64,000 nucleotides of DNA from Salipiger sp. H15 (GTDB taxonomy: Bacteria > Pseudomonadota > Alphaproteobacteria > Rhodobacterales > Rhodobacteraceae), in contig NZ_CP123388.1 in NCBI RefSeq assembly GCF_040409955.1, positions 1 to 64,000 on the forward strand, written 5' to 3'. This document shows positions 1 through 64,000 of the stretch, one piece after another; position 1 is the stretch's first letter, and each line of letters starts with the position of its first letter. The notes beneath the pieces were generated by a model. That model did no database searches. It was not told where the DNA came from and worked only from the letters and a program-made list of their open reading frames with translations. Made by a program: the position numbers and the translations under genes.

Positions 1-2145
1 ATGGCCGAAAGATCCTTCGCCAAGGAAGTCCAGAAGCTGAAGCAGGGTAGGGGCGAGACCTTTACCGGCGAGGGCATCCTCGCGATCACCAAGGCATTGC
101 TGGAAAACGGCGTCGGCTATGTCGGCGGCTACCAGGGCTCGCCGATCTCGCACCTGATGGACGTGCTCGCCGACGCGCAGGACATCCTCGGCGAGCTTGG
201 CGTGCATTTCGAGGCCTCGGCCTCGGAGGCCACCGCCACCGCCATGCTCGCCGCCTCGGTCCACTACCCGATCCGCGGCGCGGTCACCTACAAGTCGGTC
301 GTCGGCACCAACGTCGCCTCGGACGCGCTGTCGAACCTCGCCTCGGGCGGGGTCACCGGCGGCGCGCTGATCATCGTCGGCGAGGATTACGGCGAGGGCT
401 CCTCGATCATGCAGGAGCGCACCTACGCCTTTGCCATGAAGAGCCAGGTCTGGATGCTCGACCCGCGGCCCAACCTGCCCTCGATCGTCAAGGCGGTGGG
501 CGACGGCTTCGCGCTGTCGGAACTGTCGAACACCCCCGTCATGCTGCAGGTCGGCATCCGCTCCTGCCACGTGCACGGCCATTTCGAGGCCTCGGACAAC
601 CGGCGCCCGGCGATGACCGTCTCGGAGGCGCTGGAGAATCCCAGGCGCAATCTCGACCGCATCGTCCTGCCCCCGGCCACCTACCTGCACGAGGCCGAGA
701 AGCTGACGAAGCGCAAGCCCGCCGCCGAGAGGTTCATCGTCGAGGAGGGCATCAACGAACGCTTCGGCACGCCCGGCAGCAAGGTGGGCCTCATCCTTCA
801 GGGCGGCACCTACAACACCGTGGTGCGCGCGCTGAACCGGCTCGGGCTCGCCGATCTCTACGGCGACACCGAGGTGGACATGCTGGTGCTCAACTGCGTC
901 TACCCGCTGGTCGACAGCCAGATCCTCGACTTCTGCGAAGGCAAGGACGCGGTGCTGATCATCGAGGAAGGCCACCCCAACTACATCGAGCAGCAGGTCG
1001 CCCACATGCTCTACCAGTCCGGCCGGACGGTGAAGCTCGAGGGCAAGGGCAAGCTGCCGATGGGCGGCGAGTACACCGGGCAGGTCATGGTCGAGGGGCT
1101 GGGCGCCTTCTTCGCCGAGCATGCGCCGGGCCTCCTGCCGGTCGCCAAGGTGGCGACCAACGAGGAGCCGGTGGCGATACCCGACCTCTCGAAGACGCTT
1201 CCGGCCCGCCCGCCGGGATTCTGCACCGGCTGCCCCGAGCGCCCGATCTTCGCCGCGACCAAGCTGGTCGAGGAGGAACTCGGCCCGCACCACATCTCGT
1301 CGGACATCGGCTGCCACCTCTTCTCGATCATGCCGCCCTTCGACATCGGCGCGACGACCATGGGCTACGGGCTCGGCCCGGCCTCGGCCGCCGCCTTCCA
1401 CAACGAGAACAGGAAGGGCCGCCGCGCCATCTCCTTCGTCGGCGACGGCGGGTTCTGGCACAACGGCCTGACCTCCTCGGTCGGCAACGCGGTGTTCAAC
1501 AAGTCCGACAACGTCATCGTCATCGTCGACAACTTCTATTCCTCGGCCACCGGCGGGCAGGACATCCTGTCCTCGCGCGCGACCAACAAGACCAAGCAGA
1601 CGCAGAATTCCATCGTCGACGCGGTGAAGGGCATGGGGGTCAAATGGGTGCGCCAGATCGACCGCACCTACGACGTCACCAAGATGCGCGATACGCTGAA
1701 GGAGGCGCTGACCACCGAGCACGAGGGCCCCAAGGTCATCGTCGCCTCGTCGGAATGCATGCTCAACAAGCAGCGCCGGGTGAAGCCGGAACTCGCCAAG
1801 GCGGCGAAGGAGGGCAAGCGCGTGGTGCGCCCGCGCTTCGGCGTCGACGAGGATGTCTGCACCGGCGATCACGCCTGCATGCGCCTTTCGGGCTGTCCGT
1901 CGCTGTCGGTGAAGGACACCGGCGATCCCCTGCGCGACGATCCCGTTGCCGCCATCGACCAGAGTTGCGTCGGCTGCGGCAACTGCGGCGAGGTGGCCGA
2001 TGCCGCCGTGCTCTGCCCGTCGTTCTTCCAGGCCGAGATCGTCAGCAACCCGACCCCGCGCGAGAAGCGCCATGCCGCGCGCAGCGGCAGGATCATCTCC
2101 TGGCTGCAGCGCCGCCGCGATGCCAAGCGCGTCGTCTTTGCCTGA
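1..2145 (+). CDS. iorA: Indolepyruvate:ferredoxin oxidoreductase, alpha (TPP/Fe-S) subunit-like
   Basis: This 714-residue protein matches the thiamine-diphosphate subunit of 2-oxoacid:ferredoxin oxidoreductases acting on aryl pyruvates (arylpyruvate + CoA + oxidised ferredoxin to aryl-acetyl-CoA + CO2). The N-terminal pyrimidine-binding part carries the GYQGSP and GEDYGEGSS stretches typical of IorA. A CTGCPERP motif and a TPP motif beginning GDGGFWHNG near residue 481 follow. The C-terminal ferredoxin-like domain has C-x5-C-x5-CP from C620 and C-x2-C-x2-C from C656. The ATG is the first base of the window and the N-terminus looks complete for the family, but any ribosome site lies outside. 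The beta-type partner follows after 10 nt. The indolepyruvate substrate is inferred from family; phenylpyruvate or 4-hydroxyphenylpyruvate are equally possible. Confidence 0.9.
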   Translation: MAERSFAKEVQKLKQGRGETFTGEGILAITKALLENGVGYVGGYQGSPISHLMDVLADAQDILGELGVHFEASASEATATAMLAASVHYPIRGAVTYKSVVGTNVASDALSNLASGGVTGGALIIVGEDYGEGSSIMQERTYAFAMKSQVWMLDPRPNLPSIVKAVGDGFALSELSNTPVMLQVGIRSCHVHGHFEASDNRRPAMTVSEALENPRRNLDRIVLPPATYLHEAEKLTKRKPAAERFIVEEGINERFGTPGSKVGLILQGGTYNTVVRALNRLGLADLYGDTEVDMLVLNCVYPLVDSQILDFCEGKDAVLIIEEGHPNYIEQQVAHMLYQSGRTVKLEGKGKLPMGGEYTGQVMVEGLGAFFAEHAPGLLPVAKVATNEEPVAIPDLSKTLPARPPGFCTGCPERPIFAATKLVEEELGPHHISSDIGCHLFSIMPPFDIGATTMGYGLGPASAAAFHNENRKGRRAISFVGDGGFWHNGLTSSVGNAVFNKSDNVIVIVDNFYSSATGGQDILSSRATNKTKQTQNSIVDAVKGMGVKWVRQIDRTYDVTKMRDTLKEALTTEHEGPKVIVASSECMLNKQRRVKPELAKAAKEGKRVVRPRFGVDEDVCTGDHACMRLSGCPSLSVKDTGDPLRDDPVAAIDQSCVGCGNCGEVADAAVLCPSFFQAEIVSNPTPREKRHAARSGRIISWLQRRRDAKRVVFA

Positions 2146-2155
2146 GGTTACGCCC

Positions 2156-3706
2156 ATGAACATGCAGACCAAGCCCCTCATCGCCCGCCGCTCCCCCGGC
2201 CCCGACGGCGAGAAGATCATCACCCTCGCCGCGCTTGCCGTCGGCGGACAGGGTGGCGGCGTGCTGACCAACTGGATCGTCGACGTGGCCGAGGCGAGCG
2301 GCTACCGCGCCCAGTCCACCTCGGTCGCGGGCGTCGCGCAGCGCACCGGCGCCACGATCTACTACGTCGAGATGTGCCGCGACACCGGCCGCACGCCGGT
2401 CTTCGCCCTCTCGCCTGCGATCGGCGACGTCGACATCCTCATCGCCTCCGAACTGATGGAGGGCGGGCGCGCGATCATGCGCGGCTTCGTCACCCCGGGC
2501 CGCACGACGATGATCGCCTCGACGCACCGCATCCCGGCGGTGTCGGAAAAGGTCGCGCCCGGCGACGGCCGCGCCAACGGCCCCGAGGTGATCGAGGCCA
2601 TGGGCATCGCCGCCGACCACGTCGTCGCCTTCGACATGGAGACGGTCGCGAAACAGGCGGGTTCGGTGATCTCGTCGTCGCTGCTCGGCGCGCTGGCGGG
2701 CTCGGGCGCCCTGCCCTTCCCGCGCGAGAGCTACGAGGAGGTGATCCGCAGGTCCGGCCGCGGCGTCGAGGCCTCGCTGCGCGCCTTCGGTGCCGCCTAC
2801 GAGATTGCCACCGGCGAGGCCCCGGCCCCGGCTCCCGAAGCGGAGGCAGTCGCCCCCGTCCCCGTGCTGCACGTTCCGGAGCAGCTGCGCGCAAGGTGGA
2901 CGGCGCTCGAGGCACGGCTCGCCGCGCTTCCCGCCGAGGTGCGCGAGATGGCCGGGCTCGGCCTGAAGAAAGTCGTCGACTACCAGGACCTCGCCTACGG
3001 CGCCGACTACCTCGGCATGGTCGAAAAGGCCGTCGCCGCGGATGCCGCCCCCTTCGCGATGAGCGAAGCGGCCGCGAAATATTGCGCCCGCGCGCTCTGC
3101 TACGACGACATCCTCCGCGTGGCCGACCTCAAGACCCGCGCCACGCGCCTTGCCCGCGTCCGCGACGAGGTGGTGGTCAACGAGGGCCAGGTGCTGATGC
3201 TGACCGAGTATTTCCACCCGCGCTTCGAGGAGCTGGCGACCACCATGCCGCGCGGGCTCGGCCGCTGGCTGCAGTCCCGCAAGGGGATCGAGGCCTGGTA
3301 CACCCGCCATTTCGACAAGGGCCGCCGCATCCGCACCGACAGCCTCAAGGGCTTTGCGATGCTCTGGCTGGTCTCGTCGCTGCGCCCGCTGCGCCGCAGG
3401 CTGCTGCGCCACGAGACCGAGATGGCGCATGTGCAGGCCTGGTTCGACACCGCGCTTGCGACCGCCCGCACCGACCGCGCGCTGGCGGCGGAGATCCTGG
3501 CCAACTACCGGTTGATCAAGGGATATTCCGACACCCATGCCCGCGGACTGTCGAAATTCGCAAGGGTCATGGGCGCGCGCGAACTGCTCGCCGGACGCCC
3601 CGATGCCGCCGACTGGATGCGCCGCCTTCGCACCGCCGCGCTCGACGACGTGAAGGGCGACAAGCTCGACGGCGCGCTCGCCACCATCCGCAGCTTCGCG
3701 GGGTAG
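2156..3706 (+). CDS. Indolepyruvate oxidoreductase beta-type subunit with C-terminal DUF6537-like domain
   Basis: The 516-residue protein begins with the gamma/beta fold of pyruvate:ferredoxin oxidoreductases (about residues 20-210, with GGQGGGVLTNW and a VAGVAQRTG loop). A long extra C-terminal region from about residue 240, of the kind annotated as DUF6537, follows. It is predicted to pair with the upstream TPP/Fe-S subunit and complete the arylpyruvate oxidoreductase. The chosen ATG lies 10 nt after the upstream stop; an in-frame start 210 nt earlier would overlap the alpha gene heavily. A proline/alanine-rich linker near residues 225-245 separates the two parts. Being twice the length of classical IorB is normal for aerobic proteobacterial versions. 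Confidence 0.85.
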   Translation: MNMQTKPLIARRSPGPDGEKIITLAALAVGGQGGGVLTNWIVDVAEASGYRAQSTSVAGVAQRTGATIYYVEMCRDTGRTPVFALSPAIGDVDILIASELMEGGRAIMRGFVTPGRTTMIASTHRIPAVSEKVAPGDGRANGPEVIEAMGIAADHVVAFDMETVAKQAGSVISSSLLGALAGSGALPFPRESYEEVIRRSGRGVEASLRAFGAAYEIATGEAPAPAPEAEAVAPVPVLHVPEQLRARWTALEARLAALPAEVREMAGLGLKKVVDYQDLAYGADYLGMVEKAVAADAAPFAMSEAAAKYCARALCYDDILRVADLKTRATRLARVRDEVVVNEGQVLMLTEYFHPRFEELATTMPRGLGRWLQSRKGIEAWYTRHFDKGRRIRTDSLKGFAMLWLVSSLRPLRRRLLRHETEMAHVQAWFDTALATARTDRALAAEILANYRLIKGYSDTHARGLSKFARVMGARELLAGRPDAADWMRRLRTAALDDVKGDKLDGALATIRSFAG

Positions 3707-3711
3707 ACAGG

Positions 3712-5259
3712 ATGCCCGGACCCATCCTCATCATCGGCGCCGGCATCAACGGGCTCGTCGCGGCCGCTGATCTCGCGGCGCGGGGCAAGCCGGTGCGCGT
3801 GCTCGAACGTGGCCCCACCCCCGGCGGCGCGGTGCGCACCGAGGAGCTGACCTTGCCCGGCTTCCGCCACGACGTCGCAGCGATGAACCTGTCGATGTTC
3901 GCGGGCTCGGCCTTCATGGCCAAGCACGGCCCCGAGATGGCGCGGCACGGCATGGATTTCGTGCCCATCCCGCGCCCCTTCGCGCAGGCGCTCGAGCCGG
4001 GCGACCACCTCGGCATCTCGACCGACGTCGAGGAGACGCTCGCGGGCTTCGCCTCCGAGGCCGACAGGGCGACGTGGCGCGCGCTGATGGCCGAGTTCCC
4101 GGAACGCGCGGGCGTCGTCGGCGGTCTGCTCGGCACGCCGATGCGCCGCGGCCCGCTCTTGCGCTTCCTCTGGCAGAGCTGGCGCAAGCTTGGCACCGCG
4201 AAAAGCCTCGACACTGCGCGCTTCCTCGCGACCTCGCCGCGCGGCTGGCTCGACGAGACCTTCGAGGATCCGCGCCTGCGCACGGCGCTCGCCTCGTGGG
4301 GCATGCATCTCGATTTCGCGCCCGACATCGCGGGCGGCGCGATCTTCCCCTACCTCGAGGCGATGGCCGGGCAGGCCCTCGGCATGGTGATCGGCAAGGG
4401 CGGCGCGGATGTCGCGACGCGCGCGCTCGTGGGGATGATCGAGGCGCATGGCGGCAGCGTCGAGTGCAACGCCGAGGTCGAACGGATCCTGCACGAGAAC
4501 GGCCGGGTCACCGGCGTGATCGCCGCGGGCGAGAAGATCGAAGCTTCAACCATTTTCGCCGGTCTCGCACCTAAACACCTCCGCCGCCTGCTCGGCGACG
4601 GCTCCGGCGACCGGCGCTTCGACCGCGGGCTCGAGACCTTCCGCCACGCGCCGGGCACGATGATGCTGCACCTTGCGCTCGACGCGCCGGTGCCATGGGC
4701 CGCCGAGGCTCTGGGGCGCTACGCCTATGTCCACGTGGGCCGCTCGGTCGACGTGGCCGCCACGACCTATGCCGAGGCCACCGCCGGGCTGCTGCCCGCG
4801 ACGCCGCTGCTTGTCGTTGGCCAGCCGACACTCTTCGACCCGAGCCGCGCCCCGGCTGGCAAGCACACTCTCTGGGTGCAGGCGCGGGTCGTTCCGGCAA
4901 CCATCCGCGGCGACGCGAAGGGGGAAATTTCCGCGCGAAACTGGGAGGATGCGAAGGAGCCGATGACCGAACGCATCCTCGACCTCATCGCGGAACAGGC
5001 TCCCGGATTCCGCCGGACCATCCTCGCGCGCACAGCGGTCTCGCCGCTCGATCTCGAGGCGGGCAACCCCAACCTCGTCGGCGGCGACCAGATCTGCGGC
5101 TCGCACCACCTGAGCCAGAATTTCCTCTTCCGCCCGCTGCGCGGCTTTGCCGACGGGTCCACGCCGATCGCCAACCTGCAGATGATCGGCGCGGCCTGCT
5201 GGCCGGGCGCGGGAACCGGGGCCGCCTCGGGCTTCTTCGCGGCGCAGGCCCTCAGGTAA
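3712..5259 (+). CDS. FAD-dependent oxidoreductase, phytoene desaturase-like
   Basis: The 515-residue protein starts with a dinucleotide-binding fold (ILIIGAGINGL, then the acidic end VLERG and a GGAVRTEE segment that binds FAD) and has the length and layout of the phytoene dehydrogenase/amine oxidase superfamily (NAD(P)/FAD-dependent). The C-terminus carries the family-type second FAD contact with a GxGTGAASGF stretch. It begins 5 nt after the beta subunit gene, so it is co-transcribed with the arylpyruvate oxidoreductase and probably acts on the same substrate or product. No carotenoid genes are near, so a pigment role is unlikely. The substrate cannot be read from the sequence. Confidence 0.8.
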   Translation: MPGPILIIGAGINGLVAAADLAARGKPVRVLERGPTPGGAVRTEELTLPGFRHDVAAMNLSMFAGSAFMAKHGPEMARHGMDFVPIPRPFAQALEPGDHLGISTDVEETLAGFASEADRATWRALMAEFPERAGVVGGLLGTPMRRGPLLRFLWQSWRKLGTAKSLDTARFLATSPRGWLDETFEDPRLRTALASWGMHLDFAPDIAGGAIFPYLEAMAGQALGMVIGKGGADVATRALVGMIEAHGGSVECNAEVERILHENGRVTGVIAAGEKIEASTIFAGLAPKHLRRLLGDGSGDRRFDRGLETFRHAPGTMMLHLALDAPVPWAAEALGRYAYVHVGRSVDVAATTYAEATAGLLPATPLLVVGQPTLFDPSRAPAGKHTLWVQARVVPATIRGDAKGEISARNWEDAKEPMTERILDLIAEQAPGFRRTILARTAVSPLDLEAGNPNLVGGDQICGSHHLSQNFLFRPLRGFADGSTPIANLQMIGAACWPGAGTGAASGFFAAQALR

Positions 5260-5301
5260 GACACTCCCCGGGGCGGCAACGCCCCGGAATACGACCTTTT
5301 A

Positions 5302-5323
5302 CTTCAAGCCTTGAATTTTGAAG
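5302..5323. promoter_or_regulatory. Inverted repeat upstream of ABC operon (candidate operator)
   Basis: An AT-rich patch in the 131-nt spacer holds CTTCAA (5302-5307) and TTGAAG (5318-5323), with an inner TTCAA-GCC-TTGAA. It lies 68-89 nt before the binding-protein gene. Similar ACTT-rich inverted repeats occur before the CoA ligase and TRAP genes, so one regulator may serve all three operons. The assignment is speculative. Confidence 0.35.
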
Positions 5324-5390
5324 ACCGAATCAAATCCACCAACGAGTCCGACGAATCCGGACCGCTTCACACCGACAGGAGACAAGACCG

Positions 5391-6929
5391 ATGACATCCA
5401 ACCATCCCCTTTCGCGGCGGGGCTTCATGGGCGCCTCCGCCGCGCTCACCGCGCTGCTGGCAACCGGACGCGGCGTGCTCGCCGAGGGCGCGGACAGCCT
5501 GACGATCGCCTACAACCTGCCCGTCCAGAGCTGGGATCCGACCACCGGCCCCGCCGCGGTGAACCCGGCGCTGCAGTCGATCTACCTTGCCGTCTTCGAC
5601 CGCTACATCGCGCAGAACCCCGACCTGTCCTTCGGCCCCGGCCTGCTGACCGACTGGGGCTTCAGCGAGGACAAGAGCCGGATCACCATGACCGTGCGCG
5701 AGGGCGTCACCTGGCACAATGGTGATGCGCTGACCCCCGAGGACATCGTCTGGTCGCTGACCCGCGCAGGCAACCCCGAGACCGGCAACCCGATGCAGTT
5801 CGTCTGGGGCAAGATCGGCAACTTCAGCGTGGACGGCAATGTCATCACCGCCGACGTCAAGGAATTCGAGCCCGCGCTCTTCAAGTGGATGGCCTTCCTG
5901 ACCGCCTTCGTGCTGCCCAAGGCCTATTACGAGAAGGTCGGCGCCGAGGGCTTCGAGAAGGCCCCCGTCGGCACCGGCCCCTACATGGTCGACGCCTTCG
6001 AGCAGGGCGCCTATGTCCGCCTCAAGGCCTATCCCGGCTACTGGGGTGACGCGCCCGCCTTCGAAACCGTCACGATCAAGTTCGTCACCGACGCCGCGTC
6101 GCGCGTGGCCGAGGTGGAATCCGGCAACTCGGACGTCACTTCGAACATCCCCTACGAGGAATACGACCGGCTGATCGCCAAGGACGGGCTCGAGGGCGCG
6201 GCCGTTCCGGTCACCGACATCGGCATGATCTTCCTCAACGACATCGACGTGATGCTCGACAAGAACGTGCGCCTTGCCGCCCACCACGCCATCGACAAGC
6301 AGCTGATCATCGACCGCCTGCTGCGCGGCTACGGCGTGCCGCTCTCGACCCTCGAGGTGCCGGGCTACGCCGCCTACGACGAGAGCATCACCGTCGAGTA
6401 CAACGCGGAAAAGGCGAAGGAACTGCTGGCCGCCTCGGGCTATTCCACCGACAAGCCGGTCAAGTTCACCATCCAGACGACGCGCGGCTTCAAGCCCAAG
6501 GATTACGAGATGATCCAGGCGATCGTCGGCATGTGGCGCAAGGTCGGGATCGAGGCCGAGATCGAGGTCTACGAGATCGCCAAGCACTACGAGCTGCGCG
6601 CCGCCGACACGCTGGCCCCGGCCGCCTTCTACAACTGGGGCAACTCGATCGGCGATCCCTCGACCTCGACCGGTTTCGCCATGTTCGGCCCCTCGCCGCA
6701 CGCGGTCTGGGACAGCGCCGACCTCGTCGAGAAGATCGGCCCGCTCTTCGGCGAGCCCGACGAGGAGAAGCGCATCGCCGGCTACAAGGACGTGTCGCGC
6801 TACATCGCCGAGGAAGGCTACGTCATCCCGCTGCTGCAATACGTGATGCCGGTGGTGTTCCGCAGCTCGGTCGCGGTGACGCCCTACACCTCGGGTGACC
6901 TGCTGCCGCAGGCCATCGCCAAGGCCTGA
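5391..6929 (+). CDS. ABC transporter substrate-binding protein, peptide/nickel family (SBP_bac_5)
   Basis: The 512-residue periplasmic binding protein has a twin-arginine-like leader (SRRGFMGASAALTALLATG) and the family-5 pattern: an N-terminal SWDPTTGPAAVNP region, VREGVTWHNGDALTPEDIVWSL near residues 103-122, and GTGPYMVDAF near residue 195. It captures solutes for the permeases and ATPases encoded directly downstream. A good AGGAGA ribosome site precedes the ATG by about 8 nt. Family members bind oligopeptides but also glycosides, opines and small aromatics. The neighbouring catabolic genes make a non-peptide ligand plausible; this is inference. Confidence 0.88.
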   Translation: MTSNHPLSRRGFMGASAALTALLATGRGVLAEGADSLTIAYNLPVQSWDPTTGPAAVNPALQSIYLAVFDRYIAQNPDLSFGPGLLTDWGFSEDKSRITMTVREGVTWHNGDALTPEDIVWSLTRAGNPETGNPMQFVWGKIGNFSVDGNVITADVKEFEPALFKWMAFLTAFVLPKAYYEKVGAEGFEKAPVGTGPYMVDAFEQGAYVRLKAYPGYWGDAPAFETVTIKFVTDAASRVAEVESGNSDVTSNIPYEEYDRLIAKDGLEGAAVPVTDIGMIFLNDIDVMLDKNVRLAAHHAIDKQLIIDRLLRGYGVPLSTLEVPGYAAYDESITVEYNAEKAKELLAASGYSTDKPVKFTIQTTRGFKPKDYEMIQAIVGMWRKVGIEAEIEVYEIAKHYELRAADTLAPAAFYNWGNSIGDPSTSTGFAMFGPSPHAVWDSADLVEKIGPLFGEPDEEKRIAGYKDVSRYIAEEGYVIPLLQYVMPVVFRSSVAVTPYTSGDLLPQAIAKA

Positions 6930-6999
6930 TCCCCCGAACCGCACCCTTGCCCGGGCCGACCGCCGCGTCGGCTCGGGCGCATTGGAGGGCCCCGGCCTG

Positions 7000-8007
7000 A
7001 TGCTGCTGAAGACGATCCTGATCCGCCTTCTGACCACCGCCGTCACGCTCTTCGGCGTGGCCGTCGTGGTCTTCGTGCTGGTGCGCGTGGCGCCCGGCAA
7101 CCCCATCGCCATGATGCTGCCCCCCGGCGCCACCGAGGCCGACATCGAGACGCTCAAGGCGCTCTACGGCTTCGACAAGAGCCTGCCCGAGCAGTTCGTG
7201 CTCTGGCTCGGCGGCGTGCTGCAGGGCGATTTCGGCACCTCGATCACCCTGCGCCGCCCGGTCGACGAGCTGGTGCTGTCGCGCCTTCCCGCCACGCTGG
7301 AGCTGTCGCTCATGGCGCTGCTGATCGCCGTCGCGCTCGGCATCAGCGTTGCGGTGATCGGCGCGCGCAGGCGCGGCACGGCCACCGAGGTCGGGCTCGA
7401 CCTGACGAGCGGCGCGGTGCTGTCGGTGCCGGATTTCCTCTGGGGCCTCGTCTTCGTGCTGCTCTTCGGGGTGCTCTGGCCGGTGCTGTCGATCTCGGGC
7501 CGGATCGACCCGCAGATCAACGTCGATTTCACCTCCAACTTCTACACGGTCGAGGGGCTGCTGCGCGGGCGCTTCGACGTGGTCGGCTCGACCCTGTCGC
7601 ACATGCTGATGCCCGCGCTGGCGCTGGCCCTGCCGCTGGCGGCGATGATCGCGCAGCTGCTCAAGCAGAACCTCAAGGAAGTGCTGCTGCAGGACTACAC
7701 CACGCTGGCCCGCGTTCGCGGTTTTTCCGAGACCTCGGTGATCCTGCGCGAGGCGCTGCGCAACGCGCTCCTGCCGACGCTCACGCTGGTCGGGGTGCAG
7801 TTCACCTTCCTCATCGGCGGGACGGTGATCGTCGAGCGGATCTTCTCCTACGAGGGGCTGGGCAACATGGCGATCGACGCGGTGATCAACCGTGACCTGC
7901 CGCTGATCCAGGGCATCGTGCTGCTCTTCGCCGCGCTCTTCATCGTCATCAACCTGCTTGTCGACCTGTCCTACACGCTGCTGAACCCGAGGCTCCGCCA
8001 TGGCTGA
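7000..8007 (+). CDS. ABC transporter permease, DppB type
   Basis: The 335-residue membrane protein has the DppB/OppB layout: a first transmembrane helix at the N-terminus, a periplasmic region with APGNPIAMMLPPGA, then five further helices and the EAA-type loop (EALRNALLPTLTLVG). The ATG at 7000 follows a GGAGGG ribosome site; an in-frame start further upstream would overlap the binding-protein gene. It pairs with the DppC-type permease, whose gene overlaps its end by 8 nt. Confidence 0.88.
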   Translation: MLLKTILIRLLTTAVTLFGVAVVVFVLVRVAPGNPIAMMLPPGATEADIETLKALYGFDKSLPEQFVLWLGGVLQGDFGTSITLRRPVDELVLSRLPATLELSLMALLIAVALGISVAVIGARRRGTATEVGLDLTSGAVLSVPDFLWGLVFVLLFGVLWPVLSISGRIDPQINVDFTSNFYTVEGLLRGRFDVVGSTLSHMLMPALALALPLAAMIAQLLKQNLKEVLLQDYTTLARVRGFSETSVILREALRNALLPTLTLVGVQFTFLIGGTVIVERIFSYEGLGNMAIDAVINRDLPLIQGIVLLFAALFIVINLLVDLSYTLLNPRLRHG

Positions 8008-8863
8008 CATCACCGCCGCCGCGCCGCGCCGCCGCGCCCGCAGGCTCAACCTCCGGCTCTGGCTGCCGCTCGCGTGGCTCGCCGCCGTGGCGCTCGCCGC
8101 GATCTTCGCGCCGCTCGTGGCGCCGCAGGATCCGCTGATGCAGGATCTCATGCTCGAACGGCTGCCCCCCGCCTTCATGGACGGCAGCGAACCCGGCTAC
8201 TGGCTCGGCACCGACAGCCTCGGCCGGGACGTGCTGTCGCGGATGATCCACGGCGCGCGCATCGCGCTCTTCGTGAGCCTCATCGCCGCCACCACCACCT
8301 GCCTCTTCGGCTCGGCGCTCGGCCTCGTCGCGGGCTATTTCGGCGGCTGGTGGGACCGCGTCATCTCGCGCCTCGTCGATGTCTGGATGGCCTTCCCGCC
8401 GGTGCTCTTCGCGGTGCTGCTGGTGGCGGTGATGGGCACCGGGCTCACCTCGGTCATCGCGGCGATCGCGCTCATCGACTGGACCCGCTTCGCCCGGGTG
8501 ATCCGCGCCGAGACCATGGTGCAGGCGCGCATGGACTACGTCGACAGCGCCCGCATCGGCGGCGCCCGGCGCCTCGCCACCCTCGTGAGCGAGATCCTCC
8601 TCAACGTGCTGCCCTCGATCATCGCGCTCCTGATGCTCGAGATGGGCATCGCGGTGATCGTCGAGGCGATCCTCAGCTTCGTGAACCTGTCGATCTCGTC
8701 CGACGATCCGACCTGGGGCTCGATGATCGCCGAGGGGCGCAACGCCATCCACTTCGCCTGGTGGGTGCTGCTCTTCCCGCTGATCGCGCTCTTCCTGACC
8801 GTGCTGAGCTTCTCGACGCTCGGCGACGGCCTCAAACAACGTTTCGACCCGGTGCTCCAATGA
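8000..8863 (+). CDS. ABC transporter permease, DppC type
   Basis: The 287-residue permease starts with an arginine-rich cytoplasmic tail, then an N-terminal helix followed by APQDP, and the GTDSLGRDVLSRMIHGAR segment characteristic of DppC/OppC proteins. Five more helices follow, with the ABC-interacting loop around GGARRLATLVSEILLN. It overlaps the DppB gene by 8 nt and the first ATPase gene by 4 nt (ATGA), indicating translational coupling. Confidence 0.88.
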   Translation: MADITAAAPRRRARRLNLRLWLPLAWLAAVALAAIFAPLVAPQDPLMQDLMLERLPPAFMDGSEPGYWLGTDSLGRDVLSRMIHGARIALFVSLIAATTTCLFGSALGLVAGYFGGWWDRVISRLVDVWMAFPPVLFAVLLVAVMGTGLTSVIAAIALIDWTRFARVIRAETMVQARMDYVDSARIGGARRLATLVSEILLNVLPSIIALLMLEMGIAVIVEAILSFVNLSISSDDPTWGSMIAEGRNAIHFAWWVLLFPLIALFLTVLSFSTLGDGLKQRFDPVLQ

Positions 8864-9756
8864 CAGGCCCCCAGACCCATCCGAACACGCTCGACGTGAT
8901 GCAGCTGAGCATCGCGCTCCCCAATGGCCACCGCCTGCTGCGCGACGTCACGCTCAACCTGCGCCCCGGCGAGGTGCGCGCGCTGGTCGGCGAGAGCGGC
9001 GCCGGCAAGTCGATGATCGGCAAGGCGGTGCTCGGCATCCTGCCGCAGAACCTGAAGGTGACCGAGGGCGAGATCCTGCTCGAGGGCCAGCACCTGGGTG
9101 CGATGACACCGTGGACGCGGCGCCGGACCGTGGCGCAGAGCGCCGCGCTGATCCCGCAGGACCCGCTGACCGCGCTCAACCCGGCGCGGCGGATCGGGCC
9201 GCAGATCACCGATCCGCTGGTGCGCATCCACGGCTGGAGCCGGGACCGCGCGCAGACCACCGCGCTTGCCCTGCTCGACCGGGTTCATATCCGCGACCCG
9301 AAACGGGTGATGGAGAGCTACCCGCACGAGCTGTCGGGCGGAATGCGCCAGCGCGTGCTCATCGCCGCCGCCTTCGCGCCCTCGCCCCGGCTCATCGTGG
9401 CGGACGAGCCGACCACGGCGCTCGACGTGACCGTGCAGAAGCAGATCCTGCGGCTGATCCGCGAGCTGCAGCAGGAGACCGGCACCGCGGTGCTCTTCGT
9501 GACCCACGACATGGGCGTGGTCGCCAAGATCAGCCAGCAGGTCACCGTGCTCTTTGCCGGCAAGGTCATGGAGGACGCGCCGACCGAGCGCATCTTCACC
9601 GACCCCGGCCATCCCTACACCCGCGCGCTGATTGCCGCGACGCCGAGCTACGCCGCGCTTGACCGGCCCTTCTCGCCGGTGCCCCAGGCGCTGATCGCCG
9701 AGTTGCAGTCCCGCATCGCCGCGGACGATGCCCAACACGCAGGAGGCGCGCGATGA
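8860..9756 (+). CDS. ABC transporter ATP-binding protein, DppD type
   Basis: The 298-residue ATPase has Walker A GESGAGKS (about residues 45-52), signature LSGGMRQRV, Walker B LIVADEPTTALDVT and the switch histidine in FVTHDMG. The C-terminal HPYTRALIAATP stretch is typical of the oligopeptide/dipeptide subfamily. The start overlaps the permease stop as ATGA and the stop overlaps the next ATPase start in the same way. The C-terminal tail is shorter than in many DppD proteins, and the Cys-rich Fe-S motif sometimes present there is not visible. Confidence 0.88.
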   Translation: MTGPQTHPNTLDVMQLSIALPNGHRLLRDVTLNLRPGEVRALVGESGAGKSMIGKAVLGILPQNLKVTEGEILLEGQHLGAMTPWTRRRTVAQSAALIPQDPLTALNPARRIGPQITDPLVRIHGWSRDRAQTTALALLDRVHIRDPKRVMESYPHELSGGMRQRVLIAAAFAPSPRLIVADEPTTALDVTVQKQILRLIRELQQETGTAVLFVTHDMGVVAKISQQVTVLFAGKVMEDAPTERIFTDPGHPYTRALIAATPSYAALDRPFSPVPQALIAELQSRIAADDAQHAGGAR

Positions 9757-10607
9757 CCCGCATGGCCCAGCCGCAGTTCCCCGTCTTCGACCAGCCCGCT
9801 GCCGCCCCCGCGCTCTTCTCGGTGCGCGACCTGCGCCTCTCCTTCCCCGACCTTGCGCGCAAGCCCCTGCTCGGGGCCGCGCCGCGCAACGAGGTGCTCA
9901 AGGGCCTCAGCTTCGACATCCCCGCCGGGCAGATCACCGGCATCGTCGGCGAGAGCGGCTCGGGCAAGTCCACCGCCGGCCGCGTGCTCGTCCGGCTGCT
10001 GGAGCCGGACTCGGGCAGCGTGATCTACGACGGGCAGGACATCGGGCATCTGGACGAGGCGGCGCTGAGACCGCTGCGGCGCGACCTGCAGATGATCTTC
10101 CAGGACCCGATGTCCTCGCTCAACCCCCGCCACAAGGTCTGGCGGATCATCGCGCAGCCGATGAAGCGCTACGGGCGCGGCGGCAGCAAGGCGGACGCGA
10201 TCGCGACGCTCGGCAAGGTCGGCCTGCCGCCGGCCTTCGCCGAACGCTACCCGCACGAGCTTTCCGGCGGCCAGCGCCAGCGCGTCGGCATCGCCCGGGC
10301 CATCGCGCTCGAGCCGCGGTTCATCCTCGCCGACGAGATCGTCTCGGGGCTCGACGTGTCGAGCCAGGCGCAGGTGCTGCTGCTGCTCAAGGAACTGGCC
10401 CGCGACATGGGGCTGACCATCGCCTTCATCAGCCATGACCTGTCGGTGATCCGGCACCTCTGCGACCGGGTGATCGTGCTGAACCGCGGCGAGATCGTCG
10501 AGCAGGGCTCTGTTGCCGAGGTCTTCGGCGCCCCGGCCTCCGAGGTCACGCGCACGCTGCTTGCCGCGATCCCGCTGCCCGAGCTCGACGAAGACTGGCT
10601 GCGCTGA
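9753..10607 (+). CDS. ABC transporter ATP-binding protein, DppF type
   Basis: The 284-residue second ATPase of the importer carries Walker A GESGSGKS, a Q-loop LQMIFQDPMSSLNPR as in DppF/OppF proteins, signature LSGGQRQRV and Walker B FILADEIVSGLDVS. It would form the ATPase heterodimer with the upstream DppD-type subunit. It is the last gene of the five-gene transporter operon; a 242-nt spacer with its own AT-rich promoter-like patch follows. Walker B has DEIVS in place of the common DEPTS, a tolerated change. Confidence 0.88.
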   Translation: MTRMAQPQFPVFDQPAAAPALFSVRDLRLSFPDLARKPLLGAAPRNEVLKGLSFDIPAGQITGIVGESGSGKSTAGRVLVRLLEPDSGSVIYDGQDIGHLDEAALRPLRRDLQMIFQDPMSSLNPRHKVWRIIAQPMKRYGRGGSKADAIATLGKVGLPPAFAERYPHELSGGQRQRVGIARAIALEPRFILADEIVSGLDVSSQAQVLLLLKELARDMGLTIAFISHDLSVIRHLCDRVIVLNRGEIVEQGSVAEVFGAPASEVTRTLLAAIPLPELDEDWLR

Positions 10608-10849
10608 CCGCCCCGGCCCGGTCCGCCGCGCGCGCCGGGCCTCATGCCCCGTGCCAGAAAAATTGATGCGTGAAGCAGTTTACCTTGCGTCTGCCCCGCG
10701 CATCCCCCGCGTCTCCGCGCTGATGTCGCCTTTAAAATGGGAAGGTCGTGTCGCGTTCCGAAAATTCCTCTCCAGAATTTAACTTTATACTTGAAATAAT
10801 TTCCCACCCGTAGCGAGATGAGTCCACGACCGGCACCCAGGAGGACTTC
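10608..10849 (+). promoter_or_regulatory. Spacer with AT-rich promoter-like patch before CoA ligase
   Basis: This 242-nt spacer is GC-rich at first, with a weak GGCCCGG/CCGGGCC stem at 10615-10641. An AT-rich stretch follows at about 10775-10804 (TTTAACTTTATACTTGAAAT), unlike anything in the flanking genes. It ends with an AGGAGG ribosome site just before the ligase ATG. The AT-rich stretch is the likely promoter or operator region of the ligase gene. Confidence 0.45.
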
Positions 10850-12487
10850 ATGCTCGGCCCTACCGCCCATACCGACAGCTTCAGCCGTGACAACCTGCCT
10901 CCCGAGGACATGCAGCCGGTCTTCCTGCTCGACCGCTTCCCCTATCCCGACCACGTCAACGCCGCGGTCGAGCTGACCGACCGGATGGTCGAGAAGGGCT
11001 TCGGCGACCGGGTCGCGCTGGTCGGGCAGGGGCGCAGCCGCACCTATGCCGAGCTTGCCGACTGGACGAACCGCATCGCCCGCGTGCTGATCGAGGATTA
11101 CGGCGTCAAGCCCGGCAACCGCGTGCTGATCCGCAGCGCCAACACCCCGGCGCTGGTCGCCTGCTGGCTCGGCGCCACCAAGGCCGGCGCGGTGGTGGTC
11201 AACACCATGCCGCTGCTGCGCAAGAAGGAGCTGATGCAGCACCTCGAGAAGGCCGAGGTTTCGCTCGCGCTCTGCGACACGCGGATGCTGGACGAGCTCG
11301 AGGCCTGCCTGCCCGAGAGCATGTTCCTGAAACGCATCGTCGGCTTCGACGGCAGCTCCGGGCTCGAGGCCGAGCTCGACCGCGCCGCCGCGGCCAAGCC
11401 CGCCGGTCCCTGCTGGGTCGAGACCGGGCGCGACGACGTGGCGCTGCTCGGCTTCACCTCGGGCTCGACCGGCGTGCCCAAGGCCACCATGCACTTCCAC
11501 CGCGACCTGCTGATGATTGCCGACGCCTACGCCCGCGAGGTGCTGGACGTCCAACCCGAGGACATCTTCGTCGGCTCGCCGCCGCTGGCCTTCACCTTCG
11601 GCCTCGGCGGGCTGGCGATCTTCCCGCTGCGTTTCGGGGCGAGCGCCGTGCTGCTGGAAAAGGCCGCGCCCGCCGACCTCATCCGGATCATCGAACAGCA
11701 CCGCGCCACCGTCTGCTTCACCGCCCCGACCGCCTACCGCGCCATGATGCTGGCGATGGACGAGGGCGCGGATCTCTCGAGCCTGCGCTGCGCCGTCTCC
11801 GCCGGCGAGACCCTGCCCGCGCCGGTGTTCGAGGCCTGGGTGCAGAAGACCGGCAAGCCGATCCTCGACGGCATCGGCGGCACCGAACTGCTGCACATCT
11901 ACATTTCGAACCGGTTCGGCGACGCGAAGCCCGGCTGCACCGGCAAGCCGCTCACCGGCTACGAGGCGAAGATCGTCGACGACGAGATGAACGAGGTGCC
12001 GCGCGGCACGCCCGGCCATCTCGCGGTGCGCGGCCCGGTCGGCTGCCGCTACCTCGCCGACGACCGGCAGGCGAACTTCGTGAAGGGCGGCTGGAACCTG
12101 CCGGGGGATACCTTCGTGCAGGACGAGGAGGGCTATTTCCACTTCGCCGCCCGCTCGGACGACATGATCGTCTCGTCCGGCTACAACATCGCCGGGCCGG
12201 AGGTCGAGGCCGCCCTGCTCGCCCATCCCGACGTGCTGGAATGCGGCGTCATCGGCGCGCCCGACAGCGCGCGCGGCATCGTGGTGCAGGCGCATGTGGT
12301 GCTGCGCGAGGGCGTGCCCGGGGACGAGGCGACGGCGAAGGCGCTGCAGGAATTCGTCAAGGCGACGATTGCCCCCTACAAGTACCCACGCTCGGTCATC
12401 TTCACCGACGCGCTCCCCAAGACCGAAAGCGGCAAGATCCAGCGGTTCCGCCTCAAGGATACGGCTCCGGCGGCCGCCCGGGGCTGA
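10850..12487 (+). CDS. AMP-forming aromatic acyl-CoA ligase (benzoate/2-aminobenzoate-CoA ligase family)
   Basis: The 545-residue enzyme of the ANL superfamily would activate an aromatic or related acid as an acyl-adenylate and transfer it to CoA. The phosphate loop FTSGSTGVPKATMHFHRD lies near residues 200-218. The aromatic-ligase style SPPLAFTFGLGG comes next, then the GIGGTELLHIY core (about residue 344). The C-terminal hinge shows ARSDDMIVSSGYNI, and the catalytic lysine K529 sits in SGKIQRF. The overall pattern is closest to benzoate- and 2-aminobenzoate-CoA ligases. Flanking importers and the arylpyruvate oxidoreductase suggest that aromatic acids are taken up and channelled to CoA thioesters. 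The exact acid is unknown. Confidence 0.85.
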   Translation: MLGPTAHTDSFSRDNLPPEDMQPVFLLDRFPYPDHVNAAVELTDRMVEKGFGDRVALVGQGRSRTYAELADWTNRIARVLIEDYGVKPGNRVLIRSANTPALVACWLGATKAGAVVVNTMPLLRKKELMQHLEKAEVSLALCDTRMLDELEACLPESMFLKRIVGFDGSSGLEAELDRAAAAKPAGPCWVETGRDDVALLGFTSGSTGVPKATMHFHRDLLMIADAYAREVLDVQPEDIFVGSPPLAFTFGLGGLAIFPLRFGASAVLLEKAAPADLIRIIEQHRATVCFTAPTAYRAMMLAMDEGADLSSLRCAVSAGETLPAPVFEAWVQKTGKPILDGIGGTELLHIYISNRFGDAKPGCTGKPLTGYEAKIVDDEMNEVPRGTPGHLAVRGPVGCRYLADDRQANFVKGGWNLPGDTFVQDEEGYFHFAARSDDMIVSSGYNIAGPEVEAALLAHPDVLECGVIGAPDSARGIVVQAHVVLREGVPGDEATAKALQEFVKATIAPYKYPRSVIFTDALPKTESGKIQRFRLKDTAPAAARG

Positions 12488-12565
12488 CGCCTCCAGCCGC
12501 AGCGCCGACCGCGAACGCCCGGCGGGCAGAGGCCCCCGGGCGGCACCTGCTCGAAAACTGGACAT

Positions 12566-12585
12566 TTACTTTCGATAGAAAGTAA
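12566..12585. promoter_or_regulatory. Perfect 8+4+8 inverted repeat (candidate operator)
   Basis: TTACTTTC-GATA-GAAAGTAA is a perfect inverted repeat, 79 nt after the ligase stop and about 284 nt before the TRAP genes. It has no U-tract and is AT-rich, so it fits an operator better than a terminator. The 381-nt spacer (12488-12868) shows no convincing gene. Confidence 0.5.
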
Positions 12586-12811
12586 TATCCGACCGAGACG
12601 TCTTGAATCCCCTCGCCAGCTTTGGGCTGCGGGCTCTTCAGGGTTGCCCGACGAGTACACATCGCCGCTCGACCGAGCGCGCTGCGATTAGGGCTATTTG
12701 TCGCTATTTTTCTGAGCTCTTCACCTCTCCCTTGGGCACTCTGCGGATTCCATGACCGACTCGTTGGCTCGCAACCTCGCATCCCTCGAGAAAGGTGACT
12801 CTCCGTGTTGA

Positions 12812-12830
12812 CTTTAGTTCATACCTAAAG
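12812..12830. promoter_or_regulatory. Inverted repeat directly before TRAP operon (candidate operator)
   Basis: CTTTAG-TTCATAC-CTAAAG lies 39 nt before the DctQ start codon and just downstream of a TTGACT hexamer at 12808-12813. The AT-rich setting and position suggest an operator or promoter of the TRAP operon. It resembles, but does not copy, the repeat at 12566-12585. Confidence 0.45.
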
Positions 12831-12868
12831 CACTTTCCCTTCCGAAGCAGAAGGAAGGAGCGCAGGAG

Positions 12869-13348
12869 ATGTCACAGGCAAGAGGCCTGACCCCGGTGAT
12901 GAAGGCATGTGGCGCGATCTCCGCGTCGGGGCTTGCGCTGCTCAGCGTGCTCGTGGTCGCGGATGTCTTCCTGCGCAACACCGGGCTCGTCCGCTGGCCG
13001 TGGATCAACGAGCTGACCGAGTACCTGCTGACCATCTCGACCTTCACCGGCGCGCCCTGGGTGCTGCACCATCATGGCCACGTAAACGTCGACGTCCTGC
13101 TGCGCAGCGTCAGCGAGGCGAAGGCCCGGTGGCTCGTCCGGGCGTCGAACCTCGTCGGCGGAGCGATCTCGGCGATCCTGCTCGTCGTCGCGGTCCGCGT
13201 GACGCTCGACAGCCACGCGCTCGGCTCGCTCGTCTTCAAGAACCTCATCTTTCCCGAGTGGTACCTCATGACACCGATGGTGCTCTGCTTCGGCCTCTGC
13301 ACGGCCGAGTTCCTGGCCCGCATCCTGCGCCGCGAGGTGCGGCCATGA
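12869..13348 (+). CDS. dctQ: TRAP transporter small permease (DctQ)
   Basis: The 159-residue protein has four predicted transmembrane helices and the DctQ-type stretch with NELTEYLLTISTFTGAPWVLHHHGHVNVD between helices one and two. It is the small membrane subunit of a Na+- or H+-driven tripartite transporter. A GGAGCGCAGGAG ribosome site lies immediately upstream. Its stop overlaps the large-permease ATG by 4 nt, so the two are translationally coupled. Confidence 0.88.
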   Translation: MSQARGLTPVMKACGAISASGLALLSVLVVADVFLRNTGLVRWPWINELTEYLLTISTFTGAPWVLHHHGHVNVDVLLRSVSEAKARWLVRASNLVGGAISAILLVVAVRVTLDSHALGSLVFKNLIFPEWYLMTPMVLCFGLCTAEFLARILRREVRP

Positions 13349-14658
13349 GCTGGCTGGAGATCATCGGGCTTCTCGGCGGGGTCCTCGCGATCCTCTTTGC
13401 CATCGGCACCCCGGTCGCGCTCGCCTTCCTCGGCGCCAACCTGCTCGGCGCCTGGCTCTTCCTTGGCGGCGGGCCGGGCATCGAGCAGCTGGTGCGCAAT
13501 GCGTCGATGTCGGTCAATTCCTTCGCGCTCGCGCCGATCCCGCTCTTCGTGCTGATGGGCGAGCTGCTGTTCCATTGCGGCCTTGCCTACAAGGCGATCG
13601 AGGCGATCGAGCGCCTGCTCTATCGCCTGCCCGCCCGGCTCGGCTGCGTCTCGGTCGTCGGCGGCACCGCCTTCGCGGCGCTCTCCGGCTCGTCGATCGC
13701 CAACACCGCCCTGCTCGGCGGGACGCTGTCGCAGGAGATGCTGCGCCGGGGCTACTCGACCACGCTGGCGCTCGGCCCGGTCATGGCGGTCGGCGGCATC
13801 GCCGTGCTGATCCCGCCCTCGACGCTGGCGGTCATGCTCGGCTCGCTCTCGGGCATCTCGATCACGCAGCTGCTCATCGGCGGCCTGCTGCCCGGGCTGC
13901 TGATGGCCGCGTGCTTCCTGCTCTTCGTCATCCTGACCGGCCATTTCCGCCCGCAGAGCGCCCCGCGCGACGCGAGCGCGGGCAGCTACACGCTGGCCGA
14001 GCGGATCGTCCCCTTCCTGCGCGACGTGGTGCCGCTCTTCGGCATCTTCATCGCGGTGATCGGCAGCATGCTGGCCGGCATCGCCACCCCGACCGAGGCC
14101 GCCGGCCTCGGCGCCTTCGCCGCGCTCATCGCAACCGCCCTCTACCGCAAGCTGAGCTGGGCCGCGCTGGTCACGTCGCTGTCCGAGACGGCGAAGGTGT
14201 CGGTCTCCATCCTCTTCATCATCGTCGCCTCCACCACCTTCTCGCAGATCCTGTCCTTTTCCGGCGCGACCTCGGGGATGCTGGCGCTGATCAACTCGGT
14301 GAACCCCACGCCGATGACGCTGATCGTCTGCATGCTGCTCATCCTGCTGGTGCTCGGCTGCTTCATCGACCAGATCTCGATGATGATGATCACCCTGCCG
14401 ATCTTCATGCCGCTGGCGCATTCGGCCGGGATCGAGACCGTCTGGCTCGGGCTCATGATGCTCGTCGCGATCGAGATGGGCATGCTCACGCCGCCCTTCG
14501 GCATCCTGCTCATGGTCATGCAGGGCGCGAGCCGCTCGGTGCCCCTCGTCAGCATCTACAAGGCCGCTGCGCCCTTCATCCTGATCGAGATCGGCGTGCT
14601 GATCCTGATGCTGCTGGCGCCCCAGCTGACGCTTTTCCTGCCCGCGCTTGTGCGCTGA
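13345..14658 (+). CDS. dctM: TRAP transporter large permease (DctM)
   Basis: The 437-residue DctM permease has about twelve hydrophobic segments. Family motifs include GTPVALAFLGANL near the N-terminus, FALAPIPLFVLMGELLF, AALSGSSIANTALLG, and the two-half repeat with ATPTEAAGLGAF and IEMGMLTPPFGILLM. It forms the transport pore with DctQ. It overlaps DctQ by 4 nt and is followed after 40 nt by the binding protein, completing a standard TRAP operon. Confidence 0.9.
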   Translation: MSWLEIIGLLGGVLAILFAIGTPVALAFLGANLLGAWLFLGGGPGIEQLVRNASMSVNSFALAPIPLFVLMGELLFHCGLAYKAIEAIERLLYRLPARLGCVSVVGGTAFAALSGSSIANTALLGGTLSQEMLRRGYSTTLALGPVMAVGGIAVLIPPSTLAVMLGSLSGISITQLLIGGLLPGLLMAACFLLFVILTGHFRPQSAPRDASAGSYTLAERIVPFLRDVVPLFGIFIAVIGSMLAGIATPTEAAGLGAFAALIATALYRKLSWAALVTSLSETAKVSVSILFIIVASTTFSQILSFSGATSGMLALINSVNPTPMTLIVCMLLILLVLGCFIDQISMMMITLPIFMPLAHSAGIETVWLGLMMLVAIEMGMLTPPFGILLMVMQGASRSVPLVSIYKAAAPFILIEIGVLILMLLAPQLTLFLPALVR

Positions 14659-14698
14659 CAGGCCCCCTCACCCAAGTCCAACAGTCCGGAGAACAACA

Positions 14699-15670
14699 AT
14701 GAAAATCCGCTCCCTCAAGACGGCAGGAATGGCCGTCGCGGCAGCCCTCGCCCTTGCCGGCCCGCTCGCCGCGGAAGAGGCGACGCTGCGTGCCATCACC
14801 GCCTTCCAACCCGGCACCACCTTCGCCAAGCCCTTCGAGGACTTCGTCTCGAAGGTGAACGCGCAGGGCGAGGGCATCCTGAAGATCGAGGTGATCGGCG
14901 GGCCCGAGGCCATGCCGCCCTTCGAGATCGGCAACGCGCTGCGCAATGGCATCGTCGACATCGCGAACACCACCGCCGTCTTCCACGCCAGCCTCGTCCC
15001 CGAGGGCGTGGCGATGACCCTCGCCACCCGCCCGATGTCCGAGCTGCGCGAGAACGGCGGCTACGAGCTGATGAACAAGCTGCACGAGGACAAGGCGCGC
15101 ATCCACTGGCTCGGCCGCCTCACCCAGGGCATCAACTACCACATCTACCTCTCCGAGGCGCCCGAGGACGGCAAGCTCGACGGGCTGAAGCTGCGCTCGG
15201 TGCCGGTCTACCAGGCCTTCTTCAAGGACCTTGGCGCGACGCCGATGCAGACCGCCCCGGGCGAGGTCTACACCGCGCTCGAGCGCGGCGTGATCGACGG
15301 CTACGGATGGCCCTCGATCGGCGTCTTCGACCTTGGCTGGCAGGACAAGACCGGCGCCCGCATCAACCCCGGCTTCTACCAGGTCGAGACCGGCCTCTAC
15401 CTCAGCCTCAAGACCTGGCAGTCGCTGACCGAAGAGCAGCAGGCCTTCCTTCAGGACCTGATGATCGAGACCGAGTCCTCCTCCTCGCTGGTGCAGGACC
15501 TTGCCGAGGCCGAGAAGGCCAAGCAGATCGAGGCCGGGATCAAGATGATCGACCTCGACACCGACGCCGCCACCGAGTTCGCCGCGAAAGCGCAGGACTC
15601 CGGCTGGAAACCGATCCTCGCCACGAGCCCCGAATACGGCGCGAAGCTGCGCGAGCTCTTCGCCGAGTAA
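14699..15670 (+). CDS. dctP: TRAP transporter substrate-binding protein (DctP)
   Basis: The 323-residue periplasmic protein has a Sec leader (MKIRSLKTAGMAVAAALALAG, cleavage near AAEE). The DctP fold is recognisable, with PFEIGNALRNGIVDIANTTA near residues 78-97 and a LKLRSVPVYQAFFKDLGATP segment near 162-181 that contains the arginine usually pairing with a ligand carboxylate. It delivers solute to DctQM. An acidic ligand is expected, and with the adjacent acyl-CoA ligase an aromatic acid is a reasonable guess. A GGAGAA ribosome site precedes the ATG. Transcription probably stops at the hairpin 30 nt downstream. Confidence 0.88.
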   Translation: MKIRSLKTAGMAVAAALALAGPLAAEEATLRAITAFQPGTTFAKPFEDFVSKVNAQGEGILKIEVIGGPEAMPPFEIGNALRNGIVDIANTTAVFHASLVPEGVAMTLATRPMSELRENGGYELMNKLHEDKARIHWLGRLTQGINYHIYLSEAPEDGKLDGLKLRSVPVYQAFFKDLGATPMQTAPGEVYTALERGVIDGYGWPSIGVFDLGWQDKTGARINPGFYQVETGLYLSLKTWQSLTEEQQAFLQDLMIETESSSSLVQDLAEAEKAKQIEAGIKMIDLDTDAATEFAAKAQDSGWKPILATSPEYGAKLRELFAE

Positions 15671-15699
15671 ATATCGGGCCCCGCCTGCCCCGAAAGCCG

Positions 15700-15737
15700 A
15701 GACCGAGGGCCACCCGCCCTCGGTCTCTTCGTTTCCC
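15700..15737 (+). terminator. Rho-independent terminator after TRAP operon
   Basis: AGACCGAGGGC (15700-15710) pairs perfectly with GCCCTCGGTCT (15716-15726) around a 5-nt CACCC loop. A T-rich CTTCGTTT follows. It sits 30 nt after the dctP stop. Confidence 0.85.
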
Positions 15738-16123
15738 GACCAGTGTGCCCTCCGGCACAGCCGCAGCCCTCCGCGCCCGTAGCCGGCGAACCAGTGCACC
15801 GCCTGCATCACGAAGACGAGCGGCACGGCCAGCCAGTCGGCCAGAGCGCACGAGGCCGCGAGACTGTTGACCAGAAGGATTGCCATCTCCACCGAGAGCA
15901 GCGCGCCGAGGACGAGGTTATGCACCCGCTGCGTCGTCATTCGACCCTTCCGCAACGCCTTCCACCAGAAGGGGTTGATGGCGACGCAGCGCAGCAGAAT
16001 CAGCAGGAAGAGCGGGCCGAGCACGCCATTGCCAAGCCACCAGCAGGCGAGGACCCGCACTAGGGAGAGCCGCATGGCAACGTCGAGCCGCGGGCGGGTC
16101 CAGCGCAGGCTCATGGCTCGCAC
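15738..16123 (-). pseudogene. Remnant of a polytopic membrane protein
   Basis: The minus frame from a GTG at 16123 encodes about 120 residues with three or four hydrophobic helices (for example LGNGVLGPLFLLILL and VHNLVLGALLSVEMAILLV). A TGA lies four codons upstream. The frame then runs without a stop into the antisense of dctP, so no natural C-terminus exists. The hydrophobic pattern looks coding, but I do not recognise the family. Together with the broken genes that follow, it is best read as a truncated remnant. Confidence 0.35.
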
Positions 16124-16271
16124 CCGCGGGCGTCACTCTAGGAGTACACAAAATTCCGCCCCTCCCGCGACTTGTAGCAGGAGCGGCAGCGAGGGGTGGC
16201 CTCCTCCGAATTGATCGAGCCATCCGAGCAAACCACTGGAACTGCCAGTCACCGATCCGCCTCGCGTCGTC

Positions 16272-16531
16272 TTAGGCCCCGCCGAATGTCGCGCCATTTT
16301 CCATGACGAAGAACCGGTAGACCGCGCGCCTGCGCCAGTCCCGCAGGATGACCTGCGTGCCATCGGGGGTCTCGCCCCCGGACTTGAGCCTCGCGAGCGT
16401 CTCAAGCGACGTGTACGTATACTCGATCACGTCGCCGCGCCGCAGGGTGGTGTAGTGGAGAAGCTCCGACAGAACATGGCCTCGTCAGGGAATGCGGGCC
16501 CGGTTGGGCCCCCAAAGACCTGTGGGCTCAT
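16272..16531 (-). pseudogene. Frameshifted remnant of an unrecognised protein
   Basis: On the minus strand, one frame reads from an ATG at 16531 (beginning [19 protein letters not shown]). A second frame continues as [19 protein letters not shown] and then [16 protein letters not shown], ending [13 protein letters not shown] at the TAA at 16272. The two join only through a frameshift near 16476. Codon pattern and sequence look protein-like in both halves. A cytochrome-P460-like tail is possible but unproven. Confidence 0.35.
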
Positions 16532-16582
16532 TCGGCATTCGATCAGGCGGGCGCGGAAGATAGAAGTTACAATTTCGGCAGG

Positions 16583-17094
<512 letters not shown>

Positions 17095-18091
17095 TCACGC
17101 AAGGCGCCGCAGGATGAAAAGTCTGGAGATGACGAGGGCGCCAAGCACGAGGACCGCGCCGCCCGTCAGTGCTTGAGAGCTGCGTTCGGCGATGACGGCG
17201 GCCGAGCCGGTTAATCATCCGGGGCACGTTCATGCTGCAACGAAGTTCACGAGAGTCGCGGTGCAGAGGCCGAGACCATCCTGCATGTACTGCGCCACAA
17301 AGAAGCCGAAGGCGACGTTGGCCCCGAGGAACAGCACTCGCGCAGCATTGGCGCCGCTGCACTCAGCAGGCGCAGCGGCAGCACGGCTCGCACACCCGCG
17401 TCTCGAGCAGCAGGAAGGCGCGGATCAGCAGCGCGCGCCAGCACCACCCCGAGGGATCCCCAGTTGCCCCAGCCGGTCTCGGCGGCGTGTACTGAAGCGA
17501 AGAGAAGCCCTCCGGGCCTGAGAGTGGAAAGCGGGGCGCCGCCAAGATCGATGCGTCTGCGGATAGTCTCGGCCTCTTTGACGAAGCAGAGGGCGACCTC
17601 AGCAGGCCAAGGCTCACCGGTAAGTTCAGGAAGAACCTCGCGCGCCACGAGATGAGATCCTCCAGCAGCCCTCCCAGCATAGTCCCGATGGTCGCCGAGA
17701 CGCCCACCGCGCCCGAATACTGCGCAACGGCGTGGGCGAGATGACCAGCAGGAGCACAAGCGTCGAGGGCGCTAGGATACCGTTGCCCATCCCCTGCACG
17801 GCGCACGGCAACGATGAAGCCCGCGCCCTGCGCCGTGCCGACGGCCAGCGCGAAGATCGCAAGGCCGATGACTTCCATGCGCCGCCTCCCGAAGGCGTCG
17901 CCAAACTTGCCGCCGAAGAACAGCGTCTGGATGCTTGGAACCCGGGACAGACCGGTGACGCTGACGCCGAGCTCCGCCTGCAGCCCGCGCAGCGCGGACG
18001 CCACGGCGGGGAGGTCGAGCACGATCATGGCGTAGCTCAGCACAATGAGCGCCAGGACCGCGTTTCTCTGCATGGGGGATGTTTGAGGCAT
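17095..18091 (-). pseudogene. MFS transporter pseudogene (DHA2-type)
   Basis: From an ATG at 18091 the minus strand encodes helix one (NAVLALIVLSYAMIVLDLP), PSIQTLFFGG, the motif-A-like GDAFGRRRM and AVGTAQGAGFIVA. VQGMGNGILAPSTLVLL follows in another frame, then GVSATIGTMLGGLLEDLISW and FFLNLPVSLGLL. A last hydrophobic piece (GAVLVLGALVISRLFILRRLA) ends at the TGA at 17095. The order matches a 14-helix drug:H+ antiporter, but several deletions and frameshifts remove large parts. It was probably linked to the neighbouring reductase relic. Confidence 0.82.
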
Positions 18092-18237
18092 GGTCCGACC
18101 CGAGTCGAGCCCTTCCCCGGCCAGGGGCTCGCCGGATTTCTGGTCCTGTCCCATTTCATCGATTGGACAGGTAAAGGGGAATGTCCTCCTAGGTAGGGAT
18201 CTACTTGTTTCATGTATCTGTGATGGAGATTCACTGA

Positions 18238-18975
18238 ATGAGTCTGGCGGGTTCGCACTGACCCAAGTCGAAGCCGTCTCCCACCGGCTATCGCGCCGAA
18301 CTGGCCCGCTTGCAATGCAGCGCTGCGGCGCCGCGGCTCGCTGTCGGTCTGGTTCGATTCCGCGACGGACTCGCACGCCAAGCGGACCGGCAAGCAGGGG
18401 GCGGCCCGAGACGTTCTCGGACGCCGCTGCCGAGGCGTGCCTCACGCTGAAAGTGCTATTCTGCCTTCCACTTCGACAGGCGGTTGGACTGGTCGAAAGC
18501 CTGATCAGGATGGCTGGGCGCGATTGGCCGGTGCCGGACTATTCGACGCTGTGCCGACGGCAGGCGCGGAAAGGGGCTGCAGGTCCCGTATCGCCGTTCC
18601 GGCAAGCCCTTGAAACTCCTTGTCCCCTCTCGGGACATTGCTCCGCAATGCCCTGCCGGGCAGTGCACGGCACCGGGATCAAATTCCGCGGTGATGGCGA
18701 ATGGCCGGCCCACAAGCATGGGCCGTCGCGTCGCTGGCAACGGAGGAAAGTCCACATCGCCACGGACGCCGAGACCGGCGACATACGCGCGATCGAGTTC
18801 ACCTCAAGCCGTCAGGGCGACAGTCCCCTTCTGCCCGAACCGCTGTCGCAGATCCCGGAGGACGAGACGATCGGTGCAGCCACCGCGAACGGCTCATATG
18901 ACACGCGCCGGAGCCATGCCGCGATCATCGAGCGCGGGGATCATCCTGTCATTCCAATCCGCAGGATTGGCCGTG
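18238..18975 (+). mobile_element. IS5-family transposase remnant
   Basis: Starting at an ATG at 18238, fragments in all three plus frames assemble into an IS5-family DDE transposase: NAALRRRGSLSVWFDSATD, then FSDAAAEACLTLKVLF, PLRQAVGLVESLIRMAGRDW, PVPDYSTLCRRQ, then GTGIKFRGDGEW, RRKVHIATDAETGDIRAIEF, and DTRRSHAAIIERGDHPVIP. A stop occurs at codon 8, there are multiple frameshifts, and the C-terminal third with the last catalytic residue is missing. Clear terminal inverted repeats or a target duplication were not found. It is an inactive element embedded among other decayed genes. Confidence 0.82.
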
Positions 18976-19106
18976 TCTTCCCGATCATCCTTGTCGCCAG
19001 CCGCGATGAATGGCGCAGGGCCCGCGTGGATCAATTCACCGGGCCCATCCCGGCTTGCGCCGAAACGCGGCAAGTCACGCCGCGGAACCCTGACTATCTT
19101 CGCGAC

Positions 19107-20085
19107 ATGACCAGCGTGCCCACAGAGAATCCCGAGATGCCGCGGACCGAAGCGATGTCCGCGTGGCGTCTCAGCCTCTCGACCGGCCTCGGCAACGCGC
19201 CCGCGCAGGTCGAGTCGCTGCCGGAGGGACCCGCCGCTTCGGTTGAAGTGCCAAAGGGCATTCCCCTCCGTGCGGACACAGCCGTTGGAGAGCTCCTGCG
19301 GCACCCGGATCTACAGGACTTCGAGGATCGGCCCTGCCCTTGGCGGGCCGGGACTATCGCGAGGACATACCCCTGCGCGCATGGCGCGGTTGCTGCGCTA
19401 CCGCAGCGTGTTGCGGCCGGACGTGGTGCTGGCGGGGCTCAACCGGGCGCTCGATTTGCAGCGGGCGGGCGTTCCGGTCTTCCGCGAGTTCTACACCAGG
19501 GCGGAACGCCGGACGATGCCGCCGCTGATCGAGGCGGGGCTCCCATTCCCAGACAAGGCCGGCGCCCCGTTTGCGCTCATCGCCCGGGCAGCGGGTTTTC
19601 CTAATTCGGCTTGGTGCAAGGAGGCTTTCCCTATGCACTGGCACTCTCCCGCCTCGGCTGCAACGCCTTCTTCGTGACCTATCGGACCGGCCAGGGCGGG
19701 CAGGCCGCGGCGGCGGACATGGCCCGCGCGGCCGCCTGCATCCCCAGCCACGCCGAGACGCCCGGGGTGGCCCGCGATGGATATTCCGTCTGGGGTAACT
19801 CTGTCGGCGCGCGCATGGCGGCCTTCCTCGGCAGCCGCGGCGCCGAGGCCTTCGGCGCGCAGGACGGCATCGCCCTGCCGGACACCTTGCGGGCGCGTAG
19901 AGACGCTGCGTTCCATTGGTGTCGATGTCACCTTCCGCATCGAAACGGATGTTGGACGTGGCTTCGGCGTCGGCATGGGCACCCCGGCGGACGGCGGGGT
20001 CACCGAGGCGGCGGAGTTCTGGGTCGCGCATTCGCCCGCCAAGATTCCCGCTCCGACGCGGGACCGCCCCTACGTAAACAGGTAG
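19107..20085 (+). pseudogene. Alpha/beta-hydrolase (esterase) pseudogene
   Basis: Frames on the plus strand give, in order, LLRHPDLQDFE; LLRYRSVLRPDVVLAGLN with FREFYTRAERRTMPPLIEAG; GFPYALALSRLGCNAFFVTYRTG; and SVWGNSVGARMAAFLGSRG, where the nucleophile elbow GNSVG has replaced the expected GxSAG. The end reads VDVTFRIETDVGRGFGVGMG with the usual catalytic histidine region altered. Several frameshifts and an internal deletion around 19870 break the gene. The family resembles small polyester/acetyl-xylan esterase-type hydrolases. It is non-functional as read. Confidence 0.75.
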
Positions 20086-20418
20086 CCGCGCGAGGCGACC
20101 TCCCTGATCCGCCAACCTGCCCGGAGTGGGCCGGTGAGCGACGCCATGCCCCCGGCGGATTATCGACGACGCGCAATCTGCCAAAGGCGAACTGTCGCTG
20201 CGCCCGAGGCACAGCCACCCCAGAGCTTCGCTGACCTACGGAGGCCGCGGCCCGTCGCGCGGAGCGCAGGCTCTCCACCGATCGGAACCTGCATCAAGCG
20301 ACGAACCAGCCCCAATTTTGGACGGCGTCGATAAGCCGTTGCGGAATGTGGGGATACCCGCCCGACCGGGCATTTGAAGGGTCTTCGCCAGTCACCGCGA
20401 CCTGGCAGGAGACCTGCC
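20086..20418. other. Spacer between two pseudogenes; nothing recognisable
   Basis: This 333-nt stretch has short open frames on both strands but no motif, repeat or RNA I can identify. It belongs to the decayed region. Confidence 0.5.
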
Positions 20419-21340
20419 TCATACCCAGTCCAAATCGAAGGAGCCGCCGCGAGGCGCTTGTCGCCGGTGCCGCGGCAGCCGCGCCCCGGATGGCCTTCCT
20501 CGGCAGGGCATCGCCTCGCCGGAGGCGGTGCGACGCGGCCTTGGCACGTTGCAGGTGCCGCCGATCGGGCTTCGATGCCGGTGGGTCCGCACGCCCGACC
20601 CGCGCCGGGTCGTGGGCAATTGCAGCGGGGTGTTGAAGCGCGAAGAGGCGCGGGAGTTGATCCGCGCCGCCGTCGACATGGGCGTCGCGTTGAAATCATC
20701 GGCACCGCCCTGCGCGACGTGCGGGGCGAGGTTGTGCTGGAAACGAAGTTCGGCTTTGACCTCAATCCCGTGACCGGCATGCGGGCCAGTGTGCTCGACA
20801 GCCGTCCGGACCGTATCCGCCGCGCCGTCGATGCGATGCCTACCCGTTCCGGCACCGACCGCATCGACACACTCGCCGCCGGCGGCAAGATGCTGCACTT
20901 GGGCATGTCATGGCCGGTGCTCGAGACGGTACGCCGCGCCCATGCCGGACTTCCTCTGTCGGTGATCCGGATTGAATGCTTGAAAATCTGGCGTGGCCCG
21001 GAGAAGGCGATCCTGCCGTGATGCGTGGAGCATGGTATCGGCCTCGTCTGCCGGAGCCCGCTTGCGATGGGGTTCCTCTCCGGCGAGGCCACCTCGGCGA
21101 CGCGCTTCCCAGAGGGGGACTGCCGCACCGCGGTTAGCGCCGGAAAACCTCGGGGCGAACATGGCGCTCTGTAAGCTGATCGTCAGATGACCCGAGGAAA
21201 GGAAAGCGATTCCCGCGCAGATCGTGGGGGCCCAGCGTCGTCCCGATCTCCGGCACGACACGCCTCGACCTTCTCGCGGAAAGCCCCGGGGGGTGGCGAT
21301 CACCTTCACCGAAGCAGAGCATGCCAAACCCGGCTGAGCG
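20419..21340 (+). pseudogene. Aldo/keto reductase pseudogene (copy B), with TAT-leader-like remnant
   Basis: The plus strand starts with RRSRREALVAGAAAAAPRM, which resembles a twin-arginine leader. RGLGTLQVPPIGLRC, EARELIRAAVDMGV, TALRDVRGEVVLETKFGFDL, RIRRAVDAMPTRSGTDRIDT and HGIGLVCRSPLAMGFLSGE follow in different frames. The C-terminal relic has GANMALCKLIVR, ERKAIPAQI and VAITFTEAEHA. These are aldo/keto reductase landmarks in order, interrupted by frameshifts and deletions; the catalytic tyrosine segment is lost. It differs in sequence from copy A. Confidence 0.82.
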
Positions 21341-21377
21341 CTGCCGCCCCGCTACCGAGAAACCTAGAAGATGCAGG

Positions 21378-21400
21378 CGGGCGGGCATGCGGCCCGCCCG
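21378..21400 (-). terminator. Hairpin at the end of the sugar operon
   Basis: CGGGCGGGC (21378-21386) pairs with GCCCGCCCG (21392-21400) around a 5-nt loop, 12 nt beyond the binding-protein stop on the minus strand. The following minus-strand bases are only moderately T-rich (TGCATCTTCT), so this is a probable but not classical terminator. Confidence 0.6.
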
Positions 21401-21411
21401 GCGAGGGTGCC

Positions 21412-22368
21412 TCAGAACGGGCTGTCGGGATAGTAGAACTGCTCGGCGTTCTCGGGGGTGATCAGCACCGATCCGATGGTGAAGGTGCCCGACACCGGCG
21501 CGTTCGAGGTGAGCCCCACGGCGGTCATCTCGATCGCCGTGGCGATCATCGAGGGCGGGTAGGTCACGTCGGCGGGGATCATCGCGTCGCCGTCCATGAC
21601 GCGCTTGACCATCTCCTTCATGCCCGCGCCACCGAGGACGAACTTCACGTCATCGCGCCCGGCCGCGTCGATCGCGGCCAGCACGCCGACGGCCATGTCG
21701 TCATCCGAGGCCCAGACCGCGTCGATCTGCGGATACTTCGACAGGAAGTCCTGCATCACGTTGAAGCTGTCGTCGCGGTTCCAGTTGCCGTGCTCCATGC
21801 CGATGATCTCGATGCCCGAGCCCTCGATCCCCTGCTGGAAGCCCTCGACCCGCTCGTTGTCGATGGTGGTCGGGATGCCGCGCAGCACCACGATCTTGCC
21901 GCCCTCGGGCATCTGCGAGGCCATGTAGGCACCCGAGACCCGGCCGAAGCCGGGGTTGTCGCCGGCGACGTAGAGGTCCTCGATGCCCGGCACCGACAGG
22001 CCGCGGTCGACCACCGTGACCCAGACGCCGCTGTCGGCGACGGCCTGAACCGGCGGCGTCAGCGGGTCGGATTCGAAGGGCAGCACCACCAGCGCGTCGA
22101 TATCGCGCGTGGCCACCATGTCCTCGATATCGTTGACCTGCTTGCCCGGATCGGAAGCGGTGGCGAGCACGAAGTCGAGCTGCGGATAGACCTTCTCCAG
22201 CCGCTCGACGGTCTGCTGCGCGTGGAAGTTCATGCCGCCGGCCCAGCCATGGGTCGCCGCGGGGATCGACACGCCGATCACCTTGGTCTCGCCGTCCTGC
22301 GCCAGCGCCCCTCCTGCGCCGAGCGCCAAGGCCGTACAGCCGGCCAGCAGGCTCTTCATGTAAGACAT
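21412..22368 (-). CDS. Sugar ABC transporter substrate-binding protein (RbsB type)
   Basis: The 318-residue periplasmic-binding-protein type 1 family member has a Sec leader ending near ALAQDG, then VIGVSIPAATHGWAGGMNFHAQQ. Later it has the family-typical DIDALVVLPFESDPLTPPVQ and WASDDDMAVGVLAAI. It binds a monosaccharide or polyol for the RbsC/RbsA-like proteins encoded upstream. The ATG at 22368 follows GGAGAGG; a second ATG three codons later is possible. It is the distal gene of the minus-strand operon, 29 nt after the permease. Ligand identity is not evident. Confidence 0.88.
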   Translation of the reverse strand: MSYMKSLLAGCTALALGAGGALAQDGETKVIGVSIPAATHGWAGGMNFHAQQTVERLEKVYPQLDFVLATASDPGKQVNDIEDMVATRDIDALVVLPFESDPLTPPVQAVADSGVWVTVVDRGLSVPGIEDLYVAGDNPGFGRVSGAYMASQMPEGGKIVVLRGIPTTIDNERVEGFQQGIEGSGIEIIGMEHGNWNRDDSFNVMQDFLSKYPQIDAVWASDDDMAVGVLAAIDAAGRDDVKFVLGGAGMKEMVKRVMDGDAMIPADVTYPPSMIATAIEMTAVGLTSNAPVSGTFTIGSVLITPENAEQFYYPDSPF

Positions 22369-22397
22369 TTCCTCTCCTCCCTAGAGACGGCGGAGGG

Positions 22398-23399
22398 TCA
22401 CCCCTTCGCCTTTGCTTCCCGCTGCAAGATCACCGCGAGAACGATGATGACCCCCTGGATCGCGCCGTTGAGATAGGGCGACACGAGGTCGGTCAAATTC
22501 AGGATGTTGTCGATCATGCTCAGGATCAGCACGCCGATCACCGTGCCCCAGACGCGGCCGAAGCCGCCCTTGAGGAGGGTGCCGCCGATGATCACCGCGG
22601 CGATCGCCTCGAGCTCCCACAGCACGCCGGTCGAGGCCGAGGCCGAGCCGAGCCGCGGCACGTACATGATGGTCGCGACCCCGACGAGCAGACCGAGCAT
22701 CGCGTAGGTCAGCAGCCGGACCCGGTTGACGTCGACATTCGAGTAATGCGCCACGTTCTCGTTCGAGCCGATCGCCGCGCAGTGGCGGCCGAAGCGGGCA
22801 CGGCTCATCAGCACCTCGCCGATGATGACGGTCAGCGCGAAGACGATGATCGGCCAGCTGATGCCGAGGATGCCGCCGAAATAGACCGGCCGGTAGAAGC
22901 TGCGCAGCCCGAAGTCGAGGCTGAGCGTGCCGCCGTCGGCCAGCCATGTGACGAGGCTGCGGTAGATGCCCATGGTGCCGAGCGTGACGATGAAGGCCTC
23001 GATCCCCAGCGTGGTGATCAGGAAGCCATTGATCAGCCCGGCGAGGATCCCCGCCAGCAGCGCCACCGCCATGCCAAGCAGGATGATCGGGATGCCGACC
23101 CCCATTACCGGCAGCGCCGCGTTCATCACGAGGATCATCAGCCCCGCGATGAAGGCCGCCATCGACCCCACCGACAGGTCGAGCCCGCCGGCCGTGATCA
23201 CGAAGGTCATGCCGACCGCGATGATCCCGATGAAGGCCGAGCGCGCCAGCACGTTGGTGATGTTGGCGGCGCTGAGGAAGTTCGAGTTGAGCGCCGCGCC
23301 GACCACGATCAGCACCAGCAGCGCGATCACCGGCCCCAGCACGCTCATCGACGGAAGCGCCCTTCGGGGCCTCGGTGCCGCTGTCCCGGTCGTCATCAT
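22398..23399 (-). CDS. Sugar ABC transporter permease (RbsC type)
   Basis: The 333-residue BPD_transp_2 family permease has eight to ten helices and the motifs FVITAGGLDLSVGSM (about residues 67-81) and LLKGGFGRVWGTVIGVLIL near 264-282, both typical of RbsC/XylH/AraH proteins. It is the pore of the importer. Its start overlaps the ATPase stop by 4 nt (ATGA). Confidence 0.88.
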   Translation of the reverse strand: MMTTGTAAPRPRRALPSMSVLGPVIALLVLIVVGAALNSNFLSAANITNVLARSAFIGIIAVGMTFVITAGGLDLSVGSMAAFIAGLMILVMNAALPVMGVGIPIILLGMAVALLAGILAGLINGFLITTLGIEAFIVTLGTMGIYRSLVTWLADGGTLSLDFGLRSFYRPVYFGGILGISWPIIVFALTVIIGEVLMSRARFGRHCAAIGSNENVAHYSNVDVNRVRLLTYAMLGLLVGVATIMYVPRLGSASASTGVLWELEAIAAVIIGGTLLKGGFGRVWGTVIGVLILSMIDNILNLTDLVSPYLNGAIQGVIIVLAVILQREAKAKG

Positions 23400-24913
23400 G
23401 CCACCCTTTCCGTGCTGTCCGCGCCGACGCCCATGGCGTGCCGGACGATTGCGTCCTCGGTGATCCGGGCCCCCAGCAGTTCCCCGGCGATCCGCCCCCG
23501 GCGCATCACCAGCACCCGGTCGGACAGGCCGATGACCTCCTGCATCTCGGAGGAGATCATCACGATCCCATGGCCCTCGGCGGCGAGCCCGCGCAGGAAG
23601 GCGTAGATCTGCTGCTTGGTACCGATGTCGATGCCCCGCGTCGGCTCGTCGACGATGAGGATCACCGGGTCCGACTGCATCACCTTCGCCAGCAGGAGTT
23701 TCTGCTGGTTGCCGCCCGAGAGGTTGCCGACGCGCATGGTGCGCGATCCGGCGCGGATGTCGAACTCGGCGATCGCCCGGTCGAGCGCGCGCTCCTCCGC
23801 CGCGGTGTCGATCAGCACCCGGCCGTACTTGTAGAGCGCCTGCAGCGTCAGGTTCTCGCGCAGGGTCTTGCCCAGCAGCAGGCCGCGCAGCTTGCGATCC
23901 TCGGTCAGGTAGCAGAGGCCCTGCGCCAGCGCGTCGCCCGGCCGGGTGATCCTGACGGGATGGCCGCCGATCTCGATGCGGGTGCTGCTCGCCGGGCGCA
24001 GCCCGCAGAGCCCCTCCATCGCCTCGGTCCTTCCCGAGCCGATGAGACCCGCGATGCCGAGGATCTCGCCCCGGTGCAGATCGAAGGAAATGCCGCTGGC
24101 GTGGTCCGGGACCTCCAGCCCCTCCACGCGCAGCATCACCTCGGCGCCCGGTGCCAAGGCGAGCTTGTCGGGAAAGAGGTCGGAGACGTCGCGGCCCACC
24201 ATGGCGGTCGCCATCTGGTCCTCGGTGATCTCGCGCGCCGGGCCGTCATGCACCAGCGTGCCGTCGCGCAGCACGGCCACGGTGTCGGCGATCTCGGCCA
24301 CCTCGCCGAGCTTGTGCGAGGTGAAGAGGATCGCCGTGCCCGATGCCTTCAGCGCCCGCACCTGCTCGAAGAGGATGCGCGTCTCGGCCCCGGTGAGCAC
24401 GGCGGTCGGCTCGTCCATGACCAGCACCCGCGCGTCGCGGCTGAGCGCCTTGGCGATTTCCACCATCTGCTTGTCCGAGTTGGAAAGTTTCGACACCAGC
24501 GTATCCGGGTCGATGTGGCAGTCGATGCGCGCGAGATACGCGCGCGTGAGCCGGCGCATCCGCGCCTTGTCGAGCAGCCAGCCCTTCCGCAGCTCGCGGC
24601 CGAGGAAGATGTTCTGCTCGACGGTCAGCTGCTCGGCGAGGTTGAACTCCTGGTGGATCATCACGATCCCTGCCTCCTCGCCGTCGTGCAGCGAGCCGAA
24701 GGCGACCTCCTGCCCGCCCAGCAGGATCTTTCCCGCGCTCGGCGCCTCGATGCCGGCGAGGATCTTCATCGTGGTCGACTTGCCCGCGCCGTTCTCGCCG
24801 ATCAGCGCCAGCACCTCGCCGGCGCGCAGCTCGAGCGTGACCCCGTGCAGCACCTCGACGGGGCCGAAGCGCTTGGTCACCTGCCGCAGCGCAAGGACGG
24901 CGGGCGCGCTCAT
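23396..24913 (-). CDS. Sugar ABC transporter ATP-binding protein (RbsA type, tandem ATPase)
   Basis: The 505-residue protein contains two ABC ATPase domains. The first has GENGAGKSTTMKIL (Walker A), LSNSDKQMVEIAKAL (degenerate signature) and VLVMDEPTAVLTGAE. The second has a degenerate P-loop GLIGSGRTEAMEGL, signature LSGGNQQKLLLAK and ILIVDEPTRGIDIGTK. This asymmetric pattern is the rule for RbsA/XylG/MglA. It energises the neighbouring RbsC-type permease and is encoded 10 nt downstream of the dehydrogenase gene in the same operon. Confidence 0.9.
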   Translation of the reverse strand: MSAPAVLALRQVTKRFGPVEVLHGVTLELRAGEVLALIGENGAGKSTTMKILAGIEAPSAGKILLGGQEVAFGSLHDGEEAGIVMIHQEFNLAEQLTVEQNIFLGRELRKGWLLDKARMRRLTRAYLARIDCHIDPDTLVSKLSNSDKQMVEIAKALSRDARVLVMDEPTAVLTGAETRILFEQVRALKASGTAILFTSHKLGEVAEIADTVAVLRDGTLVHDGPAREITEDQMATAMVGRDVSDLFPDKLALAPGAEVMLRVEGLEVPDHASGISFDLHRGEILGIAGLIGSGRTEAMEGLCGLRPASSTRIEIGGHPVRITRPGDALAQGLCYLTEDRKLRGLLLGKTLRENLTLQALYKYGRVLIDTAAEERALDRAIAEFDIRAGSRTMRVGNLSGGNQQKLLLAKVMQSDPVILIVDEPTRGIDIGTKQQIYAFLRGLAAEGHGIVMISSEMQEVIGLSDRVLVMRRGRIAGELLGARITEDAIVRHAMGVGADSTERVA

Positions 24914-24923
24914 ATCTTGGTCC

Positions 24924-26066
24924 TCATATCCTGGTCCATGCCGCGTTGTTGGCCGCCGAGGTGACGCAGGCGCGGATGAAAGCCATGCCCTCGAGCCCCG
25001 CCGCGATGCCCGGCAGCACCCCCATCACCGCCTCGCGCGCGGCACCGCCCTGCACCGCGCGGATCGCCGCGGCGGCCTCGGTGTAGATCGTCGCAAAGCC
25101 CTCGAGATAGCCCTCGGGATGCCCCGAGGGGATGCGGCTGACCGCCCTCGCGGCGGCGCTCGCCCCCGGCCCGTTGCGGGTCAGGCGGCGCGTCGGCTCG
25201 CCCTTCGGGCTGAACCACAGGTAGTTCGGATCCTCCTGCGCCCATTCGAGCCCGCCGGTCTCTCCGTAGACGCGCAGGCGCAGCCCGTTCTCGTTGCCGG
25301 GAGCGACCTGGCTGCACCAGAGCATGCCGCGCGCCCCGCCCTCGTAGCGCAGCAGCACGTGGGCGTTGTCGTCGAGCCTTCGCCCTGCGCCGAAGCTCTG
25401 CAGGTCCGCCGCCAGTTCAGTCCCGACGAGGCCAGTGACGAAGCCCGCGAGGTTGTAGGCATGGGTGCCGATGTCGCCGATCGAGCCGCCCGCCCCCGAG
25501 CGCGCGGGGTCGGTGCGCCACTCGGCCTGCTTGACGCCCGCGGCCTCCACCGCCTCGGTCAGCCAGTCCTGCGGGTATTCCACCTGCACGATGCGGACCT
25601 TGCCGAGCGCCCCCTCGGCGACCATCTGCCGGGCCTGCCGGATCATGGGATAGCCCGTGTAGTTGTGGGTGAGGATGAAGAGCGCCTTTGACTCGGCCAC
25701 CGCCCGTTCCATCGCCTCGGCATCCTCGAAACTCGCGGTCAGCGGCTTGTCGCAGATCACGTGGATGCCGCGCGTAAGGAAGGCCTGCGCCGCGGGGAAA
25801 TGCACGTGGTTCGGGGTGACGATGCTGACCGCCTCGATGCCGTCCTCGCGCGCCGCCTCGGCCTCGGCCATCTCCTCGAAGCTGCCGTAAGAGCGCGCCG
25901 GGTCGAGCCCCAGCGCCTCGGCGCTGGCGCGCGCCTTCTCGGGGGTCGAGGAGAGCGCCCCGGCCACCAGCTCGAACTCCCCGTCGATGCGGCTCGCGAT
26001 GCGGTGCACCGCGCCGATGAAGGCGTCGTTGCCACCGCCGACCATGCCCAGTCTGATGCGTGCCAT
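24924..26066 (-). CDS. Gfo/Idh/MocA-family NAD(P)-dependent dehydrogenase
   Basis: The 380-residue protein has an N-terminal Rossmann fold (IRLGMVGGGNDAFIGAVHR), the TPNHVHFP segment and the EKP-like motif VICDKPLTASFEDA near residues 100-113. The C-terminal GFO/IDH domain has GGSIGDIGTHAYNLAGFVTG, with the usual catalytic Asp/His (DIGTH). Such enzymes oxidise sugars or cyclitols, often at C3. It lies directly after a TIM-barrel isomerase gene (1-nt spacing), so the pair probably carries out sequential steps on the imported sugar. Inositol, a 1,5-anhydrosugar or a glycoside are possible substrates. Confidence 0.85.
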   Translation of the reverse strand: MARIRLGMVGGGNDAFIGAVHRIASRIDGEFELVAGALSSTPEKARASAEALGLDPARSYGSFEEMAEAEAAREDGIEAVSIVTPNHVHFPAAQAFLTRGIHVICDKPLTASFEDAEAMERAVAESKALFILTHNYTGYPMIRQARQMVAEGALGKVRIVQVEYPQDWLTEAVEAAGVKQAEWRTDPARSGAGGSIGDIGTHAYNLAGFVTGLVGTELAADLQSFGAGRRLDDNAHVLLRYEGGARGMLWCSQVAPGNENGLRLRVYGETGGLEWAQEDPNYLWFSPKGEPTRRLTRNGPGASAAARAVSRIPSGHPEGYLEGFATIYTEAAAAIRAVQGGAAREAVMGVLPGIAAGLEGMAFIRACVTSAANNAAWTRI

Positions 26067-26067
26067 G

Positions 26068-27123
26068 TCAGCCGATCCCCAGCAGTTTCTTGTTCGTGGC
26101 CGCGTCGATGTCGCCGCCCGCGAAATCGTCGAAGGCGTGCGGCGTGACGCGGATGATGTGGTCCTTGACGAATTGCGCGCCCTCGCGCGCGCCGTCCTCG
26201 GGGTGCTTCAGCGCGCATTCCCACTCGACCACCGCCCAGCCGTCGAAGTCGATTGCCGCCATCTTCGAGAAGATCGCGCCGAAATCGACCTGCCCGTCGC
26301 CGAGGCTGCGGAACCGCCCGGCGCGGTCGACCCAGGGCTGGTAGCCGCCATAGACCCCCTGCCGCCCGGTCGGGTTGAACTCGGCATCCTTGACGTGGAA
26401 CATCTTGATGCGCTCGGCATAGATGTCGATGTGGTCGAGGTAATCGAGGCATTGCAGCACGTAATGCGACGGATCGTAGAGCATGTTGCAGCGCGCGTGC
26501 CCGTCCAGCCGGTCGAGGAACATCTCGAAGGTGACGCCGTCGTGCAGGTCCTCCATCGGGTGGATCTCGTAGCAGAGGTCCACGCCGCAGTCCTCGGCAT
26601 GGTCGAGGATCGGTCGCCAGCGCCGGGCAAGTTCGTCGAAGCCCATGTCCACCATGCCCTGCGGGCGCTGCGGGAAGGGATAGACGAAGGGCCAGCAAAG
26701 CCCGCCCGAGAAGGTCACGTGCTGCCCGATGCCGAGGTTCCTCGACGCCGTCAGCGCCTTCTTGACCTGCTCGGTCGCCCATTCGGTGCGCTCTTTCGGC
26801 TTGCCCTGCACCTCGGGCGCGGCAAAGCCGTCGACCCAGGCGTCATAGGCCGGGTGCACGGCGACCAGCTGGCCGAGGATATGGGTCGAGAAGTCAGTCA
26901 CCTCGACGCCGTTGTCCCGCGCCTCGCCCGCCCAGTCGTCGCAATAGGTCTGCGAACTGGCCAGCTTGTCCAGATCGACCAGCCGCGCGTCCCAGACCGG
27001 CACCTGCACGCCCTTGTAGCCGCAATCCGCGGCCCACTTGGTGATCCCGCCCCAGGTGTCGAACGGCGCGGCATCGCCGGCGAACTGCGCCAGGAACAGG
27101 CCCGGTCCCTTGATCGTCTTCAT
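26068..27123 (-). CDS. Sugar phosphate isomerase/epimerase-family TIM-barrel protein
   Basis: The 351-residue xylose-isomerase-like TIM barrel (AP_endonuc_2 fold) shows acidic and histidine metal ligands spread along the chain, for example CYEIHPMEDLH, NMLYDPSHYV, FHVKDAEF and AVVEWECAL. Relatives are isomerases, epimerases or dehydratases/hydrolases acting on keto-sugars in cyclitol and 3-keto-glycoside pathways. The ATG at 27123 is preceded by GGGAGGAG at ideal spacing; an in-frame ATG 51 nt upstream lacks a ribosome site. It is the first enzyme gene after the LacI-type regulator. Confidence 0.82.
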   Translation of the reverse strand: MKTIKGPGLFLAQFAGDAAPFDTWGGITKWAADCGYKGVQVPVWDARLVDLDKLASSQTYCDDWAGEARDNGVEVTDFSTHILGQLVAVHPAYDAWVDGFAAPEVQGKPKERTEWATEQVKKALTASRNLGIGQHVTFSGGLCWPFVYPFPQRPQGMVDMGFDELARRWRPILDHAEDCGVDLCYEIHPMEDLHDGVTFEMFLDRLDGHARCNMLYDPSHYVLQCLDYLDHIDIYAERIKMFHVKDAEFNPTGRQGVYGGYQPWVDRAGRFRSLGDGQVDFGAIFSKMAAIDFDGWAVVEWECALKHPEDGAREGAQFVKDHIIRVTPHAFDDFAGGDIDAATNKKLLGIG

Positions 27124-27185
27124 GAACTCCTCCCTTTCGCCGCCCGAACCCGGCGGCCCTGAATGGTCCTTCACCCGTCCGGCAC

Positions 27186-27218
27186 GCCGCGGCAGGGGTC
27201 CTCCTCCCCCGCCGCGGC
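27186..27218 (-). terminator. Stem-loop between regulator and structural genes
   Basis: GCCGCGGC-A-GGGG and CCCC-GCCGCGGC form a 12-bp stem with one bulged A and an 8-nt loop, just beyond the LacI-type stop on the minus strand. It lacks a T-tract. It may attenuate or partly terminate read-through into the isomerase gene. Confidence 0.45.
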
Positions 27219-27226
27219 CCGCCCCG

Positions 27227-28274
27227 TCAGCCCGCCTGCTCGAGCGCGTCCGCCGCGACCTGCGGCAGGTTCTCGCGCAGGAAGATCGTCGGGACGATCG
27301 GTTCCGTCCGCACCAGCGCGCGCCGGTCGGCCAGCAGCGTCAGGTGCTCGACCACCCGCGCCACCTCTTCCTCGGGGCGCTGGTCGATGATCACGTCGAT
27401 CCGCGCCTCCTCGAGCGCGCGCCGCGAATGCGGCACCAGCTCATGCAGGAAGACGTAGGGGCGCGTGACGTCCGGCGGCAGCGCCTCGAGCACCCGCACG
27501 AGCCCGGCATTGCCCGCCCCGGCGCTGTAGATGGCGGTGATCGCGGGATCCTCGGCCAGCGCCCGTGCGACGCGCGTTTCCACGAGGTCGAAGCGGTCGC
27601 GGCCCTCGACCACCGGCGCGATCTCGTGCGCGTCGCCGATCACCTCGCGCATGCCCGACAGGCGCTCGGCATGGTCGCGCGCCGACCACCGGCAGCACCC
27701 GGCCCATGCGACCGCCATGCGCGAGCCGGATCAGCCTGCCGACGGTGCGCCCGGCGACGACATTGTCGATCCCCACGTAGGCACTCCGCGCCGAGCCCGG
27801 GCAGTCCGAGACGAGGGTGATCACCGGGATGTCCTCTGCGCGCAACGCGGCGATGGCGGCCACCGTCTGCGCATCGTCGCTCGCCACGACCGCCACGCCG
27901 TCCACCCGCGCCTGAGCCAGCGTCGCCATGCGCGCGCTCAGCGCGCCGGGATCGAAGGCCTCGACGCCTTCGACCGAGAGACTGATGCGGTCCGCCAGCA
28001 GACGCGCCGCCGCCGCGGCGAACAGCGCCTCGACATGGCGAAAGAAGGCATTCGAGCCCGTCGGCAGCACCACGGCGAAACGGTAGACCCGCTGCTGCGA
28101 GAGGTTGGCCGCGGCAAGGTTGCGCACGTAGCCGAGGGCCTCGATCGCGGCATGAACGCTGCGAGCCGCTTTCTCGGACACGCCGGCGCGGCCATTCACG
28201 ACACGATCCGCGGTCGCGTAGCTGACGCCCGCGCGACGCGCGACATCCGACAACGTCGGCGGCCGTCTGTTCAT
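27227..28274 (-). pseudogene. LacI-family regulator interrupted by a 2-bp frameshift
   Basis: From the ATG at 28274 the reading starts MNRRPPTLSDVARRAGVSY, a LacI helix-turn-helix, with hinge region LAAANLSQQR. A sugar-binding domain then runs to VLPVVGAR. At about 27690 the frame is lost, and the correct continuation (DHAERLSGMREVIGD to the stop at 27227) is in another frame. Adding one GC to the GCGCGC run there restores a continuous protein of about 349 residues. Either a real slippage mutation has inactivated the regulator or this is a sequencing error. It would control the sugar operon and its own gene through the palindrome upstream. Confidence 0.85.
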
Positions 28275-28330
28275 TGCAGTCCTCCCTAACCGCAGGCTCG
28301 CAACAAGCTTACGTGGCGTCAATCGAATTG

Positions 28331-28346
28331 TGATAGACGTCTATCA
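28331..28346. promoter_or_regulatory. Perfect 16-bp palindrome, probable LacI-type operator
   Basis: TGATAGACGTCTATCA is a perfect palindrome centred on CG, 57 nt upstream of the LacI-type start codon on the minus strand. Size and symmetry match operators of LacI-family regulators. It lies in the 123-nt gap between the regulator and the end of PEP synthase. Confidence 0.75.
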
Positions 28347-28397
28347 TGCCAAGGGAAGGGGGCCACCTCGCAGGGGTAACACCGCGGCCGCCCGGGG

Positions 28398-30791
28398 CTA
28401 TTTCTCCGCCTCGGCCACGTGGTGCTTCACCGCAAGGAAGCTGTCCGGCGTGACCGAGATGCTGTCGATCCCCGCGCGCACCAGCAGCCGGGCGAAATCG
28501 GGATGGTTGCTGGGCGCCTGCCCGCAGAGCCCGATCTTGCGCCCGGCCTTGCGGGCCTTGGCGATCACCGTCTCGATCATCCACAGCACCGCCGGGTCGC
28601 GCTCGGAGAAGAGGCTCGCCAACGCCTCGGAGTCGCGGTCGACGCCGAGTGTCAGCTGGGTGAGATCGTTCGACCCGATCGAGAAGCCGTCGAAGCGCTC
28701 GGCAAAGGCCTCGGCCTCGATCACGTTCGAGGGGATCTCGCACATCACGTAGACCTCGAGCCCGTTCTCGCCGCGCCGCAGCCCGTGCTCGGCCATCACC
28801 TCGAGCACGCGGTCGGCCTCGCCCACGGTGCGGCAGAAGGGGATCATCACCACGGCGTTGTCGAAGCCGAGCGTCTCGCGCAGCCGCCGGATCGCCCGGC
28901 ATTCCAGCGCGAAACCGTCGCGGTAGGCCTCCGAGTAGTAGCGCGAGGCGCCGCGGAAGCCGATCATCGGGTTCTCCTCGCGCGGCTCGAAGGCCGCCCC
29001 GCCAAGCAGCCCGGCGTATTCATTGGTCTTGAAGTCGCTCATCCGGATGATCGCCGGGTTCGGGTACCAGGTGGCGGCGATGCGCGAGAGACCGCGGGCC
29101 AGCGTCTCGACGAAATACTCGGTCCGGTCGGCATGGCCGCGGGTGAGCCTGTCGATGGCGGCCCGGTCGGGCCCCTCGGGCAGGCTGTCGTAGCGCGTGA
29201 GCGCCAGCGGGTGGACCTTGACCTCGTTCGAGATCACGAACTCCATCCGCGCCAGCCCCACCCCGTCCGCCGGAAGCCGCCACCAGCGCATGGCCGCGGC
29301 CGGGTTGGCCATGTTGAGCATCACCTTGGTGCGGGTTCGCGGGATCTCGTCGAGCCGGGTCTCCTCGACCTCGAACTCGGCCTTCCCGGCGTAGATCACC
29401 CCCTCGTCGCCGCCCGCGCAGGAGACGGTGACCTGCTGGCCGTCGTGCAGGAGGTGGGTCGCGCTGCCGGTGCCGACGATCGCGGGCACGCCGAGCTCGC
29501 GGCTGATGATCGCCGCGTGCGAGGTGCGACCGCCGTGGTCGGTGACGATGGCCGCGGCGCGCTTCATGATCGGCACCCAGTCGGGATCGGTGGTCGATGT
29601 GACGAGCACCGCGCCATCCCGGAAGCGTCCGATCTCGGCGGCGCTCTCGATCAGGCAGACCTCGCCCGTCGCCACCGCGCCGCCGACGCTGAGCCCGGTG
29701 AGCAGCGGCGCGCCGGTCTTGCCGAGCCGGTAGCTGCGGAAGGCGTGACCGCCAACGCGCGACTGCACCGTCTCGGGCCGCGCCTGCACGATGTAGAGCG
29801 GGCCGCCCAGCCCGTCGCGCGCCCATTCCATGTCCATCGGCTGGCCGTAGTGGCGCTCGATCTTCACCGCCATGCGCGCAAGCTCGAGGATCTCGGCGTC
29901 CGACAGCACGAAGCCCTCGCGCTCGGCCTTCGAGGTCGGCACGTTGCGCGTCGGGGTCTCGGGGCCTGCGCCGTAGATCATCTTGATCTCCTTGGCCCCC
30001 AGCGCCTTGTGCAGGATCGGCACGAGACCCTCGCGCCCGAGGAAGGGCTTGTAGACCTGGTACTCGTCCGGGCTCAACGCCCCCTGCACCACGTTCTCGC
30101 CCAGCCCCCAGGCGGCATTGATCAGCACCAGCTTGTCGAAGCCGCTTTCGGTGTCGAGCGAGAACATCACCCCCGAGCCGCCCTCGTCCGAGCGCACCAT
30201 CTGCTGCACCCCGATCGAGAGCGCCACGGCGAGACTGTCGAAGCCCTTGATCTGCCGGTAGGTGATCGCGCGGTCGGTGAAGAGCGAGGCATAGCACCGC
30301 CGGCAGGCGGCGAGCAGCGCCGCCTCGCCGCGGATGTTGAGGAAGGTCTCCTGCTGGCCTGCGAAGCTGGCGTCGGGCAGGTCCTCGGCGGTGGCCGAGG
30401 AACGCACGGCAACGGCGGGCTCGGCCTCGCCGACGCGCTCGGCCAATGCACGATAGGCGGTGCGGATCGCGCTCTCGATCTCCTCGGGCCACTTGCCCGC
30501 CGCCAGCGCGGCGCGGATGCGCTGCCCCGCCTCGGCGAGCGGGATCCGCCCCTCGGCCAGCTGCCCGAGCTGGTCCGAGAGCACCGCGTCGAGCCCGTTG
30601 GCCGTCACGTAGCGGCGATAGGCGGCGGCGGTGGTGGCGAAGCCGGGCGGCACGCGGATGCCCTCGCCGCCGAGCCGGGACACCATCTCGCCGAGCGAGG
30701 CGTTCTTGCCGCCGACCTCTGGCACGTCGTCCCGCGTCAGATCCTCGAACCACTTCAGAACGGTCAAGCCGTCGCGCTGCAGAGCATCCAT
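28398..30791 (-). CDS. ppsA: Phosphoenolpyruvate synthase
   Basis: The 797-residue enzyme converts pyruvate + ATP + water to PEP + AMP + phosphate. The N-terminal ATP-grasp part starts with EVGGKNASLGEMV and includes AVRSSATAEDLPDASFAGQQETFLN. The central phosphohistidine domain has GGRTSHAAIISRELGVPAIVG with the catalytic His. The C-terminal PEP-binding barrel ends with CGQAPSNHPDFARLLVRAGID, including the catalytic Cys. Full family length. It lies convergent to no neighbour and is preceded by an FNR-like half-conserved site at 30846-30859, at the same distance seen for other stress-island genes. It may therefore support gluconeogenesis during oxygen limitation; that link is inference. Confidence 0.92.
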   Translation of the reverse strand: MDALQRDGLTVLKWFEDLTRDDVPEVGGKNASLGEMVSRLGGEGIRVPPGFATTAAAYRRYVTANGLDAVLSDQLGQLAEGRIPLAEAGQRIRAALAAGKWPEEIESAIRTAYRALAERVGEAEPAVAVRSSATAEDLPDASFAGQQETFLNIRGEAALLAACRRCYASLFTDRAITYRQIKGFDSLAVALSIGVQQMVRSDEGGSGVMFSLDTESGFDKLVLINAAWGLGENVVQGALSPDEYQVYKPFLGREGLVPILHKALGAKEIKMIYGAGPETPTRNVPTSKAEREGFVLSDAEILELARMAVKIERHYGQPMDMEWARDGLGGPLYIVQARPETVQSRVGGHAFRSYRLGKTGAPLLTGLSVGGAVATGEVCLIESAAEIGRFRDGAVLVTSTTDPDWVPIMKRAAAIVTDHGGRTSHAAIISRELGVPAIVGTGSATHLLHDGQQVTVSCAGGDEGVIYAGKAEFEVEETRLDEIPRTRTKVMLNMANPAAAMRWWRLPADGVGLARMEFVISNEVKVHPLALTRYDSLPEGPDRAAIDRLTRGHADRTEYFVETLARGLSRIAATWYPNPAIIRMSDFKTNEYAGLLGGAAFEPREENPMIGFRGASRYYSEAYRDGFALECRAIRRLRETLGFDNAVVMIPFCRTVGEADRVLEVMAEHGLRRGENGLEVYVMCEIPSNVIEAEAFAERFDGFSIGSNDLTQLTLGVDRDSEALASLFSERDPAVLWMIETVIAKARKAGRKIGLCGQAPSNHPDFARLLVRAGIDSISVTPDSFLAVKHHVAEAEK

Positions 30792-30845
30792 CCGTGCGTC
30801 CTCCCTCTCTGCGGCGGAGGATAGAGGCGCATGGGCGCGGCCGCC

Positions 30846-30859
30846 TTGACACCGCGCAA
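30846..30859. promoter_or_regulatory. FNR-like site before ppsA (imperfect)
   Basis: TTGACACCGCGCAA has a perfect TTGAC half and a degenerate second half. Its centre is 61 nt from the ppsA start codon, the same distance as the site before the first Hsp20 gene. Confidence 0.4.
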
Positions 30860-31197
30860 TGTGATGCGCCGAATTCGTCCCCGGCGCCCACCTACTCGCC
30901 GGGGGTCTCCTTCACCCTGTCGATCCCGAGGCCGACCAGTTCACGTTGCGCCGCGCCGCCGCGAAAGGCGGGAAAGGCGGGAAGCATCCTCGAGGAGGCT
31001 AAGGGCAGCGGCACCCGGTCGCGCAGCTTCACCCGGCGCAGCGGGGTGCACGCGCGCGGCCGCCGGGGCATCGCCGCGCAAGACACAATGCCGCCTGTCA
31101 ACCGGGCCTTTCCCGTGCTTCCTTCGTCTTCGAGAAACGCGCATGCTCGGGATGCCGAAGCTGCGAAGATCAATGGGCTTTCAGTCACGGAGACGCG
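30860..31197. other. Spacer between ppsA and metal ATPase
   Basis: The gap contains a weak FNR-like match (ATGCCGCCTGTCAA, 31088-31101), 97 nt before the ATPase start. A short minus-strand open frame (30892-31071, 59 residues, ending LVGLGIDRVKETPGE) has no clear ribosome site. I do not call the frame a gene, though its C-terminal part is protein-like. Confidence 0.35.
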
Positions 31198-33069
31198 ATG
31201 CCGACCCCGTCCGAGACCTTCAGTGCCGACCGATTGAAGACCGCGACACTGGCGCTGGCGCTGGCGGGGCTGGCCGCCGGGCTCGTCCTGCATCTCGCCG
31301 GCCAGCCCGCCGCCGCCCGGATCGCGTGGATCGCCGGCACGGTGCCGGCCCTCGCGGCGCTGCTGCTCGAGATCGTCGGCAGCATCCGGCGCGGCGAGGT
31401 CGGGCTCGACGTGCTGGCGGCGCTCTCCATGTCCTCCGCGCTGCTCTTCGGCGAGACCCTCGCCGCCTGCATCGTCGCGCTGATGTATTCCGGGGGCACG
31501 CTGCTCGAGAACATCGCCGAGGGCCGGGCACGACGGGAGATGCACACCCTGCTCTCCCGCGTGCCGCGTTTCGCGCTCCGGCACCGCGACGGGCAGATCG
31601 ACCGCGTGGCGCTCGACGAGATCGCGCCCGGCGACCGGCTGCTCATCCCGCAGGGCGACGTGGTGCCCGTCGATGGCACGGTTCTGTCGCCCGGCGCCTT
31701 TCTCGACACCTCGGCGCTGACCGGCGAGTCCCTGCCGCAGCGCCGCGCCATGGGCGGCGAGGCGCTGAGCGGCGCGACCAACGCGGGCGAGCCCTTCGAC
31801 ATGCTGGCCACGCGCCGCGCCGGGGAAAGCACCTACGCGGGCATCGTCCGCCTCGTCGAGGCGGCGCAGCGCTCGAAGGCGCCGATGGCCCGCCTCGCCG
31901 ACCGCTGGTCGCTGGGCTTCCTGCTGGTGGCGGTGGCGATCGCCGCGGCCGCGTGGTGGTCCGCCGCGGATCCGGTCCGGGCGGTGGCGGTGCTGGTGAT
32001 CGCGACGCCCTGCCCACTCATCCTCGCCGTCCCCGTCGCGCTGGTGGCGGGATTGTCGCGGGCGGCGCATTACGGCGTGCTGGTGAAGGGGGCAAAGCCG
32101 CTCGAGGCCATGGCCCGCGCGCGCAGCCTCGTGCTCGACAAGACCGGCACGCTGACCGACGGGCGGCCGCGGATCACCCGGATCGAGAGCGCGGGCCCCG
32201 TGACCGAGGAGGAGCTTCTGCGCCTCGCCGCCTCGCTCGACCAGGTCTCGAAACATCCGGTCGCGCAGGCGGTGGTCGAGGCGGCAAAGTCGCGCGGGAT
32301 CGCGCTTGCGACCCCATCCGAGGCGCGGGAGTCTCCCGGCGAAGGCGTCGCGGGCACGGTCGAGGGGCGCAGCGTCCGGGTCGGCGGCTTCAGCTACGTC
32401 CACGCCGCGCTCGAGGCCCCCGGCGCGGGCCCGGAGGCCCCGGGAGCGGGGGCGGTGGTCGTCGCGGTGGCGGTGGACGGCGCGGCCGCCGGGCACCTCG
32501 TGATGGCCGACCCGCTGCGCGCCGGCGCCGGCGCCGCGCTGCAGGCCCTGCGCAGCGAGGGGATCGCGCGCATCGTGCTGGCGACGGGCGACCGGCCGGA
32601 CGTGGCGGCGCGCGTGACCGACGGGCTCGGGCTCGACGCGGTGCATGCCGAGCTCACCCCGGACGAGAAGGTTGCGCTGGTGCTTTCGGAACGCGGCGCC
32701 GGGGCGACGATGATGGTCGGCGACGGGGTCAACGACGCGCCCGCGCTCGCGGCTGCGGACATCGGCGTCGCCATGGGCGCGCGCGGCGCGGGCGCCTCGG
32801 CCGAGGCGGCGGACGTGGTGCTGCTGGTGGACCGGATCGAGCCGCTGGTCGCCGGCATCGCCATCGCCCGCGCCGCGCGCCGCATCGCGCTGCAGAGCGT
32901 CATGGCGGGGATCGGGCTCTCGGTGATCGGCATGATCGCCGCGGCGCTGGGATATCTCGAGCCGGTCGAGGGCGCGCTGCTGCAGGAGGTGATCGACGTG
33001 GCGGTGATCCTCAACGCCCTGCGCGCCCTGCGCATCGCGCCGCCGGGCGTGCCGCAGGAGGTCACGTAG
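31198..33069 (+). CDS. Heavy-metal P1B-type ATPase, TPCP subtype
   Basis: The 623-residue cation pump has the actuator motif TGESLPQRR, the phosphorylation motif DKTGTLTDG (D314), the HP dipeptide of metal ATPases (KHPVAQAV) and the hinge GDGVNDAPALAAADIG. The transmembrane metal-site motif is T270-P-C-P-L instead of CPC/CPH/SPC. This resembles the TPC motif reported for the P1B-5 subgroup (nickel/iron efflux). There is no N-terminal metal-binding domain and no C-terminal hemerythrin domain, so the protein is short. It probably exports a transition metal. The stop overlaps the convergent helix-hairpin-helix gene by 8 nt. Confidence 0.85.
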   Translation: MPTPSETFSADRLKTATLALALAGLAAGLVLHLAGQPAAARIAWIAGTVPALAALLLEIVGSIRRGEVGLDVLAALSMSSALLFGETLAACIVALMYSGGTLLENIAEGRARREMHTLLSRVPRFALRHRDGQIDRVALDEIAPGDRLLIPQGDVVPVDGTVLSPGAFLDTSALTGESLPQRRAMGGEALSGATNAGEPFDMLATRRAGESTYAGIVRLVEAAQRSKAPMARLADRWSLGFLLVAVAIAAAAWWSAADPVRAVAVLVIATPCPLILAVPVALVAGLSRAAHYGVLVKGAKPLEAMARARSLVLDKTGTLTDGRPRITRIESAGPVTEEELLRLAASLDQVSKHPVAQAVVEAAKSRGIALATPSEARESPGEGVAGTVEGRSVRVGGFSYVHAALEAPGAGPEAPGAGAVVVAVAVDGAAAGHLVMADPLRAGAGAALQALRSEGIARIVLATGDRPDVAARVTDGLGLDAVHAELTPDEKVALVLSERGAGATMMVGDGVNDAPALAAADIGVAMGARGAGASAEAADVVLLVDRIEPLVAGIAIARAARRIALQSVMAGIGLSVIGMIAAALGYLEPVEGALLQEVIDVAVILNALRALRIAPPGVPQEVT

Positions 33070-33937
33070 CCGCGGCCGCCCTTTCCCCGTAATGCGTCGC
33101 GCAGTCCGCCTCGCGGCCGCGCACCACCCGCTTCCCGGCGAGCGGACCTCGGGTCTCGGTGACCACCGTCCGCTGCATCTCGGGACCGTCGCCTTCGTGG
33201 AAGAAGAGCGCCACCCAGTCCCGCGTCCGGCCAAGCTCGTGCGCCCGCGCCGTGTTGGAGAAAAGCGCCGTCAGATGCCAGTCGCCGCGGCGCAGGTGCA
33301 TCACCGGCAGCCACGCCTCGCCGCGCGGGTTGAACCGCCGCGGCCGGATCCGGCGCAACTGCCCCGCCGCCGCCTTCTCGCGGTAGAGCGCGTCGGCGTC
33401 GAGCAGCAGCGACACCGGCGGCTCGGCCCCGGGCGCCTGCCTGTCCCTGCCCCGCCGCATCGCCTGCAGCCGCTCCGAAAGCGCCGCGAGGATCGCCGCG
33501 CGCCTGCGGGGGCCGAGCCCGTCGAGCCTTACCCCGGGATCGTGCAGCGCGGTCTCGAGGTCCTCGAGGCTGTGGGCGCCGAGCGCTTCGGCAAATTTCG
33601 CCGCGAGCACCTCGCCGACACCGGGCAGGCTGCGGAACAGGGTCTCGGGCATCGCGCCCTGCCGCAGCCGGTCCAGCTGCGACCAGCGCCCGGTCTGCAG
33701 CATCTCGGCGATCCCCGCGGCGATGCCCCGGCCGATCCCCGGCAGCGCGATCAGCGCCGCGAGCCCGCCGTGCTCGAAGACCTCGCGCAGCGGAACATCG
33801 AGGGTCTCGGCCTCGTCCGCCGCCCGGCGATAGGCCCGGACGCGGAAGCCATCCTCGCCCTGCGCCTCGAGCAGATCCGCGTAGTCGCGCAGCTTGAGGG
33901 CAATCCGCCGGTTCTCGCGGGTCGGGTCTTCGGGCAT
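33062..33937 (-). CDS. Helix-hairpin-helix protein related to the N-terminus of PolX DNA polymerases
   Basis: The 291-residue protein starts like the 8-kDa and fingers part of family X polymerases: NRRIALKLRDYADLLEAQGED, FRVRAYRRAADEAETL, then helix-hairpin-helix motifs LPGIGRGIAAGIAEML and LPGVGEVLAAKFAEAL. No nucleotidyltransferase catalytic aspartates follow. Instead a conserved C-terminal domain of unknown role has FNPRGEAWLPVMHLRRGDWHLTALFSNTARAHELG. It probably binds DNA or participates in repair. The ATG at 33937 follows CAGGGGG; longer in-frame starts would cross the divergent promoter region. It is divergent from the CBS gene across three FNR-like sites. Confidence 0.75.
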   Translation of the reverse strand: MPEDPTRENRRIALKLRDYADLLEAQGEDGFRVRAYRRAADEAETLDVPLREVFEHGGLAALIALPGIGRGIAAGIAEMLQTGRWSQLDRLRQGAMPETLFRSLPGVGEVLAAKFAEALGAHSLEDLETALHDPGVRLDGLGPRRRAAILAALSERLQAMRRGRDRQAPGAEPPVSLLLDADALYREKAAAGQLRRIRPRRFNPRGEAWLPVMHLRRGDWHLTALFSNTARAHELGRTRDWVALFFHEGDGPEMQRTVVTETRGPLAGKRVVRGREADCATHYGERAAAAT

Positions 33938-34163
33938 GGGACCCCCTGTGGGTTGCAGGATGTCGCTCCGCCGGGAGCGCGGCGAGGATTGCCTGCGACG
34001 GTCCCCGGTCATGCGTTTGGGCTGCCGCGACCCGACGCCGCGGCAGCCTTCTGCTTCGCCTCGCCGACGTTCGCGGTCCGCGGTTGCGCGTCCCGGAACA
34101 GGCCCTTGTTCGGCGCGGCGACGTCTCCCCTCAAGACCGTGCCAGCCTCCGCGACGCGCGGCA

Positions 34164-34177
34164 TTGATCGCCGTCAA
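34164..34177. promoter_or_regulatory. FNR-like site 1 of the helix-hairpin-helix/CBS spacer
   Basis: TTGATCGCCGTCAA matches the TTGAY-N4-RTCAA pattern of Fnr/FixK-type regulators exactly. It is in the divergent spacer, 133 nt from the CBS start (centre 127) and about 233 nt from the helix-hairpin-helix start. Confidence 0.7.
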
Positions 34178-34201
34178 CGCACGCGCCGCGCCGGTCCCCC
34201 G

Positions 34202-34215
34202 TTGACCGGCATCAA
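34202..34215. promoter_or_regulatory. FNR-like site 2 of the helix-hairpin-helix/CBS spacer
   Basis: TTGACCGGCATCAA is an exact match to TTGAY-N4-RTCAA, with its centre 88 nt before the CBS-domain gene. Confidence 0.7.
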
Positions 34216-34226
34216 GCGGCGCGCGG

Positions 34227-34240
34227 ATGACGCCGGTCAA
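34227..34240. promoter_or_regulatory. FNR-like site 3 of the helix-hairpin-helix/CBS spacer
   Basis: ATGACGCCGGTCAA deviates by one base from the palindrome. Its centre is 63 nt before the CBS-domain start, the distance also seen at three other island genes. Confidence 0.6.
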
Positions 34241-34296
34241 TGCGCGCGGGCGGCGGCGCCGGATGATGGTCACACCCCCCAACGCAGGAGGCTGAA

Positions 34297-34716
34297 ATGA
34301 AAGTCAGCGAAGCCATGCATGCGCCGGCCGAATGGGTCAGCGCGGACACGCCCGTGTCGGAGATCGCCGCGCGGATGGCGCAGGACGATCTCGGCGCGGT
34401 GCCGATCGGTCGCGACGACCGTCTTGTCGGGATGATCACCGACCGCGATCTCGCTCTGCGCGTGGTGGGCGAGAAGCGCGACCCGGAAAGGACCCTCGCC
34501 GTCGAGGTCATGTCGCCGGGCATCGTCTATTGCAGCACCGAGGAAAGCGTCGAGGACGCGATCCACCTGATGGACCAGAAGCAGATCCGCAGGTTGCCGG
34601 TGCTCGACGAGGGCAAGCGGCTGGTCGGGATGCTGAGCCTTGGCGACATCGCCCACGCGGCCAGCCTGCAACTCGCCGGAGAGCTCACCCGCGCGATCTC
34701 CGCCCATCACCGCTAG
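34297..34716 (+). CDS. CBS-domain protein
   Basis: The 139-residue protein consists almost only of a CBS pair: first CBS about residues 1-60 (VSADTPVSEIAARMAQDDLGAVPIG, then GMITDRDLALRVV), second about 70-130 (MSPGIVYCSTEESVEDAIHLM, then RLPVLDEGKRLVGMLSLGDIAHA). Such free-standing CBS pairs sense adenine nucleotides; the mycobacterial hypoxic response protein Hrp1 is of this type. An AGGAGG ribosome site precedes the ATG. It heads a two-gene unit with the host-attachment-family gene and sits downstream of three FNR-like sites. Confidence 0.88.
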   Translation: MKVSEAMHAPAEWVSADTPVSEIAARMAQDDLGAVPIGRDDRLVGMITDRDLALRVVGEKRDPERTLAVEVMSPGIVYCSTEESVEDAIHLMDQKQIRRLPVLDEGKRLVGMLSLGDIAHAASLQLAGELTRAISAHHR

Positions 34717-34726
34717 GGAGGAACAG

Positions 34727-35170
34727 ATGAGATCCCCGAAGCTCTGGTACATCGTCATGAACGGGCACGAGGCCCGGGTGCTGCACGATCTTCTCGACGC
34801 GGGCCATCCCGAGCACAGCGAGACCGCGATTCACGGGCCCGCGCACGAGACGTGGAGGGACCGGCCGACGCGCAGCTACGCCTCGGCAAGGACCGGGCGG
34901 CGCTCGAACGTGGAGCCGGCGAGCGACGCGGGTCTCGAGGACAGCCGCGAATTTCTCCGCGAGGTATTCGAGCAGCTCGAACACCATCGCCAGCTTGGCG
35001 CCTTCGACGGGCTCGTGCTGATCGGCAGCCCCGACATCGTCGGCCTGTGGCGCGAGATGGTCCCCAAGTCCCTGCAGGGCACCGTGCGTCGCGAGATCGT
35101 CCGTAACCTGCTGAGCACGCCCCCCGCGCACCTGGCGGATGCGCTCCGCGACACGCTGGACCTCGACTAA
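34727..35170 (+). CDS. Host attachment-family protein (baeRF-like fold)
   Basis: The 147-residue protein resembles the protein family annotated as required for attachment to host cells: WYIVMNGHEARVLHD at the N-terminus, GLEDSREFLREVFEQLEHHRQLGAFDGLVLIGSPDIVGLWREMV in the middle, and a C-terminus with a VRNLLSTPPAHLADAL segment. The fold is related to eRF1/Dom34 domains that act on ribosomes, so a ribosome-associated stress role is more plausible than attachment; that is inference. The ATG at 34727 follows GGGAGGAAC and lies 10 nt after the CBS gene. Confidence 0.75.
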   Translation: MRSPKLWYIVMNGHEARVLHDLLDAGHPEHSETAIHGPAHETWRDRPTRSYASARTGRRSNVEPASDAGLEDSREFLREVFEQLEHHRQLGAFDGLVLIGSPDIVGLWREMVPKSLQGTVRREIVRNLLSTPPAHLADALRDTLDLD

Positions 35171-35327
35171 ACCGCGGAGTGGGAAACCCGGAGACAATTC
35201 CTTAAGATTGAGCTATCATCCTTCTATACTCTCAAGAGTTGTTAAACCACCCGACCACGAGCAAATTAGAATATTATTCCCGGCGCAATTCTCTGTTAAT
35301 ATATTCCCGCGTCAGGGAGTGGCATAT
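35171..35327 (+). promoter_or_regulatory. AT-rich promoter region before response regulator
   Basis: The base composition falls sharply here, with TTAAGATTGAGC, ATTAGAATATTATT and TTAATATATTCC runs. An inverted repeat ACTCT-CA-AGAGT lies at 35228-35239. A GTCAGGGAG ribosome site precedes the ATG at 35328. No FNR-like box is visible, so this gene may have separate control. Confidence 0.5.
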
Positions 35328-36080
35328 ATGGGAACCGTCACAATTCTCGTTGTCGACGATGAACTCGGCGTGCGGAAAGTCCTGCGCGCCGCCTTCGAAT
35401 CCGAGAATTGGGATGTGCTCGAGGCGCGGGACCGCGCGTCGCTCTTCGACGCGCTCTCGTCGCACCGCGTCGATCTGATCACCCTCGACCTGATGCTCGG
35501 CAACGAGGATGGGCTTGAACTGGCGCATCAGCTGCGCGGCAGGCGGAACATTCCCATCCTGATGATTTCCGGGAAGGCGACCGCCGCGGACCGCATCCGG
35601 GGGCTCGAATTCGGCGCGGATGACTACATCGTCAAGCCGTTTCACATCAAGGAGGTCATCCTGCGGGTCAAGCGGACCCTCGAGCTTTACCGGCGCGAGA
35701 TCTCGGCGCAGGTCAACATCCTCTTCGACCATGCGATTTTCCAGGTACGGCGGGGCGTCCTGACCAGCATCGACGGCACCCCGGTGGACCTGACCGACCT
35801 CGAGCGGAAGCTCCTCGCGCTTTTCGTCCAGCATCCCGGCCGGATCCTGAGCCGGGACGAGATCTCGCAGACCCTGCACGGCCGGAACTGGTCGCCGGAG
35901 GATCGCACGATCGACGGTCACGTGGCGCGGCTCCGCCGCAAGATCGAAACGTCCGAGCCGGAACCGGCAAGGCTGATCAGGTCGGTGCGCGGGGTCGGCT
36001 ACGTCTTCACCGGCGACGTGCGCATCGCGCGGGGCGAGGCCGGGTTGCCCGGGCAGCACCCGGATGACGACCGTCAATGA
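35328..36080 (+). CDS. OmpR-family response regulator (orphan)
   Basis: The 250-residue regulator has an N-terminal receiver domain with acidic pocket D10/D11, phosphoacceptor D54 (ITLDLML) and the lysine in DDYIVKPFH. The C-terminal winged-helix DNA-binding domain shows LTDLERKLLALFVQHPGRILSRDEI and DRTIDGHVARLRRKIE, then RSVRGVGYVF. No histidine kinase is adjacent; the hybrid kinase 13 kb downstream in the same island is a possible but unproven partner. The last codons overlap an FNR-like sequence that may serve the next gene. Confidence 0.88.
   Translation: MGTVTILVVDDELGVRKVLRAAFESENWDVLEARDRASLFDALSSHRVDLITLDLMLGNEDGLELAHQLRGRRNIPILMISGKATAADRIRGLEFGADDYIVKPFHIKEVILRVKRTLELYRREISAQVNILFDHAIFQVRRGVLTSIDGTPVDLTDLERKLLALFVQHPGRILSRDEISQTLHGRNWSPEDRTIDGHVARLRRKIETSEPEPARLIRSVRGVGYVFTGDVRIARGEAGLPGQHPDDDRQ
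36064..36077. promoter_or_regulatory. FNR-like sequence overlapping the response regulator's end
   Basis: ATGACGACCGTCAA matches the palindrome at nine of ten symmetric positions. It overlaps coding sequence and is about 168 nt before the universal stress protein start, so it may be coincidental. Confidence 0.3.
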
Positions 36081-36238
36081 CGCCGGCCGCGCGGCGGGAT
36101 TGAATGAGGGCCGGCCCTCCCGCGCAATTTCACCGGAGGCTGCAATGGAAGGATCCCGCGATCACAGATTTCCGCGCATGGCGGAATTAAGTCCGCCCGT
36201 TCCGAATGGAATTGCCGGACACACCATTCAAAGGCGAC

Positions 36239-37078
36239 ATGGAAATGACGATAAAGACCATTTCTCTGATCCTCTTCGACGCCGAAGAGGCCGAATGGGC
36301 GCTGCCGCAGGCGTCGCAGCTGGCCTCCGGCTTCGACGCGCACCTGAGCGTGATGCACCCCTACAATCCGATGATCTTCACCGATGGCATCGGCGCCGAG
36401 CCGCTGATCTACGCGAGCCTGCAGGAATGGGAGGAGGAGGAGTCCGGGAGGATCAGGACGATCTTCGACCGGGAAGTGAAGGCCACGGGCATTCTCGCCG
36501 AATACCGGCCGCAGTCCACGCTCTACGGCGCCGAGGAATTCCTGCTCTCGGGCTCGCGCGGTGCGGATCTCGTGCTCATCGGGACCAACGGCGCGCTCGA
36601 CCGCTCGCCCGACGACCGGAACCTGATGGAGCGGGTCGTGCGGAACCTCGGCCGCCCGGTCCTCGTGCTGACCCCGAAGGCGGCGCTGACCGGCCCCATC
36701 GCGCGGCTGACGATCGGCTGGAGCGACACGCGCGAGGCGACGCGGGCGGCGCATGACGCGCTGAGCCTTGCCAAGGACGGAGCCGAGGTCGAGCTGGTCA
36801 CGATCGTGTCGCGGGCGCAGCGCGCCGTGCCCGGCATCGACGGCAAGGCGGATTTCGCCACCTCGCTCGACCGCCTCGGCTACCGCGTGATGGTGACCGA
36901 GCGCAGCGCCACCGTCGAGCAGCGGTCCGAGATGCTGATTTCCTCCGCGCAGGAATTTGGCGCCGAGCTGCTGGTGACCGGCGCCTTCGGCCATTCGCAG
37001 CTTTATGACTTCGTGATCGGCGCGGTCACCCGTGACCTTCTGGACTTCGCGCCGCTGCCGGTGCTCCTGTCAAAGTGA
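36239..37078 (+). CDS. Universal stress protein, tandem UspA domains
   Basis: The 279-residue protein has the length of two UspA domains. The N-terminal half starts ISLILFDAEEAEWALPQASQLA, and the segment ADLVLIGTNGALDRSPDDRNLMERVVRNLGRPVLVL resembles the Usp core. The second half (from ARLTIGWSDTREATRAAHDAL) ends with ELLVTGAFGHSQLYDFVIGAVTRDLL, close to the G-2x-G-9x-G(S/T) nucleotide-binding pattern but with changes. ATGs at 36239 and 36245 are both possible; neither has a strong ribosome site. Such proteins support survival under oxygen or energy limitation. It is convergent with a small membrane protein gene, overlapping by 9 nt. Confidence 0.82.
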   Translation: MEMTIKTISLILFDAEEAEWALPQASQLASGFDAHLSVMHPYNPMIFTDGIGAEPLIYASLQEWEEEESGRIRTIFDREVKATGILAEYRPQSTLYGAEEFLLSGSRGADLVLIGTNGALDRSPDDRNLMERVVRNLGRPVLVLTPKAALTGPIARLTIGWSDTREATRAAHDALSLAKDGAEVELVTIVSRAQRAVPGIDGKADFATSLDRLGYRVMVTERSATVEQRSEMLISSAQEFGAELLVTGAFGHSQLYDFVIGAVTRDLLDFAPLPVLLSK

Positions 37079-37483
37079 CCGGCCGCTCCCGCCGTCCCTG
37101 CGGGATGGCGGGAGCATCACCGCGACCGCGACAAGCCCCGCCGCCAGCACACCGAGCCCGAGCCGCAGCCCGGTGCGACCCCCGACGCGCGGCAGCACCA
37201 GCGCGGCCAGCGGCAGGGCGGCCTGCGCAGCGGGCAACGGCGGCGGCCTCCGGTCCCGGCGGGCGCGCAGGATCGCCAGTATCGCCAGCCCCGTAACCAG
37301 CAGGGCCGCGCAGAGGGCAAGGAGCGCCCAGCCCAGCCCAAGGGCGGGGCGCAGCAGCGCGACGAGGCCGAGAACGAGGCAGACCCACGCCGTCAGCAAC
37401 AGGACGCAGAGCACCGCGAGCAATGCCGCGTCGCGCGCCCCCGACGCCATCGCAACGGCGATGCGCTCGCGGAAAAGGCTCAT
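37070..37483 (-). CDS. Small membrane protein, phage-holin/DUF1469-like
   Basis: The 137-residue protein has two strong adjacent helices (about residues 20-45 and 50-72: ALLAVLCVLLLTAWVCLVLGLVALL type), a basic stretch with RARRDRR, and another hydrophobic C-terminal segment. Layout and its partner (a short coiled-coil plus one-helix protein encoded upstream with a 4-nt overlap) fit the YqjE/YqjD-like pair of inner-membrane stress proteins. Family assignment rests on topology and context only. Confidence 0.6.
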   Translation of the reverse strand: MSLFRERIAVAMASGARDAALLAVLCVLLLTAWVCLVLGLVALLRPALGLGWALLALCAALLVTGLAILAILRARRDRRPPPLPAAQAALPLAALVLPRVGGRTGLRLGLGVLAAGLVAVAVMLPPSRRDGGSGRSL

Positions 37484-37818
37484 TCGCGGCGGTGCAGGAG
37501 CAGCCCCAGCACGAGGCCGAAGCCGATCACCCCGAGCAGCCCGCCGAGGTAGCCTGCCGGATGGTCCCGGACGCTGCGCTCGACGCGCTTCTCGAGCCGC
37601 GACAGGCGGATCTCGATCTCCCGCAGGACGCGCCGCCCCTCGGTGAGCATCTGGTCCGAGGTCATCCCGAGTTTCATCCCGGCATCACCGACCCGGGCCT
37701 CGCCGAAGTCCCGCAGCCGCGCGCCGAGCAGATGCGCGGCCTCGCGCAATTCGCGCAGTTCGACCGCCTCGTCCCCCTGCCGGGTGTCGGGGTCCCTTGT
37801 TCGAACATCGTCAGGCAT
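37480..37818 (-). CDS. DUF883/ElaB-YqjD-like membrane-anchored protein
   Basis: The 112-residue protein has a hydrophilic, charged helix-forming body (VELRELREAAHLLGARLRDFG, then a second heptad-like stretch REIEIRLSRLEKRVERSVRD) followed by HPAGYLGGLLGVIGFGLVLGLLL, a single C-terminal membrane anchor with a glycine-rich helix. This is the architecture of the YqjD/ElaB family, which in E. coli binds ribosomes in stationary phase. The ATG at 37818 has AGGAG at good spacing. It is the first gene of a two-gene minus-strand unit and divergent from hsp20-lon, with FNR-like sequences between. Confidence 0.65.
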   Translation of the reverse strand: MPDDVRTRDPDTRQGDEAVELRELREAAHLLGARLRDFGEARVGDAGMKLGMTSDQMLTEGRRVLREIEIRLSRLEKRVERSVRDHPAGYLGGLLGVIGFGLVLGLLLHRRE

Positions 37819-37905
37819 CGTGTCGCTCCTTTCGTGGCGGACGGGAGGGCCAGCGCGGCATCCCCCCATCTGTCGTCACAGTGACGCGAAGGCCGCGCGC
37901 GGGCA

Positions 37906-37919
37906 TTGACTGCCGACAA
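37906..37919. promoter_or_regulatory. FNR-like site (variant) in DUF883/hsp20 spacer
   Basis: TTGACTGCCGACAA has a perfect first half and the variant second half GACAA. It lies 88 nt upstream of the DUF883-like gene (minus) and 114 nt upstream of hsp20. The same GACAA variant recurs at 37965 and 52001. Confidence 0.45.
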
Positions 37920-37964
37920 CACGGGCGCCGCCCTGCCCTCCCGTAGACATTCCGACCCGCGGAA

Positions 37965-37978
37965 TTGCGCGCCGACAA
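37965..37978. promoter_or_regulatory. FNR-like site (variant) before hsp20-lon
   Basis: TTGCGCGCCGACAA has its centre 61 nt before the hsp20 start codon. It is a weak match alone, but the position equals that of the ppsA site. Confidence 0.4.
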
Positions 37979-38032
37979 TGCCCCCGCCCGCGAAAGGGCG
38001 CAGAACGCCCGAAGCGGGTCGGAGGAGTCCAG

Positions 38033-38437
38033 ATGATCTCGCAGGCGATACAGAACCGCATGCTCGCGGACGCGCTGCACCGGCTGGGGCGGCTCGACCA
38101 GTTGCGGCAGGTGGCGTTCGGGCTCGGCCAGCCGATGACCTGGGAGCCGCCGCTCGATCTCATCGAGACCGCGACCGAACTCGTGGCTTACGTGGTGCTG
38201 CCCGGCGTCGACCCCGCCTCGGTCGAGATCGAGGTCGCGGGCGGAACCCTGACGCTGCGCGGGCTCCGGGCCCGGCCGAGCGAGCTCGGGGCTGCCTCGA
38301 TCCTGCGGCTGGAACTGCCCTGGGGCCGCTTCGAGCGCCGGGTGGTGATCCCCGACATGCCCTACCGGGTCACGCGCGAAACCGCCCCGGGCTGCCTCGT
38401 CGTCCGGCTCGCAAAGCTGCCGGAGGAGCGATCATGA
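38033..38437 (+). CDS. Hsp20/alpha-crystallin small heat shock protein
   Basis: The 134-residue protein has an N-terminal helical stretch (residues 1-35) and an alpha-crystallin domain from PPLDLIETATELVAYVVLPGVD, then VEIEVAGGTLTLRG, and ELPWGRFERRVVIPD. The GxLxxxxP-like end reads GCLVVRLAKLPE. It holds unfolding proteins in a refoldable state. An unusually short C-terminal tail without an obvious IxI motif is notable. A GGAGGA ribosome site lies before the ATG. The stop overlaps the Lon start by 4 nt, coupling chaperone and protease. Confidence 0.85.
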   Translation: MISQAIQNRMLADALHRLGRLDQLRQVAFGLGQPMTWEPPLDLIETATELVAYVVLPGVDPASVEIEVAGGTLTLRGLRARPSELGAASILRLELPWGRFERRVVIPDMPYRVTRETAPGCLVVRLAKLPEERS

Positions 38438-40824
38438 CCGACAAGACCGCGCCGAGCCCCGACAAGGCGGACACCGGCTTCGCGATCCCCGAGGACGCGC
38501 TGATCCTTCTGCCGGTGCGCAATTTCGTGGGCTTTCCCGGAACCGTCTTCCCGCTTTCGATCGGCCGGCTCACCTCGGTCGCCGGGGTCGAGCGCGCGGT
38601 GCGGGACGATCTGCCGATCGGCGTCATCCTGCAGCGCACGCCGGAGGAGGACACGCCCGACGCGGCGGGGCTCCACGCCATGGGATGCGCCGCCGAGATC
38701 CTGCGCTACATCACCACCTCAGAGGAAGGGCGGCACCTGATCTGCCGCGGCGCCGGAAGGTTCCGGCTGGTCGAGCTGCTTCCCGACGCCCCCTTCCTCG
38801 TCGGCCGGGTCGAGCCCGTCGAGGACGTCCACGACACCCGCCCCGAGACCGAGGCCCGCTTCCTGCACCTGCGCGATCTGGCCGTGCAGCTGCTGCACAT
38901 GCTGCCCGAGGCGCCCGAGGGGCTGGCCGACTCCGTCGCCCAGATCGACGATCCGGGCTATCTTGCCGATCTCGCCGCGGGCTACACCGACATGTCCACC
39001 GAGGAGCGGCAGGAGCTGCTCGAGACCGTGGACATCGCCGCCCGGATCGAGACGATGACCCGCAAGCTGAGCCGCCGGGTCGAGGTGCTGCGCATCACCC
39101 GCGAGATCAGCGCGCAGGCCCGCGAAGAGCTGGAGGGGCGCCACCGCGAGGTGATCCTGCGCGAACAGCTTGCCGCGATCCGCCGCGAGCTGGGCGAGAC
39201 CGGCACGAACGGCGGCGAGGACCTCGCCGAGCTCTCGCGCGCCATCATCGCCGCAGGCATGCCCGAGGAGACCGAGAAGCAGGCGCTGGCCGAGCTTGGC
39301 CGCTACGAGAGCATGGGTCAGGGCAGCGCCGAGGCCGCGATGCTGCGCGGCTGGCTCGACTGGATGATCGGCCTGCCGTGGCGGCTTCCCGAGGAGGCCG
39401 GCATCGACCTTGCCACGGCGCGGCGCATCCTCGACGCCGATCACTACGGGCTCGAGAAGATCAAGGCGCGGATCATAGAATACCTCGCGGTGCGCCGCCT
39501 CGCCCCGGCGGGCAAGGCGCCGATCCTGTGTTTCGTCGGCCCGCCGGGCGTGGGCAAGACCTCTCTTGGCCAGAGCATCGCGCGGGCGCTGCGGCGTCCC
39601 TTCGCGCGGCTCAGCCTCGGCGGCGTCCATGACGAGGCCGAAATCCGGGGCCACCGCCGCACTTATGTCGGCGCGATGCCCGGCATGGTGATCCAGCAGA
39701 TCCGCCGCGCCGGGGCGCGCAACTGCGTGATGATGCTCGACGAGATCGACAAGATGGGCCACGGGATCGGCGGCGATCCCTCGGCCGCGCTGCTCGAGGT
39801 GCTGGACCCGGCGCAGAACTCGACCTTCCACGACAATTACCTCGGCACCGATTTCGACCTGTCGCATGTCGTGTTCCTCTGCACCGCCAACACGCTCGAG
39901 ACCGTGCTCGCGCCGCTGCGCGACCGGATGGAGATCATCGCCCTGCCCGGCTATCTCGAGGAGGAGAAGCTCGAGATAGCCCGGCGCTACCTCGTCCCCG
40001 CGCAGCTTGCCGCGACCGGGCTTACCGCCGAACAGGTGCGGATCGAGGACGCGGCGCTGCATTCGGTGATCCGCGGCTACACGCGCGAGGCGGGCGTGCG
40101 CGGGCTCGAGCGGCAGATCGGCGCGCTGCTGCGCCACGTGGCGGTGGGCTTCGCCGAAGGCAGCACCGACGCGCGCACCATCCTTGCGGGCGACCTGCCG
40201 GGCATGCTGGGCGCGCCGCGTTTCGAGAACGAGACCGCCCTGCGCACCGGCCTGCCGGGGGTGGCCACCGGCCTTGCCTGGACCCCGGTCGGCGGCGACA
40301 TCCTCTTCATAGAGGCCAGCCGGGTGCCGGGAAAGGGGCGCCTGATCCTCACCGGGCAGCTTGGCGAGGTGATGCGGGAAAGCGCGCAGGCCGGGGTGAC
40401 GCTGGTCAAGGCCCGCGCCCGCAGCCTTGGCATCGACCCCGAGCTCTTCGAGACCTCCGACATCCATGTTCACGTCCCCGCCGGCGCGACCCCCAAGGAC
40501 GGGCCGAGCGCCGGCACGGCGATCTTTGCCGCGCTCGCCTCGCTGCTGCTCGACCGCAGGCTGCGCAGCGACACGGCGATGACCGGCGAGATCTCGCTGC
40601 GCGGGCTGGTTCTGCCGGTGGGCGGCATCCGCGAGAAGGTGGTCGCGGCGGCCGCGGCGGGGATCACGCGGGTGCTGCTGCCCGAGCGGAACCGGTCCGA
40701 CCTCGAGGACATCCCCGAGGCCGCGCGCCGCCAGCTGGAATTCGTCTGGCTGAAGACCGTCGACGACGTGCTGGCCCATGCGCTGGAGCCGGAGGCGGGC
40801 GCAGGGGCGGAGTCGGCGGCCTGA
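38434..40824 (+). CDS. lon: ATP-dependent Lon protease
   Basis: The 796-residue protein has the LonA order: substrate-binding LON domain (ILLPVRNFVGFPGTVFPLSIGR to about 205), a coiled-coil linker (REEL-EGRHREVILREQLAAIRREL), AAA+ domain with Walker A GPPGVGKT (369-376) and Walker B MMLDEIDKM, sensor region, and protease domain with the Ser-Lys dyad S692 (PKDGPSAGTAIF) and K735. It degrades damaged proteins. As a cotranscribed partner of a small heat shock protein it is likely an accessory Lon, additional to the housekeeping copy. Convergent with the DUF2267 gene 18 nt away. Confidence 0.92.
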   Translation: MTDKTAPSPDKADTGFAIPEDALILLPVRNFVGFPGTVFPLSIGRLTSVAGVERAVRDDLPIGVILQRTPEEDTPDAAGLHAMGCAAEILRYITTSEEGRHLICRGAGRFRLVELLPDAPFLVGRVEPVEDVHDTRPETEARFLHLRDLAVQLLHMLPEAPEGLADSVAQIDDPGYLADLAAGYTDMSTEERQELLETVDIAARIETMTRKLSRRVEVLRITREISAQAREELEGRHREVILREQLAAIRRELGETGTNGGEDLAELSRAIIAAGMPEETEKQALAELGRYESMGQGSAEAAMLRGWLDWMIGLPWRLPEEAGIDLATARRILDADHYGLEKIKARIIEYLAVRRLAPAGKAPILCFVGPPGVGKTSLGQSIARALRRPFARLSLGGVHDEAEIRGHRRTYVGAMPGMVIQQIRRAGARNCVMMLDEIDKMGHGIGGDPSAALLEVLDPAQNSTFHDNYLGTDFDLSHVVFLCTANTLETVLAPLRDRMEIIALPGYLEEEKLEIARRYLVPAQLAATGLTAEQVRIEDAALHSVIRGYTREAGVRGLERQIGALLRHVAVGFAEGSTDARTILAGDLPGMLGAPRFENETALRTGLPGVATGLAWTPVGGDILFIEASRVPGKGRLILTGQLGEVMRESAQAGVTLVKARARSLGIDPELFETSDIHVHVPAGATPKDGPSAGTAIFAALASLLLDRRLRSDTAMTGEISLRGLVLPVGGIREKVVAAAAAGITRVLLPERNRSDLEDIPEAARRQLEFVWLKTVDDVLAHALEPEAGAGAESAA

Positions 40825-40842
40825 GCGTGGCGGCCCCGCCGC

Positions 40843-41268
40843 TCATTGCCACAGGGCGTGCAGCGGCCCGCGCATGGCGTTGCTCACGTGGTCGATCTCG
40901 CCCATCGAGACCTTTCGGCGCAAGAGGTCGAAGACCGCCGCCACGGCGCGTTCCGGATTCTCGAGCGGATCGCGGCTGAAGGCACCCCCGACGCGCGCGA
41001 GGAAATCCGCCTTGCTGCGCGGATGGACGGGGGTCTTCGACGGGGTCCAGTTGGCGTAGTAGATGCCGCGGATGATCAGCGGCAGCTGCGCCCCGAGCGC
41101 GGCGGCCTCCTCGACCCCGAGGTAGTCGCGCAGCGCGTGCAGGGTTTCGGTCAGGAGCAGGTAGGCCCGCCCTTTCTCGCGCCACTGGAGATCGTCGCAG
41201 AGCAGGTTCAGCCACTCGGCGACCACCTGCGGCGCCGTGTCTATGGCGGTGTGCCCCGTGCCCTTCAT
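40843..41268 (-). CDS. DUF2267 protein
   Basis: The 141-residue protein is helical, with two half-repeats of the DUF2267 kind: APQVVAEWLNLLCDDLQW and RAYLLLTETLHALRDYLGVEEAAALGAQLPLIIRGIYYANW, then PERAVAAVFDLLRRKVSMGEIDHVSNAM. The fold and function are not established; members are often next to Hsp20 or universal stress protein genes. The ATG at 41268 follows AGGAGAG. The FNR-like palindrome at 41328-41341 has its centre 66 nt upstream. Confidence 0.8.
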   Translation of the reverse strand: MKGTGHTAIDTAPQVVAEWLNLLCDDLQWREKGRAYLLLTETLHALRDYLGVEEAAALGAQLPLIIRGIYYANWTPSKTPVHPRSKADFLARVGGAFSRDPLENPERAVAAVFDLLRRKVSMGEIDHVSNAMRGPLHALWQ

Positions 41269-41327
41269 CGCGGCTCTCCTTCCGGTCCGGCCCCGTGACC
41301 AGCATGTCCGGCCCGGGCGGCGGCGCA

Positions 41328-41341
41328 TTGACCAAGGTCAA
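41328..41341. promoter_or_regulatory. FNR-like site before DUF2267 gene
   Basis: TTGACCAAGGTCAA is a perfect 5+4+5 palindrome, centred 66 nt before the DUF2267 start on the minus strand. Confidence 0.7.
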
Positions 41342-41380
41342 GTCTGCCCCGCCGCCGGGGCTGCAATGCCCGCGCAGTGG

Positions 41381-41394
41381 TTGACCATCATCAA
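41381..41394. promoter_or_regulatory. FNR-like site before second hsp20
   Basis: TTGACCATCATCAA fits TTGAY-N4-RTCAA exactly. It is 53 nt (centre to centre) from the neighbouring site and about 171 nt before the hsp20 start, in a long leader. Confidence 0.65.
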
Positions 41395-41558
41395 TGCGCG
41401 CCGGGCCGAAAAGGCCGACTCTGCAGACAGTTCGCGGCTCAGCCGTCGCTGAGTCCATCCCGGCCCCCCAGCCGGGCCCGCGAACACCGCCGCCGACCGG
41501 CCTGTCCCCGTTCCTCAGCGCCCGTCGGCGGCCCCCCGCATCTGCATTGGAGGCCACC

Positions 41559-42089
41559 ATGTCCACGAAAACCGACGTCCCCGTTTCCCGGGAGGCCAGG
41601 CCGCCGCGCGGGCCGCAGCCGGGCTCGTCGCTCGGCCACTGGGCCGGGTTTGGCAGCCTGCGCGACGAGATGGAGCGGCTCTTCGATGCCTTCGAGCCGC
41701 GGCAGTGGTTCGACAAGGTCCCGGGGCGCCCGCCGATGATGACCTCGGAATTCGTGCTCAGCCCCGCCCTGGACCTTGCCGAGACCGACAGCGGCTACCT
41801 GATCACCGCCGAGTTGCCGGGCCTCGACGCCGACCAGGTCGCGGTCAGCATCGGCAACGGCAGCCTGACCATCAGCGGCGAGAAATCCGCCGAGGAGAAG
41901 ACCGCCGAGGGCACCTACCACCTACGCGAACGCCGCTGGGGCAGCTTCCAGCGCAGCATCCGCCTGCCGCAGGACGTGGACCGCGACAAGGTCGAGGCGG
42001 AATTCGCCAACGGCGTGCTGAAGGTGACCCTGCCGAAATCCGCCGAGGCCCTGGCGTCGACGCGGAAAATCGACGTGAAGTCCGCCTGA
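41559..42089 (+). CDS. Hsp20/alpha-crystallin small heat shock protein (second copy)
   Basis: The 176-residue protein has a proline-rich, charged N-terminus followed by an amphipathic segment FGSLRDEMERLFDAFEP. The full alpha-crystallin domain shows ALDLAETDSGYLITAELPGLD, VSIGNGSLTISGEK, YHLRERRWGSFQRSIRLPQDVD and FANGVLKVTLPK. The classical order makes it a standard class A Hsp20. The ATG at 41559 is preceded by GGAGG; an in-frame start 165 nt upstream would put the FNR-like site inside the gene. It differs greatly from the Lon-linked Hsp20, so the two are not a recent duplication. Confidence 0.88.
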   Translation: MSTKTDVPVSREARPPRGPQPGSSLGHWAGFGSLRDEMERLFDAFEPRQWFDKVPGRPPMMTSEFVLSPALDLAETDSGYLITAELPGLDADQVAVSIGNGSLTISGEKSAEEKTAEGTYHLRERRWGSFQRSIRLPQDVDRDKVEAEFANGVLKVTLPKSAEALASTRKIDVKSA

Positions 42090-42243
42090 TAGCGGAATTC
42101 TCCGGCGGCCCCGCGCGGGGCCCCGGGGGGTGGGCCCGGACGCCGGGCCGCTCTGCACAATTCTACTCAATTCTCGGGGTTACTTCACATTCCAACCCCT
42201 GAAATCATCTCCCTCGCCACGTCTATCCGAGGGGGGGACCCAC
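42090..42243 (+). promoter_or_regulatory. Spacer before the Crp/Fnr gene
   Basis: The spacer begins with a GC palindrome GGCCCCGCGCGGGGCC (42107-42122) that could form a short terminator stem for hsp20. A less GC-rich segment with GGGGTT/AACCCC arms (42176-42199) follows, then GAGGGGGGG before the ATG. No FNR-like box is present, so the regulator gene does not appear to be autoregulated through that motif. Confidence 0.4.
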
Positions 42244-43140
42244 ATGATGCACCATCAGTCAGACACGGGTCGCTGTCGCCATTGCGCCGCCAGACGGTCC
42301 GGTTTCTGCAGTCTCCTCGACCCGCACTCGGTCGAGGAACTCGCAAGCCGAAGCACGCTCGCGGAATATCCGCGGGAAACCGAAATCGTCCTGCAGGGCG
42401 AACCGCTCGACAAGGTCGGGATCATCGCGAGCGGCATGGTCAAGCTGGGCACCGTGACCGAGGGCGGCGACGAGCACCTGCTGCAGATCACCCGCAGCGG
42501 TCAGCTGATCTCGGTCCCCGAGAACACCCGGAGCCGCTATTCCTGGGTGACGGTGACCGACACCAAGGTGTGCTGGATGCCGCGCAGCACCTGGGACCAG
42601 TTCCTGCAGGAGCAACCGCACCATTTCCGCTGCTACATGGTGATGATGCGCTACCAGCTCGAGCAGATGCAGCTTTCGGTGATGAACATGCGCGGGCGCA
42701 GCACGCTGCAGCGCCTGGCCTTCTGGATCCTCGACGAGCTCGCCGCCTCCGAGACCGGCGAGACCGGCACGCTGCACATCCGCCTGAGCCGCCGCGACCT
42801 GGCCTCGCTGCTCGACATGACCGTCGAGACGCTCTGCCGGTCCCTGCACAAGCTGCACGACAAGCGCGCCATCGAGCTGCTCTCGCCCGACCACCTGAAC
42901 GTCCTTGACCCGATGAAGCTCCGGCTCGTGGCCCGGTCCCACGAGGAGGGGTTCGAGGCGCCTCTCGCCCAGCCGCAGGCCGTTCCCTCCGCGAGGGACT
43001 GGACCAACTGGAGCGCCGCCACCCCCTCCGCCGCGCGCGATCCGCGCGGGCTGGCCCTGCAGATGCGGGAGGCGCGCGCCGAGGGTGACCTGCCGGCCCC
43101 GAAGCCGCACCCGCGGCCGCCGGGCAAGCCGCAAGGCTAG
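42244..43140 (+). CDS. Crp/Fnr-family regulator with candidate Fe-S cysteines
   Basis: The 298-residue regulator has N-terminal cysteines C11, C14 and C22 (RCRHCAARRSGFCSLLD) and C110 in the cyclic-nucleotide-like barrel, spaced as in oxygen-sensing Fnr proteins that bind a [4Fe-4S] cluster. The barrel spans about 25-130 and the dimer helix follows. The winged helix has LSRRDLASLLDMTVETLCRSLHKL, where E-T-L-C-R takes the place of the ETxSR recognition helix that reads TTGAY half-sites. A Pro/Arg-rich C-terminal extension of about 60 residues is unusual. It is the obvious candidate for the FNR-like boxes around it. Oxygen sensing is inferred, not shown. Confidence 0.87.
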   Translation: MMHHQSDTGRCRHCAARRSGFCSLLDPHSVEELASRSTLAEYPRETEIVLQGEPLDKVGIIASGMVKLGTVTEGGDEHLLQITRSGQLISVPENTRSRYSWVTVTDTKVCWMPRSTWDQFLQEQPHHFRCYMVMMRYQLEQMQLSVMNMRGRSTLQRLAFWILDELAASETGETGTLHIRLSRRDLASLLDMTVETLCRSLHKLHDKRAIELLSPDHLNVLDPMKLRLVARSHEEGFEAPLAQPQAVPSARDWTNWSAATPSAARDPRGLALQMREARAEGDLPAPKPHPRPPGKPQG

Positions 43141-43268
43141 CGCCGCAGGCGTGCAATACCCGTCCACGGGCCGCGACCGGGGCTGTACCTGCGCCGCGCT
43201 TCGCTCCAAGATGGCCGTGATCATCGGCCCCGGCGGTCCGTGCCGCCCCACGCACGAAAGCAGCGATC

Positions 43269-45077
43269 ATGCCCGATCCCGTCCCGCACCCCGCCATCGC
43301 ACCGTCGCCGCGAGAGGTCGCGCCGCCGCCCCTGCCCACCTGCGCCCCGCCCGAAACCCCGGACGTCTGGCAGCATGACGGCTTCCATGCCAGCCTCGAC
43401 CGGGCGCTGTCCTCGGCGCGGGCACGCCTCACCATGGGCGTCTCGCCCTACGCGGCGGCCTCGGCCTGGCAGGCCTGGGCCGCGAACCTGCTCAAGGCGC
43501 CGGGGCGCCAGACCGATCTTGCGGAACGGTACTGGCACAACCAGTGGCAGGCGTTCAGCGGCATATGGGACAGGGGTCGCGGCTTCGTGCCCGCGAAGGA
43601 TGACCACCGCTTCGACGGCGACGGCTGGAGCAACCCGCTCGCCCGCTTCTGGATGCAGAGCTTCCTTGCGGCCGAGGACTGGTGGGAGACGAGCACGGGT
43701 CCGCAACGCGGCATGAACCCCCGCGAGAGCGCGCGCGTCGCCTTCATGGCGCGGCAGGCGCTCGATGCGATGTCACCCTCGAACGTGCCCTGGCTCAATC
43801 CCGACGTGCTCAACCGGCTGGTCGAAACCGGCGGCCGCTGCCTCCTCGACGGGGCGAGCCTGCTTGCAGAGGACTGGCTGCGCGACGGCGTGCTGCACTC
43901 AGAACAGCCCGAGACCTTCGTTCCGGGCCACGAGGTCGCCTGCACCCCGGGCACGGTGATCTTCCGCAACCACCTCTTCGAGCTGATCCAGTACGCGCCC
44001 GCCACCGGCACCGTGCAGGCCGAGCCGATCCTCATCGTGCCCGCCTGGATCATGAAATACTACATCCTCGACCTCAGCCCGGAGAACTCGCTGATCCGCC
44101 ACCTCGTGGCGCAGGGGTTCACCGTGTTCTGCATCTCCTGGCTCAACCCGGGAGCGGAGGAGCGCGACCTCTCGCTCGACGAGTACCGCCGCGACGGGGT
44201 GCTCGCCGCGCTGGACGCCATCGCGCGGGTCTGCCCGCAGAGCAGCGTCCACGCCTGCGGCTACTGCCTCGGCGGGACCATCCTCGCGATCACCGCCGCC
44301 ACGATGGCCCGCGACGGCGACGAACGGCTTGCCTCGATCACCCTGCTCGCCGCGCAGACCGATTTCTCGGAGGCGGGCGAGCTGATGCTCTTCGTGGACG
44401 AGACGCAGATCGCCTATCTCGAGGATCTCATGTGGGCGCAGGGCTACCTCGACCAGCGGCAGATGGCCGGCACCTTCCGCGTGCTGCGCGACCGCGACCT
44501 GATCTGGTCGCGCCTTGTGCGGCGCTACCTGATGGGTGAGGAGGAGCAGGAATTCGACATCGGCGCCTGGAGCAAGGATGCCACGCGCATGCCCTACCGG
44601 ATGCATTCCGAGTACCTGCGCGGCCTCTTCCTCGAGAACCGGCTGACCGCGGGCCGTTTCGCCGTCGAGGGCCGGGTCATCGCGCTGAAGGACATCTCGG
44701 CGCCGCTCTTCGTGCTTGCCACCGAGAAGGACCACATCGCGCCCTGGCGCTCGGTCTACAAGACCGCGCTCTTCACCGATGGCGACATGACCTTCGCGCT
44801 TGTCAGCGGCGGCCACAACGGCGGGATCCTGAGCCCGCCGGGCGAGGCGCGGCGCCGCTTCCGGCTCGGCCAACGGCCCGAGGGCGCGCCCTACGTCGGG
44901 CCGGACGACTGGCATGCCCGCCACGCGCAGCACGAGGGGTCGTGGTGGCCGCACTGGGTCGACTGGCTGTGCGCGAAGGGCTCTGATCGGCAGGTTCCGC
45001 CGCCGCCGACGGGCGTGCCCGGCACCGAGCTCGCGCCGCTCTGCCCGGCGCCGGGCCTCTATGTCCTCCAGCGCTGA
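43269..45077 (+). CDS. phaC: Poly(3-hydroxyalkanoate) synthase, class I-like
   Basis: The 602-residue enzyme polymerises (R)-3-hydroxyacyl-CoA. The N-terminal PhaC domain includes NPRESARVAFMARQALDAMSPSNVPWLNPDV near 150-180. The alpha/beta-hydrolase core has the lipase-like box GYCLGG with nucleophile C333 and the conserved WLNPG segment upstream. The catalytic Asp and His regions appear as TEKDHIAPW and SGGHNGGILSPPG. It overlaps the depolymerase gene by 17 nt. No phaR or phasin gene is visible nearby, and phaAB are absent, so monomers must come from elsewhere. PHA can store carbon and reductant when oxygen is limiting, consistent with the stress-island setting. Confidence 0.9.
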   Translation: MPDPVPHPAIAPSPREVAPPPLPTCAPPETPDVWQHDGFHASLDRALSSARARLTMGVSPYAAASAWQAWAANLLKAPGRQTDLAERYWHNQWQAFSGIWDRGRGFVPAKDDHRFDGDGWSNPLARFWMQSFLAAEDWWETSTGPQRGMNPRESARVAFMARQALDAMSPSNVPWLNPDVLNRLVETGGRCLLDGASLLAEDWLRDGVLHSEQPETFVPGHEVACTPGTVIFRNHLFELIQYAPATGTVQAEPILIVPAWIMKYYILDLSPENSLIRHLVAQGFTVFCISWLNPGAEERDLSLDEYRRDGVLAALDAIARVCPQSSVHACGYCLGGTILAITAATMARDGDERLASITLLAAQTDFSEAGELMLFVDETQIAYLEDLMWAQGYLDQRQMAGTFRVLRDRDLIWSRLVRRYLMGEEEQEFDIGAWSKDATRMPYRMHSEYLRGLFLENRLTAGRFAVEGRVIALKDISAPLFVLATEKDHIAPWRSVYKTALFTDGDMTFALVSGGHNGGILSPPGEARRRFRLGQRPEGAPYVGPDDWHARHAQHEGSWWPHWVDWLCAKGSDRQVPPPPTGVPGTELAPLCPAPGLYVLQR

Positions 45078-46155
45078 GGACAGCACCGCCGCGCTGCGGC
45101 CGGGCGCCGACCAGCCGCTGTACCAGCCCTTCGGGATCCGCGTGGCGAAGAGCGCCCGGGGGCCCGTCGCGGTGACCGAGGAGGTGCTGCACGTCACCCC
45201 CTTCCACGCGCTCCGGCAGTTCGGGCTTGCCGGCCATCCGGGCGCGCCGCGCGTCCTGCTGGTGCCGCCGCTGTCCGGCCACCTGCCGGTGATCCTGCGC
45301 GACCTGGTGCTGGGCCTGCTCGGCGCGGGCATGGGCGTGACGGTGATCGACTGGGCCAACCTGCGCCATGTCGAGATCGGGCACGGCACCTTCGGCTTCG
45401 ACGACAACATCGGCACCATCGTCGACGCGGTGCTGCACGTCGGCCCGGGCACGCATCTGGTCGCGCTCTGCCAGGGCGGCGTGCCCGCGCTCGCGGCGAG
45501 CGCCGATCTTGCCGCGCATCTGCCGGGCTCAGAGCCCGCCAGCCTTGTCCTTCTCGCCGCCCCGGTCGACCCGCTCGCCAATCCCACGCCGCTCGTCCAG
45601 CTGCTGCGCGAGCGGCCCGCGTCCTGGTATCGCAGCGTGCCGCTCTCCCGCGTGCCGGAGGCCCATGCCGGCCACCGCCGGTGGGTCTACGCCGCCGAGA
45701 CCCAGCTCGCGGCGCTGACGCGCTACCTCGAAAGGGAGCTCGAGGCCGGGACCGAACTTGCCCGCAAGATGCGCGAGGACGACGGCGCGGATCCCTTGCG
45801 TTTCCCGTTCCGCGACCTTTACGGCGCGGTGATGGATCTCGACGCCCGGATCTTTGCCGAGAACATCGACCACGTCTTCCTGTCGCGGGACATCGCCGTG
45901 GGAACGCTCGAGTTCCGCGGCCGCCGCATCGACCCCGCCGCGCTCCGCCATACCCGGCTGATCACCGTCGAGGGCGCCGAGGACGAGATCGCCGCGCCGG
46001 GGCAGACCAGCGCCGCCCACGCGCTCTGCACCGGGCTTGCGCGGCGCGAGGAGCACACGCTGGTCATCCCCGGCTGCGGGCATTTCGGCCTGTTCCATGG
46101 CAGGCTCTGCCGCGAGAGCCTCTGCCCGACCCTCGCCGCGCTGATGCACACCTGA
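45061..46155 (+). CDS. phaZ: Intracellular polyhydroxyalkanoate depolymerase-like
   Basis: The 364-residue protein matches the cytoplasmic PHB depolymerase family: RVLLVPPLSGHLPVILRDLV, then VTVIDWANLRHVEIGHGTFGFDDNI, a Cys-type lipase box LVALCQGGVPAL with C137, and the C-terminal segment VEGAEDEIAAPGQT with IPGCGHFGLFHGRLC. The usual CQP has become CQG here. It would mobilise stored polymer. The start at 45061 lies inside the end of phaC (17-nt overlap), so both enzymes are produced from one message. It is convergent with the fusion esterase gene, 23 nt apart. Confidence 0.83.
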   Translation: MSSSAEDSTAALRPGADQPLYQPFGIRVAKSARGPVAVTEEVLHVTPFHALRQFGLAGHPGAPRVLLVPPLSGHLPVILRDLVLGLLGAGMGVTVIDWANLRHVEIGHGTFGFDDNIGTIVDAVLHVGPGTHLVALCQGGVPALAASADLAAHLPGSEPASLVLLAAPVDPLANPTPLVQLLRERPASWYRSVPLSRVPEAHAGHRRWVYAAETQLAALTRYLERELEAGTELARKMREDDGADPLRFPFRDLYGAVMDLDARIFAENIDHVFLSRDIAVGTLEFRGRRIDPAALRHTRLITVEGAEDEIAAPGQTSAAHALCTGLARREEHTLVIPGCGHFGLFHGRLCRESLCPTLAALMHT

Positions 46156-46178
46156 AAAGCGCTCCGCCTAGAGGCCGA

Positions 46179-48836
46179 CTAGAGGCCGAAGGGATAGGTC
46201 TCCTCCTCTCCGGCGATCACCCGCGTCGGGACCGGCGTCACCGCCCGCGTCTCGTCGAACCAGACGAAGGCGTCGTACTGGTCCGGCAGCGTGGCGTGGG
46301 AATAATGGCTCCAGCGCTCGGTCTCGGGGCGGTAGATGACGCCGATGTAGCGCTCGAGCCGGGGATCGCGCAGGGCGCGCCGCAGCGCCGGGTCCATGTC
46401 GCGCCCCATGTCGAGCAGGAAGCGCGGCTCGCCGACGCCGTGGAACAGCGCCTCGTAGCTGTCGGGCCGCGACGGGCGCACCGCCTTCACCTCCATTGGC
46501 GCATCCCATTCGGAGGCCGCCGCCACGGTGCCGCCATGCGTGCCAAAGCCGATCAGCACCGCCTGCCGGCCAAATTCCTCGCGGCAGAGCTGGCCGATGT
46601 TCAGCTCGCCGCGCGCGCTGCCCATGTCGGTGAACCGGGCGTCGCCGATATGCGAGTTGTGCGCCCAGACCACGGCCCTGGACTCGGGGCCCGCGCGGTC
46701 GAGCACGCGCCTCAGCGTCTCGAACATGTGGCTGTCGCGCAGGTTCCAGGATTCATGCGAGCCGTAGTACATCACGCGGTAATAGCGCTCGGCATTGGCC
46801 ACCAGTCGGGCATTCTGCACCGCGTCGAAGAAGTCGTCCCCGTCGCGCGCGGCGTAGTGCAGCTCGCTTTGCAGCAGGTCGAGCAGCGTGCGCATCACCG
46901 GCGCCTCGCAGAGCGCGTAGCCCCGGCTCAGCGAGGCGCGCCCGTAGGCCGAGAGCTCCTGCGACCAGGGGTCGATGCAGGCATAGCGCTTGCGGGCCTC
47001 CTTCGCCGCGGCCGGATCGACGCGGTCGAGATATTCCAGAACCGCCGCGATCGAGGCGGTCATGCTGTAGAGATCGAGCCCGGTGAAGCGCACCTGCTCG
47101 TCGGGTTCCACCTTGGCATTGTGGTCCCGCAGGCTGGCGACGAATTCGTCGAACTCGCGGTTGCGCCACATCCAGGCCGGGAAGCGCGTGAAGGGCACGC
47201 GCCGCGAGGAAGCGCCGGGCTTGCCGCGGATATGCCGGTCGATCGCCGCCGCATCCGGCCAGTCCGCCTCGGCCGCGACGAGGGTGAAGCCGTGCCTCTC
47301 GATCAGGCGCCGGGTGATGGCGGCGCGGGCGCGGTAGAATTCCGAGCTGCCGTGCGAGGCTTCGCCCAGCAGGACGACCCGCGCCGAGCCGTAGTCGTCG
47401 AAGGCCGCGCCGAAGGAGGGATCCTCGGGCTCGGGCAGCGGGTTCACCGCGGCGCGCAGGGCGGCGACGATCTCGTCCGGGCCGCGCAGATGCTCCTCCG
47501 GGCGCGGATGCACCGCCTCGGGCGAGAGCTGCAGGTAATGCTCGAACCAGGTGCAGGCCATGTCCGTCGCCGCCTCGAGCGTGCCCGGCTCCTCGAAGAG
47601 ATGGCTCGCGCCCGGCACGATCTTCAGCAGCTTCTCGCAGGTGAGCGCATAGAGCGCCTGCCGGTTCAGCGTCAGCACATGCCCATCGTTGCCGCCGACG
47701 ATCAGCAGCGTCGGTGCGGTCACCCTTCCGAGGTGGGCCCCGGCAAGGTCGGGCCTGCCCCCGCGCGAGACGACGGCGCCGATGCGCGGGCCAAGCTCGC
47801 CCGCCGCGACCAGCGCCGCCGCGGCCCCCGTGCTGGCCCCGAAAAGGCCGACCGGCAGCTCCGCGACATCGGGCTCGCCGCCGACGTAGGCGACGGCCTC
47901 GACCACCCGCTCGGCGAGGAGGGGGATGTCGAAGACGTTGCGCCGGTCCTGCGCCTCGTGCGGCGTCAGCAGATCGAAGAGCAGCGTCGCGAAGCCGCGC
48001 GCGTTCAGCACCTCGGCCACCGCGCGGTTGCGCGGGCTGAGCCGGCTCGAGCCGCTGCCATGGGCGAAGATCACCAGCCCGCGCGGATCGGCGGGGACCG
48101 CGAGCTCTCCGGCAAGCGACAGGGGCGGCACCGACACGCTGCGGCGCGAGAGCGCGGCCCTCGGTTCCGGCGCGGCCTCTTCCGCCCAGGCCTGCCGCAA
48201 GAGGCCAAGGGTCTCCTCGTCGCTGAGCTGGTGGAAGTCGTCGTAGAACCCGCCCACGCCGTAGAACCTCGACGCCGGGATCAGGCAGACCACGCGGTCG
48301 GCCAGCCCGGCGAACTCCTCCGCCACCCGGGCCGGCGCGACGGGGACCGCGACGCAGATGCTGCTCGCCCCCTGCCGCCGCATCGCGATGATCGCCGCCT
48401 TCATCGTGGCGCCGGTGGCGAGCCCGTCATCGACGATCACCGCGGTCCGCCCCTTGGGGGACACCTGCCTGCGGTCGCCGAGGTAGCGGGTCCGGCGGCG
48501 TTCCAGCTCCTGCAGCTCGCGTGCCCGGGCCCTTTCGAGGTAGGAGGTGTCGCCGCCGGAGCTGCGCAGCACGTCCTCGTTGATCACCGTCTGCGGCGTC
48601 TCGCCGTCGACGATGGCCCCGAGGGCAACCTCGGGCGCGCCCGGCGCGCCGATCTTGCGCACGAAGATCAGGTCGAGCGGCGCCCGCAATGCCCGCGCCA
48701 CCTCGAGCGCGACCGGGACACCGCCGCGCGGCAGTGCGTAGACGACCGGCTGGTCCAGCCCCATCGACGCAAGGCGGGACGCAAGGCGGCGCCCGGCCTC
48801 CCTGCGATCCGCAAAGCGCTCCGATCCCTCAGCCAT
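46179..48836 (-). CDS. Phosphoribosyltransferase / alpha-beta hydrolase / erythromycin-esterase fusion protein
   Basis: The 885-residue protein joins three domains. Residues about 1-215 are a type I phosphoribosyltransferase fold (FVRKIGAPGAPEVALGAIV, PRPP loop VIVDDGLATGATM). Residues about 225-435 are a dienelactone-hydrolase-like domain with GLVIFAHGSGSS, nucleophile box GLFGASTGAAAAL and GASHLFEEPG. Residues about 450-885 are an erythromycin-esterase/EreA-like domain with VVLLGEASHGSSEFYRAR, AADWPDAAAIDRHIRG-like and VVWAHNSHIGDAR motifs. The mycobacterial DosR-regulon protein Rv2030c combines the first and third domain types. The ATG at 48836 follows GGGAGGG. Function is unknown; drug inactivation should not be assumed. 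Confidence 0.85.
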   Translation of the reverse strand: MAEGSERFADRREAGRRLASRLASMGLDQPVVYALPRGGVPVALEVARALRAPLDLIFVRKIGAPGAPEVALGAIVDGETPQTVINEDVLRSSGGDTSYLERARARELQELERRRTRYLGDRRQVSPKGRTAVIVDDGLATGATMKAAIIAMRRQGASSICVAVPVAPARVAEEFAGLADRVVCLIPASRFYGVGGFYDDFHQLSDEETLGLLRQAWAEEAAPEPRAALSRRSVSVPPLSLAGELAVPADPRGLVIFAHGSGSSRLSPRNRAVAEVLNARGFATLLFDLLTPHEAQDRRNVFDIPLLAERVVEAVAYVGGEPDVAELPVGLFGASTGAAAALVAAGELGPRIGAVVSRGGRPDLAGAHLGRVTAPTLLIVGGNDGHVLTLNRQALYALTCEKLLKIVPGASHLFEEPGTLEAATDMACTWFEHYLQLSPEAVHPRPEEHLRGPDEIVAALRAAVNPLPEPEDPSFGAAFDDYGSARVVLLGEASHGSSEFYRARAAITRRLIERHGFTLVAAEADWPDAAAIDRHIRGKPGASSRRVPFTRFPAWMWRNREFDEFVASLRDHNAKVEPDEQVRFTGLDLYSMTASIAAVLEYLDRVDPAAAKEARKRYACIDPWSQELSAYGRASLSRGYALCEAPVMRTLLDLLQSELHYAARDGDDFFDAVQNARLVANAERYYRVMYYGSHESWNLRDSHMFETLRRVLDRAGPESRAVVWAHNSHIGDARFTDMGSARGELNIGQLCREEFGRQAVLIGFGTHGGTVAAASEWDAPMEVKAVRPSRPDSYEALFHGVGEPRFLLDMGRDMDPALRRALRDPRLERYIGVIYRPETERWSHYSHATLPDQYDAFVWFDETRAVTPVPTRVIAGEEETYPFGL

Positions 48837-48942
48837 TCCGTGACCCTCCCCGCCAGACGGACACCCCCGGGGTGAAGGCCATTGAAGGATGGATCCGCGC
48901 CGAGAGCCGGGGACAGTCTTGCACGAAACGCGCCCGGCCATC

Positions 48943-48956
48943 TTGACCGCGGTCAT
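48943..48956. promoter_or_regulatory. FNR-like site before the three-domain fusion gene
   Basis: TTGACCGCGGTCAT differs from a perfect palindrome by one base. Its centre is 113 nt before the fusion gene's ATG on the minus strand, between that gene and the end of the kinase gene. Confidence 0.6.
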
Positions 48957-48971
48957 TGTGACGGGGGCTGG

Positions 48972-51875
48972 TCAGCCGCCGGGGCGCGCCAGCAGGCTGC
49001 CGAGGGCCTGCGCGAGATCCTGCAACCGGTAGGGCTTGGTCAGCACCGGCACCCCTGCCGAGGGATCCTCCGCGCTCGCCGGGCTGGTCTCGGAGCTGTA
49101 GCCGGTGGTCAGCAGCACCTCGATGCCCGGGAAATCGGACAGGATCCTGCGCGCGAGATCACGGCCGCTCAGCTCGCCGGGCATCACGACATCGCTGAAC
49201 ACCAGCCGGATGTCCTCATGCGTCCGCAGGATCGCGAGCGCCTCCTCGGCGTCCACGGCTTCGAGAACCCGGTAGCCGAGCGCCTGCACGCGGCCCCTGG
49301 TCGCATCCCGCACGGCCTTCTGGTCCTCGACGACGAGGATGAGCGGCTCGGTGTCGCTGGCCCGCCGCTTCGGCAGGATCGCGTGGCCGGGCGCGCCGGC
49401 GTCGCGCCTGATGCCGGACCGCGGGAAATAGAGCCGGAAGGTCGTGCCCCGCCCCGGCGCGCTGTCGAAGTCGAGGAATCCGCCGGACTGGTGCATCATG
49501 CTGTTCACGCTGAAGAGGCCGAGGCCCACCCCGGTCCCGTGCCGCTTGGTCGAGAAGAACGGCTCCAGCGCCTGCCGTCGAACCTCCTCGGTCATGCCCG
49601 TGCCCTCGTCGGAGACGGAGAGGCAGACGTAATCCCCCGGCTTCGCCTGCGCGATCCCGAGCGCCGCGATTGCCGCAGCGGGGGCGTTCGAGGTGGCCAG
49701 CCGTATCTCGCCACCGTCGGGCATCGCGTCGCGCGCGTTGACGACGAGGTTGAGGATGAGGCTGTCGACATGGGCCGGGTCGACGAAACAGGGCCAGAGA
49801 TCCTCGGCGAGATCCAGCACCAGCGTGAAGCGCTCGCCGATCGAGCGATCGAGGAACCCGGCCGTCTCCCTGACGAGGTTGTTCATCGAATCCTCCTCGG
49901 GGCGCATCGGGACCTGGCCCGCCCAGGTGACGAGCCGCTGGTTCAGCCGCTCGCCGAGCTGCGCCGCCTTCAGCGCCTTGTCGAGATACTCGATCCTCTC
50001 CTCGGCCGAGGTGCGTATCTCGGAAAGCTCGATATTGCCGATGATGACCGTCAGCAGGTTGTTGAAATCATGCGCGATCGCCCCCGCAAGACGGCCCGCC
50101 GCCTCGAGCCGCTGCGAATGCGCGAGCGCCTCGACGGCCTGGCGGTGGGCGGTCGTGTCGCTGGCCGCGCCGAACCACTCGACGATCCCGCCACCCTCGT
50201 CCAGCAGGGGGATGGCGCGCGAGAAGGTCCAGCCGAGCGTCCCGTCGGGTCGCAGGACGCGGTGCTCGAGCTGGAAGGCGCTCTTGCTCTCGATGGCCCG
50301 CCGGATCGCCTCCATGACCTCGGCCCGGTCTTCCGGCGGAACGTAGGTGGCAAGCCAGTCCGTCGTCGGCTCGGAGGTGTCGTGGACGATCCCCCGCCCG
50401 TCCAGCTGCCACATGATCCGCCAGTCCGGGCTCATCCGGTAGACCACTTCCGAGGTCGCGGTGACGAGGGCCCGCAACCGCTCCTCGCTCTCGCGCATCA
50501 CCTTCACCGAGCGGGCCCGCACCACCGCCGACCAGGTGCGCTCGGCCACCTCCTCGATGAGGCTGACCTCGTGCGGCGTCCAGGGAAACTCCCGCGCCCG
50601 GGCGACGCCCAGGACGGCCACGAGCCTGTCGTCCTTGACCATGGGCACGGCCACGGAGGCGAGCGCGTCGCATGCGGCATCGCCGGGCTCCGCCCCGCAC
50701 CCGGCATCGCCGCCGATGACAACCGTCCGCCCGGCCTCGAGCGCCGCGCGGCTCTGCCCGTGCAGGTCCGGGATCGGCAGGGCGCCGGAAGCGCAGACAG
50801 GCCCGGCCCGGCGGAATTCGCGCGAAACCACGTAATCCTCGCCATCCACTTCCGCGTAGGTGACCAGGTCGGCGCCAAGCTCCTGCGTCAGCAGCTCGCA
50901 CCCGGCGCTCATCACCGCCGTCGGATCGCCGAGAGGGCGCAGCCGGTCATAGCAGCGCAGCAGGAATTCCTTGCGGGCCTCGCTCTCGCGCAGGGCATCC
51001 TCGTCGCGCTTGCGCCGCGTCACGTCGCGGATCACCGCCATCAGGTTGCGCCCCGACCCGTCCTCGATGCGCGCCACGAACATCTCCAGCACCATGCCCT
51101 GCGGCACCGATCCGCGCTCGAACCGGACCGCCTTGCCGGTGTCGAGCACATGGTCGTAATCGTCGTACCAGTCCTCGACCTCGTCGGGAAAGTTGTCGCG
51201 GATCGACTGCCCGCTCAGATCGGGAATGCCGAACATCGCCTGCATCGCGGGGTTCATCGTGATGTAGCGGTAGTCGCGCAGCCCGTCCGGGCGGAGCGGC
51301 AGCCGCTCGAAGACGCAGACCGCCTCGTCCATCGCGTCGACCAGCGTGCGGTAGCGCGTCTGGCCGGCGCTCAGGCTGGCTTCGGCGCGGGCGTGCTCCA
51401 CCGCCGACCAGATCCGGTCCGCGACCTCCTTGAGCATGGCAGTCTCGGCGTGGCTCCAGTCGCGCGGCGCCCGATCCGCGATGCAGAGCGCGGCGACCAG
51501 CCGTCCTGACTTGAGGAGGGGCGTTGCCATCCACGACAGGAGATCCGGCTCAAGGGTCGGCGGATGCTGCCGCCCCTCGGACCGCGGGAAGCCACGTCTG
51601 CCCGAAACGACCTGCGCCTCGGCGCCGCGAAGGGTCTCCGGCAACCAGTCGAAATCGGCCAGCGCCTCGTCGCCTGCCGGGGAGGCCCCGCCGACACGCA
51701 CGGCAGGGCGCGTCTCGTCGATCTCGAGGTACCAGGCGCGCGCGACCCCGAGGTGCTCTGCCAGCATGCGGCAGGCGGCGGCCTCGATCCCGGCAGGGTC
51801 CGAGATCGGCCGGATCGCGTCGGAAAGGCGCAGCAGGAAGCCGAGCCGATCCTCTCTGCCGTTGCCGTCACCCAT
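48972..51875 (-). CDS. Hybrid sensor histidine kinase (GAF-PAS-GAF-PAS-HisKA-HATPase-REC)
   Basis: The 967-residue cytosolic kinase has no membrane helix. GAF (about 10-170), PAS (about 180-300, with TMNPAMQAMFGIPD), a second GAF (about 315-475) and a second PAS (about 485-600) are followed by the H-box LAGAIAHDFNNLLTVIIGNIE, N-box LVVNARDAMPDGGE, G-boxes SDEGTGMTEEV and GVGLGLFSVNSMM, and a C-terminal receiver with LVFSDVVMPGE. GAF/PAS domains could sense redox or small molecules; no heme-ligand signature is assigned. The ATG at 51875 is inferred; the in-frame GTG upstream has no ribosome site. A nearby orphan OmpR regulator could be a partner. Confidence 0.87.
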   Translation of the reverse strand: MGDGNGREDRLGFLLRLSDAIRPISDPAGIEAAACRMLAEHLGVARAWYLEIDETRPAVRVGGASPAGDEALADFDWLPETLRGAEAQVVSGRRGFPRSEGRQHPPTLEPDLLSWMATPLLKSGRLVAALCIADRAPRDWSHAETAMLKEVADRIWSAVEHARAEASLSAGQTRYRTLVDAMDEAVCVFERLPLRPDGLRDYRYITMNPAMQAMFGIPDLSGQSIRDNFPDEVEDWYDDYDHVLDTGKAVRFERGSVPQGMVLEMFVARIEDGSGRNLMAVIRDVTRRKRDEDALRESEARKEFLLRCYDRLRPLGDPTAVMSAGCELLTQELGADLVTYAEVDGEDYVVSREFRRAGPVCASGALPIPDLHGQSRAALEAGRTVVIGGDAGCGAEPGDAACDALASVAVPMVKDDRLVAVLGVARAREFPWTPHEVSLIEEVAERTWSAVVRARSVKVMRESEERLRALVTATSEVVYRMSPDWRIMWQLDGRGIVHDTSEPTTDWLATYVPPEDRAEVMEAIRRAIESKSAFQLEHRVLRPDGTLGWTFSRAIPLLDEGGGIVEWFGAASDTTAHRQAVEALAHSQRLEAAGRLAGAIAHDFNNLLTVIIGNIELSEIRTSAEERIEYLDKALKAAQLGERLNQRLVTWAGQVPMRPEEDSMNNLVRETAGFLDRSIGERFTLVLDLAEDLWPCFVDPAHVDSLILNLVVNARDAMPDGGEIRLATSNAPAAAIAALGIAQAKPGDYVCLSVSDEGTGMTEEVRRQALEPFFSTKRHGTGVGLGLFSVNSMMHQSGGFLDFDSAPGRGTTFRLYFPRSGIRRDAGAPGHAILPKRRASDTEPLILVVEDQKAVRDATRGRVQALGYRVLEAVDAEEALAILRTHEDIRLVFSDVVMPGELSGRDLARRILSDFPGIEVLLTTGYSSETSPASAEDPSAGVPVLTKPYRLQDLAQALGSLLARPGG

Positions 51876-52000
51876 GCCGCCGTTCCATCGCTGCCCGAAG
51901 GGTCGAGGTTCCGGCCCCAAGGTAATCGCCGCCCGCGTGACTGCCAAACGAAATGGCCGCCGGGAAGCGGTTTTCGGAATGCCGAGAGACGACCCGGGGA

Positions 52001-52014
52001 TTGACGGCGGACAA
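52001..52014. promoter_or_regulatory. FNR-like site (variant) before the hybrid kinase
   Basis: TTGACGGCGGACAA carries the GACAA variant second half and is centred about 132 nt before the kinase start on the minus strand. The flanking bases (ATTGAC...ACAATG) extend the symmetry seen at other sites. Confidence 0.45.
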
Positions 52015-52669
52015 TGCCGCGGCGGCGGGTTCGTGCGACGCTATTCTCATCGTTGAGCGGCGCAGGCCCCGGTGACGTGCATGTCCTTGCCCCCGGACAA
52101 GGCCCTGCACGGGCGATCGGGGAGGCGCAGGCTCATCGGTCGGGGCTGCCACCCCACCGGAGGGTCGTTCGGGAGAGACCTCGAAGCCCGAAGGGTCCGT
52201 GGCAGCCTTCGCTCCGCCCGGGTTCAGCATCCTTCAGGGCGGAGCCAAGCGACAGCCGGCGTGCGGTGCCGCCATGCAGGCGCTCGGCGCATGCGTTCGG
52301 CAATTGGCGGGAGACACGCCGACTGTCGCACCGCCCCTCGGTATCGGGCCCCGGATTTGCCCTCGCACGCGCAGCCGCGCCATTGACCGCCGTCAATGGC
52401 GGCGGCGCGTTGTGCGTTACCCTGGCCCCATCGGACCATCCCTCCGCCGGCAACGGGGCAGGCAGTGAGCCTCTGCACGTGAGTGGGGCCCTCGCCCGGC
52501 GTCGAGATGATGGCCCGGTCCACGCAGCGCCCTGCGTGGTGACGGGGAGACCGGTCGCGGCCGCGCGATGCCAAAGTCGCGGAGGTCGTACCGGCGCTGC
52601 GCCGCGGCTCTTCCACAGGGAGGGGAAGGCCGCGGCGCATCCCTCTTCCGCGTGCCCCGGCAGGGCATC
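52015..52669. other. 655-nt spacer without a recognisable gene
   Basis: Open frames exist on both strands, but their translations are arginine/proline-rich without motifs, hydrophobic pattern or a good ribosome site, so I call none. The only clear structure is the perfect FNR-like palindrome at 52383-52396. A small RNA or a decayed gene is possible. Confidence 0.5.
52383..52396. promoter_or_regulatory. Perfect FNR-like palindrome with no obvious target
   Basis: The extended sequence CATTGACCGCCGTCAATG (52381-52398) is a perfect 7+4+7 inverted repeat, the best copy in the window. No gene start lies within 250 nt on either side. Confidence 0.7.
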
Positions 52670-53581
52670 TCAGTCGCGGTGCGGCCAGCTCTTCGGCCCG
52701 GCGGTCATCCAGGGATAGGCCGCCTCGGCAAAGCGGCGCCCGGCCTCGGTGGCGTCGGGGCGGCGCTTGGCCACGGCCGCCGTCAGCCCCTCGAGCAGTC
52801 CGAGGATCGCCGTCGAGGAGGGCAGCAGGCCACCCGCCGCGGGCGGCACGAAAAGGCTCGTGCGTGCGATGGCGGCCAGCGGCGAGGCGAGCGTGTCGGT
52901 GATCGCGAGCACCGGGATCCCCGCCTCGGCAGCGTAGTTCGCGATGCGCAGCGTGTCGGTGTAGTAGTGCGGGAACGCGATGGCGATCACCAGGTCGTCC
53001 GGCCCGAAGTCGAAAATCTCGCGGATCGCGCCGATCGAGCCGCCGCCGTTGGTCGCGGTCGAGGCGCGGCAGCCGATCATCGACAGGTCGATGGCGAAGA
53101 TGCCCGCGAGGTGGGCGGCGAGGTCGAAGCCCGCCACGTGAATCCGCCGCGCCGATGTAACCATTGTTACAGCAGCCTCGAGATCCTCCTGTGTCAGCGC
53201 CGCCGAGGTGCGCCGCAGGCTCTCGGCATCCGTGGCCAGCGACGTCCGCATCGCGCCGAGCGGCCCCTCCTGCTCGAGCAGCTCCTGCTCGAAGCGGTCA
53301 TAGGGCTCGAAGAGCAGCTCGAAGCCGCGGATCAGCTCGGCCTTGAACTCGGCGTAACCCTCGAAACCGAGCGTCGTGGCGAAGCGGTTGGCGGTCGCAA
53401 CGGACACGCCCACAAGGGCCACGGCGTCATGAATGCTCAGCCGGGCCACCTTCAGCGGCGCGGCTCGGACGAGGTCGGCGAACTGCCGCTGCGCCGAGGT
53501 CAGCTCGGGGTAGGCCTCGTGGATCCGCCGCGCGACGGAGGTCTGGGCCGGAAGCCCGTACTGTGCCTGCTGTCTGCTCAT
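52670..53581 (-). CDS. MurR/RpiR-family transcriptional regulator
   Basis: The 303-residue regulator has an N-terminal RpiR helix-turn-helix domain (LTSAQRQFADLVRAAP, then LSIHDAVALVGVSVATANRFATTLGFEGYAEFKAEL). The C-terminal SIS domain (about 125-270) has ARRIHVAGFDLAAHLA and DLVIAIAFPHYYTDTLRIANYAAEAGIPVLAITD. SIS domains bind phosphosugars, so the effector may be a ribose-phosphate derived from nucleosides. The ATG at 53581 follows AAGGAT; an upstream GTG at 53632 in frame is less likely. It is divergent from the ABC importer operon and is the natural candidate to bind the TGTAAC-type repeats. Confidence 0.87.
   Translation of the reverse strand: MSRQQAQYGLPAQTSVARRIHEAYPELTSAQRQFADLVRAAPLKVARLSIHDAVALVGVSVATANRFATTLGFEGYAEFKAELIRGFELLFEPYDRFEQELLEQEGPLGAMRTSLATDAESLRRTSAALTQEDLEAAVTMVTSARRIHVAGFDLAAHLAGIFAIDLSMIGCRASTATNGGGSIGAIREIFDFGPDDLVIAIAFPHYYTDTLRIANYAAEAGIPVLAITDTLASPLAAIARTSLFVPPAAGGLLPSSTAILGLLEGLTAAVAKRRPDATEAGRRFAEAAYPWMTAGPKSWPHRD
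53156..53171. promoter_or_regulatory. Perfect TGTAAC-N4-GTTACA repeat inside the RpiR-type gene
   Basis: TGTAACCATTGTTACA is a perfect 6+4+6 inverted repeat lying within the regulator's coding sequence, about 410 nt from its start. It is strongly AT-rich for this context and matches the spacer repeats, suggesting an auxiliary operator. Confidence 0.6.
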
Positions 53582-53617
53582 TTTGGCGGCATCCTTCGCG
53601 CGCTCGTCGATCTTCCG

Positions 53618-53633
53618 TGTAACATATAGCACA
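53618..53633. promoter_or_regulatory. Degenerate copy of the TGTAAC repeat
   Basis: TGTAACATATAGCACA keeps the left arm and has a degenerate right arm. It is 37 nt upstream of the regulator's ATG in the divergent spacer. Confidence 0.4.
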
Positions 53634-53678
53634 TTTCCCTTGGCGCACTGTAATTTTTATCGCACCCAGCAGAGCAGA

Positions 53679-53694
53679 TGTAACCTCAGTTACG
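53679..53694. promoter_or_regulatory. TGTAAC-N4-GTTAC repeat before the ABC operon
   Basis: TGTAACCTCAGTTACG has perfect GTAAC/GTTAC arms with a 4-nt spacer, ending 15 nt before the binding-protein ATG. Together with 53618-53633 and 53156-53171 it defines a likely RpiR-type operator family. Confidence 0.6.
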
Positions 53695-53709
53695 GGAATC
53701 CCGTCGACC

Positions 53710-54738
53710 ATGACACCTTTTTCCGAAGTCTCCCGCCGTTCCTTCCTTGCCGGTGGTTCGGCGCTGCTCGGCGCGAGCGCCCTGCCCCGGCTCGGCGCCG
53801 CGCAGGATCTCGTGCCGCTGACCACGGCGCTCGGCTGGATCCCGAATGCCGAGTACGCCGGCCTCTGGGTCGCGCTGGAAAACGGCTACTTCGCCGATGA
53901 GGGCATAGAGGGCATCTACACCCCCGGCGGGCCGAACGCGCCCGGCGTGCTGGTGCAGCTCGCCGCCGACCAGTGCAACTTCGCCGGCGGCGACTGGATT
54001 CCCTTCCTCGAGGCGCGCGCCCGCGGCAACGACTTCATCGTGCTCGGCTGCAACTATCCCACCAGCCCCTCGGCGATCATGTCGATGGCGGGCAACCCGG
54101 TGCTGACCCCCGAGGACATCATCGGCAAGCGCATCCTGTCGCAGATGCCCGCCGACGCCAACACGCTGAACTTCGTGCTCTCCAAGGCCGGGCTCGAGCA
54201 GGACCAGTTCGAGCTGGTGCCGACCGGCTTCTCGCCCGAGCCGCTGCTCGCGGGGGATGGCGATGCCTACATGGCCTATGCCACCAACCAGCCGATCACC
54301 TTCGAGAACATGGGCCTGACCGAGGGCAAGGATTTCCACGTCACGCTCTTCAGCGACCTCGGCTACACCGTGCCGGGCGCGCCGCTGGTCGCCCGCCGCG
54401 CCTTCGTCGAGGAAAACCGCGATCTCGTCGTGCGCTACCTGCGCGCGCTGACCCGCGGCTGGGTCGAGAACGGCAAGGACCCGGCGCAGGGCGCGAAACT
54501 GGCGGTAGAGAAATACGGCGCCGATTTCGGCCTCGACCTTGCCCAGCAGACCCGCCAGAGCGAGCTTGGCCAGCCGCTGGTCACCGCGCCGGACGGGCCC
54601 GGCCCGTTCTGGTTCGACGTCGCGCTGGTGGAGAGCTCGGTCGCGCCGGTCGCCGCCGCCTCGGGCATCGAGGCCCCCGTGCTGGCCTCCGAGCTCGTCG
54701 ACCTCGGCCCGCTCGAAGAGGCGCTCGCCTCGCTCTGA
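53710..54738 (+). CDS. ABC transporter substrate-binding protein, NMT1/THI5-like
   Basis: The 342-residue protein has a twin-arginine leader (SRRSFLAGGSALLGASALPRLG) and the NMT1/THI5 fold: TTALGWIPNAEYAGLWVALENGYFADEGI, then GGPNAPGVLVQLAADQCNFAGGDW and a later YLRALTRGW segment. Homologues bind pyrimidines or other heterocycles such as thiamine precursors, riboflavin or nucleobases. The downstream deoxyribosyltransferase makes a nucleobase or nucleoside-related ligand plausible. It is the first gene of a six-gene operon, divergent from the RpiR-type regulator. Confidence 0.85.
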   Translation: MTPFSEVSRRSFLAGGSALLGASALPRLGAAQDLVPLTTALGWIPNAEYAGLWVALENGYFADEGIEGIYTPGGPNAPGVLVQLAADQCNFAGGDWIPFLEARARGNDFIVLGCNYPTSPSAIMSMAGNPVLTPEDIIGKRILSQMPADANTLNFVLSKAGLEQDQFELVPTGFSPEPLLAGDGDAYMAYATNQPITFENMGLTEGKDFHVTLFSDLGYTVPGAPLVARRAFVEENRDLVVRYLRALTRGWVENGKDPAQGAKLAVEKYGADFGLDLAQQTRQSELGQPLVTAPDGPGPFWFDVALVESSVAPVAAASGIEAPVLASELVDLGPLEEALASL

Positions 54739-54820
54739 CGGCCCTCCCCCCGACGCAGCAAGGCCATGGGCGCCCCCGCTCCCATGGCCGTTCCGCCCAA
54801 TGCCCTGCCCCGGAGCCTTC

Positions 54821-55606
54821 ATGTCCCAGGCCAAGCCCGATGCCATCCGCCTCGACGGCGTGTCGAAATCCTTCCGGCTCGACGACGGCAACACCGTCAC
54901 CGCGCTCGAGGGTATCGACCTGACCCTGCGCGAGGGCGAGTTCGTCGCCGTGCTCGGCCCCTCGGGCTGCGGCAAGAGCACGGTGCTGCGGCTGATCGCC
55001 GGGCTCGAGAGCGCCAGCACCGGAGAGGTGCGGATCGAGGGGCGTGCGCCCTCCGAGCTGGCCGCCGCGCACCGGCTCGGCGTCGCCTTCCAGGACCACG
55101 CGCTGCTGCCCTGGCTCTCGGTCGGCGAGAATATCGCCCTGCCCTACCGGGTTGCCGGGGAAAAGGTCGACCGCGCCCGCGTCGACGCGCTGATCGAGCT
55201 GGTCGGCCTCGGCGGCTTCCGCGACGCCCGGCCGAGCCAGCTGTCGGGCGGCATGCGCCAGCGCGCCTCGATCGCCCGGGCGCTGGTGCTGGACCCGGAC
55301 GTGCTGCTGCTCGACGAGCCCTTCGGCGCGCTCGACGCGGTCACCCGGCGGCACATGAACGTCGAGCTGCAGCGGATCTGGAGCGCGCGCACCCTCACCA
55401 CCCTGCTCGTCACCCATTCGGTCGACGAGGCGATCTTTCTCGCCGACCGCATCATCGTGATGACCGGCCGCCCCGGCCGCATCCTGCGCGAGGTCGCCGT
55501 GCCCTTCCCGCGCCCGCGCGATCCCGCGGTGCTGCGCACCCCCGAGTTCCACGCCATGGTGGACGAGCTGACCCTTGCGCTCGAGCCCGAGGAGGCGGCG
55601 CTGTGA
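54821..55606 (+). CDS. ABC transporter ATP-binding protein (SsuB/TauB/ThiZ type)
   Basis: The 261-residue ATPase has Walker A GPSGCGKST (about residues 46-54), Q-loop VAFQDHALLPWLSV, signature LSGGMRQRASIARAL, Walker B VLLLDEPFGALDAVTR and the switch His in LVTHSVDEAIFLADR. This pattern is usual for taurine, nitrate, sulfonate and pyrimidine importers. The ATG at 54821 lies 82 nt after the binding-protein gene. Its stop overlaps the GTG start of the first permease. Confidence 0.88.
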   Translation: MSQAKPDAIRLDGVSKSFRLDDGNTVTALEGIDLTLREGEFVAVLGPSGCGKSTVLRLIAGLESASTGEVRIEGRAPSELAAAHRLGVAFQDHALLPWLSVGENIALPYRVAGEKVDRARVDALIELVGLGGFRDARPSQLSGGMRQRASIARALVLDPDVLLLDEPFGALDAVTRRHMNVELQRIWSARTLTTLLVTHSVDEAIFLADRIIVMTGRPGRILREVAVPFPRPRDPAVLRTPEFHAMVDELTLALEPEEAAL

Positions 55607-56358
55607 CAGCCCGCGCGCGCCTCGTCCGCCACGGCCCGGCGCTGCTGGGGGTCGGGCTCTTCTGCCTCGGCTGGGAGCTGATCGGCGCCTACCGGCTTGC
55701 CGGGATGACCTGGCCGCCGCTCAGCGCGGTGCTGGCTTATCTGGCCGACCCGTCGCATCACCAGCTTCTTGGCCGGGCGGCGGGCACCACCTTCGCCGCC
55801 GTTGCCATGGGCTATCTCACCGGCACCGGCATCGGGCTGGCGCTGGCGCTGCTCGTGCGGCTGGTCCGGCCCGCCCGCGCGGGCATCGACCGCTTCGTCG
55901 CGCTGGTGCATGCGACGCCCGCCATCGCGCTCGCCCCGGTCTTCATGATCCTGATGAGCCGCGAGACGATCCCGGTCGCGATCTCGGCGCTGGCGGTCAC
56001 CTACCTCATCTACGTCGCCGCCACCTCGGGGCTCGAGGCGACGCGGGCGCAGCACGCCGATCTTTTCCGTACGATGGGGGCGCGGCCGCTGACCACCTTC
56101 TGGCGGCTCGAGCTGCCCTCGGCCCTGCCCGCGCTCGCCTCGGGGCTGCGGCTGGCGGTGCCGGTCTCGTTCATGGGCGCGATCGTCGGCGAATGGTTCG
56201 GCGCCTCGCGCGGGCTCGGCCTGCTGATGATCTCGGCGATGCAGAACTTCCAGATCCCGCTGCTCTGGGCCGCCGTGCTGCTGACCACGCTGACCTCGCT
56301 CATCCTCTACGGCCTGCTCGGGCTCTTCGAGGCGGCCGTGCACCGGAGGTTCCGATGA
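55603..56358 (+). CDS. ABC transporter permease (first)
   Basis: The 251-residue permease begins at a GTG that overlaps the ATPase stop (GTGA). It has six helices and the BPD_transp_1 loop with DLFRTMGARPLTTFWRLELPSALPALASGLRLAVPVSFMGAIVGEW. It forms the membrane channel together with the second permease, whose ATG overlaps its stop by 4 nt. The initiation codon rests on spacing and homology of the N-terminus. Confidence 0.85.
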   Translation: MTARARLVRHGPALLGVGLFCLGWELIGAYRLAGMTWPPLSAVLAYLADPSHHQLLGRAAGTTFAAVAMGYLTGTGIGLALALLVRLVRPARAGIDRFVALVHATPAIALAPVFMILMSRETIPVAISALAVTYLIYVAATSGLEATRAQHADLFRTMGARPLTTFWRLELPSALPALASGLRLAVPVSFMGAIVGEWFGASRGLGLLMISAMQNFQIPLLWAAVLLTTLTSLILYGLLGLFEAAVHRRFR

Positions 56359-57092
56359 CCCGCTTTTTCGCCCGCAACTGGGCGGTCCTGCTGTTGCTCC
56401 TGCTCTGGCAGGGCTGGGTGAGCCTGTCCGGGCTGAACTCGATCGTCCTGCCCGCGCCCTGGCCGGTGCTGCGCGACGTGCTCGGAAACCCCGCGCTCTA
56501 CCTTGCGAACACCGCGCAGACGCTGGCGACCGCCGCGGCAGGCGTGGCGGCGGGGCTCGTCCTCGGCGCGCTGGTCGCGGTGGCGGCCTGGGCGTCGCGC
56601 CTGCTCTCGGGGATGCTGACGCCGCTCGGGCTGATCTTTTCCTCGGTGCCGGTGGTGGCGCTGATCCCGATCCTCGCGCGGCTTCTGGGCTACGACATCT
56701 CGACCGTCGTCGCCATCGTCGCCGTCTCCGCCTTCTTCCCGACCTTCGTCTTCGTCGGCGCGGGACTGCGGGACCTGCCGCGCGGCGCGGACGATCTCTT
56801 CAGCGTGCTCGGCGCGGGCAAGGCGGCGCGGCTGCGCCACCTCGTGCTGCCCGCCACCGTGCCCAACCTGATGATCGCCCTGCGCATCACCGTCCCCGAG
56901 GGCGTGCTGGCCGCCATCCTCGCCGAGTTCCTGATGGGCCGCAGCGGCCTCGGCTTCATGTTCCGCGAGGCGGCGAGCCGCTTCGCGATGGAGCGCGCGC
57001 TCGGCACTTCGCTGGTGGTGACCGTCGCCGCCGTTCTCTGCTTTACCCTTGCGCACCGGGCCGAACGCGTCGTCAGGACGCGCTGGTCGTAA
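56355..57092 (+). CDS. ABC transporter permease (second)
   Basis: The 245-residue permease has a hydrophobic N-terminus (NWAVLLLLLLWQGWVS) and the EAA-type loop LFSVLGAGKAARLRHLVLPATVPNLMIALRITVPEGVLAAILAEF, as in other NMT1/SsuC-type permeases. Two distinct permeases in one operon suggest a heterodimeric channel, as reported for some pyrimidine importers. Twenty-five nucleotides separate it from the RarA-like gene. Confidence 0.86.
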   Translation: MTRFFARNWAVLLLLLLWQGWVSLSGLNSIVLPAPWPVLRDVLGNPALYLANTAQTLATAAAGVAAGLVLGALVAVAAWASRLLSGMLTPLGLIFSSVPVVALIPILARLLGYDISTVVAIVAVSAFFPTFVFVGAGLRDLPRGADDLFSVLGAGKAARLRHLVLPATVPNLMIALRITVPEGVLAAILAEFLMGRSGLGFMFREAASRFAMERALGTSLVVTVAAVLCFTLAHRAERVVRTRWS

Positions 57093-57117
57093 GCGCCGTT
57101 CAACCCCGGAGTGATCC

Positions 57118-57699
57118 ATGATCAACGTACACCAACCCCCCGATCCCTGGCAGCGCACGACGACCGAGCACGGCTTCGCCGCCGACGACGTGATCTCGGC
57201 CCTGCAGAAGAGCCTGCGCCGCGGCATGCTGGAGAACGCCATCCTGCTCGGCTGGGAGATGTTCCTGACCAGCCCCGAGATGGAAGAGATGATGTGGTCG
57301 CGCCTCTGCGTGATCGCGGTCGAGGACGTGGGCTCCGGCAACCCGCAGCTGCCCGTGCTGGTCGAGACGCTCTACCAGCAGCACAAGCGCTACCCCCGCC
57401 CCGCCGGCGACCGTTTCCTCTTTGCCGCCCATGCGATCCGCATGATCTCCGGCAGCGAGAAGGAACGCACCTCGGACGACCTGGTGAACTGGGCCCGCCG
57501 CTCGGTCGAACTCGGCGAGCGCCTGCCCGAGATCCCCGACGTGGCGCTCGACATGCACACGCTGAAGGGCCAGCAGATGGGCCGCGACTACCGCTTCTTC
57601 ATGGAGGAGGCCTCGAAGGTGATCCCCGAGAAGGCCGACAAGGACCAGACCTGGAAGACCTGGATCCTCGCCGCGCTGGATGCGGGGAAGCTGAAGTGA
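57118..57699 (+). CDS. Stand-alone protein resembling the C-terminal domain of RarA/MgsA
   Basis: The 193-residue protein has no Walker motifs, but its body resembles the C-terminal oligomerisation part of the RarA (MgsA) AAA+ family: SALQKSLRRGMLENAILLGWEM, RLCVIAVEDVGSGNPQLPVLVETLY, RFLFAAHAIRMISGSEKERTSDD and a final DMHTLKGQQMGRDYRFFMEEASKV. It is clearly soluble. A GGAGTGATCC ribosome site lies before the ATG. The stop overlaps the GTG of the deoxyribosyltransferase gene (GTGA), so the two are coupled. The role without an ATPase domain is unknown; a regulatory or scaffolding part for nucleotide salvage is conceivable. Confidence 0.7.
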   Translation: MINVHQPPDPWQRTTTEHGFAADDVISALQKSLRRGMLENAILLGWEMFLTSPEMEEMMWSRLCVIAVEDVGSGNPQLPVLVETLYQQHKRYPRPAGDRFLFAAHAIRMISGSEKERTSDDLVNWARRSVELGERLPEIPDVALDMHTLKGQQMGRDYRFFMEEASKVIPEKADKDQTWKTWILAALDAGKLK

Positions 57700-58286
57700 C
57701 CCCGACGCACAATGTCTACATCGCCGGGCCCGACGTCTTCTTCCGCAACGCCTCGGATGTGATGCGCAGGAAGGGCGAGATGGCGTTGGAGCACGGCTTC
57801 CTCCCCTCGACGCTCGCCGAGGACGGGGACGCGATCGGCGGCGACACGCCGTTCGCCTTCGGCCTGTCGATCGGCCTCGCGAACGAGAGGATGATGGACG
57901 AGAGCGATTTCATCATCGCCAACCTGACGCCGTTCCGGGGCATCTCGGCCGATGTCGGCACCGCCTTCGAGGTCGGCTACATGCGTGCGCAGGGCAAGCC
58001 CTGCTTTGCCTATTCCAACAGCGCGCGCGACTATTACACCCGGCTGACCGAGGACTTCTACGCGGGCGGCCCCTTCGAGGCGGACGGCGAGCTCACCCGC
58101 GCCGCGGACGGGCTGATGATCGAGAACCACGGGATGCGCGACAACCTGATGCTCGACACCGCCGTCGACCAGTCGGGCGGTTCCTTTGTCTGCGGCGCGC
58201 CGCAGGGCGACGACATCCTCGGCGATCTCGAGGCGTTTCGGGCCGTGCTCATCCGGGCGCGGGCCTATTTCGACCAGCTTGGCTGA
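57696..58286 (+). CDS. Nucleoside 2-deoxyribosyltransferase family protein
   Basis: The 196-residue enzyme starts THNVYIAGPDVFFRNA, the usual NDT N-terminus, and has the active-site type segments DESDFIIANLTPFRGISADVGTAFEVGYMRAQGKPCFAYSN. Such enzymes exchange bases between deoxyribonucleosides or hydrolyse deoxynucleotides to free base. The GTG start at 57696 overlaps the upstream stop. Located at the end of the THI5-type importer operon it suggests use of imported nucleobases or nucleosides. A terminator follows 27 nt later. Confidence 0.87.
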   Translation: MTPTHNVYIAGPDVFFRNASDVMRRKGEMALEHGFLPSTLAEDGDAIGGDTPFAFGLSIGLANERMMDESDFIIANLTPFRGISADVGTAFEVGYMRAQGKPCFAYSNSARDYYTRLTEDFYAGGPFEADGELTRAADGLMIENHGMRDNLMLDTAVDQSGGSFVCGAPQGDDILGDLEAFRAVLIRARAYFDQLG

Positions 58287-58313
58287 GCGCCCGGCGCCCA
58301 CCCGAAAAGACCA

Positions 58314-58345
58314 AAGGCCCGGCGCTGCGCCGGGCCTTCTTTCTT
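58314..58345. terminator. Strong bidirectional terminator
   Basis: AAGGCCCGGC (58314-58323) pairs with GCCGGGCCTT (58329-58338) around a 5-nt loop, followed by CTTTCTT on the plus strand. The A-rich run before it (GAAAAGACCAAA) gives a T-rich tail on the minus strand. It separates the convergent deoxyribosyltransferase and MFS genes. Confidence 0.9.
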
Positions 58346-58367
58346 GTCCGATTGGCCCCGGCCCTGC

Positions 58368-59564
58368 TCAGAGCATCCCGCGGCGCGGCAGGAAGGCCGC
58401 CAGCAGGCCAAGCGCCGGAAGCAGGGCGCAGCCCTGGAAGACGCGGGTGATCCCGGTGGAATCCGCGATGAGCCCGAGCGCCGCGGCGGCGATGCCCGCG
58501 ACCCCGAAGGCCGCGCCGAAGAAGAGGCCCGCCACCGTCCCCACCCGGTCCGGCGCCAGTTCCTGCGCAAACACGATGATCGCCGGAAGCGCCGAGGCCA
58601 GCACGACTCCGATCAGCACCGACAGCACCCCGGTCCAGAAGAGCGAGGCGTAGGGCAGCAGCAGGGTCAGCGGCAGCACCCCGAGGATCGACACCCAGAT
58701 CACCGTGCGCCGCCCGATGCGGTCGCCCACCGGCCCGCCGATCACCGTGCCGAAGGCCACCGCCACGAGGAAGAGGAACAGCATCTTCTGCGCCCCCGCA
58801 GGGGTGAGGCCGAAGCGCTCGATCAGGAAGAAGGTGTAATAGCTGGTCATCGAGGCCATGTAGACCTGTTTCGAGAAGAGCAGCGCCAGCAGCACGACCA
58901 TGGCGATCCGCACCTGCCGCGCCGGCAGGCCGTGGCCGGCGGGCTTGGGGCGCTTCGCCGCGGCCTTGCGCTCGGAGATGTGCCAGCGGCTGACCCCGGT
59001 GAGGATCGCCATGCCGACGAGCGCCAGCACCGCGAAGATCGCCACCGAGCCGCGCCCGAGCGGCACCACGATCAGCGCCGCCAGCAGTGGGCCGATGGCG
59101 GTGCCGAAGTTGCCGCCGACCTGGAAGGCCGACTGCGCCAGTCCGAACCGTCCGCCCGAGGCGGCGCGCGCTACCCGCGAGGCCTCGGGGTGGAAGATCG
59201 ACGAGCCGATGCCGATCAGCCCGGCGCCGCAGATGAGCAGCCCGTAGGTCGGCGCGACCGACAGCAGCAGCAGCCCGATCAGGGTGGAGCCCATGCCGAT
59301 CGGCAGCGCCCAGGGGAAGGGATGCCGGTCGGTGGCGATCCCCACCAGCGGCTGCAGCAACGAGGCGGTGAGCTGGAACACCAGCGTCAGCAGGCCGATG
59401 TGCCAGAAGTCGAGCGAGAACTCGGTCTTCAGCAGCGGGTAGATCGCCGCCAGCACCGATTGCATCAGGTCGTTGGTCAGGTGGCAGAGGCTGATCGCGG
59501 CGAGGATCGCGTATGTGGTGCGCAGTTCGTGGCCCTGCGGGGCGGTGGTCGATGTTGTCGTCAT
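58368..59564 (-). CDS. MFS transporter, fosmidomycin-resistance (Fsr) type
   Basis: The 398-residue protein has twelve predicted helices and the Fsr-type start SLCHLTNDLMQSVLAAIYPLLK. It also has LQPLVGIATDRHP (motif-A-like), GIGSSIFHPEASRVARAA and QVGGNFGTAIGPLLAAL; HPEASR is typical of this subfamily. It probably exports small toxic molecules. Divergent from an AraC-type regulator with 90 nt between starts, an arrangement suggesting that this protein controls the pump. A GGAAAGGA ribosome site precedes the ATG. Confidence 0.86.
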   Translation of the reverse strand: MTTTSTTAPQGHELRTTYAILAAISLCHLTNDLMQSVLAAIYPLLKTEFSLDFWHIGLLTLVFQLTASLLQPLVGIATDRHPFPWALPIGMGSTLIGLLLLSVAPTYGLLICGAGLIGIGSSIFHPEASRVARAASGGRFGLAQSAFQVGGNFGTAIGPLLAALIVVPLGRGSVAIFAVLALVGMAILTGVSRWHISERKAAAKRPKPAGHGLPARQVRIAMVVLLALLFSKQVYMASMTSYYTFFLIERFGLTPAGAQKMLFLFLVAVAFGTVIGGPVGDRIGRRTVIWVSILGVLPLTLLLPYASLFWTGVLSVLIGVVLASALPAIIVFAQELAPDRVGTVAGLFFGAAFGVAGIAAAALGLIADSTGITRVFQGCALLPALGLLAAFLPRRGML

Positions 59565-59654
59565 GGAAAGTCCTTTCCCCGCCGGTTTACCCGATTGCCC
59601 CGCGCAGTCTTTCGTGGTTCAGACATTTATCTTCGCGAACGGGCCACAGCATCC

Positions 59655-60461
59655 ATGAATTCCGAGGCGAGCATGGCACAGGACGACAGCAGGCAGCTCT
59701 TCGAGCGCATCGCGCGGGCCGAAGCGGTGCGCGCGCCGGTCAGCGGCATCGCCTCGGACTACCCGGACGGCACGCGGGTGCCCCGGCACCGCCACGCGCG
59801 GCACCAGCTCATGCATGCGATCTCGGGCACGCTCTACGTCGTCACCGACCGGGGAACCTGGCTGGTCCCGCCGGACTGCGCGCTCTGGATGCCGGCGCAA
59901 CTCGACCACGAGGTGGCCATGTTCGGCGAGGTGCGGATGCGGTCTGTCTACCTCAGCCCCGAGGTCACCGACCTCTCGCCGGACCGGCCCGAGGTGCTGA
60001 AGGTCAGCCCGCTGGTGCAGTCGCTCATCGTCGAGATCGTCGCGATCGACGACGTGGATGTGCCGACGGCACGCAGCGCCCTCCTGCTGCAGCTGATCCT
60101 GATCGAGATCGCCCGGATGGAGCGCCAGCCGTTGGCGCTTCCCCTGCCCCGCCATCCCCGGCTGCGCGAGCTTTGCCGGGCCTTCCTCGAGACCCCCTCG
60201 GCGCATCTGTCGCTCGACGACTGGGCGCGGGACGCGGCGATGAGCCGGCGCAGCCTGACACGCCATTTCCGCGAGGAGACCGGCATCTCGCCGGGGCGCT
60301 GGCGGCAGCATGCCTGCGTGATCCACGCGCTGCCGAAGGTGCTGGCCGGGGCGCCTGTGACCACGGTCGCGCTCGATCTCGGCTATGACAGCACCGCCGC
60401 CTTCACCACGATGTTCCGGCGCATCCTCGGCGCGCCGCCCCGGAGCTTTCGCGGCAGCTGA
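59655..60461 (+). CDS. AraC-family transcriptional regulator with N-terminal cupin
   Basis: The 268-residue regulator has a cupin (about residues 35-105, with PRHRHARHQLMHAISGTLYVVTDRG and LWMPAQLDHEV). The C-terminal double helix-turn-helix shows LSLDDWARDAAMSRRSLTRHFREETGISPGRWRQ and VALDLGYDSTAAFTTMFRRILG. An ATG at 59673 (262 residues) with better upstream purines is an alternative start. It is divergent from the Fsr-type pump and likely regulates it in response to a ligand bound by the cupin. Confidence 0.85.
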   Translation: MNSEASMAQDDSRQLFERIARAEAVRAPVSGIASDYPDGTRVPRHRHARHQLMHAISGTLYVVTDRGTWLVPPDCALWMPAQLDHEVAMFGEVRMRSVYLSPEVTDLSPDRPEVLKVSPLVQSLIVEIVAIDDVDVPTARSALLLQLILIEIARMERQPLALPLPRHPRLRELCRAFLETPSAHLSLDDWARDAAMSRRSLTRHFREETGISPGRWRQHACVIHALPKVLAGAPVTTVALDLGYDSTAAFTTMFRRILGAPPRSFRGS

Positions 60462-60821
60462 GCGGCACTCCCGGCACCCTCCCCAGCCATGCATTTTCTG
60501 CAGAGCAGCATTGTGCGCTAACAGCTTGTTCTGCACCGCGGCATCGCCTATCTTCAACCCATGGCACGGCAACGTGCCTCGGAATTTGCCGGGCTCTCTC
60601 CTCCTCCCTGAGCCCCGCATTTCAGCGGCGGCCCCTCTCCTCCTCCCTGGGGTCGCCGCGCTCCTCCCCCACAAAAGTTCATCAAACTTATCAACCGCTT
60701 CCGTGGGCCGTTTCATCGCGTCTGGCGCTTGGGGACGTTGAGTTCCCGTGCCGCGCCTTGCCTCCGAAGGGCTGTTCATTTCCGCAGGGACACTCGTGCG
60801 TGAGACCGGCTTGCGAAAACT
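60462..60821. other. Spacer with short pyrimidine-rich repeats
   Basis: This spacer holds two exact copies of CTCTCCTCCTCCCTG (60596-60610 and 60635-60649) and a related CTCCTCCCCC at about 60661. A 16-codon open frame begins at ATG 60561. On the minus strand the repeats read GGGAGGAGGAG. No gene of normal size or known RNA is evident. Confidence 0.4.
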
Positions 60822-60837
60822 ACTTACCATGTTAAGT
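60822..60837. promoter_or_regulatory. Near-palindrome before marR, probable MarR operator
   Basis: ACTTACCATGTTAAGT is symmetric at 14 of 16 positions, centred on CATG, and ends 37 nt before the MarR-type start codon. Length and location fit an autoregulatory MarR operator for the efflux operon. Confidence 0.6.
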
Positions 60838-60873
60838 GGTTTTCCTGTTAAGCAACCCCGAGTCACTCCGCCC

Positions 60874-61311
60874 ATGTCCGATCCCCAGACCCAGACCCGG
60901 CTTCTCGAAGCGCTGCTCGAGGCGATGCGCGAGATCCGCACCCATTACGACGCCAGCGCGCAGGAGGTCGGCCTGACCCTCTCGCGCGCCCGCGTGGTGA
61001 CCGAGCTGGCCCGGCGCGAGGGTGCGACCCAGGCCGAGCTCGCCTGCGCGCTGCGCATCGAGGCCCCGGCGCTGAAGCGCCAGATCGACGCGCTCGAGGC
61101 GGCGGGCTTCATCGAGCGCCGCGCCCTCGACGGCGACGCCCGCAAGCGCGCGCTGCACCTGACCGACAAGGCGCGCTCGAGCCGGATCACCTGTTTTCTC
61201 GAGCGGGTGCGGGGCGACCTGATGGAGGGCATCTCGCCCGAGGACCAGGACGCCGCGCGCCGGACGCTGGAACGCATCGCGCTCAACGCAACGAAATTGT
61301 CCTCCCAATGA
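60874..61311 (+). CDS. MarR-family transcriptional regulator
   Basis: The 145-residue winged-helix protein has LLEALLEAMREIRTHYDASAQEVGLTLSRARVVTEL, then TQAELACALRIEAPALKRQIDALEAAGFIERRALDGDARKRALHLTDK, the MarR recognition helix and DxRxxxxxLT wing. It is expected to repress the downstream efflux genes and to release on binding a phenolic or drug-like ligand. The ATG at 60874 places the near-palindrome directly upstream; longer in-frame starts would place it in the gene. The stop overlaps the MFS start by 4 nt. Confidence 0.87.
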   Translation: MSDPQTQTRLLEALLEAMREIRTHYDASAQEVGLTLSRARVVTELARREGATQAELACALRIEAPALKRQIDALEAAGFIERRALDGDARKRALHLTDKARSSRITCFLERVRGDLMEGISPEDQDAARRTLERIALNATKLSSQ

Positions 61312-62933
61312 CCGACGCCGCCACAGATACGCAGCCGCAGACCCCGCCCCCCGCACCGGGCATGACGCTGGCGCAAGCGCTTCCCTATGTCTTCGCCGCG
61401 CTCATGCTCGGCGTGACGCAGGGGCTTGGGCAGGGCTTCATCTCGGCCAACCTGCCGCAGTTCGCCGGCGATCTCGGCATCACCACGACGCAGGCGAGCT
61501 GGCTGATGGCCGCCTACATGATCCCGCGCGCCTCGCTCACCATCATGCTGATCAAGCTGCGCACCCAGTACGGCCTTCGGCGCTTTGCCGAGATCGGCAT
61601 CGCCGCCTACGTGCTGGTGGCCTTCGCCGCAGTCTGGATCGACGACATGCGCTCGGCCGTGGTGCTGCAGTTCCTGTCGGGCATCGCCGCGGCGCCGCTC
61701 TCGACGCTGGCCTTCCTCTACATCCTCGAGCCGCTCGCCCAGCAGTGGAAGCTGCGGCTCGGCCTGCCGGTCGCGCTGGTGCTGCTGACCACCGGCCCCT
61801 CGCTGGCGCGGATCATCTCTCCGGCGCTGCTCGGTGACGGTGGACTGATGGGCATCCACCTCACCACGCTCGGCCTTGCCATGGTCAGCCTCATGCTGGT
61901 CTACCTGCTGCCACTGAAGCCGGTGCCACATGCCAAGGTGATCCAGAAGGCCGATTTCCTCAGCTTCGGCCTGCTGGCCTTCGGGCTTGGCGGGCTGGTG
62001 ACGGGCTTCATCGTCGGGCCGCTCCGCTGGTGGACCGACCTGCCCTGGCTCGGCCTGCTGCTCGCCGCCTCGGTCGCGGCGCTGACGCTCGCGGTGGTGA
62101 TCGAGCTGCACCGCGACACGCCGCTGATCGACGTGCGCTGGCTGATGACCCCGGCGATGCTGCACCTGGCCTTCACGCTCTTCCTCTTCCGCCTGCTGCT
62201 GTCGGAGCAGAGCACCGGCGCGCCCGGGCTCTTCAGCGCGCTCGGCCTCGGCGGCAGCGAGCTGACCGGGCTCTTCACGATGATCTGCGTCGCGAGCCTC
62301 TTCGGGGCGCTGGCCTGCGTCGGCTGGATGAAACCCGGGCGCGAGCCCGGATACCATGCCGCCGCGCTGGCGCTGATCGCGATCGGCGCCTTCATGGACA
62401 GCGGCTCGACCCTGCAGACCCGGCCCGAGCAGATGATGGTCAGCCAGGCGCTGATCGCCTTCGCGGCCATGCTCTTCATGGCCCCGGCCATGATGAAGGG
62501 GCTGATCGCGGCGCTGAGCAAGGGGCCGATGTACCTGCTCTCCTTCGTCATCGTCTTCCTGGTGACGCAGAGCGTCGGCGGCATCCTCGGATCGGGGCTC
62601 TTCCGCACGGTGATCAACGCGCGGCAGGCCTTCCACATGCAGGTGCTCGCCGAGCAGCTGGTGAGCGGCGACGGCCCCACCTCCGCCGCCATCGCCGCCA
62701 ATGCCGCGCAGCTCGCCCCGCAGCTGCAGGACAGCGCCCAGCTGAAGGCGCAGGCGGTGGCGCAGCTCGTCTCGACCGCCTCGAAGGAGGCCTACGTGCT
62801 GGCCTACAACGACGCCTATTTCCTCACCTCCCTCGTCGCGCTGGCCGCGCTCTGCGCGCTGGTGCTCCACCTCTTCCGCGACTGGCTGGCGGCGCGCATG
62901 ACGCGCCCCGAGCCCGCCGCGCAAACCTCCTGA
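61308..62933 (+). CDS. MFS efflux pump, DHA2/EmrB-like (14 helices)
   Basis: The 541-residue protein has about fourteen hydrophobic segments: N-terminal QALPYVFAALMLGVTQGLGQGFISANLPQFAGDLG, ITTTQASWLMAAYMIP (the usual DHA2 ASWxxTAYxL position) and a C-terminal loop with ARQAFHMQVLAEQL before the last helix. The family motif C in helix five is weakly conserved (LVLLTTGPSLARIISP). It is coupled with the MarR gene (4-nt overlap) and followed after 17 nt by a membrane-fusion protein, giving the standard EmrAB-type pump. Confidence 0.87.
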   Translation: MTDAATDTQPQTPPPAPGMTLAQALPYVFAALMLGVTQGLGQGFISANLPQFAGDLGITTTQASWLMAAYMIPRASLTIMLIKLRTQYGLRRFAEIGIAAYVLVAFAAVWIDDMRSAVVLQFLSGIAAAPLSTLAFLYILEPLAQQWKLRLGLPVALVLLTTGPSLARIISPALLGDGGLMGIHLTTLGLAMVSLMLVYLLPLKPVPHAKVIQKADFLSFGLLAFGLGGLVTGFIVGPLRWWTDLPWLGLLLAASVAALTLAVVIELHRDTPLIDVRWLMTPAMLHLAFTLFLFRLLLSEQSTGAPGLFSALGLGGSELTGLFTMICVASLFGALACVGWMKPGREPGYHAAALALIAIGAFMDSGSTLQTRPEQMMVSQALIAFAAMLFMAPAMMKGLIAALSKGPMYLLSFVIVFLVTQSVGGILGSGLFRTVINARQAFHMQVLAEQLVSGDGPTSAAIAANAAQLAPQLQDSAQLKAQAVAQLVSTASKEAYVLAYNDAYFLTSLVALAALCALVLHLFRDWLAARMTRPEPAAQTS

Positions 62934-62950
62934 CCCTCCCGAGCCGAACG

Positions 62951-63988
62951 ATGAAAAAACTCCTCTCCCTCCCGACCCTCATCGCCACCGCGATCGGCCT
63001 TGCCGGCGTGCTGCTGCTGCTCTTCGCCTGGCACCTGCCGCCCTTCGCGGCGAGCCATCCCGGAACCGAGAACGCCTATCTGCGCGGCAAGGTCACGCAG
63101 CTGGCCCCGCAGCTCTCGGGCTACCTGTCCGAGGTCGACGTGTCCGACTTCCAGACCGTGAAACAGGGCGACCTCATCGCCCGGATCGACCCGTCGAGCT
63201 ACCGCCAGAAGCTGGCGCAGGCCGAGGCCAGCCTTTCGGCCGCCCGCGCCGCCGTCGACGTGGCAACGCAGAGCGTCAGCTCCGCCGAGGCCGGCGAGCG
63301 CTCCGCCGAGGCCTCGCTCGCCGCCGCGCAGTCGACGCTGGACACCGCGCGCACCGATGCCGGGCGCATGGCGACGCTGCGCGCCCGCGGCGTGACCTCG
63401 CAGTCGAGCGCCGACCAGACCGACCTTGCGCTGCGCCAGGCCGAGGCCTCGGTGCGGCAGGCCGAGGCGCAGCTGCAGGTGAGCCGCGAGGCCACCGCCA
63501 GCGCGACGCTGCAGATCGCCGCGCGCAAGGCCGAGGTGACCAGCGCCGAGGCGGCGGTGGAACTGGCCAAGATCGACCTCGAGCACACCGAGATCCACGC
63601 CCCCGCCGATGGCCGGCTCGGGCAGGTCTCGGCCCATGTCGGGCAATACGTGACCGCCGGCACCACGCTGGTGAGCCACGTCGGCACCGAGCTCTGGGTG
63701 ATCGCCAACTTCAAGGAAACCGCGCTTGCCGGGATGCGCGCCGACCAGCCGGTGCGCTTCACCGTCGACGCGCTTGGCGGGCGGGCCTTCCACGGCCACG
63801 TGCAGGGCTTTTCGCCCGCCGCCGCCTCGGAATTCAGCCTGCTGGCCGGCTCCAACGCCACCGGCAACTTCACCAAGATCGCGCAGCGCCTGCCGGTGCG
63901 GATCTCGATCGACGCGGGCCAGGACGCAGCGGCGCTGCGTCCCGGCTACTCGGTGGTGGTCGACGTGGAAACCGGCAGCGCCGGCTGA
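62951..63988 (+). CDS. HlyD-family membrane fusion protein (EmrA-like)
   Basis: The 345-residue protein has one N-terminal membrane anchor (residues about 8-28), a lipoyl-like half-motif (AYLRGKVTQLAPQLSGYLSEVDV, then VKQGDLIARIDPS), and a long alpha-helical hairpin of alanine/glutamate-rich repeats (about 80-205). The second lipoyl half IHAPADGRLGQVSAHVGQYVTAGTTLVSHV and a beta-barrel domain follow. It bridges the EmrB-like pump to an outer-membrane channel. No TolC-type gene is seen before the window ends 12 nt after the stop. Confidence 0.87.
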   Translation: MKKLLSLPTLIATAIGLAGVLLLLFAWHLPPFAASHPGTENAYLRGKVTQLAPQLSGYLSEVDVSDFQTVKQGDLIARIDPSSYRQKLAQAEASLSAARAAVDVATQSVSSAEAGERSAEASLAAAQSTLDTARTDAGRMATLRARGVTSQSSADQTDLALRQAEASVRQAEAQLQVSREATASATLQIAARKAEVTSAEAAVELAKIDLEHTEIHAPADGRLGQVSAHVGQYVTAGTTLVSHVGTELWVIANFKETALAGMRADQPVRFTVDALGGRAFHGHVQGFSPAAASEFSLLAGSNATGNFTKIAQRLPVRISIDAGQDAAALRPGYSVVVDVETGSAG

Positions 63989-64000
63989 CCCCGCAGGGTC

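Follow-up and report, generated by a model that had tools for sequence, protein, structure and literature searches.

A stress-gene island with FNR-type operators and its own FNR-type regulator is a probable low-oxygen survival regulon

A block of stress genes in the 64-kb stretch of DNA analysed here (the window) is probably a low-oxygen survival regulon in which the island's own FNR-type regulator acts at FNR-type boxes within the island. The island comprises 18 genes, including both flanking ones, and forms a single block on a 255-kb contig of what looks like a Rhodobacterales genome. The initial annotation had described it as a stress-gene island under an Fnr-type switch. Pfam bore out the gene families it named, with only a "DUF883-like" label left without support, and the switch was supported by the cysteine signature of the regulator and by the palindromes at the island's promoters.

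At one flank lies PEP synthase (ppsA, 28398–30791, minus strand), whose membership is doubtful: no FNR box at zero or one mismatch occurs in 30740–31260. A single TTG-N8-CAA core lies there, at 30846. The neighbouring heavy-metal P-type ATPase of the cadmium family (31198–33069, plus strand; NCBIfam TIGR01525 and TIGR01512 above cut-off) is a possible member, for which no box at zero or one mismatch was found in the window. Next come an HHH_8 protein that resembles the N-terminus of DNA polymerase X (33062–33937, minus; NCBIfam PRK08609 below cut-off), a free CBS-pair protein (34297–34716, plus; AGGAGG upstream), a baeRF12/Host_attach family protein (34727–35170, plus), an OmpR-type response regulator (35328–36080, plus) with no box of its own found in the window, and a universal stress protein (USP) of 279 residues (36239–37078, plus), which matches the Usp domain in its C-terminal part and is the only USP in Pfam scans of the island. 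The HHH_8 and baeRF12 proteins had not been named before; HHH_8 homologues lie close to the PRTase–erythromycin-esterase (PRT-Ere) gene at loci L022, L029 and L065. The small protein at 37070–37483 (minus), probably the one that had been labelled "DUF883-like", matches only Holin-X (PF07332), at 23.7 bits against a cut-off of 28.4, and its neighbour at 37480–37869 (minus) has no family match in Pfam or NCBIfam scans. A weakly matching Hsp20 (38033–38437, plus; 22.4 bits, cut-off 20.8) overlaps the start of Lon protease (38434–40824, plus; TIGR00763 above cut-off), beyond which come a DUF2267 protein (40843–41268, minus), which is a sequence relative of the solved structure 2ysk (TTHA1432), and a strongly matching Hsp20 (41559–42089, plus). 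The latter is followed by the FNR-type regulator (42244–43140, plus), a PHA synthase (PhaC, 43269–45077, plus) that is nearest to class I on NCBIfam and under that model's cut-off, and a PhaZ-like PHA depolymerase (45061–46155, plus; NCBIfam match below cut-off). The last two genes, both on the minus strand, encode the PRT-Ere fusion (46179 to ~48839, its start inferred from homology), the middle part of which is alpha/beta-hydrolase-like by sub-cut-off matches, and a hybrid histidine kinase (48972–51875) with GAF, PAS, HisKA, HATPase and receiver domains in Pfam. Two of the four Hsp20 matches in the genome are within the island. The adjoining ABC-transporter genes are unrelated to it.

FNR-type palindromes occur at most island promoters and are rare in the rest of the window. 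All ten copies of the CRP/FNR core palindrome TTG-N8-CAA in the window fall in island intergenic DNA, which accounts for 3,251 of its 64,000 bases. The fuller pattern TTGAY-N4-RTCAA has 27 sites in the 6.1-Mb genome, with five in the island against 0.11 expected (P ~1e-7 for 24 kb), and a reversed-pattern control gave four sites in the whole genome. Exact or one-mismatch boxes stand upstream of the CBS gene, Hsp20/Lon, DUF2267, Hsp20-fnr-phaCZ, the USP, PRT-Ere and the kinase, above chance for member genes. These boxes suggest a link to oxygen, for which the initial annotation had offered no sequence evidence.

Several of the boxes are kept in other species. Ahead of the CBS gene are two exact boxes, TTGATCGCCGTCAA (34164–34177) and TTGACCGGCATCAA (34202–34215), and one with a single mismatch, ATGACGCCGGTCAA (34227–34240). 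The boxes of the USP and PRT-Ere genes in the window are one-mismatch forms only: ATGACGACCGTCAA (36064–36077), upstream of the USP, sits within a 21-bp block that is identical in Alloyangia mangrovi (L020), and TTGACCGCGGTCAT (48943–48956), upstream of PRT-Ere, aligns with similar blocks in L020 and L018. Before Hsp20/Lon are a one-mismatch box, TTGACTGCCGACAA (37906–37919), and a CRP/FNR-core site, TTGCGCGCCGACAA (37965–37978), that is partly conserved in L020. The DUF2267/Hsp20 intergenic region carries two exact boxes, TTGACCAAGGTCAA (41328–41341), 59 bp before the DUF2267 start, and TTGACCATCATCAA (41381–41394), which faces Hsp20-fnr-phaC-phaZ; both are retained in Poseidonocella (L006), where TTGACNATCATCAATGCGC at the second box is shared with the island except for one spacer base. 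Upstream of the kinase are TTGACGGCGGACAA (52001–52014, one mismatch) and, ~0.5 kb from the kinase gene, TTGACCGCCGTCAA (52383–52396, exact).

The initial annotation had proposed a search for conserved co-localisation, and part of the island's families do co-cluster in other genera. In 20 regions of 20 kb centred on DUF2267 genes we counted 59 boxes, whereas 20 regions placed arbitrarily in those genomes had 4. Matches were enriched around DUF2267 for the hybrid kinase (13 regions versus 1), USP (9 versus 1), Hsp20 (9 versus 1), Crp/Fnr (5 versus 0, with identity of only 22–23% in three of them), PRTase (4 versus 0), CBS (3 versus 0) and baeRF12 (2 versus 0), and less clearly for OmpR (12 versus 6) and the P-type ATPase (5 versus 2). 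Lon (0 versus 1), PhaC (1 versus 1), PhaZ (0 versus 0), PEP synthase (1 versus 0) and HHH_8 (1 versus 1) were not enriched in these regions, and Lon and phaCZ lie outside the recurrent core. An exact box lies within 300 bp upstream at 17 of 30 DUF2267 loci, compared with 4 sites in 400 kb of sequence placed arbitrarily and 0 of 30 loci of a control family. In the 20 DUF2267 regions, exact boxes located between 350 bp ahead of the extrapolated gene start and 30 bp into the gene were found at 8 of 9 Hsp20, 5 of 6 P-type ATPase, 3 of 3 CBS and 4 of 11 USP matches, and at none of the 13 kinase or 13 OmpR matches; the part of the kinase shared with relatives is HisKA-HATPase-receiver. Genome G238 has 19 exact boxes, 7 of which fall inside 20 kb at locus L042, yet L040 (G100) and L043 (G220) have an ETLCR-type regulator and a similar cluster with no exact box in 20 kb. 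The island is accessory, since neither the regulator nor the fusion nor DUF2267 found a match in three genomes of the same genus at the thresholds applied. Salipiger sp. CCB-MM3 carries its relatives of ppsA and PRT-Ere on two separate plasmids.

The regulator itself combines a cNMP-binding fold (PF00027, 40.1 bits) with a Crp-type helix-turn-helix (PF13545, 46.5 bits), both over cut-off, and its best match in the PDB is 9qlt, an "FNR type regulator". It has the four-cysteine FNR signature, three N-terminal (CX2CX7C) and a fourth central, CRHCAARRSGFC, spaced as in the genome's own FnrL, with VCWMP aligned to VCEIP of FNR; from this signature, an oxygen-labile iron-sulphur cluster is predicted. 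Identity with FnrL was ruled out by its score (NF045989, 68.4 bits against an equivalog cut-off of 300) and by its recognition helix, which reads ETLCR rather than ETVSR, and identity with Caulobacter-type FixK was ruled out by score (NF050806, 59.5 bits against 300). ETLCR-type regulators are present in 6 of 292 genomes of the order, including this one; CX2CX7C is retained in 9 of 11 copies and the fourth cysteine in all 11. Two copies in G238, at L044 and L045, have neither a box nor island genes around them, and in both the second cysteine has been lost.

A chromosomal FnrL (C1:458796) with N-terminal cysteines and the ETVSR helix is also present, and a possible but doubtful reading is that FnrL alone reads the boxes, with the island regulator responding to a different signal such as NO or redox, or to no signal, or acting on other targets. 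Published FnrL sites of R. sphaeroides include TTGAC half-sites (PMC2908626, in part), and FnrL alone could therefore drive the island; boxes upstream of DUF2267 also occur in genomes with no ETLCR-type match at E<=1e-30. However, island boxes lean towards TTGAC, with 27 of 32 half-sites in the islands of G000, G238 and G176 compared with 54 of 124 elsewhere in these genomes (Fisher P 2e-5, the half-sites not being independent; G238 P 0.004, G000 0.07, G176 0.08), and behind the paired boxes the gene order, Hsp20 and then the regulator, is shared with L006. Both points argue against FnrL alone.

We regard it as rather unlikely that the block is a general stress or heavy-metal island under EcfG, RpoH or metal control, with oxygen at most one of several signals. 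Hsp20, Lon, the USP and the metal P-type ATPase would suit such an island, and the GAF and PAS domains of the kinase could sense something else. However, most promoters carry FNR-type boxes, the window contains no strict EcfG site (a loose match at 46723 is inside the PRT-Ere gene), and one RpoH-like site occurs at 60525, outside the island, and none within it; the absence of these motifs is weak evidence. That independent stress genes without shared function came together on an accessory replicon, with coincidental boxes, is very unlikely given box density and placement, conserved footprints and co-clustering in other genera, even though the adjoining transporter genes are unrelated and a Salipiger plasmid carries a close relative of PRT-Ere with no annotated island genes beside it.

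The island had also been proposed as a counterpart of the mycobacterial DosR regulon, which it resembles in gene content; a DosR regulon in the homologous sense was not supported. DosR is a LuxR/NarL-type response regulator with its own operator, its regulon has the haem-GAF kinases DosS and DosT, and, according to the initial annotation, the CBS protein Hrp1 and CtpF are members. In M. tuberculosis, Hsp20 (HspX) and Rv2030c of the PRTase/erythromycin-esterase superfamily are hypoxia-induced (PMC4410610, in part), and the DosR regulon is spread over nine blocks (PMC5309233, an excerpt in which the names Hrp1 and CtpF were not found). Hsp20, USPs and PRTase/erythromycin-esterase are common to regulon and island. 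The island's kinase has GAF domains, the part kept in relatives being HisKA-HATPase-receiver. However, the island is one block with an FNR-type regulator and FNR-type boxes. The DosR-type core palindrome GGGAC-N4-GTCCC is absent from the window, and a looser form has four matches there with none in the island. Among the island proteins scanned there is no LuxR/NarL-type regulator, the sole free response regulator being OmpR-type. We therefore rejected identity with the DosR regulon.

The closest known systems are the lxa locus of Burkholderia and the alphaproteobacterial FnrL/FixK/FnrN regulons, which the island resembles at least as much as it does DosR. The low-oxygen-activated (lxa) locus of Burkholderia cenocepacia (BCAM0275–BCAM0323) is contiguous, up at low oxygen, and contains USPs, a heat-shock protein and the PHB gene phbB, with the Anr-like BCAM0049 as proposed regulator (PMC6127331; PMC9104464, both in part). 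Like the island, it holds a heat-shock protein, USP and PHB gene in one block, and its BON protein recalls the triple-BON protein at the relative island L042. Unlike the island, it has ~50 genes, with six USPs, cytochrome c, phosphate acetyl/butyryl transferase and alcohol dehydrogenase, none of which extras were seen in Pfam scans of the island, and BCAM0049 lies outside the locus whereas the island's regulator is inside. In the excerpted reports, a predicted FixK regulon includes Hsp20 and a CBS-domain protein, a predicted FNR regulon a USP and a P-type ATPase, and phbC of R. sphaeroides has an FnrL ChIP peak (PMC2908626); FnrL directly activates three USP genes in D. shibae (PMC5398030); and in Rhizobium leguminosarum microaerobiosis causes an FnrN-dependent, ~50-fold induction of an Hsp20 that has two anaeroboxes, one of them imperfect (PMC11784457). 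USPs of Pseudomonas aeruginosa are under the oxygen-sensing regulator Anr (PMC6127331, in part), and an oxygen-sensing regulator is likewise proposed for the USP of the island. The box type of the FnrL/FixK/FnrN regulons is that of the island, but their targets are listed singly, in these excerpts, under chromosomal or general regulators, whereas the island is one block with an FNR paralogue of a separate subfamily and also has DUF2267, Lon, PRT-Ere and phaCZ, unlike those lists.

In the model that we favour, a fall in oxygen would convert the island regulator, with its predicted iron-sulphur cluster, into a DNA-binding dimer that binds the TTGAY-N4-RTCAA palindromes at island promoters and switches on CBS-baeRF12, Hsp20-Lon, DUF2267, the USP, PRT-Ere and probably the hybrid kinase. 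Hsp20-fnr-phaC-phaZ, which includes the regulator gene, would also be switched on, and we therefore propose that the switch amplifies itself and that protein protection is coupled to carbon storage. Chromosomal FnrL would probably read some of the same boxes. In this model we infer cluster binding, the oxygen response, the direction of regulation, the operon structure and the choice between the two FNR proteins as the one that binds.

More tentatively, a low-oxygen kit of Hsp20, USP, CBS, PRT-Ere, metal ATPase and storage-polymer enzymes may have been assembled independently in different phyla under unrelated regulators; some Rhodobacterales may use a dedicated, self-amplifying ETLCR subfamily of FNR that prefers TTGAC-N4-GTCAA operators and is partly insulated from FnrL; and DUF2267 may be widely controlled by FNR boxes and function in survival without oxygen. 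DUF2267 and the PRT-Ere fusion, both of which occur with oxygen-type operators in several genera, would gain a functional context. The island appears, from its sequence, to encode a dormancy-like programme that has parts in common with that of the tuberculosis bacterium and is wired to an unrelated regulator. If this is correct, parts of the mycobacterial dormancy programme would be a reusable kit, able to travel as an accessory block and to be placed under an oxygen switch of unrelated origin, and environmental bacteria would offer a setting for testing what Rv2030c-like proteins, Hsp20, USPs and CBS proteins contribute to survival under anoxia.

The stress-gene block at ~28398-52398 lies in a window formed by the first 64 kb of contig C5. 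This contig has 255,257 bases, in a genome of 6.1 Mb and 7 contigs, and may be a plasmid or chromid. Pfam and NCBIfam scans bore out the gene list of the initial annotation, apart from the DUF883 label for 37070-37483, which is without support in either. The block also takes in two further genes, which encode an HHH_8/PolX-N-like protein and a baeRF12/Host_attach protein. Gene starts are from a home-made codon-based caller, and scans of the window for Rfam families (gathering threshold) and for tRNAs each gave 0 matches. The closest named relatives of the PRTase-erythromycin-esterase fusion (46179 to ~48839, minus strand) are from Alloyangia mangrovi (91%, best segment) and Salipiger mangrovisoli (84%), followed by Ruegeria, Poseidonocella and others at ~73-74%, which points to a Rhodobacterales genome. 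Upstream of the block, a LacI-type regulator at 27227-28322 appears split over two frames of the minus strand (27441-28322 and 27227-27652) beside a sugar ABC operon, likely by a frameshift or sequence error. Further upstream, the 5.7 kb of 15671-21411 contain little that looks convincingly coding, apart from an 87-amino-acid aldo/keto-reductase-like piece at 16583-16846 (minus strand), and possibly consist of decayed genes.

The block is marked by FNR-type palindromes. Genome-wide, TTGAYN4RTCAA occurs at 27 sites, against 4 for the reversed control; the island holds five of the 27, where 0.11 would be expected per 24 kb, and there are none elsewhere on C5. When one mismatch is allowed the window has 13 sites, compared with 1.4 expected from shuffles, and 11 of these fall within 34164-52396, including one at 40396, inside lon, that is probably there by chance. 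The core TTG-N8-CAA occurs 10 times in the 64 kb, each time within the island's 3,251 intergenic bases, with both the core and the Y/R form of the box picked after the first matches had been seen. Counting exact, one-mismatch, and core sites together, three precede the CBS-baeRF12 genes, one the universal stress protein (USP) gene, two Hsp20-Lon, and one the PRTase-esterase gene, which has a one-mismatch box only. Two sites are common to DUF2267 and the divergent Hsp20-fnr-phaC-phaZ genes, the kinase gene is preceded by three core sites, of which one is exact, and one core site lies between the PEP synthase and P-type ATPase genes. The OmpR, fnr, and phaC genes have no box directly upstream at up to two mismatches, in line with predicted read-through from upstream promoters. 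For the box at 52383, a gene was sought in 51876-52669, and the three open reading frames tried (52014-52718, plus; 52224-52640, minus; 51868-52230, minus) matched no family.

Several of these sites are retained in related loci. The gap between DUF2267 and Hsp20 differs widely between the window and the Poseidonocella locus L006, yet both boxes are kept. Upstream of the USP gene, a 21-bp block with the box GGATGACGACCGTCAATGACG is identical in the Alloyangia mangrovi locus L020 while the flanks diverge, and a block similar to that before the PRTase-esterase gene is retained in L020 and L018. Before Hsp20-Lon, L020 has a counterpart of the TTG-N8-CAA site at 37965 and none of the box at 37906.

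The regulator encoded at 42244-43140 combines a cNMP-binding fold with a Crp-type helix-turn-helix, and among PDB entries it matches an FNR best. It has a CX2CX7C motif near the N terminus, with the same cysteine spacing as the genome's own FnrL (C1:458796), and its fourth cysteine (VCWMP) lines up with VCEIP of FNR. Among 11 subfamily copies (the window and 10 relatives, without L065's two other Crp/Fnr genes and the FnrL row), the three N-terminal cysteines are retained in nine, the second being gone in L044 and L045, and the fourth in all 11. Ten of these copies have ETLCR as the recognition helix and L046 has ETFCR, compared with ETVSR in FnrL. The island regulator scores 68 bits against the FnrL equivalog model, which has a cut-off of 300, and is therefore an FNR-type protein other than FnrL. 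At E<=1e-30, six of the order's 292 genomes have a match, the window's own counted; in a class-wide sample at E<=1e-25, a wide sample in which close relatives are thin, only the window's own genome of 385 has an ETLCR regulator.

Around relatives of the regulator, five loci (L040-L043 and L046) hold combinations of Hsp20, CBS, baeRF12, DUF2267, USP, P-type ATPase, and PRTase without the esterase part, together with a convergent hybrid-kinase/OmpR pair, while the neighborhoods of L044 and L045 have none of the queried island genes. Exact boxes in each locus and in its whole genome number 7 of 19 for L042, 3 of 32 for L046, 1 of 24 for L041, 0 of 17 for L040, and 0 of 33 for L043. The gene order is Hsp20, Lon, fixK, kinase, PhoB-type regulator on plasmid pLA6_003 of La 6, and DUF2267, Hsp20, fnr, phaC, USP, PRTase-esterase in L006. 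The kinase and OmpR-type genes adjoin and converge in L040-L043, L046, and 12 of 20 DUF2267 regions and lie apart in the window; the convergent genes are probably a signaling pair. In L042, genes for a small EF-hand protein (2040-2246) and an SPW-repeat protein (2432-2773) lie just downstream of boxes, and 12186-12836 encodes a triple-BON protein, a domain that also occurs in the lxa locus. In the genome G203, a single 104-kb contig, C5 (L065, 34000-53900), carries 6 of the genome's 13 boxes, plus one at 16867, around genes for PRTase-esterase, CBS, HHH_8, and two other Crp/Fnr-like proteins. This is perhaps another type of island, under other regulators.

DUF2267 gave a broader sample, with matches at E<=0.001 in 81 of 292 genomes of the order, 74 of them above the cut-off. 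In the set analyzed, 30 of the best 31 among 92 matches (one genome's second copy was left out), 17 loci carry an exact box no more than 300 bp before the domain; these come from 12 genera and so are not 17 independent events. The density before DUF2267 is 1,889 boxes per Mb, versus 10 per Mb in comparison regions set by hand at round, non-random coordinates, where 400 kb hold 4 sites. Twenty 20-kb regions centered on DUF2267 contain 59 boxes, versus 4 in an equal number of regions placed arbitrarily in those genomes. The box content of G238 and G176 was known beforehand; without both, the counts are 15 of 28 loci and 48 boxes in 18 regions. The control family PF10116 has a box at 0 of 30 loci. 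Once the 4 DUF2267 loci belonging to the window's own family are set aside, 4 of the remaining 26, in other families of the class, have a box. The spacing is narrow in 15 of 30 PF10025 loci, with the exact box 114-140 bases before the DUF2267 domain (for example L082, L084, L086, L089, L091, L093, L097-L101, L104, and L109); in six others (L088, L094, L102, L105, L107, and L108) it lies at a distance of ~1.3-1.45 kb upstream, a position that would suit the start of an operon.

Within the 20 DUF2267 regions, promoters were scored for an exact box between 30 bp inside and 350 bp before a start extrapolated from partial alignments. Boxes precede 13 of 20 DUF2267 genes, 8 of 9 Hsp20, 5 of 6 P-type ATPase, 3 of 3 CBS, and 4 of 11 USP genes, as well as 1 of 5 Crp/Fnr, 1 of 4 PRTase, and 2 of 10 ABC genes. 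None was found before 13 kinase, 13 OmpR, or 2 baeRF12 genes, or before the single genes for PhaC, HHH_8, PEP synthase, and the 37480 protein. The kinase and OmpR genes act as an internal negative control for box placement and, unlike the window's kinase, those of the relatives are not box-driven. Five of the 20 regions (L189-L193) have no other queried island gene. Host_attach/baeRF12 was rejected as a general regulon member, as none of its best 30 loci has a box in the 300 bp upstream, with 2 sites found in 102 kb; that set lacks the window's copy (the genome's entry is another copy, C1:2898746), and the 0 of 30 is therefore not evidence against island copies.

An exact box lies within 600 bp upstream of the PRTase-esterase gene in 11 of 31 loci and is absent from the other 20, with 12 sites in 18.6 kb of upstream sequence, whereas the remaining 580 kb have 31 (P 5e-9). 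The 31, which do not include the window, were kept from 42 matching loci, and 11 were dropped for a weak match or lack of a PRTase start (L023, L028, L029, L041, L042, L046, and L072-L076). L017 and L064, equal in length, are apparently one contig, and L005 and L019 are two Mesorhizobium loci with an identical box. In six loci (L008, L010, L014, L022, L067, and L069) the box lies 119-121 bases before the aligned start.

Half-sites in the islands lean toward TTGAC, at 22 of 26 versus 28 of 66 elsewhere for G000 and G238 (P 2e-4), and 27 of 32 versus 54 of 124 with G176 added (P 2e-5); for single genomes P is 0.004 (G238), 0.07 (G000), and 0.08 (G176). This lean would fit a regulator with a changed recognition helix, short of proof. 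A clean division of TTGAC and TTGAT between the two regulators was rejected, being non-significant in G000 or G176 alone, and published FnrL sites of R. sphaeroides mix both (PMC2908626).

Control by EcfG or RpoH was set aside, the motifs searched having given no convincing site in the island. The island had been likened to the mycobacterial DosR regulon and is not one: it lacks DosR-type palindromes, and the scanned proteins include no LuxR-type regulator. The two are alike in gene content and probable role. Pieces of the island are already known. Predicted FixK and FNR regulons include Hsp20, CBS, USP, and P-type ATPase (PMC2908626), D. shibae FnrL activates USPs (PMC5398030), and an R. leguminosarum Hsp20 gene with two anaeroboxes is induced ~50-fold through FnrN (PMC11784457). 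Burkholderia lxa is a low-oxygen block (PMC6127331, PMC9104464), and Myxococcus NmpRSTU controls a USP and CBS-domain genes, with a link to oxygen (PMC11841059). Stress-gene terms are absent from the main text of a comparative study of FixK/FnrN in Alphaproteobacteria (PMC4999443), and in the open-licence literature covered DUF2267 is named in one paper, on haloarchaeal annotation, and no description of the combined island was found.

The proposed conserved co-localization holds, in that a core of DUF2267, Hsp20, USP, CBS, PRTase, and kinase recurs in other genera. PEP synthase is probably a neighbor; Lon (L018, L020, and L079) and PhaC (L006, L018, L020, and L204) occur in few relatives, and Lon and phaCZ are additions. 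The block is genuine, a set of stress genes that bears FNR boxes and includes an FNR paralogue, and is most likely a low-oxygen survival regulon.
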